64,000 nt of DNA from Globisporangium splendens (taxonomy: Eukaryota; Oomycota; Peronosporomycetes; Pythiales; Pythiaceae), in assembly GCA_006386115.1 (NCBI GenBank), contig VFIW01000090.1, positions 1 through 64,000 of the forward strand, written 5' to 3'. A program made the position numbers and the translations under genes. Under the pieces are notes generated by a model that was given only the letters and a program-made list of their open reading frames with translations, made no database searches and was not told where the DNA came from. Shown one piece after another: positions 1-64,000 of this stretch; the first letter of the stretch is position 1; the number at the start of each line of letters is the position of its first letter.

Positions 1-659
1 ACACAACACACGTCCCACGCAACCCACAACGTCGTCCTCGTCCACGGTCCGCGTACAAACCACCACACAACCAACGTCTTGGTCGTCCAACGCGTACTGT
101 ACTGCAAGCCTGCCAGCTCAACCTTAGCATTTTGCGTCTCAAACGGCACACGTCAGGCCTCCCACACAAATGTCAATCGCCAAAAACCACACCCAAAGTG
201 AGACGGACCCGGGACGTCTCGCGGGCACTCTTGCGCTCTCGCTTTACACGGCACTCGCGTCAATCCACCAAGCATGCGGCGAGCGAGCTGCAGCCAGTGG
301 CTCGGCGTGCGTTTTGGTCGACTTAGGTGCTCATTGGCTTCGTTTGAAGTTTAAAGTCTCGCAGTGTACGTACGTATGTACCGCTACTCCCTCTTTGTTT
401 TGCTTGCTTGCTTGTGTTCGGTGTGTGCTCAAGTAGAGCGACTGGGGAGCAGAGCAGAGTGGCAAAGAATTCGGTGGTGGTGTTGTCGGGATGAATGGAC
501 GGGCAGAGATGTGATGTGACCCGGTCCGCGTGAAAAATGAAAGAAGCGGCTCGAGCAGCGTCCACGCACAGCAGCACGCGCTCACACGCTCAGTGCCTGC
601 GTGCCTGCCTGCGTGCCTGCCTGCGCAGTGTCAAAGAGGAACCAAAAGAAAGAAAAGTT
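1..659. repeat. tRNA-Ile tandem repeat unit, left-most, partial
   Basis: This is a diverged copy of the roughly 760-bp unit repeated at 8229-11210 and 18567-19255. It shares the CA-rich stretch, the TGTACGTACGTATGTA segment and the GCCTGCCTGCGT-type short repeats just before the tRNA. It is the 3' flank of the minus-strand tRNA-Ile. Short open frames in it recur in the other copies only because the DNA repeats; I see no protein signature. Confidence 0.85.
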
Positions 660-732
660 TGGTCATACTGGGGCTCGAACCCAGGACCACAGCGTTATTA
701 GCACTGCGCTCTACCGACTGAGCTATACGACC
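660..732 (-). tRNA. tRNA-Ile (anticodon AAT)
   Basis: The minus strand folds as a 73-nt cloverleaf: acceptor GGTCGTA/TATGACC with one G-U pair, D stem GCTC/GAGC, anticodon stem CAGTG/CGCTG with loop CTAATAA (anticodon AAT, reads AUU), T stem CTGGG/CCCAG and discriminator A. The A box begins TAGCTCAGT and the B box includes GGTTCGAGCCC. A TTTT run lies a few bases past the 3' end and should terminate Pol III. LINE A starts at the very next base beyond the tRNA 5' end, so the normal upstream flank has been replaced. Confidence 0.96.
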
Positions 733-824
733 ACTTCTCAATTTGCCGGCTACCCCTCAAGTCGACTCTTCAGAAGAACCCTCTCCCAGCCGCCGCCTTC
801 GCCGCCATCCCTCCACCTGTCCCC

Positions 825-3419
825 ATGGAATATCCAGCTTCCGCCTCTTCTCTTCCTTCCGAGCAGCTGCCACGTGTCGCATCTGGTCTGGAATCTGGGT
901 TCGCACCCAGTTTCCAGCCAGGTCCCACTCCTGGCCCATCCCCCTCGGAAATTTTGGGAAGGTCTGGACCTCTTCCTTTGAGTGGTGTTTCAGCCTCTCA
1001 ACCCGACGCGCTTCCGTCTCCTCCTTCGCTTGCGCCAACCGCTCCGTCTGCTCCTGAGCCGACTGGAATAGACGACGAAGTGGATGTGTCGATGGAAATT
1101 CCGCCGAATGAGATCGTCTCGCCTCCTGACAGCCCGTCAGATGATGAGCCGATGGAACTCGCGCTGCCTCCTGCCAACGCCGCCTCGCATCCCAGCGCGG
1201 ATCCGCGTCCGACAATGGCCGATGTGCTCGCGCAACAAGAACTCCTCCGTCGCGACAATGCTGAAGCAGACGCTGTGCGTCGTCGTGTGGAGACCCCAAA
1301 GCCTCTTGCATGCGACATCGAAGCGATTGAACGCCAGTACGCCGCTGGCAGTGACTGGTCGTTCATTGCCCCACGCATGGAACAAGCGCGTCCGTATGCA
1401 CTCCCTCGAGCCAAGTACGACATGGTGATCGACACTGGACGGACGCTCGCGAAGACTCCGCTCCAGAAGATCATGGCGTCGCTTTCTGGCAAGAATCACG
1501 GCAATGAAGCTCTCGAAGACTTGTACCAGCGCTACGAGATCGGTCAAATCTCCAAGCTCCCTGGTGGCAACCTTCGCGTCAAGGTGAAATCGAAGGAAGC
1601 CTGCCTGCTCCTCGAGCGCACGAAGGTGAACATCCTCGGTGGTGTCTTCACGTTCAAGGAGTTTGACGTCCTTGGCGGGAAGTACTTCCTTGATATCGCC
1701 AATGTCGACTCGGACACTGACACGGATGTGATCCTACACCGGTTGTTCTTGCTCGGATGCAAGCCGGTATACGATACCTTCCGCGAAGTGAACCTCGCGA
1801 CTGGTATCACGTCTGCGACCTGGCGAGTGTACTTCTTGTCCACATCGTGTCCAAGCGCATTGATGGTGAACGGCAGTGTCTGCGACCAAGTGTTGTTCGA
1901 CAACAAGCTGCACCCCGCGCATGGGAAGAATGCTCCGTTCCAGTCCGAGCGCTTGCCGTATGGTTATCGCTCGCACCATGGACTTGATCTCGGCACTTCC
2001 GACAGCGTTTCTCCATCGAGTGGGCCAGTGACTGAGCCAGCTCGACAAAAGCAGCAACAGCAGCAGCAGCAACATCAACCGAAGACTTACGCGCAAGCTG
2101 CAAACGCAAAGCCGATGCCGAAGCAAACCTCACTGCAGAAAGCAGTTGAGGAAGCGAAGAAACGTGAAGGCCAGCCCCAGCACGGAGCTCAGCATGGGCA
2201 ACAGTCCGTTGCCAACCAGCTCGCCAAGCTTCCAAGCAACTCCGACGACGCACTGTCGATTTCGACCTTCAATGGCTCGAATGGTAAGATCACTCCACCT
2301 GGAAGTCCGAAAGCTCCGAAGAAGCTACTCTTGTTGACCAACGGACCAGACGATGGTTTCGCCACGGTGTCCAAGAACAAGAAGAAACGCTCGCGCAATG
2401 CGATTGATTTCTCCAACCTGATGGTGAAACAATCTGCACAGCCTTTGAATGGCATCGCCACCTCCAACTACTTTCAAGCACTCCAGTCGATGGAGGTCAA
2501 GTTCAAATCGAAGAACGCGACTGCTGATAAGAAGTATGGAGTCCGCCACCAAATTCTCCCAGTGGATGTGAAACGTCCTGCTGAGTTGAAGACCTCGACC
2601 GAGTCTGCCTTTTTCGTCGAGAAGCATCACACCAAGATCAGGAAGGCGTCAAAGGCATCGCCGCTTCTTGAAGTGACCGAGTCGATGCTCAACGACGAGA
2701 ACACGGCGCTTCTCAACACCCTCCCTGACCGTCTAGCTGAAGCAGACAAGAAGGTCGAAGGCGTGTGCAAGCTCCTCGAGAACGCCACGAATCCTGACCA
2801 CATCACGAAGAAGGCGATCGAGTCTCCTCTCGCTTTCAACAGTGCTCTGTCATTGAAGATGGCAGGGAGTGGTCATGAGATTGCTGAGGTCGCCCAGTTG
2901 CATGTGATCAACCGCGTGCTGTGTGCGACTCATCCGAATGACGACACCACTTTCAGCACGAAATGGAAGAAGTTGATGGGAACGGCAGTTCCATCAAAAC
3001 GAGCCGACATCATCAAGACGTGCGCGAAGTGGTGGACGACGTCGGATTCGATCAAGGAGCTGACTCGTGCATCCAAGGCTTTGGGCTTCTTCGAGCTCAT
3101 GCTCATGTCGATCGCACCGACGATCTTTGCCAACGACCACTGGATCCAGTACCTCACTGGTCAGCCAGTCGAGTGGATCCCAGCACACAACGCGCGTCTC
3201 CTCCATCCCAACACCCTCCTTCGTCTCTTGCGGTCCGAGCTTGGCTCTCACTGCATGCAGCAATGGAGCGAGGTGCAGTGGCAGGGTCACCTTCTGGACG
3301 ACCTCGAGTCGCTCCAAACACTGGAAGGTTTTTACCCGGAAGACTCTTCAGTTTTGCAGCTCCAAGTCGCTGGTGGTGAGGTTACGATGGTAGCGGGCGG
3401 TTTGGCGACTCGTTGCTAA
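825..3419 (+). CDS. LINE ORF1 protein (nucleic-acid-binding type), element A
   Basis: 864 aa starting at ATG in a good context (CCCCATGG). Order of regions: a proline/serine-rich acidic N-terminus (about 1-140); a globular part (about 170-390) with alternating hydrophobic strands that could be RRM-like, as in many LINE ORF1 proteins, but this is not proven; a glutamine-rich linker (about 407-415) followed by a TYAQAA motif; a basic segment KNKKKRSR (about 520); and a long helical C-terminal half. No CCHC zinc knuckle is visible. In other LINEs ORF1 coats element RNA and helps form the RNP; that role is inferred here. The frame ends at TAA in the string GTTGCTAAACC, which is also present in the other four copies and overlaps the open frame of ORF2. 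Confidence 0.85.
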   Translation: MEYPASASSLPSEQLPRVASGLESGFAPSFQPGPTPGPSPSEILGRSGPLPLSGVSASQPDALPSPPSLAPTAPSAPEPTGIDDEVDVSMEIPPNEIVSPPDSPSDDEPMELALPPANAASHPSADPRPTMADVLAQQELLRRDNAEADAVRRRVETPKPLACDIEAIERQYAAGSDWSFIAPRMEQARPYALPRAKYDMVIDTGRTLAKTPLQKIMASLSGKNHGNEALEDLYQRYEIGQISKLPGGNLRVKVKSKEACLLLERTKVNILGGVFTFKEFDVLGGKYFLDIANVDSDTDTDVILHRLFLLGCKPVYDTFREVNLATGITSATWRVYFLSTSCPSALMVNGSVCDQVLFDNKLHPAHGKNAPFQSERLPYGYRSHHGLDLGTSDSVSPSSGPVTEPARQKQQQQQQQHQPKTYAQAANAKPMPKQTSLQKAVEEAKKREGQPQHGAQHGQQSVANQLAKLPSNSDDALSISTFNGSNGKITPPGSPKAPKKLLLLTNGPDDGFATVSKNKKKRSRNAIDFSNLMVKQSAQPLNGIATSNYFQALQSMEVKFKSKNATADKKYGVRHQILPVDVKRPAELKTSTESAFFVEKHHTKIRKASKASPLLEVTESMLNDENTALLNTLPDRLAEADKKVEGVCKLLENATNPDHITKKAIESPLAFNSALSLKMAGSGHEIAEVAQLHVINRVLCATHPNDDTTFSTKWKKLMGTAVPSKRADIIKTCAKWWTTSDSIKELTRASKALGFFELMLMSIAPTIFANDHWIQYLTGQPVEWIPAHNARLLHPNTLLRLLRSELGSHCMQQWSEVQWQGHLLDDLESLQTLEGFYPEDSSVLQLQVAGGEVTMVAGGLATRC

Positions 3420-3466
3420 ACCATCCTCATCCAACACCACCTGGAGCAACATTAGTGTTCTGACTG
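3391..3466 (+). other. ORF1/ORF2 overlap with no AUG for ORF2
   Basis: The ORF2 frame opens after TAG at 3391-3393, overlaps the last 26 nt of ORF1 and is +1 relative to it. No in-frame ATG occurs before the conserved endonuclease start (V-L-T-V-N-T-N-G). The first ATG lies inside the domain, after the catalytic Asn. ORF2 must therefore be made by a +1 shift near the ORF1 stop (GTT-GCT-AAA frame), by non-AUG initiation, or by another stop-reinitiation route. The same layout is seen in elements B, C, D and E. Confidence 0.7.
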
Positions 3467-6400
3467 TGAACACTAATGGCATCAAGAAGAACGGTCATTT
3501 ATTTACTGAGAGCATGCTCTCCAAGTACTCGGTGTCGTGTGTCCAAGAAACCAAGTTCGGCGACAACACACACCTTTCCAATTTCAAGTTCCACCTCGAC
3601 TCGAGCTTCAAGCACAAGGTCTTCGTGAACGACCCCAACTCGCAGCTTGATCGACCGACGCGAGGAAGGAGCAATGGAGTGCTCACGGTACTCCGTTCCG
3701 ACTTCCCAGGCTTCGACTCGGCTATCGAGCTACCAAGTCTGTCGGTCGCAGGTCGCTACCTCGTCGTGAAAGTGGTGGTTGAGGGTGCTCCCATCTACAT
3801 CCACAACGTGTACGCGCCAGTGGACCAGCAAGAGAAACAGCAATTCTTCTCGAGTTTGGACACCGAAGGGTTCGAAGATCAAGCGACGCATTTTGTGTTG
3901 GGAGATCTCAACACTCCTCTCGACCCCAGACTCGACTCGTCGTCTCCCGACTTGCGCTATGACCCTGGCAGGTCCAGCTGCTTGGAGTGGTTGGCGAAGC
4001 TGGGTGCCGTGGACGCGTGGCGAATCCACTATGACACCAAGCGAGTCTTCACTGGTCCTCTTCCTCGGAAGAACCGTCTGGACTACATCTTGTTGTCCGA
4101 AGACTTCTACGAACGCTTCTACGACGACTCCAAGTACTTCCTGCCGAAGCATGCTGGTGATCACCTCGCTCACAGTGTGAGTTTCAGGTCTGGTTCGCAG
4201 CTCCACGGTCGAGGGTACTGGAAGTTCCCTCGCTACCTCCTCGAGTACCCACTCGTGGTCTCGGCGATCGAGAAGGAGGCAGAGATGGTGCTCGACAAGC
4301 TTCGCACTTCGACATACCCTGGCAAGGTGTGGGAGAAGTGGAAGGAGAGCATCAAGTCTCAACTCCAAGACGTGCAGAAGAAACTGAGGATGCAAGACAC
4401 TCAAGCTGTCGAAGAGGCTCGGATCCAACTCGATCAAGCTGCTGCTCAGTATCGCGTCGCTTCCAATGACTCAAATCGGGAGCACTTCGATGAAGCCATG
4501 AGAAACTACAAGGAGACGGTTACGAGGACGAGCCAGTACAACCAAGATACTGCGTTCGACTTCCAAGCGGCCAACTCCGAGAAGTCCACCAAGCACTTCT
4601 TTCGTCCATTGGACACGAGCTTGAGAAGGGTCTCGATCGAGGAGGTGGTGACACCGAGTGGCAGTGTCTCATCGAATCCTCAAGAGATATCGCTTCGCTT
4701 CCTCGAACACTGGGGATCCGAGATGGGAGATCCCGACAGTCCAGCAGGAAGAGCTCCTCCACCCGACGAAACCATGCAGCGCAAGCTTCTCGACTCGATT
4801 GTCCGCTTCGTTGCTGAGGTTGATCGTGCCATTTTGAACGCACCAGTCACCGCTTCTGACCTCGCAAGCGCAATCAGACACATGAAGACATCCTCAGCAC
4901 CCGGCATGGATGGATTGACTGCTGGTTTCTACCAGGTCGCTCCAGATGTGTTCGGTGAGTGTCTGAGTATCGTGTTCAATGATCGACTCCAACGAGGAGT
5001 GCTTTTGTCATCTCAGCGCAAGTCTGCCGTCGTGCTGCTACACAAGAAAGGTTCGCGAGCAGACCCAGGCAACTACCGACCCATCGCACTCGTGCAGGTC
5101 GATGTGAAGGTGTTGTCCAAAGCGCTGACGTACCGGCTCCAGCAAGTCATCCTCGACTTGATCCATCCCGACCAAAAGGGATTCGTCAAAGGTCGCTCAA
5201 TCCATCACCACGTGCGGTTCCTCGCGGATCTGCAAGACCTGGTGACGAGTCGAGACGAAGAAGCGTATGCTCTGTTCTTGGACTTTGAGAAGGCGTTCGA
5301 CCGAGTGAACTGGGACTACATGCTCCGAGTACTCGAGCGAATGGGGATCGGCTCGGAGTTTGTGCAGTGGATCAAGCTTCTATACACCGAGCCTCAAGCC
5401 CACCTCGTCATCAACCAGAACATCCAGCCGGCGCTGCATCCGACGAGAGGAGTGAAGCAAGGCGACCCGTTGTCAGCGCTGCTCTTCATCTTGACCATCG
5501 AGCCGCTCGGCAACCTGCTACGGTCCCACGAAGAGTTCGGAGTGTGTCTCAACGCAGACCACACCTCCACGAGCATCTTCTTCGCGGACGACTCGACTCT
5601 TCTGAGCAGCTCGATACCAAACCTGCAAGCACAGCTTGGGATCGTAAAGGAGTACTGCAAAGGCTCTGGCGCGAAGCTCAACCTTGCCAAGTCGACGCTG
5701 CTGGCGCTCAACCGGAACCAGACCTGTCCGCCGCTCGCTGGAGTGCACGTTCTAGGTCGAGCGGAGACGGTGAAATATCTCGGTATCCCTTTTGGCCAGT
5801 CGTCGGTCGATGAAGACCTCGTGGAGTTCCTCGAGCAGCGCTTCTACGACGGCTTCAAGCTGTGGTACAGACGCGCGCGGACGCTCCGTGGTCGGCTCTT
5901 GGTGGCTCAAACGATGGTTCTCTCCCGCCTGTGGCATTACACCCAGCACGTGTCGATCCCGACCACGGTTGTGAGGAGGTGGCAGTCGATGCTGAACCGG
6001 TTCGTGCTGAGTCGGAAGCACGACCGCGACGCATCGCACATCCAGCTCATCCCTCGCGAGTTCCTGTACCTCCCGAGGAGTGACGGTGGTCTGCAGATCC
6101 CAAGCCTAGACGTGCACCTCAAGCGGCAACGTCTTCAGCTTGTGCTGCAGTTCATGCGAGCGGCGACTGCAGATGGTGTGCGGAACTGGACGACTGCGAG
6201 CACGGAGCTGCTCAAGCTCGTCCTTCCTCGCACAGGTGGCTGCAACGCCCTCGACTTTCTCGTGATCTCTCCGCTCCGACATGGCGACATGATCCAGTGG
6301 AGACACACTTCAGCTTGGTGGCGAACGACGTGGAAATCGTGGTACATGATTCGCTGGGAGATCACGTGGCACGACCTTCCTCCGGACGAGCGCGCTTGGT

Positions 6401-7539
6401 ACGGTCTTCGACAGCCAATCTGGTTCCACTCGGACACAGAGCTTCACTTCGAGCAGACTCCGAGAGTTCACACCAGCTCAGCACATCGACGGTGCATTGG
6501 GATGGTGCCGGAGCCTCAACGGAGTTTCAGGCTGCATGTGTCAAGAGTCTTCGGTGTGCGGTCGCTTGCCGACTTCATGCGCGAAGGTTGTGCTTGGCCG
6601 TCGCAGCAAGACTTCATCCAGCGCCATCTCGACTTCACGCTCGTGTCGACCACACCTGGTCAACAGGTGAAGTGGCTGCGAGTGCTGTACAACGAGGCAA
6701 CGCAGATCGTCGAGCGCCTGGGTGCGCGAGAGCTTGTGTTGCAGACCACGAGTGCTGCGAGACGAGCGGTGCCGCACCTGGGCTGTAAGAGCGGTGTGAA
6801 AGTGTGCTTGATCCCTGCGATTCCGCGGTCGGCGCTTCTTCGCGTGGTGTGGACACCAGCACCGCCGACAAAGCCGCATCCGATGACTCTTCACTCGCAA
6901 CGCGTAGACGAGCAGCAGATCAAGGCGTTCATCAAGTACTCCAAGCACCTGCGCAAGATCTTGCTCCCCGTGTTCGAAGACCTTCAGTTTCGCCTCGCGT
7001 TCCGCCTTCTCCCCGTGCGCTCGCGGTTCTGGTTTCTGCAACAGTCGAACCCGCGCATCGTCTACTGCGTCCGCGACGGATGCGATGCGATCGAGACCGA
7101 GAAGCACTTGTTCTTCGAGTGTTCTCTCGCAGCGAGGATCTGGGAGCACGTGCGACTTCTCATGGCGCCGTTCTTCCGCTCACACCCGACGTGGATTGGG
7201 ATTGCGACGGCGAAGAAGCCTGTCATCCAGGACGACTGGAAGGAGTGCGAGGACGTCATCTGCGACGTCTGGCACACGCTCCGCGCAGTGGCCCTTCACT
7301 TCCTCTGGTCGGATCGGAATCGGTGCTTGTTCGACGGAAGACAGCCCACACCGGTGACCCCTGCAATAGCAGTCATATACACAACTGTCAGTGCACACAT
7401 CCGACACAACATGAGAAGAAGATATGAAGGCGAAGACTTACGGTTGCTCAAGAGAGTGGTGACGAAGATGCGGACGCTCCAGGCATTCGACGACTTCATG
7501 GCAGCTCACCCGACGATGCTCCAGATTCGGGTCAGATAG
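3466..7539 (+). CDS. LINE ORF2: APE endonuclease, reverse transcriptase, Cys/His motif (element A)
   Basis: 1357 aa counted from GTG at 3466; the true start is unclear because no AUG precedes the domain. The N-terminus is an endonuclease/exonuclease/phosphatase domain: NTNG, QET (Glu28), NVYAPV, GDLNTPLD (about 147) and RLDYILLSE. It should nick target DNA for target-primed reverse transcription. The reverse transcriptase follows: KKGS..NYRPIAL, LDFEKAFDRVNW (about 605), GVKQGDPLS and FADDS (about 706). Near residue 1201 a C-x4-C...H-x4-C pattern followed by W is like the zf-RVT module of plant-type LINEs. No RNase H domain is visible. The frame is unbroken. Target choice (the tRNA A-box region) is probably set by the endonuclease and/or the C-terminal zinc motif, but this is inference. 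Confidence 0.93.
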   Translation: MNTNGIKKNGHLFTESMLSKYSVSCVQETKFGDNTHLSNFKFHLDSSFKHKVFVNDPNSQLDRPTRGRSNGVLTVLRSDFPGFDSAIELPSLSVAGRYLVVKVVVEGAPIYIHNVYAPVDQQEKQQFFSSLDTEGFEDQATHFVLGDLNTPLDPRLDSSSPDLRYDPGRSSCLEWLAKLGAVDAWRIHYDTKRVFTGPLPRKNRLDYILLSEDFYERFYDDSKYFLPKHAGDHLAHSVSFRSGSQLHGRGYWKFPRYLLEYPLVVSAIEKEAEMVLDKLRTSTYPGKVWEKWKESIKSQLQDVQKKLRMQDTQAVEEARIQLDQAAAQYRVASNDSNREHFDEAMRNYKETVTRTSQYNQDTAFDFQAANSEKSTKHFFRPLDTSLRRVSIEEVVTPSGSVSSNPQEISLRFLEHWGSEMGDPDSPAGRAPPPDETMQRKLLDSIVRFVAEVDRAILNAPVTASDLASAIRHMKTSSAPGMDGLTAGFYQVAPDVFGECLSIVFNDRLQRGVLLSSQRKSAVVLLHKKGSRADPGNYRPIALVQVDVKVLSKALTYRLQQVILDLIHPDQKGFVKGRSIHHHVRFLADLQDLVTSRDEEAYALFLDFEKAFDRVNWDYMLRVLERMGIGSEFVQWIKLLYTEPQAHLVINQNIQPALHPTRGVKQGDPLSALLFILTIEPLGNLLRSHEEFGVCLNADHTSTSIFFADDSTLLSSSIPNLQAQLGIVKEYCKGSGAKLNLAKSTLLALNRNQTCPPLAGVHVLGRAETVKYLGIPFGQSSVDEDLVEFLEQRFYDGFKLWYRRARTLRGRLLVAQTMVLSRLWHYTQHVSIPTTVVRRWQSMLNRFVLSRKHDRDASHIQLIPREFLYLPRSDGGLQIPSLDVHLKRQRLQLVLQFMRAATADGVRNWTTASTELLKLVLPRTGGCNALDFLVISPLRHGDMIQWRHTSAWWRTTWKSWYMIRWEITWHDLPPDERAWYGLRQPIWFHSDTELHFEQTPRVHTSSAHRRCIGMVPEPQRSFRLHVSRVFGVRSLADFMREGCAWPSQQDFIQRHLDFTLVSTTPGQQVKWLRVLYNEATQIVERLGARELVLQTTSAARRAVPHLGCKSGVKVCLIPAIPRSALLRVVWTPAPPTKPHPMTLHSQRVDEQQIKAFIKYSKHLRKILLPVFEDLQFRLAFRLLPVRSRFWFLQQSNPRIVYCVRDGCDAIETEKHLFFECSLAARIWEHVRLLMAPFFRSHPTWIGIATAKKPVIQDDWKECEDVICDVWHTLRAVALHFLWSDRNRCLFDGRQPTPVTPAIAVIYTTVSAHIRHNMRRRYEGEDLRLLKRVVTKMRTLQAFDDFMAAHPTMLQIRVR

Positions 7540-8212
7540 GAGCGCTTCTTCCAACCCGAACGTGGCCAACGACAACGAAGAGAAGTTCCCAAAGCTTCAA
7601 AAAATCGAAAAACTCGCGCTTCAGATCCCCCAACCACCGTTGCTTCCCAACACCACCGCCACGTCGAAACAGCAACACACAAGATCGGATTCTTCACAGG
7701 AAAGTCGAACTTCGCAGCCCAGCATCACCAGCGACTGTCACGATCAAGACAGGACTTGTCCCGCAAGCTTCGACCGCACCAAACGCACCACCTCGGCCAA
7801 TACCGCACGACTCCACTCCATCAGCTCCGCGCTCAAATCCGGCTTCGGGGCCCTCACGTTCCCCTGGGGTCCGGACGAGACAGCTGTAGCTTCAGGAGAA
7901 GAATCGCTTGAATTGGCTTCGGCGACGAAGCTTGGTTTGGCTAGGCTCGGGCCTTCACGACTTGACTTGGACGCGCTTGGCTCACCGAGGACTTGGCTTG
8001 GACACTTCAAAATCCCCCTAAATAAGGGAATAGAAGTTCCACTATATACCCGACTTTGGTCCATACGGACTATTCTCACAAAAATTCTCAAAATTTGTAT
8101 AAATTATAAACTCGTAGATACAAGTGTAGGATTATATTTATGGTAGAAACTGTCCACGCTAGGTAGATTGAGTAGTCACTTCGTCTAATTCTAGTAATAT
8201 AGACAACTTTAA
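7540..8212 (+). other. LINE A 3' UTR with terminal hairpin
   Basis: Non-coding tail. Its first 290 bp are unlike the other copies; from about 7835 it matches them (GGCTTCGGGGCCCTCACG, then degenerate CTTGG repeats, then AT-rich sequence). The last part holds a hairpin GTCTA (8183-8187) / TAGAC (8200-8204) with a 12-nt loop, followed by AACTTTAA and then the target duplication. This end is shared with the short N1 elements, so it is the likely reverse-transcriptase recognition site. Confidence 0.7.
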
Positions 8213-8228
8213 ACTGAGCTATACGACC
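8213..8228. repeat. 3' target-site duplication of LINE A (tRNA-Ile 5' segment)
   Basis: ACTGAGCTATACGACC is identical to 717-732. It is followed by TCGGCCATG, the same sequence that follows uninterrupted tRNA-Ile genes at 9761 and 10522. It is therefore the right half of a split target, not a gene. Confidence 0.95.
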
Positions 8229-8916
8229 TCGGCCATGTTCACCAACACTCCACACAACACACACCAACACACACAACACACAACGTCGTCCTCGGCCACG
8301 GTCCGCGCACAAAACACCACACAAACAACAACCAACGTATTGGTCGTCCAACGCGTACTGTACTGTAAGCCTGCCAGCTCAACCTTGCCATTTTGCGTCC
8401 CAAACGGCACACGTCAGGCCTCCCACACAAATCTCAATCGACAAAAACCACACCCAAAGCGAGACGGACCCGGGACGTTTCGCGGGCGATCTTGCGCTCT
8501 CGCTTTACACGACACTCGCGTCAATCCACCAAGTGTGCGGCGAGCGAGCTGCAGCCGGTGGCTCGGTGTGCGTTTTGGGCGACTCAGGTGCTCATTGGCT
8601 TCGTTTGAAGTTTGAAGTCTCGCAGTGTACGTACGTATGTACCGCTACTCCCTCTTTGTTTTGTTTGGTTGTATTCAGTGTGTGCTCAAGTAGAGCGAGT
8701 GGGGAGTCGAGTAGAGCGGCAAAGGATTCGGCGGTGTGTTTGCCGGGATGAAGGGATGGGCGGAGATGTGATGTGACCCGGTCCGCGTGAAAAATGAAAG
8801 AAGCGGCTCGAGCAGCGTCCACGCACAGCAGCACGCGCTCACACGCTCAGTGCCTGCGCGCCTGCCTGCGTGCCTGCCTGCGCAGTGTCAAAGAGGAACC
8901 AAAAGAAAGAAAAGTT

Positions 8917-8988
8917 TGGTCATACTGGGGCTCGAACCCAGGACCACAGCGTTATTAGCACTGCGCTCCTACCGACTGAGCTATACAC
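8917..8988 (-). pseudogene. Degenerate tRNA-Ile (AAT) copy
   Basis: It matches the neighbouring tRNA-Ile genes except for two defects near the 5' end: an extra base in the D-loop/D-stem region (CTCCTACCG instead of CTCTACCG on the plus strand) and two missing bases in the 5' acceptor strand (CTATACACTCGG instead of CTATACGACCTCGG). The acceptor stem can no longer pair fully. It lacks an inserted LINE. Confidence 0.85.
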
Positions 8989-9688
8989 TCGGCCATGTTC
9001 ACCAACACTCCACACAACACACACCAACACACACAACACACAACGTCGTCCTCGGCCACGGTCCGCGCACAAAACACCACACAAACAACAACCAACGTAT
9101 TGGTCGTCCAACGCGTACTGTACTGTAAGCCTGCCAGCTCAACCTTGCCATTTTGCGTCCCAAACGGCACACGTCAGGCCTCCCACACAAATCTCAATCG
9201 ACAAAAACCACACCCAAAGCGAGACGGACCCGGGACGTTTCGCGGGCGATCTTGCGCTCTCGCTTTACACGACACTCGCGTCAATCCACCAAGTGTGCGG
9301 CGAGCGAGCTGCAGCCGGTGGCTCGGTGTGCGTTTTGGGCGACTCAGGTGCTCATTGGCTTCGTTTGAAGTTTGAAGTCTCGCAGTGTACGTACGTATGT
9401 ACCGCTACTCCCTCTTTGTTTTGTTTGGCTGTATTCAGTGTGTGCTCAAGTAGAGCGAGTGGGGAGTCGAGTAGAGCGGCAAAGGATTCGGCGGTGTGTT
9501 TGCCGGGATGAAGGGATGGGCGGAGATGTGATGTGACCCGGTCCGCGTGAAAAATGAAAGAAGCGGCTCGAGCAGCGTCCACGCACAGCAGCATGCGCTC
9601 ACACGCTCAGTGCCTGCGCGCCTGTCTGCGTGCCTGCCTGCGTGCCTGCCTGCGCAGTGTCAAAGAGGAACCAAAAGAAAGAAAAGTT

Positions 9689-9761
9689 TGGTCATACTGG
9701 GGCTCGAACCCAGGACCACAGCGTTATTAGCACTGCGCTCTACCGACTGAGCTATACGACC
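9689..9761 (-). tRNA. tRNA-Ile (anticodon AAT), empty target
   Basis: Same 73-nt sequence as the copy at 660-732, with the T-run terminator past its 3' end. Its 5' end runs directly into TCGGCCATG with no element, which makes it an in-window empty site for the LINEs. Confidence 0.96.
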
Positions 9762-10449
9762 TCGGCCATGTTCACCAACACTCCACACAACACACACCAA
9801 CACACACAACACACAACGTCGTCCTCGGCCACGGTCCGCGCACAAAACACCACACAAACAACAACCAACGTATTGGTCGTCCAACGCGTACTGTACTGTA
9901 AGCCTGCCAGCTCAACCTTGCCATTTTGCGTCCCAAACGGCACACGTCAGGCCTCCCACACAAATCTCAATCGACAAAAACCACACCCAAAGCGAGACGG
10001 ACCCGGGACGTTTCGCGGGCGATCTTGCGCTCTCGCTTTACACGACACTCGCGTCAATCCACCAAGTGTGCGGCGAGCGAGCTGCAGCCGGTGGCTCGGT
10101 GTGCGTTTTGGGCGACTCAGGTGCTCATTGGCTTCGTTTGAAGTTTGAAGTCTCGCAGTGTACGTACGTATGTACCGCTACTCCCTCTTTGTTTTGTTTG
10201 GTTGTATTCAGTGTGTGCTCAAGTAGAGCGAGTGGGGAGTCGAGTAGAGCGGCAAAGGATTCGGCGGTGTGTTTGCCGGGATGAAGGGATGGGCGGAGAT
10301 GTGATGTGACCCGGTCCGCGTGAAAAATGAAAGAAGCGGCTCGAGCAGCGTCCACGCACAGCAGCACGCGCTCACACGCTCAGTGCCTGCGCGCCTGCCT
10401 GCGTGCCTGCCTGCGCAGTGTCAAAGAGGAACCAAAAGAAAGAAAAGTT

Positions 10450-10522
10450 TGGTCATACTGGGGCTCGAACCCAGGACCACAGCGTTATTAGCACTGCGCT
10501 CTACCGACTGAGCTATACGACC
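10450..10522 (-). tRNA. tRNA-Ile (anticodon AAT), empty target
   Basis: Identical 73-nt cloverleaf with intact A and B boxes and a T-run terminator. The upstream flank is the normal repeat unit, so this is a second intact empty target. Confidence 0.96.
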
Positions 10523-11210
10523 TCGGCCATGTTCACCAACACTCCACACAACACACACCAACACACACAACACACAACGTCGTCCTCGGCCACGGTCCGC
10601 GCACAAAACACCACACAAACAACAGCCAACGTATTGGTCGTCCAACGCGTACTGTACTGTAAGCCTGCCAGCTCAACCTTGCCATTTTGCGTCCCAAACG
10701 GCACACGTCAGGCCTCCCACACAAATCTCAATCGACAAAAACCACACCCAAAGCGAGACGGACCCGGGACGTTTCGCGGGCGATCTTGCGCTCTCGCTTT
10801 ACACGACACTCGCGTCAATCCACCAAGTGTGCGGCGAGCGAGCTGCAGCCGGTGGCTCGGTGTGCGTTTTGGGCGACTCAGGTGCTCATTGGCTTCGTTT
10901 GAAGTTTGAAGTCTCGCAGTGTACGTACGTATGTACCGCTACTCCCTCTTTGTTTTGTTTGGCTGTATTCAGTGTGTGCTCAAGTAGAGCGAGTGGGGAG
11001 TCGAGTAGAGCGGCAAAGGATTCGGCGGTGTGTTTGCCGGGATGAAGGGATGGGCGGAGATGTGATGTGACCCGGTCCGCGTGAAAAAGAAAGAAGCGGC
11101 TCGCGCATCGTCCACGCACAGCAGCACGGCGCTCACACTCTGCATGGCCTGCGCGCCTCCTGCTTGCCTGCCGTGCACAGTGTCAAGAGGAATGAAAAGA
11201 AAGAAAAGTT

Positions 11211-11283
11211 TGGTCATACTGGGGCTCGAACCCAGGACCACAGCGTTATTAGCACTGCGCTCTACCGACTGAGCTATACGACC
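11211..11283 (-). tRNA. tRNA-Ile (anticodon AAT), occupied by LINE B
   Basis: Intact 73-nt tRNA. The repeat sequence on its 3' side (11080-11210) is more diverged than in the other units. LINE B begins immediately beyond its 5' end. Confidence 0.95.
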
Positions 11284-11368
11284 CACTTCTCAATTTGCCG
11301 GCTACCCCTCAAGTTGAATCCAAGACCTCCCAGTCGCCTCCCCCAGCCTCTCAGCCTCCGTCTTTCCC

Positions 11369-13920
11369 ATGGAAAATCCAGCCCCTCCCTCCACCCACCA
11401 GCTGCCAGCTGTCGACACTGGCTCGAAATCTGGGTCCGCACCCAGAATCCTGCCTTGTCCCACTGTCGGTCCATCCCCCTCCCAAAATTTGGAAGGGTCC
11501 GAACCCACCCAAACGGGAAACCTGGTGACCCCACCGGTGGATCAATCCCCTGCTCTTCCAACCCTCGCAACTGCTCCGCCTCCCGCTCATCCCGCTCCTG
11601 TCGCTGACCCCACCGCCATGGTGGATGATCCGATGGAGTCTGGTGAGAATGCTCAAGTGACGACCCTCGATCTCTCTGGCGACGACCCGATGGATTCTGC
11701 TGTCGTTGTCGCTCCTGCGAACGTGGACGCTCGGCTGTCCATGGCTGAGCTTCTGCAGCAACAAGAACACCTCCGTCGAGACCGTGCTGTGATCGAAGCA
11801 ACTCGCAGACGCGTCGAGACTCCGAAGCCTCTCGCTGTCGACATCGAAGCGATTGAGCGCCAGTACGCTGCTGGAGGCGACTGGTCGCACATCGCGTCGC
11901 GAATGGAGCAAGCGCGTCCCTACCAGCTCCCGACCGCCAAGTACGACATGGTGATCGAGACTGGAAGAGCGCTCGCGAAGACTCCGCTCCAAAAGATCAT
12001 GGCGTCGTTGGCCGGCACGAGCCACGGAAACGCGACACTCGATGAGCTGTACCAGCGCTTCGAGATCGGTCAGATCTCCAAGCTTCCTGGCGGCAACCTC
12101 CGAGTCAAGGTCAAGACGAAGGAAGCCTGTGTGCGCTTGGAACGCACCAAGGTCAACATCCTCGGTGGTGTGTTTTCATTCAAGGAGTTCGACATCCTTG
12201 GTGACAAGTACTTCATCGACATTGTCAACGTCGACCCCGATGTGGACGTTCGAGTGATCGTGCACCGACTGTTCCTCCTCGGGTGCCAGCCGGTGTACCA
12301 CACCTTTCGCGAAGTGAACCTCGCGACGGGGATGACATCGGCGACCTGGCGAGTGTACTTCTTGTCCAGCTCGTGTCCAAGCGCGTTGGTCGTGAACGGG
12401 TCTGTGTGCGACCAGGTGTTGTTCGACAACAAGCTGCACCCGGCGCATGGAAAGAATGCTCCGTTCCAGTCGGAGCGACAGCCGTATGGGTATCGCTCGC
12501 ACCATGGAATCGACCTCGGGACTCCGGACAGTGTGTTCCCTCCCACGAAGCCAGCTCCAGAGCAACCCCAGCAGCAACGACAACAACCGCCGAAAACCTA
12601 CGCTCAAGCTGCGAGTGCGAAGCCGAAGCAAACCTCGCTGCAGAAGGCAGTCGAGGAAGGAAAGAAACGGGAAGCCCAGCTCCAGCAGAGAGCTCAGCAT
12701 GGCAAGTCGTCAGCTGAAACAGCGCTGGCCAAGCCGCGAAGCAACTCCGACGCGATCTCGATTGCCACGTTCGACGACTCGCAAGGCAAGATGACTCCAC
12801 CAGGAAGTCCGAAACCTCCAATGAAGTCCTCGACGCTGCTCTTGACGAATGGAAACGACGGTTTCTCCACCGTGATAAACAAGAAGAAGCGCTCGAGAAA
12901 CGGAGTCGACTTCTCCAACATGCTGGTGAAACAGCAACCGCAGCCTCTGGATGGTGTCGCCACCACCAACTACTTCCAAGTGCTGCAGTCGATGGAAGTC
13001 TCCTTCGAAGTGAAGGATGTGGCTGCGGACAAGAAGTATGGTCCTCGGTACCAAGTGATCCCTGTCGACGTGAAGCGTCCCGAGGCGCTCAAGACGTCGA
13101 CTGAGTCGGCTTTCTTCGTGGAGAAGCACCACACGAAGATCAGGAAAGCGTCGAAGGCGTCTCCGATCTTGGAGGTGTCCGAGCCGATGCTCAACGACGA
13201 GAACACCGCGCTGCTCAACACCCTCCCGGATCGTCTTGCGCTCGCAGACACTCAGGTCGAGGGTGCGAGCAAACTCATCGACAACGCCACGAACCCCGAC
13301 CACGTCATCAAGAAGGCAGTGGACTCGCCGCTGGCTTTCAACAGCGCTCTGTCGCTGAAGATGGCTGGCACTGGACACGGAGTCGCAGAGCTCGCGCAGT
13401 TGCACGTGATCAACCGCGTGCTGAGTGCGACCCAGCCGAGCGAAGACTTGACATTCAGTTCGAAGTGGAAGAAATGATGAAGACGACGGTCCCGTCGAAG
13501 CGAGACGACATGTTCAAGACGTGTGCCAAGTGGTGGAGATCGTCCGAGCAGATCAGTGAACTGTCTCGAGCGACGAAGGCACTCGGCTTCTTCGAGCTCA
13601 TGCTGATGTCGATCGCGCCGACGATCTTCAGCAACGACCACTGGATCCACTACATCACTGGTCAGCCGGTGGAGTGGATCCCCGCGCACCACACGAGACT
13701 CCTCCACCCCAACACTCTCCTCATGCTCTTGCGGTCGGACCTTGGTGCGCACTGCTTGAGTCAGTGGAACGAAGTACAGTGGCAGGGGTACTTGCTCGAC
13801 GACCTGGAAGAGCTTCGCAAGCTCGATGGGTACTACCCGGTCGACGAGTCGGTGCTGCAGCTCCGAGTTGTCGAGGGAGAGGTGGTGCTGGTAGCGGGAG
13901 GCTTGGCCACTCGTTGCTAA
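11369..13920 (+). pseudogene. LINE ORF1, element B, one frameshift
   Basis: Starts at ATG (CCCATGG) and reads 702 codons to a stop at 13477. A second open part (13465-13920) covers the remaining 150 residues. Comparison with element C shows a one-base loss near 13474 (GAAATGATG here, GAAGCTGATG in C). Regions are as in A: Pro-rich N-terminus, globular middle, Gln-rich linker, TYAQAA and a helical C-terminus. The end keeps the GTTGCTAAACC overlap with ORF2. Confidence 0.85.
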
Positions 13921-13960
13921 ACCAACCTCGGCTCAACCCTCGTGGAACAACATTAGTGTC

Positions 13961-16900
13961 TTGACCGTGAACACTAACGGCATCAAAGACAACGGCCACC
14001 TATTTATCGAAAACATGGCATCGAAGCACTCGATAACATGTGTCCAAGAAACCAAGTTCAGCGACAAGCAACACCTCTCGACCTTCAAGTTTCACCTCGA
14101 CTCGAGCTTCAAGCACCAAGTCTTCGTGAACGACCCGAACTCCCAGTTGGATCGACCCACACGCGGACGCAGTGGCGGTGTTCTCACCGTTCTTCGCTCT
14201 GACGTGCCGGGTTTCGAAACGGCTGCAGAACAACCAAGCCTCGCCGTCCCAGGTCGGTACCTCGTAGTGAAACTGATGGTGAGCGACGCTCCCGTCTACA
14301 TTCACAACGTGTACGCTCCTGTGGACCGACAGGAAAAGCAACAATTCTTCTCGAGTCTGTCCACCGAAGGGTTCGAAGATCAAGCGACACACCTTGTGTT
14401 AGGAGATCTGAACACTCCGTTGGACCCCAGACTCGACTCGTCGTCTCCAGATCTGCGCTACGACCCGGCGCGCTCGAGCTGCCTTGCGTGGCTTGCTCGT
14501 CTTGGCGTTGTGGATGCGTGGCGTGTCCACCATGACACGAAGCGAGTCTTCACTGGTCCCTTGGCTCGCAAGAACCGGTTGGACTATATTCTTCTCTCGG
14601 AGCCGTTCTATGGACGCTTCTACGACGACTCCAAGTACTTCGTTCCCCAGAACGCTGGCGACCACCTTGCTCACTGCGTGAGTTTCAAGACCGGCTCCCA
14701 GCTGCATGGACGCGGGTACTGGAAGTTTCCCCGTTACCTGCTGGAGTACCCAGTGGTTGTGTCCGCGATCGAGAAGGAAGCGGAAGCAGTCCGAGACCAG
14801 CTCCGTGGCTCCACCAATCCTGGCCAAATCTGGGAGAGGTGGAAGACGAGAATCAAGAGCCAGCTGCAAGACGTTCAGAAGAAGCTCCGCATGCAAGACA
14901 CAGCCGCGGTTGAAGAGGTTCGTGCTTCGCTCGACCAGGCTGCTGCTCGATACCGTGAGTCTTCCACCGAGAACAACCGCAGCCAGTTCAACGACGCGAT
15001 GAAGATTTACAAGGAGACAGTCACCAGAACCAGCCAGTTTAACCAAGACAATGCATTCGACTTCCAAGCAGCCAACTCCGAGAAATCGACCAAGCACTTC
15101 TTCCGTCCGTTGGACACGAGTCTGAGGAAGGCATCGATTGAAGAGGTCGTGACACCGAATGGAAGTGTCTCGTCGAACCCTCAAGAGATATCTCTCCGCT
15201 TCCTCGAGCACTGGGGATCCGAGATGGGAGATCCCGACAGTCCAGCAGGAACAGCTCCTCCACCAGACGAAGCCAAGCAGCAGACGCTCGTTGACTCGAT
15301 CATCCGAGTGCTGTCAGAACTGGATCGAGAGATCTTGAATGCTCCTGTGATGGCTTCCGACCTTGCGGACTCGATCAGGCACATGAAGGCGAGCTCGGCA
15401 CCTGGTATGGACGGCTTGACGGCTGGCTTCTACCAGGTCGCTCCCGATGTGTTCGGCGAATGCCTCAGCATTGTCTTCAACGACCAGCTTCGTCGTGGCA
15501 CTCTCTTGCCATCCCAACGAAAGTCAGCTGTCGTCCTCCTCTACAAGAAGGGATCAAGAGCCGAGCCTGGCAACTACCGACCGATCACGCTGATGCCAGT
15601 CGACGTGAAAGCTCTGTCCAAGACTCTCACGTTCCGACTCCAGTCCGTTGTGTGCAGTCTCATCCACACGGACCAGAAGGCATTCGTGAAAGGCAGGTCG
15701 ATCCACCATCACGTTCGCTTCCTCGCTGATCTCCAAGACTTGATCACGAACCTCGACGACGAAGCGTACGCGATGTTCTTGGACTTCGAGAAGGCGTTCG
15801 ATCGTGTGAACTGGGACTACATGTTCCGAGTGCTTGAGAAGATGGGATGCGGCTCTGCGTTTATCCAGTGGGTGAGGCTTCTGTACACGCGGCCGCAAGC
15901 ACACCTTCTCATCAACCAGAACATCCAGCCCGCGCTTCATCCGACGCGAGGTGTCAAACAGGGTGATCCTCTGTCTGCCTTGTTGTTCCTTCTGGCAATT
16001 GAGCCTCTTGGGAACATGCTGCGGTCGCACGAGGAATACGGTGTGTGCCTCAACGCGGACCACACGGCCACCAGCATGTTCTTCGCAGATGACACCACGC
16101 TTCTTGGCGGTTCCATCCCGAGTGTCCAAGCACAACTGGAGCTCGTGGATGTCTACTGCAAGGGATCCGGTGCGAAACTCAACCTCAGCAAGTCGATGCT
16201 GATGGCGCTGAACCGCAACCAAGACTGCCCTCGCCTGTCTGGCGTCCAAGTGCTGGGTCGTGCAGAGTCGGTGAAGTTCCTTGGCATTCCGTTCAGCCAG
16301 TCTCCAGTTAATGACGCCATCGTGTCTTTCCTCGATGACCGCTTCTACGACGGCTTCAAGGCGTGGTACAGGCGAGCAAGAACACTGCGAGGGAGACTTC
16401 TTGTAGCCCAGACAATGGTCCTGTCTCGCTTGTGGCATTACACGCAGCATGTGGTTGTCCCACGGCAAGTCGTGAAGAGGTGGCAGTCGATGTTGAACAA
16501 GTTTGTCCTGAGTCGGAAGCACGACCGAGAGGACACATACATCCAGCTGATCCCGAAGGAGTTTCTCTACTTGAGACGCAGCGAAGGTGGTCTGGGCATC
16601 CCGAGCATCGAGGCTCATCTGAAGCGGCAACGACTCCAGCTGCTGCTTCAGTTTGTGCGTGCACAGCCACGACTCCCGAGGAGAGAAACTGGACGACAGC
16701 GAGCTGTGAGGTGCTCAAGTCTGTTCTACCACCCGTCGGAAGGTGCAGAGCGCTCGACTTTCTCACAGTATCGCCGCTGCGACATGGCTCGATGATCAAG
16801 TGGCAGAAGACATCAGGATGGTGGCGAGCGTCGTGGACGCTGTGGTACACGATCAGCTGGGAGATCACGTGGCGCAACCTTCGACCGGACGAAGGCGTGA

Positions 16901-18033
16901 GGGAGTGCCTCGCTCAACCGATTTGGTTCCATGCAGATGCGCACCTCCACTACGAACAGACCCCTCGGACTGCAACCGTCAACGCTCATCGGAGGTGCCT
17001 TGGTATGTGTCCCGAGCCGCAGCGAAGCTTCCGGCTCCACATCTCGAGGGTCTTCGGTTTGCGATCACTGGCGGACTTCATGCGTGGTGGAACGACATGG
17101 CCGAGCTGCAACGACTTTGTGTCGGCTCACCTTGATCGCACGCTGACTCACATCTCTGTCGGCATCCAGTCGCAATGGCTTCGGTCGTTGTACAAGGAAG
17201 CGGCACAGATCGTGGACCGACTGGGAACACTACCATCGCAACTTGACTCAAGTCTTCGTCTTCTTCCGCACCTTGGTTGCACCAATGGCACGAAGACGTG
17301 CCTGTTTCCGGCCATCCCGAGAAGCGCGCTTCTTCGTCTGGTGTGGAAACCAACACCGCCTTCGAAAAGCCACCCAATGACGCTCCACAGCCAGAGCGTC
17401 GACGAGGACGAAGTGAAAAGGTTCGTGAAGTACAGCAAGCATCTCCGCCAGCTCCTGCTCCCAGTCTTTGAGGACTTGCAGTTTCGAGTGGCGTTCCGAC
17501 TGCTTCCTGTGCGCTCTCGGTTCTTCTTTCTGCGAGACACCGACCCACAAATCACGTACTGCATCCAGGACGGCTGCAACGCAGTCGAGACCGAGCAGCA
17601 CTTGTTCTTCGAGTGCGCGCTTGCCTCTCGAGTGTGGGAGCACCTGTTGCTTCTGATGCGGCCATTTTTTCGTCGCCAGCCAACGTGGACGATGATCGCG
17701 TTGGCGCGGAAGCCGTCGATTCACGAAGAGTGGAAGGAATGCGAAGACATCGTCTACGATGTGTGGCACACTCTTCGCGCAGTGGCCCTTCACTTCCTCT
17801 GGACGGATCGGAATCGGTGCTTGTTCGACGGAAGACAACCCACACCGGTGACCCCTGCAATGGCAGTCATCTACACAACTGTCAGTGCACACATCCGACA
17901 CAACATGAGAAGAAGGTATGAAGACAAAGACTTACGGTTGCTCAAGAGAGTGGTGACGAAGATGAGGACGCTCCAGGCATTTGACGACTTCCTGGCAGCT
18001 CACCCGACGATGTTCCAAATTCGGGAACGATAA
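13961..18033 (+). pseudogene. LINE ORF2, element B, one frameshift
   Basis: The endonuclease and reverse transcriptase parts are open from TTG at 13961 to 16795, and the C-terminal part continues in another frame to 18033. Alignment with E locates a two-base CA insertion near 16661-16665 (GTGCACAGCC versus GTGCAGCC). Catalytic motifs NTNG, QETKF, GDLNTPLD and FADDT are kept, as is the C-terminal Cys/His motif. The break lies between the reverse transcriptase and the zinc motif, so full-length ORF2 protein cannot be made from this copy. Confidence 0.87.
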
Positions 18034-18566
18034 GAGCACTTCTCAGTACTCAAGCGTGCAGACGACACCGACCGCCACGCTTCAAACTGGACTTGCACCA
18101 CAAGCGTCGTCAACACCAAAACCACCTCCCTCGGCCATGACCACACGACTCCCTTCCATTGATTCCGCGCTCGAACCCGGCTTCGGGGCCCTCACGTTCC
18201 CCTGGGCTCCGGGTGAGACAGCAGTAGTCTCAGGAGGAGAAGTCGCACGGCTTGGCTTTGGCGAGACGGCTCGGCTCGACTTGGCTTGGGTCTGCTCACC
18301 TTGACTTGGACAGGCTTGGCTTGACTTGGCTTGGTATGTCGACTTCAGAAGTTCCCAAAATAAGGGAATAGAGGTCCCACTATATACCCGACTTTGGTCC
18401 ATACGGACTATTATCACAAAAATTCTCAAAAATTATATAAATTATAAAATCGTAGATACAAGTGTAGGATTATATTTATGATAGAAACTGTCAACGCTAG
18501 GTAGATTGAGTAGTCACTCCGTCTAATTCTAGTAATATAGACAACTTTCAACTGAGCTATACGACC
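18034..18566 (+). other. LINE B 3' UTR and 3' target duplication
   Basis: Non-coding tail with the conserved GGCTTCGGGGCCCTCACG block, CTTGG-type degenerate repeats, an AT-rich stretch and the GTCTA/TAGAC terminal hairpin. It ends ...AACTTTCA, followed by the 16-bp tRNA-Ile duplication at 18551-18566. Confidence 0.8.
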
Positions 18567-19255
18567 TCGGCCATGTTCACCAACACTCCACACAACACAC
18601 ACCAACACACACAACACACAACGTCGTCCTCGGCCACGGTCCGCGCACAAAACACCACACAAACAACAACCAACGTATTGGTCGTCCAACGCGTACTGTA
18701 CTGTAAGCCTGCCAGCTCAACCTTGCCATTTTGCGTCCCAAACGGCACACGTCAGGCCTCCCACACAAATCTCAATCGACAAAAACCACACCCAAAGCGA
18801 GACGGACCCGGGACGTTTCGCGGGCGATCTTGCGCTCTCGCTTTACACGACACTCGCGTCAATCCACCAAGTGTGCGGCGAGCGAGCTGCAGCCGGTGGC
18901 TCGGTGTGCGTTTTGGGCGACTCAGGTGCTCATTGGCTTCGTTTGAAGTTTGAAGTCTCGCAGTGTACGTACGTATGTACCGCTACTCCCTCTTTGTTTT
19001 GTTTGGTTGTATTCAGTGTGTGCTCAAGTAGAGCGAGTGGGGAGTCGAGTAGAGCGGCAAAGGATTCGGCGGTGTGTTTGCCGGGATGAAGGGATGGGCG
19101 GAGATGTGATGTGACCCGGTCCGCGTGAAAAATGAAAGAAGCGGCTCGAGCAGCGTCCACGCACAGCAGCACGCGCTCACACGCTCAGTGCCTGCGCGCC
19201 TGCCTGCGTGCCTGCCTGCGCCAGTGTCAAAGAGGAACAAAAAGAAAGAAAAGTT
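18567..19255. repeat. tRNA-Ile tandem repeat unit
   Basis: One more copy of the 760-bp unit, beginning TCGGCCATG and ending with the GCCTGCCTGCG repeats just before the tRNA. No gene other than the tRNA is supported. Confidence 0.92.
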
Positions 19256-19328
19256 TGGTCATACTGGGGCTCGAACCCAGGACCACAGCGTTATTAGCAC
19301 TGCGCTCTACCGACTGAGCTATACGACC
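19256..19328 (-). tRNA. tRNA-Ile (anticodon AAT), occupied by LINE C
   Basis: Intact 73-nt tRNA-Ile identical to the other copies, with a T-run terminator beyond its 3' end. LINE C begins at 19329. Confidence 0.95.
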
Positions 19329-19413
19329 CACTTCTCAATTTGCCGGCTACCCCTCAAGTTGAATCCAAGACCTCCCAGTCGCCTCCCCCAACCTCTCAGC
19401 CTCCGTCTCTCCC

Positions 19414-21966
19414 ATGGAAAATCCAGCCCCTCCCTCCACCCACCAGCTGCCAGCTGTCGACACTGGCTCGAAATCTGGGTCCGCACCCAGAATCCTGCCT
19501 TGTCCCACTGTCGGTCCATCCCCCTCCCAAAATTTGGAAGGGTCCGAACCCACCCAAACGGGAAACCTGGTGACCCCACAGGTGGATCAATCCCCTGCTC
19601 CTCCAACCCACGCAACTGCTCCGCCTCCCGCTGATCCCGCTCCTGTCGCTGACCCCACCGCCATGGTGGATGATCCGATGGAGTCTGGTGGGAATGCTCA
19701 AGTGACGACCCTCGATCTCTCTGGCGACGACCCGATGGATTCTGCTGTCGTCGTCGCTCCTGCGAACGTGGACGCTCGGCTGTCCATGGCTGAGCTTCTG
19801 CAGCAACAAGAACACCTCCGTCGAGACCGTGCTGTGGTCGAAGCAACCCGCAGACGCGTCGAGACTCCGAAGCCTCTCGCTGTCGACATCGAAGCGATTG
19901 AGCGCCAGTACGTTGCTGGAGGCGACTGGTCGCACATCGCGTCGCGAATGGAGCAAGCGCGTCCCTACCAGCTCCCGACCGCCAAGTACGACATGGTGAT
20001 CGAGACTGGAAGAGCGCTCGCGAAGACTCCGCTCCAAAAGATCATGGCGTCGTTGGCCGGTACGAGCCACGGAAACGCGACACTCAATGAGCTGTACCAG
20101 CGCTTCGAGATCGGTCAGATCTCCAAGCTTCCTGGTGGCAACCTCCGAGTCAAGGTCAAGACGAAGGAAGCCTGTGTGCGCTTGGAACGCACCAAGGTCA
20201 ACATCCTCGGTGGAGTGTTTTCATTCAAGGAGTTCGACATCCTTGGTGACAAGTACTTCATCGACATTGTCAACATCGACCCCGATGTGGACGCTCGAGT
20301 GATCGTGCACCGACTGTTCCTCCTCGGGTGCCAGCCGGTGTACCACACCTTTCGCGAAGTGAACCTCGCGACGGGGATGACATCGGCGACCTGGCGAGTG
20401 TACTTCTTGTCCAGCTTGTGTCCAAGCGCGTTGGTCGTGAACGGGTCAGTGTGCGACCAGGTGTTGTTCGACAACAAGCTGCACCCGGCGCATGGAAAGA
20501 ACGCTCCGTTCCAGTCGGAGCGACAGCCGTATGGGTATCGCTCGCACCATGGAATCGACCTCGGGACTCCGGACAGTGTGTTCCCTCCCACGAAGCCAGC
20601 TTCAGAGCAACCCCAGCAGCAACGACAACAACCGCCGAAAACCTACGCTCAAGCTGCGAGTGCGAAGCCGAAGCAAACCTCGCTGCAGAAGGCAGTCGAG
20701 GAAGGAAAGAAACGGGAAGCCCAGCTCCAGCAGAGAGCTCAGCATGGCAAGCCGCCAGCTGAAACAGCGCTGGCCAAGCCGCGAAGCAACTCCGACGCGA
20801 TCTCGATTGCCACGTTCGACGACTCACAAGGCAAGATGACTCCACCAGGAAGTCCGAAACCGCCAATGAAGTCCCCGACGCTGCTCTTGACGAATGGAAA
20901 CGACGGTTTCTCCACCGTGGTAAACAAGAAGAAGCGCTCGAGAAACGGAGTCGACTTCTCCAACATGCTGGTGAAACAGCAACCGCAGCCTCTAGATGGT
21001 ATTGCCACCACCAACTACTTTCAGGTGCTGCAGTCGATGGAAGTGTCCTTCGAAGTGAAGAATGTGGCTGCAGACAAGAAGTATGGTCCTCGGTACCAAG
21101 TGATCCCTGTCGATGTGAAGCGTCCCGAGGCGCTCAAGACGTCGACTGAGTCGGCTTTCTTCGTGGAAAAGCACCACACGAAGATCAGGAAAGCGTCGAA
21201 GGCGTCTCCGATCTTGGAGGTGTCCGAGTCGATGCTCAACGACGAGAACACCACGCTGCTCAACACCCTCCCGGATCGTCTTGCGCTCGCAGACACTCAG
21301 GTCGAGGGTGCGAGCAAACTCATCGACAACGCCACGAACCCCGACCACGTCATCAAGAAGGCAGTGGACTCGCCGTTGGCGTTCAACAGCGCTCTGTCGC
21401 TGAAGATGGTAGGAAGCGGACACGGAGTCGCAGAGCTCGCGCAGTTGCATGTGATCAACCGCGTGTTGAGTGCGACCCAGCCGAGCGAAGACGTGACGTT
21501 CAGTGCGAAGTGGAAGAAGCTGATGAAGACGACGGTCCCGTCGAAGCGAGGCGACATGTTCAAGACGTGTGCCAATTGGTGGACGTCGTCCAACGAGATG
21601 AAGGAACTATCGCGAGCGACGAAGGCACTCGGGTTCTTCGAACTCATGCTGATGTCGATCGCACCGACGATCTTCAGCAACGACCACTGGATCCACTACA
21701 TCACGGGTCAGCCGGTCGAGTGGATCCCCGCGCACCACACGAGACTCCTCCACCCCAACACTCTCCTCATGCTCTTGCGGTCGGACCTTGGTGCGCACTG
21801 CTTGAGTCAGCGGAACGAAGTGCAGTGGCAGGGGTACTTGCTCGACGACCTGGAAGAGCTGCGGAAGCTCGATGGGTACTACTCGGTCGACGAGTCGGTG
21901 CTGCAGCTCCGAGTTGTCGAGGGAGAGGTGGTGCTGGTAGCGGGAGGCTTGGCCGCTCGTTGCTAA
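19414..21966 (+). CDS. LINE ORF1 protein, element C
   Basis: 850 aa, ATG in CCCATGG, uninterrupted and almost identical to ORF1 of B but without its frameshift. Pro-rich N-terminus; globular region about 150-380 with two strand-rich blocks; short Gln-rich linker with TYAQAA; basic NKKKRSR segment; helical C-terminal half. It ends at TAA within GTTGCTAAACC. RNA binding is inferred from position and family only. Confidence 0.83.
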   Translation: MENPAPPSTHQLPAVDTGSKSGSAPRILPCPTVGPSPSQNLEGSEPTQTGNLVTPQVDQSPAPPTHATAPPPADPAPVADPTAMVDDPMESGGNAQVTTLDLSGDDPMDSAVVVAPANVDARLSMAELLQQQEHLRRDRAVVEATRRRVETPKPLAVDIEAIERQYVAGGDWSHIASRMEQARPYQLPTAKYDMVIETGRALAKTPLQKIMASLAGTSHGNATLNELYQRFEIGQISKLPGGNLRVKVKTKEACVRLERTKVNILGGVFSFKEFDILGDKYFIDIVNIDPDVDARVIVHRLFLLGCQPVYHTFREVNLATGMTSATWRVYFLSSLCPSALVVNGSVCDQVLFDNKLHPAHGKNAPFQSERQPYGYRSHHGIDLGTPDSVFPPTKPASEQPQQQRQQPPKTYAQAASAKPKQTSLQKAVEEGKKREAQLQQRAQHGKPPAETALAKPRSNSDAISIATFDDSQGKMTPPGSPKPPMKSPTLLLTNGNDGFSTVVNKKKRSRNGVDFSNMLVKQQPQPLDGIATTNYFQVLQSMEVSFEVKNVAADKKYGPRYQVIPVDVKRPEALKTSTESAFFVEKHHTKIRKASKASPILEVSESMLNDENTTLLNTLPDRLALADTQVEGASKLIDNATNPDHVIKKAVDSPLAFNSALSLKMVGSGHGVAELAQLHVINRVLSATQPSEDVTFSAKWKKLMKTTVPSKRGDMFKTCANWWTSSNEMKELSRATKALGFFELMLMSIAPTIFSNDHWIHYITGQPVEWIPAHHTRLLHPNTLLMLLRSDLGAHCLSQRNEVQWQGYLLDDLEELRKLDGYYSVDESVLQLRVVEGEVVLVAGGLAARC

Positions 21967-22006
21967 ACCAACTCCATCCCAAACAACGTGGAGCAACGTT
22001 AGTGTC

Positions 22007-25000
22007 GTGTCCGTCAACACTAACGGCATCAAGAAGAACGGTCACCTATTTATCGACAGCGTGCTATCGAAACACTCGGTGGCATGCGTCCAAGAAACCA
22101 AGATCAGCGACAGAACGCATCTGTCCAAGTTCAAGTTCCACCTGGACTCGAGCTTCAAGCACCGAGTCTTTGTGAACGACCCGAACTCACAGCTCGATCG
22201 ACCGACGCGAGGAAGGAGCAATGGAGTTCTCACGGTGCTCCGTTCCGACTTCCCAGGCTTCGACACGGCGGAAGAGGTCTCTCAACTCTCAGTCTCAGGA
22301 CGGTACATCGTCGTGAAAGTGATGGTTGAGGGTGCTCCCATCTACATTCACAACGTGTACGCGCCAGTGGACCAGCAAGAGAAACAGCGATTCTTCTCGA
22401 GTCTGGACACCGAAGAGTTCGAAGATCAAGCGACGCATTTTGTGTTGGGAGATCTCAACACTCCTTTGGACCCCAGACTCGACTCGTCGTCTCCCGCCTT
22501 GCACTATGACCCTGGCAGGTCCAGCTGCTTGGAGTGGCTGGCGAAGCTGGGTGTCGTGGACGCGTGGCGGATCCACTACGACACCAAGCGAGTCTTCACC
22601 GGTCCCCTTCCTCGGAAGAACCGACTCGACTACATCTTGCTGTCGGAGGACTTCTACACGCGCTTCTACGGCGACTCCAAGTACTTCCTGCCGAAGCATG
22701 CTGGTGATCACCTCGCTCACACTGTGAGTTTCAGGTCTGGTTCGCAGCTCCACGGTCGGGGATACTGGAAGTTCCCTCGCTACCTTCTCGAGTACCCACT
22801 CGTGGTGTCGGCGATCGAGAAGGAGGCAGAGATGGTGCTCAACAAGCTTCGCACTTCGACATACCCTGGCAAGGTGTGGGAGAAGTGGAAGGAGAGCATC
22901 AAGTCCCAGCTCCAAGACGTGCAGAAGAAACTGAGGATGCAAGACACAGCTGTGATCGAAGAGGCTCAAGCTGCGTTGGACCAAGCGGCTGCTCGCTATC
23001 GAGATGCGTCGACCGAGAACAACCGCAGCGAGTTCGAAGAAGCCATGAGGAACTACAAGGAGACGGTCACGAGGACAAGTCAGTACAACCAGGACAGTGC
23101 GTTTGACTTCCAAGCGGCCAACTCCGAGAAGTCCACCAAGCACTTCTTTCGTCCATTGGATACGAGCTTGAGAAGGGTCTCGATCGAGGAGGTGATGACA
23201 CCGAGTGGCAGTGTCTCATCGAATCCTCAAGAGATATCGCTTCGCTTCCTGGAGCACTGGGGATCCGAGATGGGAGATCCCGACAGTCCAGCAGGAAGAG
23301 CTCCTCCACCGGACGAAGCCGTGCAACGCAAGCTTCTCGACTCCATCGTCCGGTTTACGTCGGAGACGAATCGAGACATCCTGAATGCACCAGTCACGTC
23401 TCACGATCTGGCGGATGCGATTCGACACATGAAGGCGACGTCGGCTCCTGGCATGGACGGCTTGACTGCTGGTTTCTACCAGGTCGCTCCGGACGTCTTC
23501 GGTGAGTGTCTCAGTCTGGTCTTCAACGACCAACTCCGACGCGGGGTTCTGCTCCCTTCTCAGCGCAAGTCTGCCGTCGTGCTTCTCCACAAGAAAGGCT
23601 CGAGAGCACAACCAGGCAACTACCGACCGATCGCACTCATCCCGGTGGATGTCAAGGTGCTCTCGAAGGCTCTCACCTATCGACTGCAAAGTGTCGTACC
23701 GGACCTGGTCCACACGGATCAGAAAGGGTTCGTCAAAGGTCGATCGATCCACCACCATGTGCGGTTCCTCGCGGATCTGCAGGACTTGGTGACGAGTCGA
23801 GACGAAGAAGCGTATGCTCTGTTCTTGGACTTCGAGAAGGCGTTCGACCGAGTGAACTGGGACTACATGTTCCGGCTGCTCGAGCGAATGGGGTGTGGTT
23901 CGGAGTTTGTGCAGTGGGTGAGACTGCTGTACACCGAGCCGCAAGCGCACCTCGTCATCAACCAGAACATCCAGCCTGTGCTGTTCCCGACACGGGGAGT
24001 GAAGCAAGGCGACCCGCTCTCTGCGCTTCTCTTCCTTCTCACGATCGAGCCACTGGGAAACCTGCTGCGGTCCCACGAAGAGTTCGGAGTGTGCCTCACC
24101 GAGGATCACACATCCACCAGTGTCTTCTTCGCGGACGACACGACTCTCCTGGGAGGCTCCATTGCGAGTGTGCAAGCGCAGCTTGAGATCGTGGAGGAGT
24201 ACTGCAACGGGTCTGGCGCGAAATTGAACCTTGACAAGTCGAACCTGATGGCGCTGAATCGGAACGAGATCTGTCCCCAGCCCCCAGGTGTGCATGTGCT
24301 TGGTCGAGCCGAGTCGGTCAAGTTCCTCGGGATCCCCTTTAGTCAGTCGCCAGTCAACGACGACATCGTCAACTTCCTCGAGCAACGCTTCTACGACGGC
24401 TTCAAGATGTGGTACAGACGAGCAAGGACTCTTCGCGGTCGTCTTCTTGTGGCGCAAACGATGGTCTTGTCTCGCTTGTGGCACTACACCCAGCACGTGT
24501 CGATTCCACCCTCGGTCGTGAAGAGGTGGCAGTCGATGCTGAATCGGTTCGTCTTGAGTCGGAAGCACGATCGAGACGCAAGCCACATCCAGCTCATTCC
24601 GAAGGAGTTCTTGTATCTCCCGAGGAGTGACGGTGGTCTGCAGATCCCGAGCATCGAAGCACAACTGAAGCGACAACGCCTCCAGCATCTGCTCCAGTTC
24701 ATGCGAACAGCGAGCAAGCCAGACGAGCGAAGCTGGACGACACCGAGTGCGGAGATGCTCACAGCGGTTCTTCCTCGAGTCGGTCGACGCACGGCGCTCG
24801 ACTTCCTCACGGTGTCTCCTCTTCGACATGGCATGATGATCAAGTGGGAGTTGATCTCTGTTTGGTGGAAGGAGACGTGGGTCTGGTGATACAAGATCCG
24901 ATGGGAGATCTCGTGGCACGACCTTCCGACGGACGAGCGTGTCCAGTACGGACTCCATCAACCGATCTGGTTCCACTCGGACCCAGACCTCCACTACGAG

Positions 25001-26089
25001 CAGACACCAAGGAGTCTCACTGCCAACGCTCACCGTCGCTGTCTTGGGATGTGTCCTGAACCCCAGCGTGGGTTCCGTCTGCACATCTCGAGAGTCTTCG
25101 GGTTGCGTTCGCTGGCTGACTTCATGCGTGGAAGCAATTTGTGGCCAAGCGAGACCGACTTTGTCCAACGACATCTCGACCTCACTCTTGCGTCTGTGGC
25201 ACTCGGTGTGCAATCCCAGTGGTTGCGTTCTCTCTACCGAGAGGCAACACAGATCGCGGTCAGACTTGGAGTACGCGAGCTTGTGCTGTCGGAAGAAGAC
25301 AGATCACAGCGGCGCACATTCCCTCACCTGGGCTGCAAAAGTGGCTCGAAGGTGTGTCTGGTCCCATCGATCCTGAGGAGCGCGCTTCTTCGAGTCGTTT
25401 GGAAACCGACGCCGCCCAACAAACCACATCCGATGTCGTTGCACTCGCAAAGTGTCGGCGACGAAGAAGTTAAGTCGTTCGTGAAGTACGGCAAGCACCT
25501 TCGCAAGATCTTGCTCCCCGTGTTCGAAGACCTGCAGTTCCGTCTGGCGTTTCGGCTTCTCCCCGTGCGCTCACGGTTCTGGTTCTTGCAACAGTTGAAC
25601 CCGCGCATCGTCTACTTCGTCCGCGACGGATGCGATGCGATCGAGACCGAGAAGCACCTGTTCTTCGAGTGCGCTCTCGCAGCGAGGGTCTGGGAGCACG
25701 TGCGACTTCTCATGGCGCCGTTCTTCCGTTCACACCCGACGTGGACAGCAATCGCAACAGCGAAGAAGCCTGTCATCCAGGACGAATGGAAGGAGTGCGA
25801 GGACGTCATCTGTGATGTGTGGCACACGCTCCGCGCAGTGGCCCTTCATCTCCTCTGGAAGGATCGCAACCGGTGCTTGTTCGAAGGAAGACAGCCCACA
25901 CCGGTGGCCCCTGCAATGGCAGTCATCTACACAACGGTCAGTGCACACATCCGACACAACATGAGAAGAAGGTATGAAGACAAAGACTTACGGTTGCTCA
26001 AGAGAGTGGTGACGAAGATGAGGACGCTCCAGGCATTCGACGACTTCCTGGTAGCTCACCCGACGATGTTCCAAATTCGGGAACGATAA
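22007..26089 (+). pseudogene. LINE ORF2, element C, single nonsense codon
   Basis: Endonuclease and reverse transcriptase are open from GTG at 22007. TGA at 24887-24889 falls where A, B, D and E have TGG (Trp before Y-x-I-x-W-E-I). The frame is otherwise unbroken to 26089, so only one point change separates this copy from an open ORF2. Motifs: NTNG, QETKIS, NVYAPV, GDLNTPLD, LDFEKAFDRVNW, FADDT and the C-terminal Cys/His pattern before RVWEHV. Confidence 0.88.
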
Positions 26090-26603
26090 GAGCACTCCTC
26101 AGCACTCAAGCGTGCAGATGACACCGACCGCCACACTCCAAACAGGACTTGCTCCACAAGCGTCGTCGACACCAAAACCACCTGCCTTGGCCATGACCAC
26201 ACGAATCCCCTCCATTGACAACGCGCTCAAACCTGGCTTCGGGGCCCTCACGTTCCCCTGGGGTCCAGGCGAGACAGCAGAAGCAACAGAAGAAGATCCG
26301 CGCGGCTTGACCTCGGCGAGACGGCTCGGCTCGACTTGGCTTGGGTCTGCTCACCTCGACTTGGACAGGCTTGGCTTGACTTGGCTTGGCTTGTCGACTT
26401 CAGAAGTTCCCAAAATAAGGGATTAGAGGTCCCACTATATACCCGACTTTGGTCCATACGGACTATTCTCACAAAAAATCTCAAAATTTATATAAATTAT
26501 AAAATCATAGATACAAGTGTAGGATTATATTTATGGTAGAAACTGTCAACGCTAGGTAGATTGAGTAGTCACTCCGTCTAATTCTAGTAATATAGACAAC
26601 TTT
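26090..26603 (+). other. LINE C 3' UTR
   Basis: Non-coding tail with the shared GGCTTCGGGGCCCTCACG block, degenerate CTTGG repeats (about 26300-26395), an AT-rich segment and the terminal hairpin GTCTA/TAGAC followed by AACTTTC. Confidence 0.8.
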
Positions 26604-26621
26604 CAACTGAGCTATCGAGGC

Positions 26622-27015
26622 GAGGCAAGAGCGCGAGCGCGAACGCGTAGCAGAGGAAGAGCGCGAGCGAGAGAGCGCAGCAGCAGCAACAGCAGGCGGT
26701 GAGCGCGGGCGAGGTGTCTTGGTGGTCTTGGGCGACATCGGGGCTGGTCGGGCTTGTTTGACGAATGAGCTATTTTTAGCCGCCTCTTCCGAAAGCCAAA
26801 AATATCCCCCCTCCTACACGCAATTCACACAATTCAATCAAAAGAATTGCAAGTCCAGACAATATAAAGATTCAAACTCAAGTCCAGATTCAAAACAAAA
26901 CAAAAGCAGACAAAACTCAGCATGTATACTAGACTTGTATTGTAAGTGTATACCTCTATTTTGCTAGGTGGATTGAGTAGCCACTCCGTCTAATTCTAGT
27001 AATATAGACAACTTT
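26622..27015 (+). mobile_element. N1a: short non-autonomous element sharing the LINE 3' tail
   Basis: 394 bp between two copies of CAACTGAGCTATCGAGGC (26604-26621 and 27016-27033). The body (starting GAGGCAAGAGCGCG, then AGC-rich, then AT-rich) is unrelated to the LINEs. The last 53 bp (26963-27015) match the LINE C 3' end with only two differences, including the GTCTA/TAGAC hairpin. There is no open frame of note. This fits a SINE-like parasite mobilised by the LINE machinery. No tRNA-type A/B boxes were found in the body. Confidence 0.82.
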
Positions 27016-27033
27016 CAACTGAGCTATCGAGGC

Positions 27034-27476
27034 GACGAACTCGCCCACTCACCACTCTCTCCAAAAAACACCACACAAACAACAACACGCACTCTACAAA
27101 TTTATACTCGATCCACCTCACATGCAAGCGCGACACTTCACCTACACGCTTCCCGCGCCACAACCGACCTCCTTGGTCATCGCTTTCGCCTCCCGTGCGC
27201 TTCAATCGCCTGACCACCCACTCGTTTCCTGTAGCGGACTGTCGGCCACGGCACTGGTCGAATCTCTCTCTTTCTGTTGTTCGGACCACCGTCTGTTTTG
27301 CAGTTCTTCGTGTCTTGCTCTCGCCCGTCCCTCTTAAAAACAAAATCAAAATCAAAAACAACGCATGTCCATGCAACCAAACAGCATACACACACGACAA
27401 GTGAGCTCGGCAGACGAAAGACAAACAAGAAAGAACAGAGCACAATAGCAAGCAGCCGAGCAAGAAAAGCAAAAAC
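27034..27476. repeat. tRNA-Phe tandem repeat unit, copy 1
   Basis: Starts GACGAACTCGCCC and runs to the 3' end of tRNA-Phe. Almost the same sequence recurs at 35270-35712 and, with many small indels, at 43271-43722. No protein gene is supported. Confidence 0.88.
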
Positions 27477-27487
27477 TGCCGCGACCC

Positions 27488-27531
<44 letters not shown>

Positions 27532-27548
27532 AACTGAGCTATCGAGGC
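27477..27548 (-). tRNA. tRNA-Phe (anticodon GAA), one base short in the D loop
   Basis: 72-nt cloverleaf on the minus strand: D stem GCTC/GAGC, anticodon stem TCAGA/TCTGA with loop CTGAAGA (GAA), T stem CCTGG/CCGGG, discriminator A and a TTTTT terminator just past the 3' end. The D loop is AGTTGGA, one G fewer than the other two copies. The acceptor stem GCCTCGA/TCGCGGC has a U-C mismatch at its fourth pair. LINE D begins at the next base beyond the 5' end. Confidence 0.9.
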
Positions 27549-27640
27549 ACTTCTCAATTTGCCGGCTACCCCTCAAGTCGACTCTTCAGAAGAACCCTCT
27601 CCCAGCCGCCGCCTTCGCCGCCATCCCTCCGCCTGTCCCC

Positions 27641-30205
27641 ATGGAAAATCCAGCTTCCGCCTCTTCTCTTCCTTCCGAGCAGCTGCCACGTGTCGCATCT
27701 GGTCTGGAATCTGGGTTCGCACCCAGTATCCAGCCAGGTCCCACTCCTGGCCCATCCCCCTCGGAAATTTTGGAAAGGTCTGGACCTCTTCCTTTGAGTG
27801 GCGTTTCAGCCTCTCAACCCGACGCGCTTCCGTCTGCTCCTGAGCCGACTGGAATAGACAACGAAGTGGATGTGTCGATGGAAATTCCGCCGAATGAGAT
27901 CGTCTCGCCTCCTGACACCCCGTCAGATGATGAGCCGATGGAACCCGCGCTGCCTCCTGCCAACGCCGCCTCGCATCCAAACACGGATCCGCGTCCGACA
28001 ATGGCCGATGTGCTCGCGCAACAAGAACTCCTCCGTCGCGACAATGCTGAAGCAGACGCTGTGCGTCGTCGTGTGGAGACCCCAAAGCCTCTTGCATGCG
28101 ACATCGAAGCGATTGAACGCCAGTACGCCGCAGGCAGTGACTGGTCGTTCATTGCCCCACGCATGGAGCAAGCGCGTCCGTATGCACTCCCTCGATCCAA
28201 GTACGACATGGTGATCGACACTGGACGGACGCTCGCGAAGACTCCGCTCCAGAAGATCATGGCGTCGCTTTCTGGCAAGAATCACGGCAACGAAGCTCTC
28301 GAAGACTTGTACCAGCGCTACGAGATCGGTCAAATCTCCAAGCTCCCTGGTGGCAACCTTCGTGTCAAGGTGAAATCGAAGGAAGCCTGTCTGCTCCTCG
28401 AGCGCACGAAGGTGAACATCCTCGGTGGTGTCTTCACGTTCAAGGAGTTTGACGTCCTTGGCGGGAAGTACTTCCTTGATATCGCCAATGTCGACTCGGA
28501 CACTGACACGGATGTGATCCTACACCGGTTGTTCTTGCTCGGATGCAAGCCGGTATACGATACCTTCCGCGAAGTGAACCTCGCGACTGGTATCACGTCT
28601 GCGACCTGGCGAGTGTACTTCTTGTCCACATCGTGTCCAAGCGCATTGATGGTGAACGGCAGTGTCTGCGACCAAGTGTTGTTCGACAACAAGCTGCACC
28701 CCGCGCATGGGAAGAATGCTCCGTTCCAGTCCGAGCGCTTGCCGTATGGTTATCGCTCACATCATGGACTTGATCTCGGCACTTCCGACAGCGTTTCTCC
28801 ATCGAGTGGGCCAGTGACGGAGCCAGCTCGACAAAAGCAGCAACAGCAGCAACAGCAACATCAACCGAAGACTTACGCGCAAGCTGCAAACGCAAAGCCG
28901 ATGCCGAAGCAAACCTCACTGCAGAAAGCAGTTGAGGAAGCGAAGAAACGTGAAGGCCAGCCCCAACACGGAGCTCAGCATGGGCAGCAGTCCGTTGCCA
29001 ACCAGCTCGCCAAGCTTCCAAGCAACTCCGACGATGCACTGTCGATTTCGACCTTCAATGGCTCGAATGGTAAGATCACTCCACCTGGAAGTCCGAAAGC
29101 TCCGAAGAAGCTACTCTTGTTGACCAACGGACCAGACGATGGTTTTGCCACGGTGTCCAAGAACAAGAAGAAGCGCTCGCGCAATGCGATTGATTTCTCC
29201 AACCTGATGGTGAAACAATCGGCACAGCCTTTGAATGGCATCGCCACCTCCAACTACTTTCAAGCACTCCAGTCGATGGAGGTCAAGTTCAAATCGAAGA
29301 ACGCGACTGCTGATAAGAAGTATGGAGTCCGCCATCAAATTCTACCAGTGGATGTGAAACGTCCTGCTGAGTTGAAGACCTCGACCGAGTCTGCCTTTTT
29401 CGTCGAGAAGCATCACACCAAGATCAGGAAGGCGTCAAAGGCATCGCCGCTTCTTGAAGTGACCGAGTCGATGCTCAACGACGAGAACACGGCGCTTCTC
29501 AACACCCTCCCTGACTGTCTAGCCGAAGCAGACAAGAAGGTCGAAGGCGTGTGCAAGCTCCTCGAGAACGCCACGAATCCCGACCACATCACGAAGAAGG
29601 CGATCGAGTCTCCTCTCGCTTTCAACAGTGCTCTGTCACTGAAGATGGCAGGGAGTGGTCATGAGATTGCTGAGGTCGCCCAGTTGCATGTGATCAACCG
29701 CGTGCTGTGTGCGACTCATCCGAATGACGACACCACTTTCAGCACGAAATGGAAGAAGTTGATGGGAACGGCAGTTCCATCAAAACGAGCCGACATCATC
29801 AAGACGTGCGCGAAGTGGTGGACGACGTCGGATTCGATCAAGGAGCTGACTCGTGCATCCAAGGCTTTGGGCTTCTTCGAGCTCATGCTCATGTCGATCG
29901 CGCCGACGATCTTTGCCAACGACCACTGGATCCAGTACCTCACTGGTCAGCCAGTCGAGTGGATCCCAGCACACAACGCGCGTCTCCTCCATCCCAACAC
30001 CCTCCTTCGTCTCTTGCGGTCCGAGCTTGGCTCTCACTGCATGCAGCAATGGAGCGAGGTGCAGTGGCAGGGTCACCTTCTGGACGACCTCGAGTCGCTC
30101 CAAAAGCTTGAAGGTTTTTACCCGGAAGACTCTTCAGTGTTGCAGCTCCAATTCGCTGGTGGTGAGGTTACGATGGTAGCGGGCGGTTTGGCGACTCGTT
30201 GCTAA
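27641..30205 (+). CDS. LINE ORF1 protein, element D
   Basis: 854 aa from ATG (CCCCATGG), near-identical to ORF1 of A but ten residues shorter in the N-terminal Pro/Ser-rich part. It has the same globular middle, polyglutamine linker (interrupted by His), TYAQAA motif, KNKKKRSR basic cluster and helical C-terminus. It ends at TAA in GTTGCTAAACC. Function is inferred as element RNA binding. Confidence 0.85.
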   Translation: MENPASASSLPSEQLPRVASGLESGFAPSIQPGPTPGPSPSEILERSGPLPLSGVSASQPDALPSAPEPTGIDNEVDVSMEIPPNEIVSPPDTPSDDEPMEPALPPANAASHPNTDPRPTMADVLAQQELLRRDNAEADAVRRRVETPKPLACDIEAIERQYAAGSDWSFIAPRMEQARPYALPRSKYDMVIDTGRTLAKTPLQKIMASLSGKNHGNEALEDLYQRYEIGQISKLPGGNLRVKVKSKEACLLLERTKVNILGGVFTFKEFDVLGGKYFLDIANVDSDTDTDVILHRLFLLGCKPVYDTFREVNLATGITSATWRVYFLSTSCPSALMVNGSVCDQVLFDNKLHPAHGKNAPFQSERLPYGYRSHHGLDLGTSDSVSPSSGPVTEPARQKQQQQQQQHQPKTYAQAANAKPMPKQTSLQKAVEEAKKREGQPQHGAQHGQQSVANQLAKLPSNSDDALSISTFNGSNGKITPPGSPKAPKKLLLLTNGPDDGFATVSKNKKKRSRNAIDFSNLMVKQSAQPLNGIATSNYFQALQSMEVKFKSKNATADKKYGVRHQILPVDVKRPAELKTSTESAFFVEKHHTKIRKASKASPLLEVTESMLNDENTALLNTLPDCLAEADKKVEGVCKLLENATNPDHITKKAIESPLAFNSALSLKMAGSGHEIAEVAQLHVINRVLCATHPNDDTTFSTKWKKLMGTAVPSKRADIIKTCAKWWTTSDSIKELTRASKALGFFELMLMSIAPTIFANDHWIQYLTGQPVEWIPAHNARLLHPNTLLRLLRSELGSHCMQQWSEVQWQGHLLDDLESLQKLEGFYPEDSSVLQLQFAGGEVTMVAGGLATRC

Positions 30206-30251
30206 ACCATCCTCATCCAACACCACCTGGAGCAACATTAGTGTTCTGGCT

Positions 30252-33200
30252 GTGAACACTAATGGCATCAAGAAGAACGGTCATTTATTTATTGAGAGCA
30301 TGCTCTCCAAGTACTCGGTGTCGTGTGTCCAAGAAGCCAAGTTCGGCGACAACACGCACCTTTCCAATTTCAAGTTCCACCTCGACTCGAGCTTCAAGCA
30401 CAAGGTCTTCGTGAACGACCCCAACTCGCAGCTCGATCGACCGACGCGAGGAAGAAGCAATGGAGTGCTCACGGTACTCCGTTCCGACTTCCCAGGCTTC
30501 GACTCGGCTATCGAGCTACCAAGTCTATCGGTCGCAGGTCGCTACCTCGTCGTGAAAGTGGTGGTTGAGAGTACTCCCATCTACATCCACAACGTGTACG
30601 CGCCAGTGGACCAGCAAGAGAAACAACAATTCTTCTCGAGTCTGGACACCGAAGGGTTCGAAGATCAAGCGACACATTTTGTGTTGGGAGATCTGAACAC
30701 TCCTCTAGATTCCAGACTCGACTCGTCGTCTCCCGCCTTGCACTATGACCCTGGTAGGTCCAGCTGCTTGGAGTGGTTGGCGAAGCTAGGTGTCGTGGAC
30801 GCGTGGCGGATCCACTATGACACCAAGCGAGTCTTCACCGGTCCCCTTCCTCGGAAGAACCGACTCGACTACATCTTGCTGTCGGAGGCATTCTATGAAC
30901 GCTTCTACGACGACTCCAAGTACTTCCTGCCGAAGCATGTTGGAGACCGCTTCGCACACACCGTGAGCTTCCGGTCTGGTTCGCAGTTGCATGGTCGAGG
31001 GTACTGGAAGTTCTCTCGCTACCTTCTCGAGTACCCACTCGTGGTCTCGGCGATCGAGAAGGAGGCAGAGATGGTGCTCGACAAGCTTCGCACTTCGACA
31101 TACCCTGGCAAGGTGTGGGAGAAGTGGAAGGCGAGTATCAAGTCCCAACTCCAAGACGTGCAGAAGAAGCTTCGCATGCAAGACACTCAAGCTGTCGAAG
31201 AGGCTCGGATCCAACTCGATCAAGCTGCTGCTCAGTATCGCGTCGCTTCCAATGACTCAAATCGAGAGCACTTCGATGAAGCCATGAGAAACTACAAGGA
31301 GACGGTCACGAGGACGAGCCAGTACAACCAAGATACTGCGTTCGACTTCCGAGCGGCCAACTCCGAGAAGTCCACCAAGCACTTCTTTCGTCCATTGGAT
31401 ACGAGCTTAAGAAGGGTCTCGATTGAGGAGGTGATGACACCGAGTGGCAGTGTCTCATCGAATCCTCAAGAGATATCGCTTCGCTTCCTGGAGCACTGGG
31501 GATCCGAGATGGGAGATCCTGACAGTCCAGCAGGAAGAGCTCCTCCACCCGACGAAACCATGCAGCGCAAGCTTCTTGACTCGATTGTTTGCTTCGTTGC
31601 TGAGGTTGATCGTGCCATTTTGAACGCACCAGTCACCGCTTCTGACCTCGCAAGCGCAATCAGACACATGAAGGCATCCTCAGCACCCGGCATGGATGGA
31701 TTGACTGCTGGTTTCTACCAGGTCGCTCCAGATGTGTTCGGTGAGTGTCTGAGTATCGTGTTCAATGCTCGACTCCAACGAGGAGTGCTTTTGTCATCTC
31801 AGCGCAAGTCTGCAGTCGTGCTGCTACACAAGAAAGGTTCGCGAGCAGAGCCAGGCAACTACCGACCCATCGCACTCGTGCAGGTCGATGTGAAGGTGTT
31901 GTCCAAAGCGCTGACGTACCGGCTCCAGCAAGTCATCCTCGACTTGATCCATCCCGACCAAAAGGGATTCGTCAAAGGTCGCTCAATCCATCACCATGTA
32001 CGGTTACTCGCAGATCTGCAAGACCTGGTGACGAGTCGAGACGAAGAAGCATACGCGCTGTTCTTGGACTTTGAGAAGGCGTTCGACCGAGTGAACTGGG
32101 ACTACATGTTCCGAGTACTCGAGCGAATGGGGATCGGCTCGGAGTTTGTGCAGTGGATCAAGCTTCTATACACCGAGCCTCAAGCCCACCTCGTCATCAA
32201 CCAGAACATCCAGCCTGCGCTGCATCCGACGAGAGGAGTGAAGCAAGGCGACCCGTTGTCAGCGCTGCTCTTCATCTTGACCATCGAGCCGCTCGGCAAC
32301 CTGCTACGGTCCCACGAAGAGTACGGAGTGTGTCTCAACGCAGACCACACCTCCACGAGCATCTTCTTCGCGGACGACTCGACTCTTCTGAGCAGCTCGG
32401 TACCAAACCTGCAAGCACAGCTTGGGATCGTAAAGGAGTACTGCAAAGGCTCTGGCGCGAAGCTCAACCTTGCCAAGTCGATGCTGCTGGCGCTCAACCG
32501 GAACCAGACCTGTCCGCCGCTCGCTGGAGTGCAAGTGCTGGGTCGAGCGGAGACGGTGAAATATCTCGGTATCCCTTTTGGCCAGTCGTCGGTCGATGAA
32601 GACCTCGTGGAGTTCCTCGAGCAGCGCTTCTACGACGGCTTCAAGCTGTGGTACAGACGCGCGCGAACGCTCCGGGGTCGGCTCTTGGTCGCCCAAACGA
32701 TGGTTCTCTCCCGCCTGTGGCATTACACCCAGCACGTGTCGATACCGACCACGGTTGTGAGGAGGTGGCAGTCGATGCTGAACCGGTTCGTGCTAAGTCG
32801 GAAGCACGACCGCGACGCGTCGCACATCCAGCTCATCCCTCGCGAGTTCCTGTACCTCCCGAGGAGTGACGGTGGTCTGCAGATCCCAAGCCTAGACTCG
32901 CACCTCAAGCGGCAACGTCTTCAGCTTGTGCTGCAGTTCATGCGAGCGGCGACTGCAGATGGTGTGCGGAACTGGACGACTGCGAGCACGGAGCTGCTCA
33001 AGCTCGTTCTTCCTCGCACAGGTGGCTGCAACGCACTCGACTTTCTCGTGATCTCTCCGCTCCGACATGGCGACATGATCCAGTGGAGACACACTTCAGC
33101 TTGGTGGCGAACTACGTGGAAATCGTGGTACATGATTCGCTGGGAGATCACGTGGCACGACCTTCCTCCGGACGAGCGCGCTTGGTACGGTCTTCGACAG

Positions 33201-34322
33201 CCAATCTGGTTCCACTCGGACACAGAGCTCCACTTCGAGCAGACTCCGAGAGTTCACACCAGCTCAGCACACCGTCGGTGCATTGGGACTGTCCCTGAAC
33301 CACAGCGCAGCTTTCGGTTGCATGTGTCAAGAGTCTTCGGCGTGCGGTCGCTTGCCGACTTCATGCGCGAGGGTTGTGCTTGGCCGTCGCAGCAAGACTT
33401 CGTCCAGCGCCATCTCGACTTCACGCTCGTGTCGACCACACCTGGTCAACAGGTGAAGTGGCTGCGAGTGCTGTACAACGAGGCAACACAGATCGTCGAG
33501 CGCCTGGGTGCGCGAGAGCTTGTGTTGCAGACTTTGAGTGCTGCGAGACGAGCGGTGCCGCATCTGGGCTGCAAGAGCGGTGTGAAAGTGTGCTTGATCC
33601 CTGCGATTCCGCGGTCGGCGCTTCTTCGCATGGTGTGGACACCAGCACCGCCGACAAAGCCGCATCCGATGACTCTTCACTCGCAACGCGTAGACGAGCA
33701 GCAGATCAAGGCGTTCGTCAAGTACTCCAAGCACCTGCGCAAGATCTTGCTCCCTGTGTTCGAAGACCTTCAGTTTCGCCTCGCGTTCCGCCTTCTCCCC
33801 GTGCGCTCGCGGTTCTGGTTTCTGCAACAGTCGAACCCGCGCATCGTCTACTGCGTCCGCGACGGATGCGATGCGATCGAGACCGAGAAGCACTTGTTCT
33901 TCGAGTGTTCTCTCGCAGCGAGGATCTGGGAGCACGTGCGACTTCTCATGGCGCCGTTCTTCCGCTCACACCCGACGTGGATTGGGATTGCGACGGCGAA
34001 GAAGCCTGTCATCCAGGACGACTGGAAGGAGTGCGAGGACGTCATCTGCGACGTCTGGCACACGCTCCGCGCAGTGGCCCTTCACTTCCTCTGGTCGGAT
34101 CGGAATCGGTGCTTGTTCGACGGAAGACAGCCCACACCGGTGACCCCTGCAATGGCAGTCATATACACAACTGTCAGTGCACACATCCGACACAACATGC
34201 GAAGAAAATACGAAGACGAAGACTTACGGTTGCTCAAGAGAGTGGTGACGAAGATGCGGACGCTCCAGGCATTCGACGACTTCCTGGTAGCTCACCCAAC
34301 GATGCTCCAGATTCGGGTCTGA
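30252..34322 (+). CDS. LINE ORF2: endonuclease, reverse transcriptase, Cys/His motif (element D)
   Basis: 1356 aa counted from GTG at 30252. As in A, no AUG precedes the endonuclease core. Motifs in order: NTNG, VQE (followed by AKF instead of TKF), NVYAPV, GDLNTPLD, RLDYILLSE, NYRPIAL, LDFEKAFDRVNW, GVKQGDPLS, FADDS and the C-terminal C-x4-C...H-x4-C pattern. Unbroken to TGA at 34320-34322. It should nick the tRNA target and copy element RNA. Confidence 0.93.
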   Translation: MNTNGIKKNGHLFIESMLSKYSVSCVQEAKFGDNTHLSNFKFHLDSSFKHKVFVNDPNSQLDRPTRGRSNGVLTVLRSDFPGFDSAIELPSLSVAGRYLVVKVVVESTPIYIHNVYAPVDQQEKQQFFSSLDTEGFEDQATHFVLGDLNTPLDSRLDSSSPALHYDPGRSSCLEWLAKLGVVDAWRIHYDTKRVFTGPLPRKNRLDYILLSEAFYERFYDDSKYFLPKHVGDRFAHTVSFRSGSQLHGRGYWKFSRYLLEYPLVVSAIEKEAEMVLDKLRTSTYPGKVWEKWKASIKSQLQDVQKKLRMQDTQAVEEARIQLDQAAAQYRVASNDSNREHFDEAMRNYKETVTRTSQYNQDTAFDFRAANSEKSTKHFFRPLDTSLRRVSIEEVMTPSGSVSSNPQEISLRFLEHWGSEMGDPDSPAGRAPPPDETMQRKLLDSIVCFVAEVDRAILNAPVTASDLASAIRHMKASSAPGMDGLTAGFYQVAPDVFGECLSIVFNARLQRGVLLSSQRKSAVVLLHKKGSRAEPGNYRPIALVQVDVKVLSKALTYRLQQVILDLIHPDQKGFVKGRSIHHHVRLLADLQDLVTSRDEEAYALFLDFEKAFDRVNWDYMFRVLERMGIGSEFVQWIKLLYTEPQAHLVINQNIQPALHPTRGVKQGDPLSALLFILTIEPLGNLLRSHEEYGVCLNADHTSTSIFFADDSTLLSSSVPNLQAQLGIVKEYCKGSGAKLNLAKSMLLALNRNQTCPPLAGVQVLGRAETVKYLGIPFGQSSVDEDLVEFLEQRFYDGFKLWYRRARTLRGRLLVAQTMVLSRLWHYTQHVSIPTTVVRRWQSMLNRFVLSRKHDRDASHIQLIPREFLYLPRSDGGLQIPSLDSHLKRQRLQLVLQFMRAATADGVRNWTTASTELLKLVLPRTGGCNALDFLVISPLRHGDMIQWRHTSAWWRTTWKSWYMIRWEITWHDLPPDERAWYGLRQPIWFHSDTELHFEQTPRVHTSSAHRRCIGTVPEPQRSFRLHVSRVFGVRSLADFMREGCAWPSQQDFVQRHLDFTLVSTTPGQQVKWLRVLYNEATQIVERLGARELVLQTLSAARRAVPHLGCKSGVKVCLIPAIPRSALLRMVWTPAPPTKPHPMTLHSQRVDEQQIKAFVKYSKHLRKILLPVFEDLQFRLAFRLLPVRSRFWFLQQSNPRIVYCVRDGCDAIETEKHLFFECSLAARIWEHVRLLMAPFFRSHPTWIGIATAKKPVIQDDWKECEDVICDVWHTLRAVALHFLWSDRNRCLFDGRQPTPVTPAMAVIYTTVSAHIRHNMRRKYEDEDLRLLKRVVTKMRTLQAFDDFLVAHPTMLQIRV

Positions 34323-34839
34323 TAGGAGCGCTTCTCGGCACTCAAGCGTGCAGACAGCACCGACCGCCACGCTCCAACCTTGACTTGCTCCACAAGCGTC
34401 GTCGACACCAAAACCACCTGCCTCAGCCAAAACCACACGACTCCCCTCCATTGATTCCGCGCTCAAACCTGGCTTCGGGGCCCTCACGTTCCCCTGGGGT
34501 CCAGGCGAGACAGCAGAAGCAACAGAAGAAGATCCGCGAGGCTTGACGTCTGCGAGATGGCTCGGCTCGACTTGGCTTGGGTGTGCTTCCCTCGACTTGG
34601 ACAGGCTTGGCTTGACTTGGCTTGGTATGTCGACTTCAGAAGTTCCCAAAATAAGGGATTAGAGGTCCCACTATATACCCGACTTTGGTCCATACGGACT
34701 ATTCTCACAAAAATTCTCAAAAATTATATAAATTATAAAATCGTAGATACATGTGTAGGATTATATTTATGATAGAAACTGTCAACGCTAGGTAGATTGA
34801 GTAGTCACTCCGTCTAATTCTAGTAATATAGACAACTTT
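34323..34839 (+). other. LINE D 3' UTR
   Basis: Non-coding tail like those of B, C and E rather than the proximal part of A. It has the GGCTTCGGGGCCCTCACG block, CTTGG repeats, an AT-rich segment and the terminal GTCTA/TAGAC hairpin, and ends AACTTT. Confidence 0.8.
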
Positions 34840-34857
34840 CAACTGAGCTATCGAGGC

Positions 34858-35251
34858 GAGGCAAGAGCGCGAGCGCGAACGCGCAGCAGAGGAAGAGCGC
34901 GAGCGAGAGAGCGCAGCAGCAGCAACAGCAGGCGATGAGCGCGGGCGAGGTGTCTTGGTGGTCTTGGGCGACATCGGGGCTGGTCGGGCTTGTTTGACGA
35001 ATGAGCTATTTTTAGCCGCCTCTTCCGAAAGCCAAAAATATCCCCCCTCCTACACGCAATTCACACAATTCAATCAAAAGAATTGCAAGTCCAGACAATA
35101 TAAAGATTCAAACTCAAGTCCAGATTCAAAACAAAACAAAAGCAGACAAAACTCAGCATGTATACTAGACTTGTATTGTAAGTGTATACCTCTATTTTGC
35201 TAGGTAGATTGAGTAGCCACTCTGTCTAATTCAAGTAAATAGACAACCTTT
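34858..35251 (+). mobile_element. N1b: short non-autonomous element
   Basis: Second 394-bp N1 copy, flanked by CAACTGAGCTATCGAGGC at 34840-34857 and 35252-35269. The body is almost identical to N1a. In the tail (35199-35251) the hairpin loop differs (ATTCAAGTAAA) but the GTCTA/TAGAC stem is kept, and the end is AACCTTT. Confidence 0.82.
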
Positions 35252-35269
35252 CAACTGAGCTATCGAGGC

Positions 35270-35712
35270 GACGAACTCGCCCACTCACCACTCTCTCCAA
35301 AAAACACCACACAAACAACAACACGCACTCTACAAATTTATACTCTATCCACCTCACATGCAAGCGCGACACTTCACCTACACGCTTCCCGCGCCACAAC
35401 CGACCTCCTTGGTCATCGCTTTCGCCTCCCGTGCGCTTCAATCACCTGACCACCCACTCGTTTCCTGTAGTGGACTGTCGGCCACGGCACTGGTCGAATC
35501 TCTCTCTTTCTGTTGTTCGGACCACCGTCTGTTTTGCAGTTCTTCGTGTCTTGCTCTCGCCCGCCCCTCTTAAAAACAAAATCAAAATCAAAAACAACGC
35601 ATGTCCATGCAACCAAACAGCATACACACACGACAAGTGAGCTCGGCAGACGAAATACAAACAAGAAAGAACAGAGCACAATAGCAAGCAGCCGAGCAAG
35701 AAAAGCAAAAAC
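35270..35712. repeat. tRNA-Phe tandem repeat unit, copy 2
   Basis: Nearly identical to 27034-27476; it is the 3' flank of the minus-strand tRNA-Phe. Nothing else is seen in it. Confidence 0.88.
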
Positions 35713-35723
35713 TGCCGCGACCC

Positions 35724-35781
<58 letters not shown>

Positions 35782-35785
35782 AGGC
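35713..35785 (-). tRNA. tRNA-Phe (anticodon GAA)
   Basis: 73 nt with the usual AGTTGGGA D loop, loop CTGAAGA, T loop TTCGATC, discriminator A and a TTTTT terminator. It has the same U-C mismatch at the fourth acceptor pair as the other copies. The 5'-truncated LINE E starts at the next base beyond its 5' end. Confidence 0.94.
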
Positions 35786-37293
35786 ACAAGCTCCATCCTG
35801 CCCACGGCAAGAATGCGCCGTCCCGCTCGGAGCGTTTGCCTTTCGGCTATCGCTCTGCACAAGCTCTTGAGCTTGGAGTGCCTGGTGGTGCGTTTCCGCA
35901 CCCTGACCCGATGTCTGAGCCAGTCCTCAGAAGTCAGAAGCCAAACACACCAAGCTCTGCGAAATCGTATGCCCAAGCTGCAGGCAATCCGAAGCAACCT
36001 TCGCCGCCGAATGCGACCAAGGGACAAATGAATGGAGATTCGCAGCCCCAGCGAGGAGCTCAGCATGGACAGATTTCTGGTCCAATTGTGCCGAGAAAAC
36101 CTGGCAGCACTACCTCGGGTTTATCCGTGAGCACCTTCAACGGATCAATCGGGAAGATCACTCCGCCTGCCAGCCCTCGAGTTGGTCCGCAGCAGCCTCT
36201 TCTCTTGACCAACGGAGAAAGCGATGGGTTCCAACCCGTGACCAAGAAGAACAACAAGAAGCGATCGAGGAACGGCACCGACTTCGCCAACATGGTTGCC
36301 AAGCAACAGCCGCAGCCTCTTGATGGAATCGCGACGTCCAACTACTTCGACGTACTCCAATCAGTGGAGGTGGCTTTCGAAGCGAAGAGAGTGACCGCAG
36401 ACAAGAAGTACGGCATTCGATACCAAGTTTTGCCGACTGAAGTCAAGCGACCAGAAGCATTGAAGGAGTCCAAGGAATCGGCTTTCTTCATCGAGAAGCA
36501 CCACACGAAAGTGAGGAAGTCACCGAAAGCTTCGCACATCGTGGAAGTGGCCGAGTCGATGGCGAACGATGAGAACACTGCTCTTCTCAGCGTTCTCCCG
36601 GACCGATTGACTCACGCCGACACGAAGGTTGACGCTGCGTGCAAGATCGTTGCGAACGCCACCAACGCTGATCATGTGACCAAGCACGCTGTCGAGAACC
36701 CGCTCGCGTTCAACAGTGCTCTGTCGCTCAAGATGGCAGGGACTGGACACGAGATGCAGGAGCTCGCTCAACTTCACATGATCAACCGCGTCTTGAGTGC
36801 TTCCGACCCAAGTGAGGACACGACGTTCAGCACGAAGTGGAAGAAGTTTATGAAGACCAAGGTTCCGTCGACGCGAGGGGATCTGTTCCACACCGCTGCA
36901 AAGTGGTGGACAACGTCGGAGCCAGTCCGAGAACTGTCTTGAGCGACGAAGGCACTGAGTCTCTTCGAGCTCATGCTGATGTCCATCGCCCCGACGATAT
37001 TCGCGAATGACCACTGGATCCAGTACCTGACTGGAATGCCGGTGCCGTGGATCCCTGCACACCACACCCGTCTGCTGCATCCCAACACGCTGTTGATGCT
37101 GCTACGCTCGGAGCTTGGAGCGTTGTGCATGAAGCAATGGGCTGAAGTGCAGTGGCAAGGACGCATTCTTGAGGACCTGGAAGCTCTTCGTGACCTCGAA
37201 GACTACTACCCAGATGACGCGTCAGTCTTGAAGCTTCAGGTGGTTGATGGTAGCGTGGTGATGGCAGCAGGCAGTCTCGCTGTCAGTTGCTAA
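35786..37293 (+). pseudogene. LINE ORF1, element E, truncated and with a stop
   Basis: C-terminal part only. It opens at KLHPAHGKNAP-like sequence, keeps the YAQAAG motif and the basic NKKRSR cluster, and has TGA at 36940-36942 where the other copies have CGA. The same frame then continues to TAA at 37293 in the conserved GTTGCTAAACC string. Confidence 0.85.
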
Positions 37294-37333
37294 ACCAACC
37301 TCGACTCAGCCCTCGTGGAGCAACGTTAGTGTC

Positions 37334-40300
37334 TTGACCGTGAACACTAACGGCATCAAAGACAACGGTCACCTATTTATCGACAGCATGGTATCGAAGC
37401 ACTCGATATCATGCGTCCAAGAAACCAAGTTCAGTGACAAGCAACACCTCTCGACCTTCAAGTTTCACCTCGACTCAAGCTTCAAGCACCAAGTCTTTGT
37501 GAACGACCCCAACTCCCAGTTGGATCGACCCACACGCGGACGCAGTGGCGGTGTTCTCACCGTTCTTCGCTCTGACGTGCCGGGTTTCGAAACGGCTGCG
37601 GAACAACCAAGCCTCGCCATCCCAGGTCGGTACCTCGTTGTGAAGCTGATGGTGAGTGACGCTCCCGTCTACATTCACAACGTGTACGCTCCTGTGGACC
37701 GACAGGAAAAGCAACAATTCTTCTCGAGTCTCTCGACCGAAGGCTTTGAAGATCAAGCGACACACCTTGTGTTGGGAGATCTGAACACTCCGTTGGACCC
37801 CAGACTCGACTCGTCGTCTCCAGATCTGCGCTACGACCCGGCACGCTCGAGCTGCCTTGCGTGGCTTGCTCGTCTTGGCGTTGTGGATGCGTGGCGTGTC
37901 CACCATGACACGAAGCGAGTCTTCACTGGTCCCTTGCCTCGCAAGAACCGGCTGGACTATATTCTTCTCTCGGAGCCGTTCTATGAACGCTTCTACGACG
38001 ACTCCAAGTACTTCGTTCCCCAGAACGCTGGCGACCACCTTGCTCACTGCGTGAGTTTCAAGACCGGCTCCCAGCTGCATGGACGCGGGTACTGGAAGTT
38101 CCCCCGTTACCTGCTGGAGTACCCAGTGGTTGTGTCCGCGATCGAGAAGGAAGCGGAAGCAGTCCGAGACCAGCTCCGTGGCTCCACCAATCCTGGCCAA
38201 ATCTGGGAGAGGTGGAAGACGAGAATCAAGAGCCAGCTGCAAGACGTTCAGAAGAAGCTCCGCACACAAGACACAGCCGCGGTTGGAGAGGCTCGTGCTT
38301 CGCTCGACCAGGCTGCTGCTCGCTACCGTGAGTCTTCCACCGAGAACAACCGCAGCCAGTTCGACGACGCGATGAAGATTTACAAGGAGACAGTCACCAG
38401 AACCAGCCAGTACAACCAAGACAATGCGTTTGACTTCCAGGCAGCCAACTCCGAGAAATCGACCAAGCACTTCTTCCGTCCGTTGGACACGTGTCTGAGG
38501 AAGGTATCGATTGAAGAGGTCGTGACACCGAATGGAAGTGTCTCGTCGAATCCTCAAGAGATATCTCTCCGTTTCCTCGAGCACTGGGGATCCGAGATGG
38601 GAGATCCCGACAGTCCAGCAGGAACAGCTCCTCCACCAGACGAAGCCAAGCAGCAAACGCTCGTTGACTCGGTCATCCGAGTGCTGTCAGAGCTGGATCG
38701 GGAGATCTTGAATGCTCCTGTGACGGCTTCCGACCTTGCGGACTCGATCAGGCACATGAAGGCGAGTTCGGTACCTGGTATGGACGGCTTGACGGCTGGC
38801 TTCTACCAGGTCGCTCCCGACGTGTTTGGTGAAAGCCTCAGCATTGTCTTCAACGACCAGCTTCGTCGTGGCACTCTCTTGCCATCGCAGCGAAAGTCAG
38901 CGGTCGTCCTCCTCTACAAGAAGGGATCAAGAGCCGAGCCTGGCAACTACCGACCGATCACGCTGATGCCAGTCGACGTGAAAGCTCTGTCCAAGACTCT
39001 CACGTTCCGACTCCAGTCCGTTGTGTGCAGTCTCATCCACACGGACCAGAAGGCATTCGTGAAAGGCAGGTCGATCCACCATCACGTTCGCTTCCTCGCT
39101 GATCTCCAAGACTTGATCACGAACCTCGACGACGAAGCGTACGCGATGTTCTTGGACTTCGAGAAGGCGTTCGATCGTGTGAACTGGGACTACATGTTCC
39201 GAGTGCTTGAGAAGATAGGATGCGGCTCTGCGTTTATCCAGTGGGTGAGGCTTCTGTACACGCGGCCGCAAGCACACCTTCTCATCAACCAGAACATCCA
39301 GCCCGCGCTTCATCCGACGCGAGGTGTCAAACAGGGTGATCCTCTGTCTGCCTTGTTGTTCCTTCTGGCAATTGAGCCTCTTGGGAACATGCTGCGGTCG
39401 CACGAGGAATACGGTGTGTGCCTCAACGCGGACCACACGGCCACCAGCATGTTCTTCGCAGATGACACCACGCTTCTTGGCGGTTCCATCCCGAGTGTCC
39501 AAGCACAACTGGAGCTCGTGGATGTCTACTGCAAGGGATCCGGTGCGAAACTCAGCCTCAGCAAGTCGATGCTGATGGCACTGAACCGCAACCAAGACTG
39601 CCCTCGCCTGTCTGGCGTCCAAGTGCTGGGTCGTGCAGAGTCGGCGAAGTTCCTTGGTGTTCCGTTCAGCCAGTCTCCCGTCAATGACACCATCGTGTCT
39701 TTCCTCGATGACCGCTTCTACGACGGCTTCAAGGCGTGGTACAGGCGAGCAAGAACACTGCGAGGGAGACTTCTTGTAGCCCAGACAATGGTCCTGTCTC
39801 GCTTGTGGCACTACACGCAGCATGTGGTTGTCCCTCGGCAAGTCGTGAAGAGGTGGCAGTCGATGTTGAACAAGTTTGTCCTGAGTCGGAAGCATGACCG
39901 AGAGGACACACACATCCAGCTGATCCCGAAGGAGTTTCTCTACTTGAGACGCAACGAAGGTGGTCTGGGCATCCCGAGCATCGAGGCTCATCTGAAGCGG
40001 CAACGACTCCAGCTGATGCTTCAGTTTGTGCGTGCAGCCACGACTCCCGAGGAGAGAAACTGGACGACAGCGAGCTGTGAGGTGCTCAAGTCTGTTCTAC
40101 CACCCATCGGAAGGTGCAGAGCGCTCGACTTCCTCACAGTATCGCCGCTGCGGCATGGCTCGATGATCAAGTGGCAGAAGACATCAGGATGGTGGAGAGC
40201 GACCTGGACGCTGTGGTACACGATCAGCTGGGAGATCACGTGGCGCAACCTTCCGCCGGACGAAGGCGTGAGGGAGTGCCTCGCTCAGCCAATTTGGTTC

Positions 40301-41404
40301 CATGCAGATGCGCACCTCCACTACGAACAGACCCCTCGGACTGCAACCGTCAACGCTCATCGAAGGTGCCTTGGTATGTGTCCCGAGCCGCAGCGAAGCT
40401 TCCGGCTCCACATCTCGAGAGTGTTCGGTTTGCGATCACTGGCGGACTTCATGCATGGTGGAACGGCATGGCCGAGCTGCAACGACTTTGTGTCGGCTCA
40501 CCTTGATCGCACGCTGACTCACATCTCTGTCGGCATCCAGTCGCAATGGCTTCGGTCGTTGTACAAGGAAGCGACACAGATCGTGGACCGACTAGGTGCA
40601 ATACCACCGCAAGTTGACTCAAGTCTTCGTCTCCTTCCGCACCTTGGTTGCGCCAATGGCACGAAGACATGCCTGTTTCCGGCCATCCCGAGAAGCGCGC
40701 TTCTTCGTCTGGTGTGGAAGCCCACACCGCCTTCGAAAAGCCACCCAATGACGCTCCACAGCCAGAGTGTCGACGAGGACGAAGTGAAAAGGTTCGTGAA
40801 GCACGGCAAGCATCTCCGCCAGCTCCTGCTCCCAGTCTTTGAGGACTTGCAGTTTCGAGTGGCGTTCCGACTGCTTCCTGTGCGCTCTCGGTTCTTCTTC
40901 CTGAGAGACACCGACCCACACATCACGTACTGCATCCAGGACGGCTGCAACGCAATCGAGACCGAGCAGCACTTGTTCTTCGAGTGCGCGCTTGCCTCTC
41001 GAGTGTGGGGGCACCTGTTGCTTCTGATGCGGCCATTCTTTCGTCGCCAGCCAACGTGGACGATGATCGCTTTGGCACGGAAGCCGTCGATTCACGAAGA
41101 GTGGAAGGAATGCGAAGACGTCGTCTACGATGTGTGGCACACTCTTCGCGCAGTGGCCCTTCACTTCCTCTGGGCGGATCGGAATCGGTGCTTGTTCGAC
41201 GGAAGACAGCCCACACCGGTGACCCCTGCAATGGCAGTCATATACACAACGGTCAGTTCACACATCCGACACAACATGAGAAGAAGATATGAAGACAAAG
41301 ACTTACGGTTGCTCAAGAGAGTGGTGACGAAGATGAGGACGCTCCAGGCATTCGACGACTTCCTGGCAGCTCACCCGACGATGTTCCAAATTCGGGAACG
41401 ATAA
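37334..41404 (+). CDS. LINE ORF2: endonuclease, reverse transcriptase, Cys/His motif (element E)
   Basis: 1356 aa from TTG at 37334, open to TAA. It lacks an AUG before NTNG, as in the other copies. Motifs: QETKFS, NVYAPV, GDLNTPLD, LDYILLSE, NYRPITL, LDFEKAFDRVNW, GVKQGDPLS, FADDT and the C-terminal C-x4-C...H-x4-C. The frame is intact although the element has lost its 5' end, which would carry the promoter. Confidence 0.92.
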   Translation: MTVNTNGIKDNGHLFIDSMVSKHSISCVQETKFSDKQHLSTFKFHLDSSFKHQVFVNDPNSQLDRPTRGRSGGVLTVLRSDVPGFETAAEQPSLAIPGRYLVVKLMVSDAPVYIHNVYAPVDRQEKQQFFSSLSTEGFEDQATHLVLGDLNTPLDPRLDSSSPDLRYDPARSSCLAWLARLGVVDAWRVHHDTKRVFTGPLPRKNRLDYILLSEPFYERFYDDSKYFVPQNAGDHLAHCVSFKTGSQLHGRGYWKFPRYLLEYPVVVSAIEKEAEAVRDQLRGSTNPGQIWERWKTRIKSQLQDVQKKLRTQDTAAVGEARASLDQAAARYRESSTENNRSQFDDAMKIYKETVTRTSQYNQDNAFDFQAANSEKSTKHFFRPLDTCLRKVSIEEVVTPNGSVSSNPQEISLRFLEHWGSEMGDPDSPAGTAPPPDEAKQQTLVDSVIRVLSELDREILNAPVTASDLADSIRHMKASSVPGMDGLTAGFYQVAPDVFGESLSIVFNDQLRRGTLLPSQRKSAVVLLYKKGSRAEPGNYRPITLMPVDVKALSKTLTFRLQSVVCSLIHTDQKAFVKGRSIHHHVRFLADLQDLITNLDDEAYAMFLDFEKAFDRVNWDYMFRVLEKIGCGSAFIQWVRLLYTRPQAHLLINQNIQPALHPTRGVKQGDPLSALLFLLAIEPLGNMLRSHEEYGVCLNADHTATSMFFADDTTLLGGSIPSVQAQLELVDVYCKGSGAKLSLSKSMLMALNRNQDCPRLSGVQVLGRAESAKFLGVPFSQSPVNDTIVSFLDDRFYDGFKAWYRRARTLRGRLLVAQTMVLSRLWHYTQHVVVPRQVVKRWQSMLNKFVLSRKHDREDTHIQLIPKEFLYLRRNEGGLGIPSIEAHLKRQRLQLMLQFVRAATTPEERNWTTASCEVLKSVLPPIGRCRALDFLTVSPLRHGSMIKWQKTSGWWRATWTLWYTISWEITWRNLPPDEGVRECLAQPIWFHADAHLHYEQTPRTATVNAHRRCLGMCPEPQRSFRLHISRVFGLRSLADFMHGGTAWPSCNDFVSAHLDRTLTHISVGIQSQWLRSLYKEATQIVDRLGAIPPQVDSSLRLLPHLGCANGTKTCLFPAIPRSALLRLVWKPTPPSKSHPMTLHSQSVDEDEVKRFVKHGKHLRQLLLPVFEDLQFRVAFRLLPVRSRFFFLRDTDPHITYCIQDGCNAIETEQHLFFECALASRVWGHLLLLMRPFFRRQPTWTMIALARKPSIHEEWKECEDVVYDVWHTLRAVALHFLWADRNRCLFDGRQPTPVTPAMAVIYTTVSSHIRHNMRRRYEDKDLRLLKRVVTKMRTLQAFDDFLAAHPTMFQIRER

Positions 41405-41927
41405 GAGCACTCCTCAGCACTCAAGCGTGCAGACGACACCGACCGCCACGCTCCAAACTGGACTTGCGCCACAAGCGTCGTCGACACCAAAACCACCTGC
41501 CTCGGCCATTACCAAACGAATCCCCTCCATTGATTCCACGCTCGAACCCGGCTTCGGGGCCCTCACGTTCCCCTGGGCTCCGGGTGAGACAGCAGTAGTC
41601 TCAGGAGGAGAAGTCGCACGGCTTGGATTTGGCGAGATGGCTCGGCTTGACTTGACTTGGGTCCGCTTCCCTCGACTTGGACCGGCTTGGCTTGGTATGT
41701 CGACTTCAGAAGTTCCCAAAATAAGGGAATAGAGGTCCCACTATATACCCGACTTTGGTCCACACGGACTATTCTCACAAAAATTCTCAAAATTTATATA
41801 AATTATAAAATCATAGATACAAGTGTAGGATTATATTTATGATAGAAACTGTCCACGCTAGGTAGATTGAGTAGTCACTTCGTCTAATTCCAGTAATATA
41901 GACAACTTTCAACTGAGCTATCGAGGC

Positions 41928-42133
41928 ACGACACTCGCACTTCAAGGAAATGACACAAATGCAACCTTCACCAAGCCAACACCAACGATCGCAAAGCAAC
42001 AACCAACATCTCACACCAACACAGAATTAAAGAGAAGCATTAGTGCTAGCATCACAGAATACGCAAAGGCGTAGCGAGCAATTAGAAGTCAGTTTGCCGT
42101 ACTATTTATTAACAACAATATACGGACACCTTT
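41928..42133 (+). mobile_element. N2a: 5'-truncated short element
   Basis: 206 bp matching the 3' part of N2b (ACACTTCAAGGAAATGACAC onward), between CAACTGAGCTATCGAGGC copies at 41910-41927 and 42134-42151. It ends with the inverted pair CCGTA/TACGG followed by ACACCTTT. Confidence 0.78.
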
Positions 42134-42151
42134 CAACTGAGCTATCGAGGC

Positions 42152-42842
42152 ACTTCTCAATTTGCTCGCTACCCCACAAGTCGACTCTTCAGAAGTAACC
42201 AGACCATCCCCACTCCGCCTTCCCTCTCCCACACACTCAGCCTACAGCATGGGTGTCCGGAGAACCAAGAAGAAACGCAAGAAGACATGCGTTTGGAGTC
42301 AGCATCCACATCGTCTTCCAGTTCGCCTCGCCAGTGTCCGTCGATCGGCTCCGTCGGTAGAGCCGGTGCTCTTTGCTGAGCGAAGCGACCCGCATTGCGC
42401 GTGAGCAAATGCAAGACGACCGAGAGAGGTCGTGGTGGTACGAGCGGGGCGTACTCCGATCGCCAGCACGGACTCGAAGAATCAACCCAGAATGCAAGAA
42501 TCAACCCAGAATGCAAGAATCAACCCAGAATGCAAGAATCAATCTACAAACCAAGAATCAACCCACAAGCCAAGAACCAACTCACAAGCCAAGAATCAAC
42601 CCACAAGACAACAATCCAGCCTCAAGTGTCGCACCACCGACACTCACACTTCAAGGAAATGACACAAATGCAACCTTCACCAAGCCAACACCAACGATCT
42701 CAAAGCAACAACCAACATCTCACACCAACACAGAATTAAAGAGAAGCATTAGTGCTAGCATCACAGAATACGCAAGGGCGTAGCGAGCAATTAGAAGTCA
42801 GTTTGCCGTACTATTTATTAACAACAATATACGGACACCTTT
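42152..42842 (+). mobile_element. N2b: short element with LINE-like 5' end and own 3' end
   Basis: 691 bp between target copies at 42134-42151 and 42843-42860. The first 45 bp match the 5' end of LINEs A and D (ACTTCTCAATTTG...GTCGACTCTTCAGAAG). The rest has no endonuclease or reverse transcriptase and contains a 19-bp minisatellite. The 3' end has an inverted pair CCGTA/TACGG then ACACCTTT. It could be an internally deleted member of a second LINE family or a true non-autonomous family. Confidence 0.75.
42479..42626. repeat. 19-bp minisatellite inside N2b
   Basis: About eight imperfect copies of AATCAACCCAGAATGCAAG. The first three are identical; later ones drift to ...CACAAGCCAAG. Confidence 0.85.
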
Positions 42843-42860
42843 CAACTGAGCTATCGAGGC

Positions 42861-43249
42861 GAGGCAGGCGCGAGCGCGAACATCTTATCAGGAGGAAGAG
42901 CGCGAGGGGCGAGAGAGCGCAGCGCAGCAGCAACAGCAGGCTATGGCCGCGGGCGAGGTGTCTTGGGTCTTGGGCGACCATCGGGGCTGTTCGGGCTGTT
43001 TGACGATGAGCTATTTTGAGCCGCCTCTTCCAAAGCCAAAAATATCCCCCCTCCTACACGCAATTCAACAACAATTCATCAAAAGATTGCAAGTCCGACA
43101 ATATAAAGATTAACTCAAGTCCAGATTCAAAACAAAACAAAAGCTACAACTCAGCATGTAACTAGACTTGTATTGTAAGTGTATACCTCCTATTTTGCTA
43201 GGTAATTGAGTAGCCACTCTGTCTAATTCAAGTAAATAGACAAACCTTT
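42861..43249 (+). mobile_element. N1c: degenerate N1 copy
   Basis: Recognisable along its length as N1 but with many single-base gains and losses. The tail keeps GTCTA/TAGAC, followed by AAACCTTTCC. The right target copy (about 43250-43270) is also damaged. It lies farthest from the tRNA in its stack, which fits an old insertion; local sequencing error is the alternative. Confidence 0.7.
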
Positions 43250-43270
43250 CCAAACTGCGTCTATCGAGGC

Positions 43271-43722
43271 GACGAATCGCCCACTCACCAATCTCTCCTC
43301 TCCAAAAAACACCACACAAACACACACGCACTCTACCAAATTTATACTCTACTATCCACCCTCACATGCAGCGCGAGACACTTCACCTACCGCTCCCGCC
43401 CACAAACCGACCTCCGTGGTCACGCTTTCCCGCCTCCCGTGCTGCTTCAATCGCCTGAACCACCCACTCGTTTTCCCTGTAGTGGACTGTTCGGCCACGG
43501 CACTGGTCGCAATCTCTCTCTTTCTGTTGTTCGGACCACCGGCTGTTTTGCAGTTCTTCGTGTCTTTGCTCTCGTTCCCCGTTCCCTCTTAAAAACAAAA
43601 TCAAAAACAACGCATGTCCAGGCACCAAAAGCTACACACACGACAAGTGGCTCGGCAAGACGAAAGACAAACAAGAAAGAACAGAGCACAATAGCAAGCA
43701 GCCTAGCAAGAAAAGCAAAAAC
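43271..43722. repeat. tRNA-Phe tandem repeat unit, copy 3, diverged
   Basis: Aligns with the two other Phe units but with many short indels. It holds no gene besides the adjacent tRNA. Confidence 0.82.
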
Positions 43723-43733
43723 TGCCGCGACCC

Positions 43734-43791
<58 letters not shown>

Positions 43792-43795
43792 AGGC
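43723..43795 (-). tRNA. tRNA-Phe (anticodon GAA)
   Basis: 73 nt, identical to the copy at 35713-35785, with intact A/B boxes and terminator. It is perfectly preserved although the repeat flank beside it is heavily altered, which suggests selection on the tRNA. An N1 start and then the chromovirus LTR lie upstream of it. Confidence 0.94.
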
Positions 43796-43833
43796 GAGGC
43801 AAGAGCGCGAGCGCGAACGTGCAGCAGAGGAAG
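43796..43833 (+). mobile_element. N1d: first 38 bp of an N1 element, cut by the LTR element
   Basis: GAGGCAAGAGCGCGAGCGCG onward matches the N1 start, then stops where the chromovirus LTR begins at 43834. The rest of this N1 copy is not found on the far side of the LTR element. Confidence 0.75.
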
Positions 43834-43970
43834 TGTAATGGGCTTTACCTAGCCATTACATGAAGGTGGATCTGTCCACAGATCTAGTGTGCCGCACACC
43901 ACCTTCAGTGTGCATTGTGGAGAGACAATTAACAAAGGGATTTCGGTACGACAGTCCCCACATGCACATG

Positions 43971-43991
43971 TGACGTCATCCCATGACGTCA
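43971..43991. promoter_or_regulatory. Paired CRE-type sites in U3
   Basis: Two perfect TGACGTCA palindromes (43971-43978 and 43984-43991) separated by 5 bp. The 3' LTR keeps both at 50968-50975 and 50981-50988. Such sites bind CREB/ATF-type bZIP factors in other eukaryotes, so stress- or infection-linked transcription is possible but not shown. Confidence 0.55.
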
Positions 43992-44293
43992 CGAGCGTTC
44001 TCTGTGCTGATCAGTCCAGAATGTTGTTCACATGTACTAATCAGTACAGAGTGATGACATTCATGTACTAATCAAGTACTGAGTGATGGTTCCTACTTGG
44101 GAAACTGCACTGGTGATGAGACCGACGTGTGTCTGCCACCTAAAGTGAGTGGCTGTAGCCAATCAGTTTGGAGGGAATTTTCCACGGGACTTCAAGTTCA
44201 AGCTTCTCGAAGATCTCGTGGGTTCAACCTCAGTGTACCCAAGGTTTTATATATCAGATTCATAGGTTTTATTGTGTATGTTTAGGTTTTAGT

Positions 44294-44301
44294 TATAAAA
44301 G
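44294..44301 (+). promoter_or_regulatory. TATA-like box of the 5' LTR
   Basis: TATAAAAG within an AT-rich stretch about 190 bp before the LTR end. The 3' LTR has TATAAAAC at the matching place. A second candidate, TTATATATC, lies near 44248. Confidence 0.4.
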
Positions 44302-44488
44302 CTGTAGGAGCCCTAGTGGTGTTTTACATGTAGTGTCAGGAACCATAAGCTCATTTCAATTCAGTTGCATTTTACCCTCAAGTACTCAAGTAGTTTTTCT
44401 CTCCCTCCAAGTCGGGAGATCACTTCCTCGTCGCACAAGCGTGTGCGCCGTGTTTTGGGGACTGTTGTGAACAGCGCCCCATTACACC

Positions 44489-44497
44489 TGGTAGCAC
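44489..44497 (+). promoter_or_regulatory. Primer-binding-site candidate
   Basis: TGGTAGCAC begins 2 bp after the 5' LTR. TGG complements the universal tRNA CCA end, and the following bases resemble initiator-Met-type primer sites of other retrotransposons. The primer tRNA was not identified. Confidence 0.5.
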
Positions 44498-44590
44498 TTC
44501 GAGCGGTCCTTCCAGCGACCAAGCCAAGAAAGGTTTGACGACGCGGCTTTGAGCACTTCGCGCATTCCTGTCCAAGACCTACATCCGTCT

Positions 44591-45646
44591 ATGTCTGAGA
44601 ACATGGAAGGAGTAGATGTGCCACTCGGTCCAGCAGTACCGGAAACTGTCGAGTTGACGAATGAGTATTTTCCTCATTTGTCTTCTTATGAGTGGTCGGC
44701 GCTGGAGCGGATGCGAAACGTCATCGGGGAGGCTGCTGTAATCAGCCTGCTACGATCGGCGTCTCCTGAAGACCAGAAGAACGCCGCGGTCAGTTTCATG
44801 CACCACGAGATTATTGAATCTCGAAAGCAGGTCGCAACCCCTGTTTCGTCCTTCAGGACGGTGCCGCTGAAGCTGGATGTCTCTCCGTATCGTGGCGGAG
44901 AGAACGAGCCTCTTTCGAGATGGTTCGTCGAGTTGGATGCAGCTATCACTGCAAGACAACTGCGAGACCCAATGCAGCGAGTGTTGTTCGCGATGTCCAA
45001 CCTTGCGGGTCGTGCAAAGAGCTGGGCTTATGGGAAGCGTTTGTCGGATCCAAACTGCTTCTACAGCTACGAAGACTTCAAGGCGGAGCTCAAGGCAGCG
45101 TTTGAACCACCGCAGAGTGAGTTCCGTGCGCGTGCCGAGTTCCTCAAGCTTCGCCAAGGCCGTTTCGATCTGCATTCGTATGCACAACGAGCGCGCTTCC
45201 TGGTCTCAAGCATCGTTGACGAGCCGATTGATGTTCCAACGCAAGTTGTGACGTTCATGACGGGTCTGAACGACGGGCCAATCCGGAACCAATTGTTCCG
45301 TGAGTATCCCAAGACGCTGGACGAAGCCATCAGCCGTGCGATGCAAGAAGAGTTCAGCATCAAGCAAGCCAAGTTTCAAGGGTTTCCGTCAAGGCCACCA
45401 AGACAAGCGAATGTCGCGCACGATGGCCCAGAGCCGATGGACATCTCGTACATTTCCACGCCTGGAAATGGACGTCCTCACAACGATGGAAAATGTTTCC
45501 GTTGTGGGAAGTCGGGTCACTTCGCTCGGAACTGCAAAGTGTCTTTGCCTGACCGGCAAACGACACAGGGTTCGCGCTCGAACAACTACGGTCGCGGCCG
45601 TGGGTTCGATCGTTCCCAACGTTCAAAAAACGGGAACGACCAGTAG
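44591..45646 (+). CDS. gag: Gag polyprotein with CCHC zinc knuckle
   Basis: 351 aa from the first ATG, MSENMEG. The middle (about 85-270) has the retrotransposon Gag fold pattern (LDVSPYRGGENEPLSRWFVE; W-x-Y-G-x-R; F-L-K-L-R-Q-G-x-F-D). Near 310-323 lies the nucleocapsid knuckle C-x2-C-x4-H-x4-C (CFRCGKSGHFARNC), followed by an Arg/Gly-rich tail. It should form the virus-like particle and package element RNA. The stop TAG at 45644-45646 lies inside the hairpin of the frameshift signal. The frame is open further upstream, but only with a TTG start. Confidence 0.9.
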   Translation: MSENMEGVDVPLGPAVPETVELTNEYFPHLSSYEWSALERMRNVIGEAAVISLLRSASPEDQKNAAVSFMHHEIIESRKQVATPVSSFRTVPLKLDVSPYRGGENEPLSRWFVELDAAITARQLRDPMQRVLFAMSNLAGRAKSWAYGKRLSDPNCFYSYEDFKAELKAAFEPPQSEFRARAEFLKLRQGRFDLHSYAQRARFLVSSIVDEPIDVPTQVVTFMTGLNDGPIRNQLFREYPKTLDEAISRAMQEEFSIKQAKFQGFPSRPPRQANVAHDGPEPMDISYISTPGNGRPHNDGKCFRCGKSGHFARNCKVSLPDRQTTQGSRSNNYGRGRGFDRSQRSKNGNDQ

Positions 45647-45665
45647 GGGCGGAGCCTCCTACTGG
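45625..45665 (+). promoter_or_regulatory. -1 ribosomal frameshift signal between gag and pol
   Basis: In the gag frame the heptamer reads A AAA AAC (45625-45631), a canonical X_XXY_YYZ slippery site. After an 8-nt spacer comes a hairpin: CCAGTAGG (45640-45647) pairs with CCTACTGG (45658-45665), with three more inner pairs GGC/GCC and a bulged T. The pol frame is exactly -1 to gag and is open through the slip point. The gag stop falls in the 5' arm of the stem. Confidence 0.82.
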
Positions 45666-48600
45666 GCTCGAAAAGAGGACTGTGTTTGTGGATACACAGG
45701 ACTCTGGCCCCAATGTGCATGATGCACATGCAGTTTCCACGAGGGAGAACAGTGTCAGTCAAACGTCAAGTTTGATCGTTCTCAAAGTTCATGTAGACGG
45801 TATTGCAACGCCTCTGCGTGCTTTGGTTGACACTGGTGCGTCGAACAACTTTGTTCGAAATGAAGTGATCGCCAGGCATGGTGTCTTCGTGCCTGATGCG
45901 AATGAAGACAAGACGATGATCGTCCGGTTGGCCAACGGGTCAACTGTGAAGATGCCGAAGCGCGTGGTGCGCTTGGCAATCAAGTGTGAAGATTTCCGAG
46001 GTGAAGACGAGATTATTCTACTCAACCTCGATGACAAGTTTGATCTGATTCTGGGAATGCCATGGTTGAAGCGTTATCAACCTAGCATTGACTGGATGAA
46101 GATGAAGATCTCCGTTGACAAGTCACGTGATGTTGACTTGTGCTGCACAACAACGGACGAAGTGGTGTGGGTGTATACATCTGTGGAAGAGATCCCAGAT
46201 GACCCTCGTGATATTGCGGTGTGCGATGGCCCCCCATGTTCACGAGCGGTACCCATCTTGAAGAAGACGAACGGAGGTGGAGCAGTCAGGCGCCAACAAA
46301 AGACTGTCTCCTTTGCCATCGACCCCATGGATGAGGCGATGTGCGTGGAAGAAACGAATGGGAAAAGAGCCGAAGAGCCATCCCGAGACAAGATGACCAA
46401 GAAGAAGAAGCAATTATCGTCAATTGTTGCAAGCGCAACGTGTGCCCCTGATCAAGGTACAAGTCAAGACGACGAAGGAAGTGTCCAAGCAAGAGTCACT
46501 TCGAGTGAATACGTGAACGTATTGGTCTACAATGAAGATGGTGACAGCAACGTAATGCGTCACATTGAAGTCGAAAATCCTCCAAGCTCAGTCGAAGAGT
46601 TGATTTCCTTGCCATCGATGAGCAAGAAGACGCTGAAGCGTAGCCTAGCGAAAGGCGAAATTTCGCAGGTCTGCATGATCGTCGATGTTGACGATGCAGA
46701 AGACATCAACACGGTGTCAGCAACGGAGGCTGAAGTGTTCGATGAGAAGACACGGAAGGAAAGGTTCGAGGAGCAGTCATGGGACGCTCTCAAGAAGAAC
46801 CCCGTGTATGAACTTGTCAAGGAATATGAGGACATATTCCCAGACAAGGTGCCGGACGAACTGCCATTCGATAGAGGCGTTCGTCATGAGATTGATGTAC
46901 TTCCTGGCACGAAGTATTGTATCACACGGCAGTGGCCGTTGCCAAGAGAACAAGTCGTTGCGATCGACGAGTTCTTTGCGCAACGCGCTAAGGCTGGGCA
47001 TGTGCGAGAGAGCAAGTCTCCACATTGTAGCCCAACCTTCTGTGTGAAGAAGGCAACTGGTGGTTGGCGCATTGTTCACGCTTTCAACAAGCTGAACGAC
47101 GCTACCATTCCAGCCCAAACTCCGGTTCCACGCAAGGACATGATCCTTGATGGAATGGTTGGCAGCACCGTCTTTAGTGCCATCGATCTGAAAGATGGGT
47201 TCTATCAGATTCGAATGCGCGAAGACGATGTCCCACTAACCGCAGTGAGTACCCCGAGTGGTATGCTGTGGGAATGGTTAGTGATGCCACAGGGTTTGAA
47301 GAACGCTCCTGCGACTTTCAATAGGATGGTCACGAATTTACTTCGTCCATTGAGAGGGTTTGCACCGAGTTACTTTGACGATATTTTCGTTCATAGTAAA
47401 ACCACGGGTGAAAAGTCTGACGTTGATGTTCATCTTGACCATCTCCGTCAAGTCTTTCAGGTCATGCGAGAGAATAAACTCTACGCTAACCTGAAGAAGT
47501 GCATATTCTTTGCACCAGAGATCCCCGTTCTCGGCTGCTTTGTGGGAAAGCATGGCGTTCGAGTTGATCCGGAGAAGGTCAAAGCTATTGACGATTGGCC
47601 TGTGCCTCAGAATGTCAAACAGCTGAGACAATGGTTGGGTTTGGCCAACTACTTGCACAAGTACACGCGCAATTATGCAGCGTTGGTGCAACCCCTCACA
47701 CAGCTCCTGAAGAAGGACATTGAGTGGGAGTGGTCCAGTGACCATCAAATGGCATTTGCCGAAGTAAAGAGGAGTCTGCGAGAAGCTCCCGTGCTGGCAA
47801 TTGCAAACCACGACAAGCCTTTTCATGTGGTTTGCGATGCAAGCGATTATGCCATCGGTTGCGCCTTGATGCAACACGATGATGAGGGTCATGAGCGAGT
47901 TGTGTCGTATCAATCACGACAACTCCGACCCGCCGAACGGAACTACCCAGTCCATGACAAAGAACTTCTTGCGATGAAGTATTCTTTGGTCAAGTTCCGT
48001 GTCTACCTGCTTGGCGAGGAGCGCTTTGCGATCTACACAGATCATGCGTCGCTGCGTACGGCAGTGAAGACTCCTCATTTGTCGCAAAGAATGGCGAGAT
48101 GGTTCTCCTTCTTTGCAGAGTACAACTTTGTTGTACACTACAAGCCAGGCAAGACGAACATCTTAGCCGATGCGCTGTCAAGACGTCCGGACTATGATCC
48201 GAAGACCAAGAGTGAAGACACGGACGGAGCGTGTCGACTCTGTGAAGATGTTCAAGCGATCGCGGTGCAAGCAACGACTACAGTGCGAGAAGAGATCGTC
48301 GAAGGGTACAAGTCTGACGAAACATGTCAGGACTTGTTGAAGTATTTCAAGGACCCTTCGGACAAAGCACTGCAAGGTCTTCCGTCGCGCACAAGATCGC
48401 GAGTTCACCGCTTCCGAGTACACAATGGGTTGTTGTACTATGCGGTTGAACAAGGGGATACAGCAAGGGTTGTTGTTCCCAACGACGAAGGTCTGCGTCA
48501 TCGACTCTTGTATGAGTACCATGACAGTCCTTCGGGTGGCCATCTCGGACGTGAGAAAACATTTCTCAGTCTTTCCCGGGATTACTACTGGCCACACATG

Positions 48601-50408
48601 TACAAGTGGGTTCGCAAGTATGTGAGGACTTGCGAGATCTGCCAACGAGTGAAACCTTCTGGTTCCACTCAGGCACCACTTCGTTCATTGGCTGTCCCAT
48701 CGGACAGTTGGAAGTCTGTGAGTATGGATTTCATATTCGGACTTCCACGTGACAAACACGGACGCAATGGCATCCTTGTGTTTGTGGACCGATTCAGCAA
48801 GATGGTCCATCTTGCGCCGGTTTCGGACAAGATCTCAGCCGAAATGACGGCCAAGGTCTTTGTAGACGTCGTATTCCGTCTGCATGGCCTGCCCGTTGAG
48901 ATCGTGTCTGACCGTGACACTCGGTTTACGTCCAAGTTTTGGCGTGCACTGTTCGGACTTCTGGACACCAAGTTGGCCATGTCAACAGCGGCACATCCTG
49001 AAACGGATGGTCAAACAGAGCGAGTGAATCGTGTCCTTGAAGACGTGTTGCGCAGCTACACAACGTCTTTCAAAGAGTGGAGTGAGTTTCTCCCTCTTGC
49101 CGAGTTTGCGTTGAACAACTCCACGCATGTCTCGACGGGTCACTCTCCATTTTATGTGAACTATGGCATTCACCTCGAGTGCCTGCTTCCATAATGGGTG
49201 AGGTTTCTACCTTAAGTGGGGGAGGGACTACGGCTAAAGGCAATAAGCCGCAGTCGTCGTATGACCTGAATGCTGTTGCCGAGTTGAAAGCGAACTTTGA
49301 CTCGATGAAACCCCTCAACGACATCACTAGTCGTGAGGTGCAGCAAGTCGATGACTTTATCGTGAGGAGACAAGCCGTTGTGAGGTTTGTTCGAGACGCA
49401 ATCGCGAAGGCTCAGGATCTGCAAAAGGAACAAGCAGACAAGAGCGGAAGGAAGAACAAGCAAGTGTATAAGATCAATGATCTTGTATTGCTTAGCACGG
49501 CGAACCTGCCTGAACATGCAGTGTCCAACTTGGGAAGCTCGAAGCTTCTGCCAAGGTTCATTGGACCGTTCAAGGTGTTGAAATGCAATGGTGATGCCTA
49601 TACGCTAGACATACCTACACGCATGCGTCTACACCCTACATTTTATGTGGGTAGACTAAAGCCTTACCTTCCAAGCGGATCAGCTGATCCTACGAGATCT
49701 TCCGCAAACGATCAAGCTGATCTTGAAGACTCTCCACTTGATTGCGAAGAGCAAACATCTCATCGCTTTGGAGATTCTTCTCGGCGTAAAGGCGCTGAAG
49801 CACATCGAAGGACTCCTCCTTCACAGCTTCCAGCACGAGAAGGCGCGAGTTATACTCCTTGCGGAGTACCTCAAGAGCCGTCCCTGCCTCTTCCACAGAG
49901 CGCAGTAGACGTTCGTGATGCATTTCACGAGCCTTCTCAGCCTTTTGGAGTCGCTCAAGTTCGCCCTGGACTTGCTCGAACCGTTGCTCGAAACGGGACT
50001 CCAAAGCCAGATACTGGGCGGGACCAAAGGTCAGCGAGTCGATCCGCGACTCCTGCTCCTTCACTTGGTCCTCGAGGCTCTCGCACCGATCCGAAAGGAT
50101 CGCATCGCGAACTTCCAGTGTCTCGATCTGAGCGCGATGAGCACTCTTCCACTTCCAGAGTCGCTCAATCGTTTTCGCGTTCAGCCCCACCCCCATTGAT
50201 AGACTCTCAGGGAGATCATCGCTGGGTGGTTGAGTCGATTGTTGATCATGAGGATCGACAGACTCGTGGGAAGAAGCGGTTGAGTCCTCAACGCTTCTAC
50301 AGAGTTCGGTGGCGTGGATATCCACCGAGCTCGGACACGTGGGAACCACGGCAGACGATGGAGTCTGATGTTCCCGACGTGGTCCGCAGCTACGAGAACC
50401 GCTTGTAG
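45632..50408 (+). pseudogene. pol: Pol polyprotein (PR-RT-RH-INT-chromodomain), one frameshift
   Basis: Open from the slip site to 49194 and, in the next frame, from 49179 to 50408. Counting from 45682: aspartic protease VDTGAS about 50; reverse transcriptase with YFDD about 564; RNase H from about 715 with ADALSRRPD at its end; integrase H2C2 finger (H...H...C-x2-C) about 950-990; catalytic D, D and E near 1016, 1077 and 1113. One C appears lost from a CCC run at about 49171-49173, before the conserved H-P-R-V-P motif, which shifts the frame. Downstream are the integrase C-terminal GPF..Y.L domain, a long disordered linker and a chromodomain (about 50218-50405, W-V-V-E-S-I...W-x-G-Y...T-W-E-P). 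It integrates element cDNA, with the chromodomain probably steering to marked chromatin. Confidence 0.92.
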
Positions 50409-50754
50409 CGTCGCCAGGGGCGACACTACGACGACCAGAGCTGGGATTCGCTCTGTCGTCAGCAGGAGTTCTTCTTTCGGCACGAGCGTTGCCGCGACGA
50501 AGAAGACGCTCCATTTGGTTCTCGTTCTCAAGACGAACAAACGTTCGCCATGAGTCTCTCTGGGCTGCGATGGGTTGGTTCGGATCATCACGATCGTTGA
50601 TCCGACGCCAACTGAAGAACCGCTCCTTGTAGAACTCGAGATCCCCCTTCTTCTTCAGAATGGAGGATACGTCGAAGAGTTCTGGAGCTGTCTGCTGTCG
50701 CTTGGACAACGGACGTTCTTCACCTTGGTTTACTTGGTCACTTGGTCGCTTCAT
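49690..50754 (-). CDS. Antisense ORF in the chromovirus: coiled-coil protein
   Basis: 354 aa from the ATG at 50754 (M-K-R-P-S-D); an upstream in-frame ATG at 50853 lies inside the 3' LTR. The N-terminal third is charged and compact-looking (FYKERFFSWRRIND, RTFVRLENENQMERLL). The middle is low-complexity and lies opposite the chromodomain. The last about 168 residues have strong heptad character (WKWKSAHRAQIETLE through ESLQDQLDRL), a long coiled coil opposite the disordered Pol linker. Structured parts of the two strands therefore alternate. Antisense genes occur in some plant gypsy elements, but I do not recognise this protein. It could be chance, so transcription needs showing. Confidence 0.5.
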   Translation of the reverse strand: MKRPSDQVNQGEERPLSKRQQTAPELFDVSSILKKKGDLEFYKERFFSWRRINDRDDPNQPIAAQRDSWRTFVRLENENQMERLLRRGNARAERRTPADDRANPSSGRRSVAPGDATSGSRSCGPRREHQTPSSAVVPTCPSSVDIHATELCRSVEDSTASSHESVDPHDQQSTQPPSDDLPESLSMGVGLNAKTIERLWKWKSAHRAQIETLEVRDAILSDRCESLEDQVKEQESRIDSLTFGPAQYLALESRFEQRFEQVQGELERLQKAEKAREMHHERLLRSVEEAGTALEVLRKEYNSRLLVLEAVKEESFDVLQRLYAEKNLQSDEMFALRNQVESLQDQLDRLRKIS

Positions 50755-50816
50755 GGCCGATTGGAAAGTGAACTGCTCCGAAAGGTCTGCAAAAGTACGC
50801 AAGGTACTTGTGACTT

Positions 50817-50830
50817 TAAGGAGGGGATGA
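50817..50830 (+). promoter_or_regulatory. Polypurine tract
   Basis: TAAGGAGGGGATGA directly precedes the 3' LTR and is the expected plus-strand primer. Confidence 0.65.
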
Positions 50831-51481
50831 TGTAATGGGCTATACTTAGCCATTACATGAAGGTGGATCTGTTCTCAGATCTAGTGTGCCACACACCACC
50901 TTCAGTGTGCATTGTGGAGAGACAAATAACAAAGGGATTACAGTACGACAGTCCCCACATGCACATGTGACGTCATCCCATGACGTCACTAGCGCTCTCT
51001 GTGCTGATCAGTGCAGAATGTTGTTCACATGTACTAATCAGTACAGAGTGATGACATCCATGTACTAATCAAGTACTGAGTGATGATTCCTACTTGGGAA
51101 ACTGCGCTGGTGATGAGACCGACGTGTGTCTGCCACCTAAAGTGAGTGGCTGTAGCCAATCACTTTGCAGGGAATTTTCCACGGGACTTCAAGTTCAAGC
51201 TTCTCGAAGATCTCGTGGGTTCAACCTCAGTGTACCCAAGGTTTATATATCATATTCATAGGTTTTATTGTGTATGTTTAGGTTTTAGTTATAAAACCTC
51301 TAGGAGCCCTTGGGGTTCATTTACATGTAGCGACAGGAACCATAAGCATTTTTAATTCAGTTGCAAATTTTCTCTCAAGCCCTCAAGTCGTTCTTCTCTC
51401 CCTCCAAGTCGGGATTGCTTCCTCGTCGCACAAGCGTGTGTTCCGTGTTTTGGGGACTGTTGTGAACAGCGCCCCATTACA
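50831..51481 (+). repeat. 3' LTR
   Basis: 651 bp, matching the 5' LTR with scattered substitutions and small indels. Same TG/CA ends, paired TGACGTCA sites and terminal hairpin. Confidence 0.95.
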
Positions 51482-51558
51482 GCGCTCGTGACGTCATGGG
51501 ATGACGTCACATGTGAATGTGGGGACTGTCATGTAATGGCTGGTTTTAGCCCATTACA
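51482..51558 (-). repeat. Inverted, internally deleted LTR fragment
   Basis: The minus strand reads TGTAATGGGCTAAAACC... and then jumps to the paired TGACGTCA region, skipping about 85 bp relative to the full LTR. It abuts the 3' LTR end head-on and is followed by single-copy sequence at 51559. Confidence 0.8.
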
Positions 51559-52605
51559 TAATCATATTGCAGGCGAAAGGGTACTTACCGTAGAAGTGGC
51601 CATGGATTTGACATGAGCGCAATTTCGGTGCGACACGTCTCGTAGCAGCGGATCCTATCAAGCATTCCGCGAGTGCAATCCCTTGTAAGAAGCCCGACAC
51701 ATCCAAAGAAGCTAGCACCGAGAATCGATCTCCAACATCTGTGCACAACGCCACAAACAAGATTTAAACAATTTACATCGGCACACCTCGTGAAAGTGGT
51801 TGAGAAACAATCGCAGGTTTCACACGCATTGAAATTGTTCCGTTTTTTGTATCAAAATGCGTCGTCGTTTTCCCTGCCTGATTGACACAGAGAATATCGA
51901 TTAAAAAGACATTTTCGGGTAATGTTGTTTTATGGGGGATATCCTAACTCACCGTATCTTAGCACACTTTCCCTATTTACGGAAATGCCATTTTCAGTCC
52001 GTTTATAAATTCTGTATCTCCGTATTTGGCTCTTGGATCACCTGCCCTCTCGTATTGATTGGCAAGTACAGCGCGCGACAGATGCTGCGTCATCGCTGCT
52101 GATGCGTGGAGTGATGGCGAAATAGTGCGCTCTTCACGTAGGTTGTGGCTGCAAAGGCGGATTTTGTAAATGCCCAAAGCCGCGAGCATTCACGTGTTCT
52201 CGAAGGCGAAGTCTGGGTTCGGCTGCATGCTTGCAGTTGAAGTTCGCTTCCGAAGCTCCGATAGACACGCACCAGCGATTGCGATGTCGCGTTGCAGGCG
52301 ACTTTTCCACCTCTCCGAATAATTAGTTCCTATTGAATTGAATTACATAGGTTTGTGCACCATCTCAAATACGTATGCACCAAGTCGTTACGTTCTGTAA
52401 CACAACAAAGAGGTTTTAAAAAGCAAATGTTTCGTTCTTGGCTCCACTTGTCGCCGACAGAGGGAGCGGGTAAGACGTCACCGTGGACAGCTTGAAGGAG
52501 CGCGTCGCCAGCTGCAGGACCATAGACGCTGCGCCGCGCATTCGCATTCACGCGACCGGCGGCCGACGTGAGCGCTTCCACTCATCCGAAGCTCCGCTCA
52601 TGAGC
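51559..52605. other. Intergenic sequence
   Basis: AT-richer, non-repetitive within the window, with only short unsupported open frames. It separates the repeat island from the gene block; no RNA gene or element recognised. Confidence 0.6.
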
Positions 52606-52612
52606 TCATTCC
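52606..52612 (+). promoter_or_regulatory. Oomycete INR-like motif before the deaminase gene
   Basis: TCATTCC fits the oomycete initiator YCAYTYY and lies 66 bp before the ATG at 52678. A start here would exclude the in-frame ATG at 52600 and so supports the chosen start. Confidence 0.35.
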
Positions 52613-52677
52613 ACAAACCGCTCGCTCTCGCGCACTCGCCTCCCTCCCCATCCTTCCAGTCCAACAGCACATTCAAG

Positions 52678-53736
52678 ATGCGCACGGCCGAGCTCACGCC
52701 CGAAGACGAGCAGTACCTGGCGCTCGTGGAGCACCAGCGCGACCACGAGATGAAGCTCCCGCTGCTCTCCAACTTCCGCGTACTCGCGCTCTTCGCGTAC
52801 GAGGACCTCGAGGGCAACCACAAGCACGTGATCGGCGCCAACTGCGAATGCGCCAACATCGGCGGCGCGCTGTGCGCCGAGCGCTCGGCGATCTGCCAAC
52901 TGCAGCTGCTGCCCGTGAAGCGTGTGCGCAAAGTGTACATCGTGTCCGACGCCGACGTGTGCTTGACGCCTGGTACGCTGTGCCGTGAGTTTCTGAGCTC
53001 CAGTCCGCTGTTTACGCGCCAGACACCGTTCATCATGCGCGCATCGAATTGCAAGCCATGCACGGCGACGCTGGAGGAACTGTACCCATTCCCGTCGATC
53101 TACGACCGCATCGGAAAGAACGACATCCTCACATACGCACACGCGTTCTGTGAGAATGCCACGAACGCTGCGACGGAGCCAATCAACGGCACTAGGACCA
53201 GCGACGGCAACTACCCTGCGTTTGTGGCGCTGCAGTTGCAGAGCATGTCACCTGCCGAACGCGCCGTGTACCTGGCGGCATTCAATGCGACCAAGTACGA
53301 CAAGCGCGACGATCTGTTCCCGATCCGATACGCGGCGGCGACGCTGTTCTCGGACGGCGATATCAAAGTGACATGGCAGCACAAGACGCTCGAGTACGGG
53401 AGCTCCCTCGATGCGCTCTCGAAGCTCATCCCGTTCATCGACGAGAAGCAACTGGGCACGGGCACATACGCTCGCTTTGACGTCCAGGAGGGCAAGATGG
53501 TCCCAGCCGATGAACGCGCCGTCGCGCAGCCTGTGTTTGTCGTCCAAGTCGACCAATTCGGTATTCTGCACGCGCCATTTGCCCGCGTGCGCGCGTTCTT
53601 CTACGAATACGATTTCCAGGAGCTCATCGTGCTCGTGCACGACCAGTCCGGGGAGCTCAATCGTGTGGCCATGGGCAACCTCATTGCCGAGTCTCCAGAC
53701 TGCATCGCGGCGTCCACAGGTGCGCCTGCGTCCTAG
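52678..53736 (+). CDS. Cytidine deaminase-like protein, two CDA-fold halves
   Basis: 352 aa from ATG in context AAGATGC; the frame is open upstream, with a weaker ATG at 52600. The N-terminal half carries the cytidine deaminase active-site block G-A-N-C-E-C-A-N-I-G-G-A-L-C-A-E-R-S-A, giving a zinc Cys and the catalytic Glu. The second zinc motif, normally P-C-x-x-C-R-(Q/E), reads P-G-T-L-C-R-E-F here, so one expected Cys is Gly. The C-terminal half resembles a degenerate CDA repeat (AAATLFSDGDIKV...KTLEYGSSLDAL). The family converts cytidine/deoxycytidine to uridine/deoxyuridine in pyrimidine salvage. Whether this protein is active is open because of the missing ligand. Single exon; no operon-like partner. 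Confidence 0.8.
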   Translation: MRTAELTPEDEQYLALVEHQRDHEMKLPLLSNFRVLALFAYEDLEGNHKHVIGANCECANIGGALCAERSAICQLQLLPVKRVRKVYIVSDADVCLTPGTLCREFLSSSPLFTRQTPFIMRASNCKPCTATLEELYPFPSIYDRIGKNDILTYAHAFCENATNAATEPINGTRTSDGNYPAFVALQLQSMSPAERAVYLAAFNATKYDKRDDLFPIRYAAATLFSDGDIKVTWQHKTLEYGSSLDALSKLIPFIDEKQLGTGTYARFDVQEGKMVPADERAVAQPVFVVQVDQFGILHAPFARVRAFFYEYDFQELIVLVHDQSGELNRVAMGNLIAESPDCIAASTGAPAS

Positions 53737-54243
53737 AAGCGAAGAGTAAACGCTTTTCCACCCCTCTCGTGTTCCTCGTCACACTTCCCCATCAATAGGG
53801 ACGTGGCAAACGAGGAAGGACTTGACGCAAAAGAATCAGTATCTGTACCCAAGACATGTAGACTTAGCTATGTATGCAAGACAATGGGATGTATGCATTC
53901 TGCTTGGTTGCTCAGCCAACCTCCGATAATATAAGATGAGTTTTGTCCTTCTGGTGCTTCCCAGCGTACTTGAACGCCAGCATTATGGTTGCATAGGAAG
54001 TAATGCGATCCCTTCACCTGGGCATGATGCATCTGTCCTTGGTTCACTTTGTTCGTGCGGGTGCCTTGCCGGCTTCGGTTTGACTTCCCAAAATAGAACC
54101 CACAAAGACACACTTTACCCACATCAGTTCACGAAATGAATGCTTTGATTTCAAATGGTAGCAACACACAATAAATGCGCTCACAGATAAAGTGCTTTGT
54201 TTTCCTCGAACGATTGTGACTCAGATCCACTGCACTTTGCTTT
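53737..54243. other. Intergenic, convergent 3' ends
   Basis: Lies between the deaminase gene (+) and the EF-hand/WD40 gene (-). It should hold both 3' UTRs (AATAAA-like ACAATAAATG near 54167). Nothing else seen. Confidence 0.55.
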
Positions 54244-57200
54244 TCATGTGTGGGGAGCTTTCTTCTTCGGCTTCTTGTCGTCTGCTTCCGTGTGGGTATT
54301 CAGGAAAAGCTTCATATGTTGCAACTGCTCTGGCGTCGCCTTTGAGAACTGAGAGCAACAACAAAATCATAATAGTATCAGTAAACAAGGCGACACAATG
54401 TTGTCAGAAAGGATAACTCGCATTCTTACCATCGCGGGTAAAATCTCACGCAGACTGATGCGTCCACTGTCGTCTCGATCCAAAGAGCGAAACAGTTTCT
54501 CGGTTGCCTCTTGGTCCGAGTGGCCGAAGATCGGCCGGAAGCTCTGTAGCATGCTCGCCCACTCCTGCTGGTCAATGTCCCCCGAAAAGTCCTCGTCAAA
54601 GCGCGTGATGATGTTCCCAAACTCGATCACTTGCTTCACAGTGTAGAACGGACCGAACGGACTCTGTGGGATACCACTACTGCCAGTATTCCCAGCGACG
54701 GGCACCATACCCTGGCTCGCGCGTTTCTTCATCGAGTACATGGACCTGCTGTTGTTATTCTCGTCCCGAAGCGCTTTGGTAACGACACATTTCGCGTCAC
54801 CACCACACTGGCGTCCATGCGAAGCTTCATTTTCCGCTTTGAGGTTGATTTGGGTCCTTGCAACTGCGAGCATGATGAAGATGGTTCGCACAGCTTTTCT
54901 TTCAAAAACGTCGACGGAGCAACGTCGAGCGCTTGCATCGCATGGCACCGAGTTGCTGTGCGTCGCTGTACCTCCAGGGGGTAATTTTTCATCGTGCGCA
55001 TCAGATCGTCATCATCCTTACCATTGCCAGTGGAATACGTACGTCTCTTGGCCATCCTTCGCAGCTGCTCGGGTGAGATCTCTGGAGGCAGGAGTGCACT
55101 CTTCTTGAGCGATGCCATTAGCGTGAGATTGTGCGAGATCTCTTTCAATTGGTGCGCCTCGCTAGGTCCAAACAATTTTTGCTGAACGCCTGCACGAATC
55201 GAGTCGGCTACACGTAATAACAACAAATTAGCACAACAGCGGACATTTTGGCTGTCGTAGAGCTCACTCACCTGAAAACGGCGCCTGGGCAGCAAGCCCT
55301 GCTTCAATTCCTGTCGGTTTTGCGGCAGACTTCACAGGTGATTTGCTGGTCTCCTGGGTAAGAGGAGAGATCATCCCCATCTGCTCCGGATCGTCCGCAA
55401 GGTCCGCGTCTTCTTCCGCCTCCTTTCGAGATACAGGGCTGCTGTGCCTGCTTCTTCTGTGTGCTTTCAGTTTTTGCCGTTTGTGTTTCCGAATAACTTC
55501 TGCCGCGATCCGAGAATGGTGGTGGCTGGCATCGGAGCTCAAGTGGTGCGTGAATTTCCAAGCCGAAGATGACGCAGGTTGTGTGGGTGGATCGTTTTGT
55601 TGGCCCGCAGTTGCGTTTCGCGTGCGCTGCGCTGTTGCTTTTGCTGCTATTGCCGTTGTTGTCGTTAGTTTGGCGGATGGATTGACAACAGTTGAAATGA
55701 TGCCGATGCATGTGTGGGCAGCATCCCATACTTTGATTCTGCTATCTTGTGAGAAGGTGTACACCACGCCGGGATCAGGGACGCACTTGACGGCAAACAC
55801 GACGTCATCGTGAGCTATCCGTGAAAAGGTCGACATACAGCTTGCAATTCCCACGTGCATGTGACCACCCGCACTGCTTGCGGCAGTAGAGTGTGAGAAA
55901 CCAGTCTTGACGCCATTGCGATCTTCTGGCCGCAACTTCAGGACGCTTTGCTTGTGGGACATCCGAAGCAGTGGATTGTACTCCTCAGTCTGGACAGCGT
56001 TCCCTGGTCCGTGCCTCTGGTACTGATGCTCGAAATGTGTCCCGATGCCTCGCTTGCGAGCGACGTTGATCAGAATCCGATAGTCCCATGCATAGATCTC
56101 ACCACTTTCACACGCAGCAAGGATGAGGGAAGACGGCTCTTGTGGAGACTCGAAAGTCGAGCAGATCGAAGTGATCGGCGACGTGTGTTGAAAATGCCTT
56201 GAATGCACCGGGATGGAGGACGGATGGCTTGCTTGAGAGTGCGCCGCAGTACCTGAAGGGGGTGTCGGTGGAGCTGAAGTCGTTGAATTCTGGCATGCGA
56301 GCTGCATCAATGGGAACGTCGTGTACACGACATCTGTCGCTTGCCAAACGAGAATGATTCCATTGGAATCTCCCGAGATGAGTATTGGGGCTTGGCAATG
56401 GAAATGGAGTGAACGAATCTCGTGGTGGTGGCTCTCGCATCGATACAGCAAGTACAGTTTCTGAAAGTCGTACACGTGGATGCGTCCGGAATCGTCTCCG
56501 GTCGCGACGAAATCTAATTCCGTAGAAAATGCGCACGCCGTGATGCAGGATTCATGCGCATTTTCCACTGTCCGCAGCACCTCAATGTCGGTTTTCCCAC
56601 GTTCGAGTGGGAGACACAGATATTGCGGTCGTACCCTGTCGAAATCAAACACTTGATACAAATGAGAGGTACATTAATCTCTTTTTATCAATGACAGCAA
56701 AAGAAGTCGGCGTTGGCGCGCACTTACACACATTCGCGGGCAAAACAGCAATGACGAGATGATTCCATCGTGAATTTGCGATTTCTAGTATGGCATGCAA
56801 GCAAAATCAGCACTCGAGTCAGGGAATTATCTCATGATGCCTGCTCAAGGGCTTTATCGTGAGCTCACCGTCATTAAGACTCCTGTCAAAGACCCACCCA
56901 ACGCAAGCAAATGCTTGAGCGGAGCACACCATTTGAGACGCGCAACGGGATATCGATTCACGATCTTGCTTGAAAACATGTAGGCACCCGTTGCCGCGTT
57001 TACTATCGACCAGAGTGTGATCGAGTGATCGCTACTCGAGATCGCCAGAATGTTTCTCGCTGGAACGTGATCTACATCCAGGATCGTTAGTCGCGCGTCA
57101 CCACTCCCAAGCAGTTTTTCTACGCAGTTCATCTCATGATGTAAAACCAGATCCGAATCATACATCTGCACAATAACAAAGTGGGTTTTAGCATAACGCG

Positions 57201-58460
57201 ATGTGATTTAACTGCATGAAGTAGCACTTCAACTGAACTCGCACCAGAATGACAGCCGATTTGTGTTCAATCACAGCAATACGCTTCAGCTGCGTAAAAC
57301 ATTTAATCTTGTGGACTTGATACGGGAAGTTCCTGCAAAATGATAGCAGCAAGGGTTGAGAGTGAGAGAAACCAGACTGTCTGTGAATGTCTGGCCCATA
57401 CGCAACATCTCACCTTGCCTTTGTGCCACCTACAAGTTCTTGCCGATACATAGTCGCATACAGTCCCGCGAGTCCGATTTGCTGCTCGCACGTTGCGATA
57501 AGTCCAAGTGACATGCAGAACGTAGTAAACTCTTCCCAGTCCACCCAAGCATCTCCATTAATGTCGATTTGTTCAAACATCTCGAAGAGCAACGCCACGA
57601 GTGCAGACGCTCGACCAACGCGCTGGAGCTCTGGTCGTGACTTCATAACGGCGAATAGGATGATGCGGGCAAAGTCGTCTTTCCGGATTCCTTTTTCGGG
57701 AAAGCAGTTCTCGATACCGAGAAACTCGTCATAGTTCAATGCGGCACAAACCGCGACCACGCTTGTCAGCGCATTCCGGTTGGGAATTTCAATTTCAGGG
57801 ATGATATCGAGGAGGAAGACTTGCATTGACTCGGCGAGTGCTGGCGTAATGGAGCTTTGCACGGATCCGGACTCGCCAATCGAGTGGAAGAACCATCCTT
57901 TTCGGTTCTTGTGGTTGCGGTAAAACTTACACATGACCACAAAGTTGGGCGGTACGATCGTCGACTCGGCTGTGCCCTTCTTCAGTTTGGCTTTCGGGTC
58001 GTGGTAGTATTCAAATGCGCGGATTGGACGCTCGCCATGGAAGCTGCTCTCTTCTTCAGACGTAGAAGAAAGGTCGCAAGACCAGAAAAACTCGTTGAGC
58101 TTTGGATTCTTCGCGATCTCGTCTTCGGAATACGACACCAAACAGCTCACGACTTCCACAAAAGGGTGCAACTTGGACAAGGAAAAGGACAAAAACTCTT
58201 TCTCAACCGCGTCTTTGGCTTTTTGTCGCCGCATCACGAGGTTTTCGTCGCCAAAGAAGCCTCCAGAGGCAGCAGTAATTGCAGGATTGAACACACTCAG
58301 AACAGACAGCCAAGCGGACAAGACACAAACTTACAAACGTCACGCGGTCTTGCGTTGCTGTGAGCTCTTTCACATCTTCTTCGTCCTGGCCGTCGTCCTC
58401 GCCGAGTGCAAACAACGAAGCGTGCCGTGAGGCTTCTTGGCGCGTCGCTCGTGCTGCCAT
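54244..58460 (-). CDS. Multi-exon EF-hand and WD40-repeat protein
   Basis: Minus-strand gene in at least eight exons. Tentative exons: 58460-58335 (ATG in CCCATGG; donor GTAAGT); second exon ending at 57414 (acceptor unresolved); 57332-57245; 57165 to about 56869; about 56635-55272; 55207-55022; 54863-54430; 54348-54244 (ending KKPKKKAPHT). Introns 57413-57333, 57244-57166, 55271-55208 and 54429-54349 keep frame with GT-AG ends; those near 58300, 56750 and 54940 are uncertain. The N-terminal part has an EF-hand loop DINGDAWVDWEE. The middle is WD40 repeats (SSDHSITLWS, TGDDSGRIHVYDF, SGDSNGIILVW, SQDSRIKVWD). The C-terminus has two more EF-hand-like loops (DEDFSGDIDQQEW, DRDDSGRISLREI). The layout resembles WDR49/WDR64-type proteins, some of them linked to cilia; a role in zoospore flagella is only a guess. 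Calcium-responsive scaffold is the safest description. Confidence 0.78.
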
Positions 58461-58678
58461 GGGACAAAAATGGCGGTGACAATGTGTGTCTTGGCCACTC
58501 GGCGGTTGAGAAATGTGTTGGTGTCTTCAGGTTTGGGAATATATATATACATTACGGCTACTACTTTTACTACTATGGGACAGTGACGTCTCTACAAAAA
58601 AAGCGACAGATTAATACACAGGGTTGTTTTTCTTTGTCTAAAAGTACAATTGGAGGACAGGCATGCATGCGTGAGGAT
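58461..58678. other. Short intergenic spacer
   Basis: 218 bp between two minus-strand genes. It must contain the promoter of the EF-hand/WD40 gene and the 3' UTR of the PX-VPS9 gene. CCATTTT (58473-58467, minus) fits the INR consensus but would leave a leader of only a few bases. Confidence 0.5.
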
Positions 58679-60598
58679 TTACGAGTCAAACATGGGACGC
58701 ATCGTGTTGTGGTGGCGCTCGATGAGGTCGATCGCGGCTTCAAAGTTGGTCAGATAGTACCCAATCTCGCCCGTCGCGTCGTGATAGTCGCACATCAGCT
58801 GCAGAAGCTCCTTCGTCGCGAGCAGCTTCGACATGTTGCTCGAGACGACGACAAAGAGGTTGATCGCGATGAACTCGTCTGTGGTGATCGACGGCCCAAA
58901 CTGTTCCACAGATGTCAAACTCGAGGAGCCAGCATCCATGATGCAAGACCGGAACACTGCACTCGCTGAACGCACGATGCACTTGAGCTTGTCGAGGGGA
59001 AGCGAGTACTCGTCGATGCGGCGCAGTTCACGACGAGCATCTTCCCAGTCATTGGGCGAGATCATGTGCTGTGGAATGCCAAAGTAGCTTTGGTCCTTCG
59101 TCTGCATCACACGGAGTTTGTTCTTCAGCCGGAGTTCGTCTTCGTCCGAGTAGATCGTGTGTAGCGACTCGTAGACATGGTCTTCGAGAGGCACCATTAC
59201 GTGTTTCTCGACATATGAGCATACTGCATGGCGAATCTCCTCAACGAACTCTTCATGGTCTTCTTCACTGTGTTCTGAGCGAGTTGCTCGCAGTTCTCGG
59301 CGCAGGATCTCGTCCTCAAACATCATCTTCTTCAGCTCAGTCATCTTTCGGGAAATCGCCTTGAGAATCGCGCGGGCTTTGCGGGATGTGAGTTTGCTTC
59401 GGCGGGTCTCGTGAGAGCTGCGCGTCAAAGCAGCTACGAACGCTTCGCATTCCTTAAACACTGTGTGGCTCTGGCTGGCAAAGATCTCGGTTACCAACTG
59501 GGTCGCATTCACTTGGTTCTTGAAATGGAAGCAGTTGCACACGCTGCGGTCGTACACTTCGCAATGACGGTGCACACCGCAAAATTCTTGCAATAATAGC
59601 ACCGCACGGCGACGGCGTGGACCCAACGGCGCAGGAGATACCAACGCCGCAGTCTGCCGCAGAAACGAGTCGAACACAACTTTCCGCTGGTGCAGGAGCG
59701 CACCGCGGAAGTGAAACATCTTTTTCGGCAGATGGAACTTGCGCAGGCTGCGGAACGTGCCCCACAGATCTTTTTTCACGGGAGCGTTCTCGGCACTAAT
59801 TCTCTTGATCTGACGGTAGAACTCGATCATCTCGCTGGAGCTTTTTTTGATCTCCCATTTGCGCTTCGTCTCGGCGTCTTCAACGCGCAGGATAAACCGC
59901 GTGTGGTTGTCCACGATGTCGACTTCGACGACGCGCACGTAGATCTGGTATCGGATGTGAAGATCCAAGTACTCTTTGGACGCATTGTTCTGGAGAAATG
60001 GTTCGTCGTCAGTGAGACGACTGCACTTGCACGCGGGCGCCGTGGTTTTACTGTTCGATACCGTCGCATCTTGCTCCTCCACGACCTCGCGTCCGCTCAT
60101 CGAAAACATACTGCAGCAGCTATCGGCGCGCAGCAATCGCTTCTCCTGGCTGTTGACAGCGAGCAGCGCTTTAGCGACCTGGTCACTCTCGTCGTCATCC
60201 ACGTGCCACGTGCCATCCCCGAGCTCCGCAATAAGCGCATCGGCGCCATCATCGTCGTCCCCTTCGTCGACATACCCAAACGCGTCCTCCTCTGCTCGCA
60301 GCGCGTCGTCCATTTCGCACTCGCACTCGCACTCGGGTTCGGCGTCCGGCTCCCCGCTATCGCCCCCACATCCGTCGTCATCGTCACCATCATTCTCGCA
60401 TCCATCCAACGCAGAGCTCACTTTGCGCTTCTTGTGCGGGTAGTCGAGCTGGTCGACGAGGCACTCGCCGTCCATGAGGCGGTCGAGCGCCGCCACGTCG
60501 AGCGCGTGCTCCTCGTAGTCGTCCTCGCTCAGCAGCAGACTCGCACGCAGCCCCATCGCGAGCGCGCTGTCGTCGTCCATCTGGCCGCCGCTTCCCAT
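58679..60598 (-). CDS. PX and VPS9 domain protein, probable Rab5-family exchange factor
   Basis: 639 aa, single exon, from ATG at 60598 (AGCATGG, purine at -3); the frame is open upstream but that part looks like leader. Residues 1-190 are acidic and low-complexity (many Asp/Glu runs). A PX-like phosphoinositide-binding domain follows (about 205-330; YQIYVRVV, then LPKKMFHFRGALLHQRKVVFDSFLRQ). A helical stretch lies at about 360-460. The C-terminal VPS9 domain (about 470-635) is clear: P-L-D-K-L-K-C-I, D-E-F-I-A-I-N-L-F-V-V-V, and G-E-I-G-Y-Y-L-T-N-F-E-A-A-I. VPS9 domains load GTP on Rab5-like GTPases, and PX would place the protein on PI3P endosomes, so a role in early endosome fusion is expected. 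The domain ends close to the protein C-terminus. Confidence 0.85.
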   Translation of the reverse strand: MGSGGQMDDDSALAMGLRASLLLSEDDYEEHALDVAALDRLMDGECLVDQLDYPHKKRKVSSALDGCENDGDDDDGCGGDSGEPDAEPECECECEMDDALRAEEDAFGYVDEGDDDDGADALIAELGDGTWHVDDDESDQVAKALLAVNSQEKRLLRADSCCSMFSMSGREVVEEQDATVSNSKTTAPACKCSRLTDDEPFLQNNASKEYLDLHIRYQIYVRVVEVDIVDNHTRFILRVEDAETKRKWEIKKSSSEMIEFYRQIKRISAENAPVKKDLWGTFRSLRKFHLPKKMFHFRGALLHQRKVVFDSFLRQTAALVSPAPLGPRRRRAVLLLQEFCGVHRHCEVYDRSVCNCFHFKNQVNATQLVTEIFASQSHTVFKECEAFVAALTRSSHETRRSKLTSRKARAILKAISRKMTELKKMMFEDEILRRELRATRSEHSEEDHEEFVEEIRHAVCSYVEKHVMVPLEDHVYESLHTIYSDEDELRLKNKLRVMQTKDQSYFGIPQHMISPNDWEDARRELRRIDEYSLPLDKLKCIVRSASAVFRSCIMDAGSSSLTSVEQFGPSITTDEFIAINLFVVVSSNMSKLLATKELLQLMCDYHDATGEIGYYLTNFEAAIDLIERHHNTMRPMFDS

Positions 60599-60623
60599 GC
60601 TGCGCACAAATTCGGATCTAACG

Positions 60624-60630
60624 AGAGTGA
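60624..60630 (-). promoter_or_regulatory. Oomycete INR-like motif before the PX-VPS9 gene
   Basis: The minus strand reads TCACTCT, fitting YCAYTYY, 26 bp before the chosen ATG; AATTTG (part of an FPR-like MWTTTNC) follows about 11 bp later. This supports the downstream ATG as the start. Confidence 0.35.
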
Positions 60631-62654
60631 ATGCGGTGCCGACGCGGCAAAAGGGAAACAAGCAGCAGAATGCAGAATGCATGGATCGCGGCAGAGCGAC
60701 TGGGCAACGCCCCGCACTGTTAGTTAGATTAGACAGGTGGCTCTGCTTGCTGGGGTGTGCACATTCCATATACAGGTCAAGACAAGACAAGGTCGTCGTG
60801 AAAATAATAAAGATGTTGGGCATGGAGGATTACTTGCCTCTTTATGTGTTGATACCCTTTTTAATAGCAAGGAAAGGATTGATGAGTGTGGTGATATAGG
60901 ATTTTGTGATCTTTGGTGGATGTGACAGCCTGTTTAATCAGCGTATGCGCTGTGGGAGGCGTGCGTGCTGATGACACGATATCGCTTCCCTTCGTGAACA
61001 GCTGCTGCCTCTCGCTCCTCTCACTTCCAAATCGACTGACGCACGTGGTTGAGTGGGGATGTGCTGATGCTTTTGCGCGTTCTCATTGGTGGAAAAGCGT
61101 CAAATAATCGAAAGCCCCCCGTTTTTGACAACAGACAGCCCATGCACAAAATCGACCGTCCGCTCCGCACACACACGCGTAACTGTCAAACCGATCCCAC
61201 CTCTACGTACAATTTGTACGTACATTATTTGGACCGCCGGCCAAAAAGACAAGGCGTGTGACCATCGTGCGGAGGAGTGATGGCCACTCGCACTTTATCT
61301 TGCCGTTTGTATGCTGGTGGCTGCAGAAAGTGAAAATATCAGAAAAAGCTACCTCCAAAGATCCTCATGCTTTATGGTTATGGTTGGGAAGAGCGGTGAG
61401 GCAGGGCGAGACAGTCAGCCCTCGACAGTTTTATTTTTTCATTGGTGCCGAAGCACCATTTAATGTGTTTTGTAATTATATTAAGTGGTAGCCGGCTCGA
61501 ATATACACCCAGCGATACACTGTAACACTTGGTCGCTTTTCCTGATTTTCTTGATTCATTTTAATGAGCGCCGCATAAAGACAGTGTGCGTCCATTTTCG
61601 CAGTAGCAACGGACACCAACCAAAATGCGCCTTTCCGCCGCCCAACTCTCGACTGATTATCACTCGAGTGTTTGCGATATACACTGGCGTGCTTCAGGGA
61701 TCCAGCGCCGTACAGTACTGCCAGCAGGCAAAGCCAAATAAGCGCGTGCTCGCAGTGTGCGCGTGCCAACCAATGCTGTCAGGAGTTGTCCCTGCAGTGT
61801 GTCTTCAATTGGCCAAAAGATCGCGACGCGCCACGGCCACCCATCTGGTTTCCGCTTCGGTGGTTCTGGCACAAAACCGTTTGAGAAAAAAATCGAAAGA
61901 TAGCACTGCATCTGGACTGCGCTATTTCGCCAAGCCGCGCAAAGATGTGCCTTTGGTTCGGGTTTTAATTGGCGCCCATCATCTCTCGCATGCAGGTGAT
62001 GGGTACATTTTGAAACTGGATCTTCTGCAGACAGCGAGGCGTGGGATGGGGACGCTCCTTTATGAGCATGCGGCCGAATCAAACCCTGGAGTGGCGTCAA
62101 GGTCTGTTGCCGGTACCAAGATGCGCTTTCTGAATTTCGCTTCCTAAATTTTCCGCAAAGCGCCACGAGTCCATCCTGTGAATTGCGCAAAAAGCGCTCT
62201 GAGGAGCATCCATCCACTGTCCTGAGGATGTAGCTGACGTGCTGACCTTTCTGTACATTTGCATGCGCAACAGCAAAGCAATCGCGTCGTGACAAAGTTG
62301 AAGGTGACGACGCGGTGGCACTGCATGTGTTCTCAATTGACGCGCGTGACGCTTTGTGTCTGGCAAACGAGGTCTGTCGAGGGGCTTCCTGCGTTGGTCA
62401 ATACAGCGACGAGCATGTCATTGTATGGACCAGCAATCCGTCGGTCCGCAACCAGGACTTTATGACGTCAAAATTGCAAGATGCAACTCCTCGGCATCCT
62501 TTTCATACTGTACGCACGTACCAAACATTTTTAGATTGCGCATTTGCGCACTGCTGCGGACATACGCGATACGCAACAAAGTGGAAAATGTGAGCAAGCG
62601 GCCAATGAGTGGGACACGCTCGTATGTATCGGAAGTACCAATCTGATGCGAAAA
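60631..62654. other. Intergenic region
   Basis: About 2 kb. Open frames of about 210-220 codons on both strands near 61500-62300 overlap each other and show no domain, codon pattern or start context I can defend. A perfect inverted repeat TACGTACAA/TTGTACGTA with a 1-nt centre sits at 61204-61222. The last about 120 bp are open in the frame of the next gene and could hold upstream coding sequence or an intron acceptor (TTTTTAG at 62528-62534). Confidence 0.5.
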
Positions 62655-64000
62655 TGGTGTCGATTGTTCAGCTTCGCGATCCTGTTTTCGAGAGAGTTCC
62701 ACACTATTCCAGGGTGAACCAGGGCACGTTGAAGCATCTGATCGAAATTGCCTTGAAGCGTCGCGATGTGGCTTGCCGCCAGACAATAATATACAAGGTT
62801 GACTCAAAGGAGCGCGTGATGCAGACTTCGCGGCGTAAGCGAGCGGTTCTGGACGATGCCGCGCTGGCGCTGCTCTTCGAGCGATGCCATTATGACGGAA
62901 GTGAGCGGTTTCTACGAAAGGATGCGTGCGCTTCAGTGACCTTCGACAGCGCCATCGTGGACTCGCTCCTATTTGGAATCAGTGACGAGAATTTGAACAA
63001 GACGGCGAGAGGCTCCATTGCGATGACTACGATGCACGCTCTCGCGCAGGAGGTACGCAATACGGAGCAGCAAATGCGAGGCGCTACATCTGCGAACGCA
63101 ACTCGTGTGGACATGGCAAGGAGCGACCAGTATGAGCACTGGTCGTCGACGGATCGAGATCAAGTGTGTTGCGTCCCTGCGCTGCACGACCTGGAGGAAC
63201 TCATGAACGAACTGTACGACGTCTACGACCGCGACCACGACGAAGAGCAATCGCATGCTGAGCGAGAGTACGCGCAAGCGCTGCTGCAAGCGATCGTGAT
63301 GGCGCTCACGCAAGCTACCATCGTGCAGCACAGCCACCATTCCACAGGGAAGCAGGATTCGAACGAGTTGGTGCCACTGGGTGAAGTGCGCGTGTGGCTG
63401 CTGGAAATGGTGGTGCGACCCTCGGCGCTCTCGCGGCAGCTCGCCTTCACGCTGTTTCTCAACCTCAGCATCGCCACGACTTCGATTTTGCTCGCGACCA
63501 TCGACGAAACCAGTCGTCTCGTTGCCGCCGAGCAAATGCAGACGCGATTGTTTCGTGTGCTCATGGAAATGCTGACGAAAGCAGCCATCGTGGCTGCGAG
63601 CAGTTCGGACGTAACGCTGACCGGCAACTGCAGGGACTCGCACACGTGGATCGAGCAGGCGGTGGGGTGCTTCCTCATGTTCACAAAGCAAGGTGGTCGC
63701 GGCTACCGCGCGGATCGACTGAATGCGGTCGATCCTCAGATCCTCCGCTTTCTCCTGCACGAAATCAGTTCGGGCGATACGAATACGTCGACGGTATCAC
63801 CAGGTAACATCGAATTGGCAGATCAGCTCGTGGAGCTGCTCGTGTTTACGATATACGCGCAGGAAGGCGAGGTCGAGCAGCATTCACTTTTACTCCCAGT
63901 CACAGCTGTGGCTCTGGTCGATCGATTTGGTGGTCTCGACTTGCTCTTGTTCCACTTTTACAACACGCAATCTCTTTCAGCGAAGCGCTTGCTGCTCGCT
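62655..64000 (+). CDS. Unrecognised large helical protein, 5' part
   Basis: Open for 448 codons from ATG at 62655 (AAAATGG, good context) to the window edge. The frame is open back to 62535, so an upstream exon is possible. The sequence is mostly amphipathic helix with leucine-rich stretches (ALARQLAF-like, LFLNLSIATT, LVELLVFTIYA, GGLDLLLFHFYN), typical of ARM/HEAT-type helical repeats. No signal peptide, enzyme motif or zinc ligand set is seen. I cannot name a family. Codon use matches the neighbouring genes. Confidence 0.7.

Follow-up and report, generated by a model that had tools for sequence, protein, structure and literature searches.

The stretch of DNA analysed here raises the question of how retrotransposons come to lie, copy after copy, with their first base against the first base of a tRNA gene while the gene itself stays intact. 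The window, that is, the whole stretch of 64,000 nt, is Globisporangium splendens contig VFIW01000090.1 (assembly GCA_006386115.1, positions 1-64,000, forward strand). It contains nine tRNA genes, every one on the minus strand, and at five of them (660-732, 11211-11283, 19256-19328, 27477-27548, and 35713-35785) a plus-strand element, named A to E in order, adjoins base +1. The original prediction of five elements abutting tRNA 5' ends in the same orientation is therefore borne out to the base, with a single additional C between tRNA and element at B and C.

Element A (733-8214) is a full-length LINE. The tRNA-Ile(AAU) that it adjoins is intact and scores 66.2 bits, equal to the two tRNA-Ile units without an insertion (9689-9761 and 10450-10522, both minus strand), and the element is followed on the plus strand by a 14-bp copy of tRNA-Ile nt 1-14 in reverse complement (8215-8228). 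Element B (11285-18552, plus strand, with the additional C at 11284 and an interrupted ORF2 frame) also adjoins a tRNA-Ile and is followed by a 14-bp duplication (18553-18566). Removing either A or B together with one repeat copy gives the uninterrupted unit at 9761 with mismatches at 0 of 361 bases, which confirms the proposal that such units represent the empty site.

Element D (27549-34843), at a tRNA-Phe(GAA), is full-length with both ORF1 (27641-30205) and ORF2 (30180-34322) open, and has its 14-bp duplication at 34844-34857; beyond it, in the same stack, are a short insertion (34858-35255) and then a Phe fragment (35256-35269). With a tRNA-Ile at its 5' end and a 14-bp tRNA-Phe fragment (26608-26621) at its 3' end, element C (19330-26607; ORF2 frame interrupted) lacks a matching repeat; behind the fragment lie a short insertion that carries the family's 3' terminus (26622-27019) and another Phe fragment (27020-27033). 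As its ends belong to two different tRNAs, C looks like a recombinant. Element E (35786-41913; ORF2 frame 37262-41404 open) is a 5'-truncated LINE, yet its first base still sits exactly on tRNA +1. It forms the inner layer of a three-layer stack at one tRNA-Phe, which was not part of the original prediction: after its 14-bp duplication (41914-41927) come a 5'-truncated short element (41928-42137) with a 14-bp repeat (42138-42151), and then a full-length short element (42152-42846) that carries the 5' end of the family and its AAC tail, again with a 14-bp repeat (42847-42860). All of these elements, fragments, and repeats are on the plus strand.

A search of the 53.3-Mb source genome, whose oomycete nature is indicated by an elicitin gene, confirmed that insertion at tRNA +1 holds genome-wide. 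The 28-mer of the 5' end gave 90 matches and the 26-mer of the 3' end 78, against 0 for each reversed control; the census covers copies that keep a recognisable end, and its counts take in allelic copies and array duplications. When the flanks of the 5' ends were tabulated, as had been proposed, 71 of the 90 proved to be at tRNA +1 (66 assigned by ARAGORN and 5 assigned manually), 14 next to a tRNA fragment from an earlier insertion, as in the stacks, 2 at degenerate tRNA-like sequences, and 3 elsewhere. The offset at the ARAGORN-assigned junctions is 0-3 nt in 64 cases and 6 nt in 2, and in 72/90 the native tRNA 14- to 16-mer stops at the first base of the element with zero bases gained or lost. 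In 13/90, one to six bases are gained, or one is lost, between tRNA and element, suggesting that the second cut or the 5' joining is not perfectly fixed. At the other end, 69 of the 78 3' ends are joined to a tRNA 5' fragment (66 matching a native tRNA 14-mer and 3 judged tRNA-like by hand). As 9/78 3' ends and 3/90 5' ends lie away from tRNA +1, the specificity is strong, but short of absolute. The original prediction was based on tRNA-Ile and tRNA-Phe; genome-wide, the targets comprise 15 anticodons for 12 amino acids, meaning that the family is neither Ile/Phe-specific nor the product of one duplicated insertion.

The target duplication turned out to be shorter than predicted. Although the repeats of 16-18 bp attributed to A, B, D, and E are present (717/8213, 11268/18551, 27531/34840, and 35768/41910), the true duplication is, to judge from the junctions, 14 bp, from +1 to the invariant A14, and the bases beyond 14 at the 3' junction (15-18) belong to an AAC tail encoded by the element. 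A repeat of at least 11 nt is seen in 47/53 end-to-end copies, and eight of the nine tRNA-Ala copies that have a repeat share exactly 14 nt. The AAC tail is seen at 38/38 junctions where the native tRNA differs, and the stray insertions are compatible with repeats of 13-15 bp. A14 marks the latest nick position that the Ala junctions allow, a limit and not a measured cut.

By its domain matches, ORF2 is L1-like, with APE endonuclease plus reverse transcriptase (RT). In A, the ORF2 frame (3394-7539) carries these two domains and a C-terminal CCHC motif, and ORF1 (825-3419, 864 aa) is without a Pfam match. Pfam Exo_endo_phos and RVT_1 were found in ORF2 of A, D, and E, and the best PDB match is human L1 ORF2p (1.6e-64). 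The CCHC motif, CVRDGCDAIETEKHLFFEC in A and D and similar in E, lies at the C-terminus after the RT, although alignment to the L1 C-terminus alone is not significant. As in the L1 group, a target duplication (47/53 copies) and a 5'-truncated copy (E) are present, whereas the NeSL/Utopia group is characterised by a restriction-like endonuclease and no APE. No Pfam match to RNase H was obtained in ORF2 of A, D, and E at E 0.001, and no relatives were confirmed in IMG/VR. The dN/dS of ORF2 among A-E is 0.114, which indicates that the frame is under constraint.

The fixed 5' end may be explained by transcription. Within the conserved 5' end of A (733-765), nt 1-14 and the preceding C match what we take to be the oomycete Inr/FPR core promoter, the -1 C usually being supplied by G1 of the tRNA; the first base of the element is therefore probably its own Pol II transcription start. 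Genome-wide, the promoter motif has 811 matches versus 2 for the reversed pattern, and at 9/10 hand-picked sites an ATG with a long frame follows 40-71 nt downstream. A looser motif with one mismatch has 6 matches in the window versus 1.56 expected, 5 of which are element 5' ends. The sixth, at 49140, falls inside an LTR element. Conservation of the first 32 nt is biased in part by the picking of sequences with the 28-mer (up to 6 mismatches). A further sign of this conservation is a copy at tRNA-Ser, likewise found through the 28-mer, which matches A at 90% over the first 49 nt and at about 66% over coding DNA. Two other candidate features were rejected. In the case of a 5'-terminal self-cleaving ribozyme, Rfam matched tRNA only (positions 640-1000, up to E 1), and the promoter reading accounts for the fixed 5' end. 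The predicted 3' hairpin tail is no better than shuffles (z-scores 0.25, -0.75, -0.89, and -0.38).

We propose, with a probability of about 0.88, that an L1-type (APE plus RT) non-LTR family integrates by target-primed reverse transcription at one fixed site in tRNA genes. Its endonuclease would nick the tRNA-sense strand within the A box, at the latest after the invariant A14, and the freed 3' end would serve as the primer for copying an RNA whose end reads ...CUUUCAAC. A cut of the opposite strand 14 bp off, at the +1 boundary, would lead upon repair to duplication of tRNA nt 1-14. The earlier placement of the first nick within the A box and the second at +1 fits these junctions. After insertion, there is a complete tRNA on one side and the 14-bp copy with the old flank on the other, with the element directed away from the tRNA. 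As the tRNA survives and the target is complete again, the same tRNA can receive later elements, which displace older ones outward, giving head-to-tail stacks; the third layer at the tRNA-Phe described above would then be the oldest. Recruitment probably occurs via the Pol III machinery at the target, since differing tRNA sequences are hit at one position and a sister family in 5S genes has a similar stagger.

It is possible, though in our view less likely, that the site is chosen by sequence alone, with the endonuclease and the 3' tail (CAACTGAG, which can pair with CTCAGTTG of the A box) picking any match without Pol III factors. CAACTGA or a similar sequence is indeed found at the majority of the nine stray 3' ends, and the terminal CTTTAAC before TCGGGC in the lineage at Leu tRNA fits the class II A box. 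However, tRNA-Ala and the strays C151 and C164 have only TGA(G) beside the tail in common with the native site. Matches of this kind are much too frequent to account for the clustering at tRNA genes, and A-box complementarity of the tail was rejected as the sole determinant. The Arg, Leu, Ser, and 5S sites also differ in sequence, and there is a tRNA-Leu 19 bp away from the stray C164. Another, C114:29850, ends near a tRNA-Ala, but it may be a recombinant of a tRNA-Ala array and counts little in this respect.

Much less probable is that there were few true insertions, whose copies were multiplied through amplification of tRNA-plus-LINE units and recombination between arrays. One subfamily with 94-98% identity is found at genes for Ile, Phe, Met, and Tyr tRNAs. 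The 27 subfamily-by-tRNA combinations exclude segmental duplication of one insertion and, together with the matched target repeats and the empty units, contradict amplification and recombination as the main cause. Both still contribute to copy number: the tRNA units form tandem arrays in which some neighbours look duplicated (e.g., the Thr units of C34, spaced by about 7.47 kb), and several copies have unmatched ends (C in the window, C122:24065, C129:124839, and C34:44752). Random insertion followed by survival of only the harmless copies upstream of tRNA genes can practically be dismissed, since, tolerable as copies that leave the tRNA intact may be to selection, it could not produce insertions that are placed to the base, share one orientation, and carry a constant repeat, and the 5S insertions break their gene.

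In addition to the family that we propose to integrate at tRNA +1, sister lineages are located at Leu/Ser tRNAs and within 5S rRNA genes, the latter being interrupted. The 5S insertions have the structure 5S 1-57, element, 5S 44-119, with the insertion point after base 57 and a repeat of 14 or 15 bp; an RT piece from within one 5S-flanked interval is 36% identical to D. We lean towards the view that one oomycete L1-type lineage radiated into class I tRNA, class II (Leu/Ser) tRNA, and 5S rRNA specialists, each of which has a stagger of 14-15 bp in or beside an internal promoter for Pol III. With every insertion, the tRNA lineages would restore their target, so that each tRNA can hold an ordered stack, and their Pol II start would be fused to the first base of the tRNA, with the target giving the last promoter base. 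If true, an APE-type LINE that has base-exact pan-tRNA specificity and spares its target would be a natural model of retrotransposon insertion that is safe and can be repeated. The related lineages, whose targets are class I tRNA, class II tRNA, and 5S genes and whose stagger is similar, provide a route to mapping the determinants of target choice, and the stacks should yield a natural order of insertion times. The opposed and close Pol II and Pol III starts raise the question of interference or cooperation between the polymerases.

Insertion at tRNA +1 had been predicted to be distinct in itself, but precedents near +1 exist in Dictyostelium purpureum NLTR-A and the NeSL/LIN elements. NLTR-A is described as a non-LTR element with RNase H after the RT that inserts 2-6 bp upstream of mature tRNA genes (Spaller et al. 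2016, PMC5006619). Our family is similar in lying next to the first nucleotide of the mature tRNA and leaving it intact; unlike NLTR-A as described, it has its junction at +1 (72/90 without an intervening base) and duplicates 14 bp that lie within the tRNA, and RNase H was not found. In the same account, TRE5 and TRE3 insert at a distance from tRNA genes (~50 bp on the upstream side or 100 bp on the downstream side), TRE5-A requires the B box, and TRE5-A ORF1 may contact TFIIIB. APE plus RT, ORF1, and tRNA-gene targeting are common to these elements and the G. splendens family, which inserts at +1 instead. Kojima and Jurka 2015 (PMC4640811) describe as tRNA-gene-specific non-LTR elements NeSL-1_TV (Trichomonas, tRNA-Pro) and the planarian LIN15_SM (tRNA-Arg) and LIN25_SM (tRNA-Glu); these NeSL-related elements belong to the restriction-like endonuclease group with one tRNA named for each, whereas the present family is of the APE type and hits 15 anticodons. 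Utopia, also of that group in their description, with RNase H before the RT, disrupts U2 snRNA genes of oomycetes, and Keno is linked to U2. Our family resembles Utopia in its oomycete host, small-RNA gene arrays, and several co-resident families, but has APE, gave no RNase H match, and spares its tRNA target. Yeast Ty3, an LTR element with integrase, is described as inserting close to where Pol III starts, some 12-15 bp before the mature tRNA; precise insertion beside the tRNA start with the gene spared is shared with our family, which is non-LTR and has its junction at +1 of the mature tRNA. The Tx1-clade elements Mutsu and Keno occupy small RNA genes, and that of Mutsu, 5S, is also the target of the 5S sister family; to our knowledge, neither targets tRNA genes. 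LINEs in tRNA genes are already known, and what sets this family apart from the known systems, as these are described, is the combination of an L1-type element, pan-tRNA and +1-exact insertion, a regenerating site, and a 5S sister.

All nine tRNA genes in the window lie on the - strand and comprise, by Rfam, five tRNA-Ile genes (660-732, 9689-9761, 10450-10522, 11211-11283 and 19256-19328), three tRNA-Phe genes (27477-27548, 35713-35785 and 43723-43795) and a weaker tRNA-Ile copy (8917-8990, 46.5 bits). The last lacks bases right at its +1 end without carrying an element, and is possibly the repair scar of a failed insertion. As originally predicted, LINE copies adjoin tRNA 5' ends: five + strand elements, A (733..8214), B (11285..18552), C (19330..26607), D (27549..34843) and E (35786..41913), start at +1, B and C after one extra C. 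Because the tRNA genes adjoining A, B and C score 66.2 bits in Rfam, equal to the uninterrupted Ile units, insertion leaves the tRNA gene whole. The empty site claimed at 9761 is likewise borne out, as that uninterrupted unit is rebuilt, with 0 mismatches in 361 bases, when the tRNA-side sequence of A or B is fused to the flank past the repeat; insertion removed nothing from the target site. A and D are both full length, with two open frames each and 97% identity over 6.8 kb. A Ty3/gypsy chromovirus (gag, protease, RT, integrase, chromodomain) lies at ~43.8-50.4 kb, past a tRNA-Phe unit.

The same placement was found across the assembly (53,310,241 bases, 195 contigs), where a 28-mer from the 5' end, at up to three mismatches, occurs at 90 places and its reversed control at none. 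Some of these 90 ends, whose flanks were all read, are allelic or duplicated, so that the figure is not a count of independent events. ARAGORN calls a tRNA adjoining the element on the opposite strand in 66, with an offset of 0 in 43, 1 in 11, 2 in 6, 3 in 4 and 6 in 2; the copy at C153:13929 is labelled Phe but shares its flank with the Tyr copies. Another 14 adjoin a tRNA 5' fragment preceded by the 3' end of another element. Five of the other ten were assigned to tRNA +1 by hand: C153:39877 (last 45 nt identical to other Tyr copies), C35:85844 (Ile), C35:84329 (a chimeric tRNA with an Ile body and its first ~16 nt from Met) and a pair of Gly(CCC) copies on C115, which have the same flank and of which Rfam calls one a tRNA. 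At C182:148634 and C111:1853 the flanks are tRNA-like but degenerate, and three ends lie elsewhere: C46:17187, C151:99150 and, at 19 bp from tRNA-Leu, C164:238358. When letters rather than ARAGORN ends are compared, a native tRNA 5' 14- to 16-mer ends exactly at the element in 72 of the 90 flanks, one of them a tRNA-like 14-mer without assigned type; 13 junctions have gained one to six bases (C, GC, TGC, poly-C) or are one base short, and the remaining five are the degenerate and stray cases. Contig C48, of at least 94.9 kb, has tRNA genes mirrored in inverted repeats and looks like the mitochondrial genome.

The 3' ends, searched with a 26-mer at up to three mismatches and with every flank read, occur at 78 places (control 0). 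Sixty-six run into one of 14 native tRNA 5' 14-mers (up to two mismatches), three more are tRNA-like by eye (C182:152198, C16:63572, C145:131165), and nine are off site (C159, C46, C99, C114:29850, C151, C164, C170, C100, C155), that on C164 again 19 bp away from tRNA-Leu. Recombination may account for the stray end C114:29850, which lies ~25 bp from a tRNA-Ala 3' end: the closest 5' end upstream of it (C114:22501) sits at a tRNA-Ala gene.

Matching duplications at tRNA 5' ends were confirmed, but their length is not the 16-18 bp first proposed. In 47 of the 53 copies whose two ends lie no more than 9.7 kb apart, at least 11 nt are common to both flanks; these 47 include the strays on C46 (15 nt), C151 (13 nt) and C164 (13 nt). 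The junctions at tRNA-Ala are informative because bases 15-17 of this tRNA differ from the tail: among nine tRNA-Ala copies that have a repeat, one carries additional bases at the 5' junction, and in the other eight the repeat is precisely TGAGCTACATCCCC, tRNA bases 1 to 14. All 38 junctions at genes for Ala, Ile, Met, Lys and Thr, whose native bases there are ATT, ATC, GAC or CAC, have AAC in the 3' copy; a 39th match belongs to an intact tRNA-Ala gene farther along. The element therefore supplies a terminal CTTTCAAC (CTTTAAAC in A). The target duplication is thus 14 bp, and the bases beyond it are the AAC tail of the element. By the same tRNA-Ala and AAC junctions, A14, invariant in the A box, is the latest position at which the tRNA-sense strand would be nicked. 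Since truncated copies (E and the short one beginning at 41928) have their first base precisely at +1 as well, it is the target, rather than the 5' end of the element, that sets this boundary. No shared repeat was present in six copies: element C, C122:24065 (Thr to Ala), C129:124839 (Met to Ala), C34:44752 (Thr to Phe), C114:22501 and C162:1696475, which sits at a chimeric tRNA with a Met body and its first ~17 nt from Asn. This chimera and that at C35:84329 suggest template switching or conversion at the 5' junction.

Targets are not confined to tRNA-Ile and tRNA-Phe, as had been supposed: 14 anticodons are hit among the ARAGORN-called junctions, 15 with Gly, representing 12 amino acids. Copies with at least 150 nt of sequence, 5S ones among them, were compared over their first 150 nt and gave 51 distinct sequences in ten subfamily groups, and each copy was assigned to its nearest group. 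Segmental duplication of one insertion, the alternative raised with the original prediction, does not account for the 27 subfamily-by-tRNA combinations in the nine tRNA groups (one with a tRNA-like target of no assigned type). Each of groups 1-6 occurs at class I tRNA genes of two to seven types, group 9 only at Ser and Leu, and group 0 only at 5S; relatives of A, itself at Ile, lie at Tyr, Met and Phe genes with 94-98% identity over 738-768 nt. Judged from these sequences, the insertions belong neither to one tRNA nor to one event. Restoration of the tRNA leaves the site open to a later element. The stack at 35713-42860 reads tRNA-Phe, E, 14 bp, a truncated short element, 14 bp, a full short element, 14 bp and old flank, and beyond D comes a 398-bp insertion that has a Phe fragment of its own; under the model, the youngest layer would be the one nearest the tRNA.

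Sister lineages occupy class II tRNA and 5S genes. ORF2 of a Leu copy (C129) has 56-58% of residues in common with A and E over 1378 aa, and that of a Ser copy (C67) 62-63% over 659-686 aa; the Leu copy ends in CTTTAAC, followed by TCGGGC. The 5S family, with the 5' end ACTTTCCAATTTGCC (15 places with 0-1 mismatch), lies within 5S genes on C121 and in stacks on C63 (six loci inspected). It runs in the same direction as the gene and interrupts it, the layout being 5S 1-57, element, 5S 44-119, with a repeat CTGCGAAGTTAAGC of 14 bp (15 when a chance-shared T is included). On C121, 6,929-6,938 bp separate the 5S-flanked 5' end from the next 5S 3' half in five of six copies. A 1.6-kb piece taken from part of one of these intervals (L175) is one open frame with 36% identity to the D RT over 398 aa (211 bits, BLASTP); against human L1 it scores 111-114 bits in phmmer, a different program. 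A different 319-bp short element, starting at about AACCGATCCCATTTGGG, occupies the same 5S site at three C121 loci (L029, L159, L050).

ORF2 carries APE endonuclease and RT domains (Pfam) and a C-terminal CCHC motif; its best solved-structure match is human L1 ORF2p (1.6e-64, residues 117-883), with R2 proteins far weaker. ORF2 of A, D and E is under constraint, with dN/dS of 0.144 for A-D and 0.114 for A-E. ORF1 (864 and 854 aa) had no match in a Pfam search up to E 1. As the ORF1 and ORF2 frames overlap by 26 nt (3394-3419 and 30180-30205) and the APE domain starts upstream of the first ORF2 ATG, ORF2 is probably made by frameshift or fusion.

The first 14 element nucleotides and the preceding C match CAYTYYNCAWTTTNC, which we take to be the oomycete initiator plus flanking element, a pattern reportedly from McLeod et al. 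2004. All five occurrences in the window are element 5' ends (expected 0.03). TCAYTYYNCAWTTTNC has 811 matches in the assembly against 2 for the backward-read pattern, and many among the first 100 listed look like repeats. Nine of ten hand-picked, apparently non-repeat sites have an ATG 40-71 nt downstream with a frame of at least 147 aa, two of these being near-identical genes, and the tenth has none; one of the nine encodes an elicitin (Pfam), a family that is, to our knowledge, oomycete-specific. In 77 of 90 copies a C, mostly from tRNA G1, immediately precedes the element. By this motif match, the element 5' end is a putative promoter. Where Roy et al. 2013 (PMC3597505) treat an initiator spanning the start site, they cite McLeod et al. 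2004. The motif also recurs in pairs ~6.0 or 7.17 kb apart on C2, C4, C23, C25, C28, C33 and C34; these may be LTR pairs that share this core promoter.

In the most likely mechanism, the A box is where ORF2 nicks the tRNA-sense strand; priming then occurs on the AAC end of the element RNA, and a second cut is made at +1, 14 bp from the first. A narrow literature search, with Repbase outside its scope, found no published description of this tRNA +1 LINE family, which does not imply its absence from print. Non-LTR elements directed to tRNA genes are already known: TRE5/TRE3 and NLTR-A, the latter 2-6 bp upstream (PMC5006619), and NeSL-1_TV, LIN15_SM and LIN25_SM (PMC4640811). Because targets as unlike as Ala, Leu, Arg and 5S share position and not sequence, Pol III factors probably guide the complex to its target, guidance of the same kind as that proposed for TRE5-A (PMC5006619).
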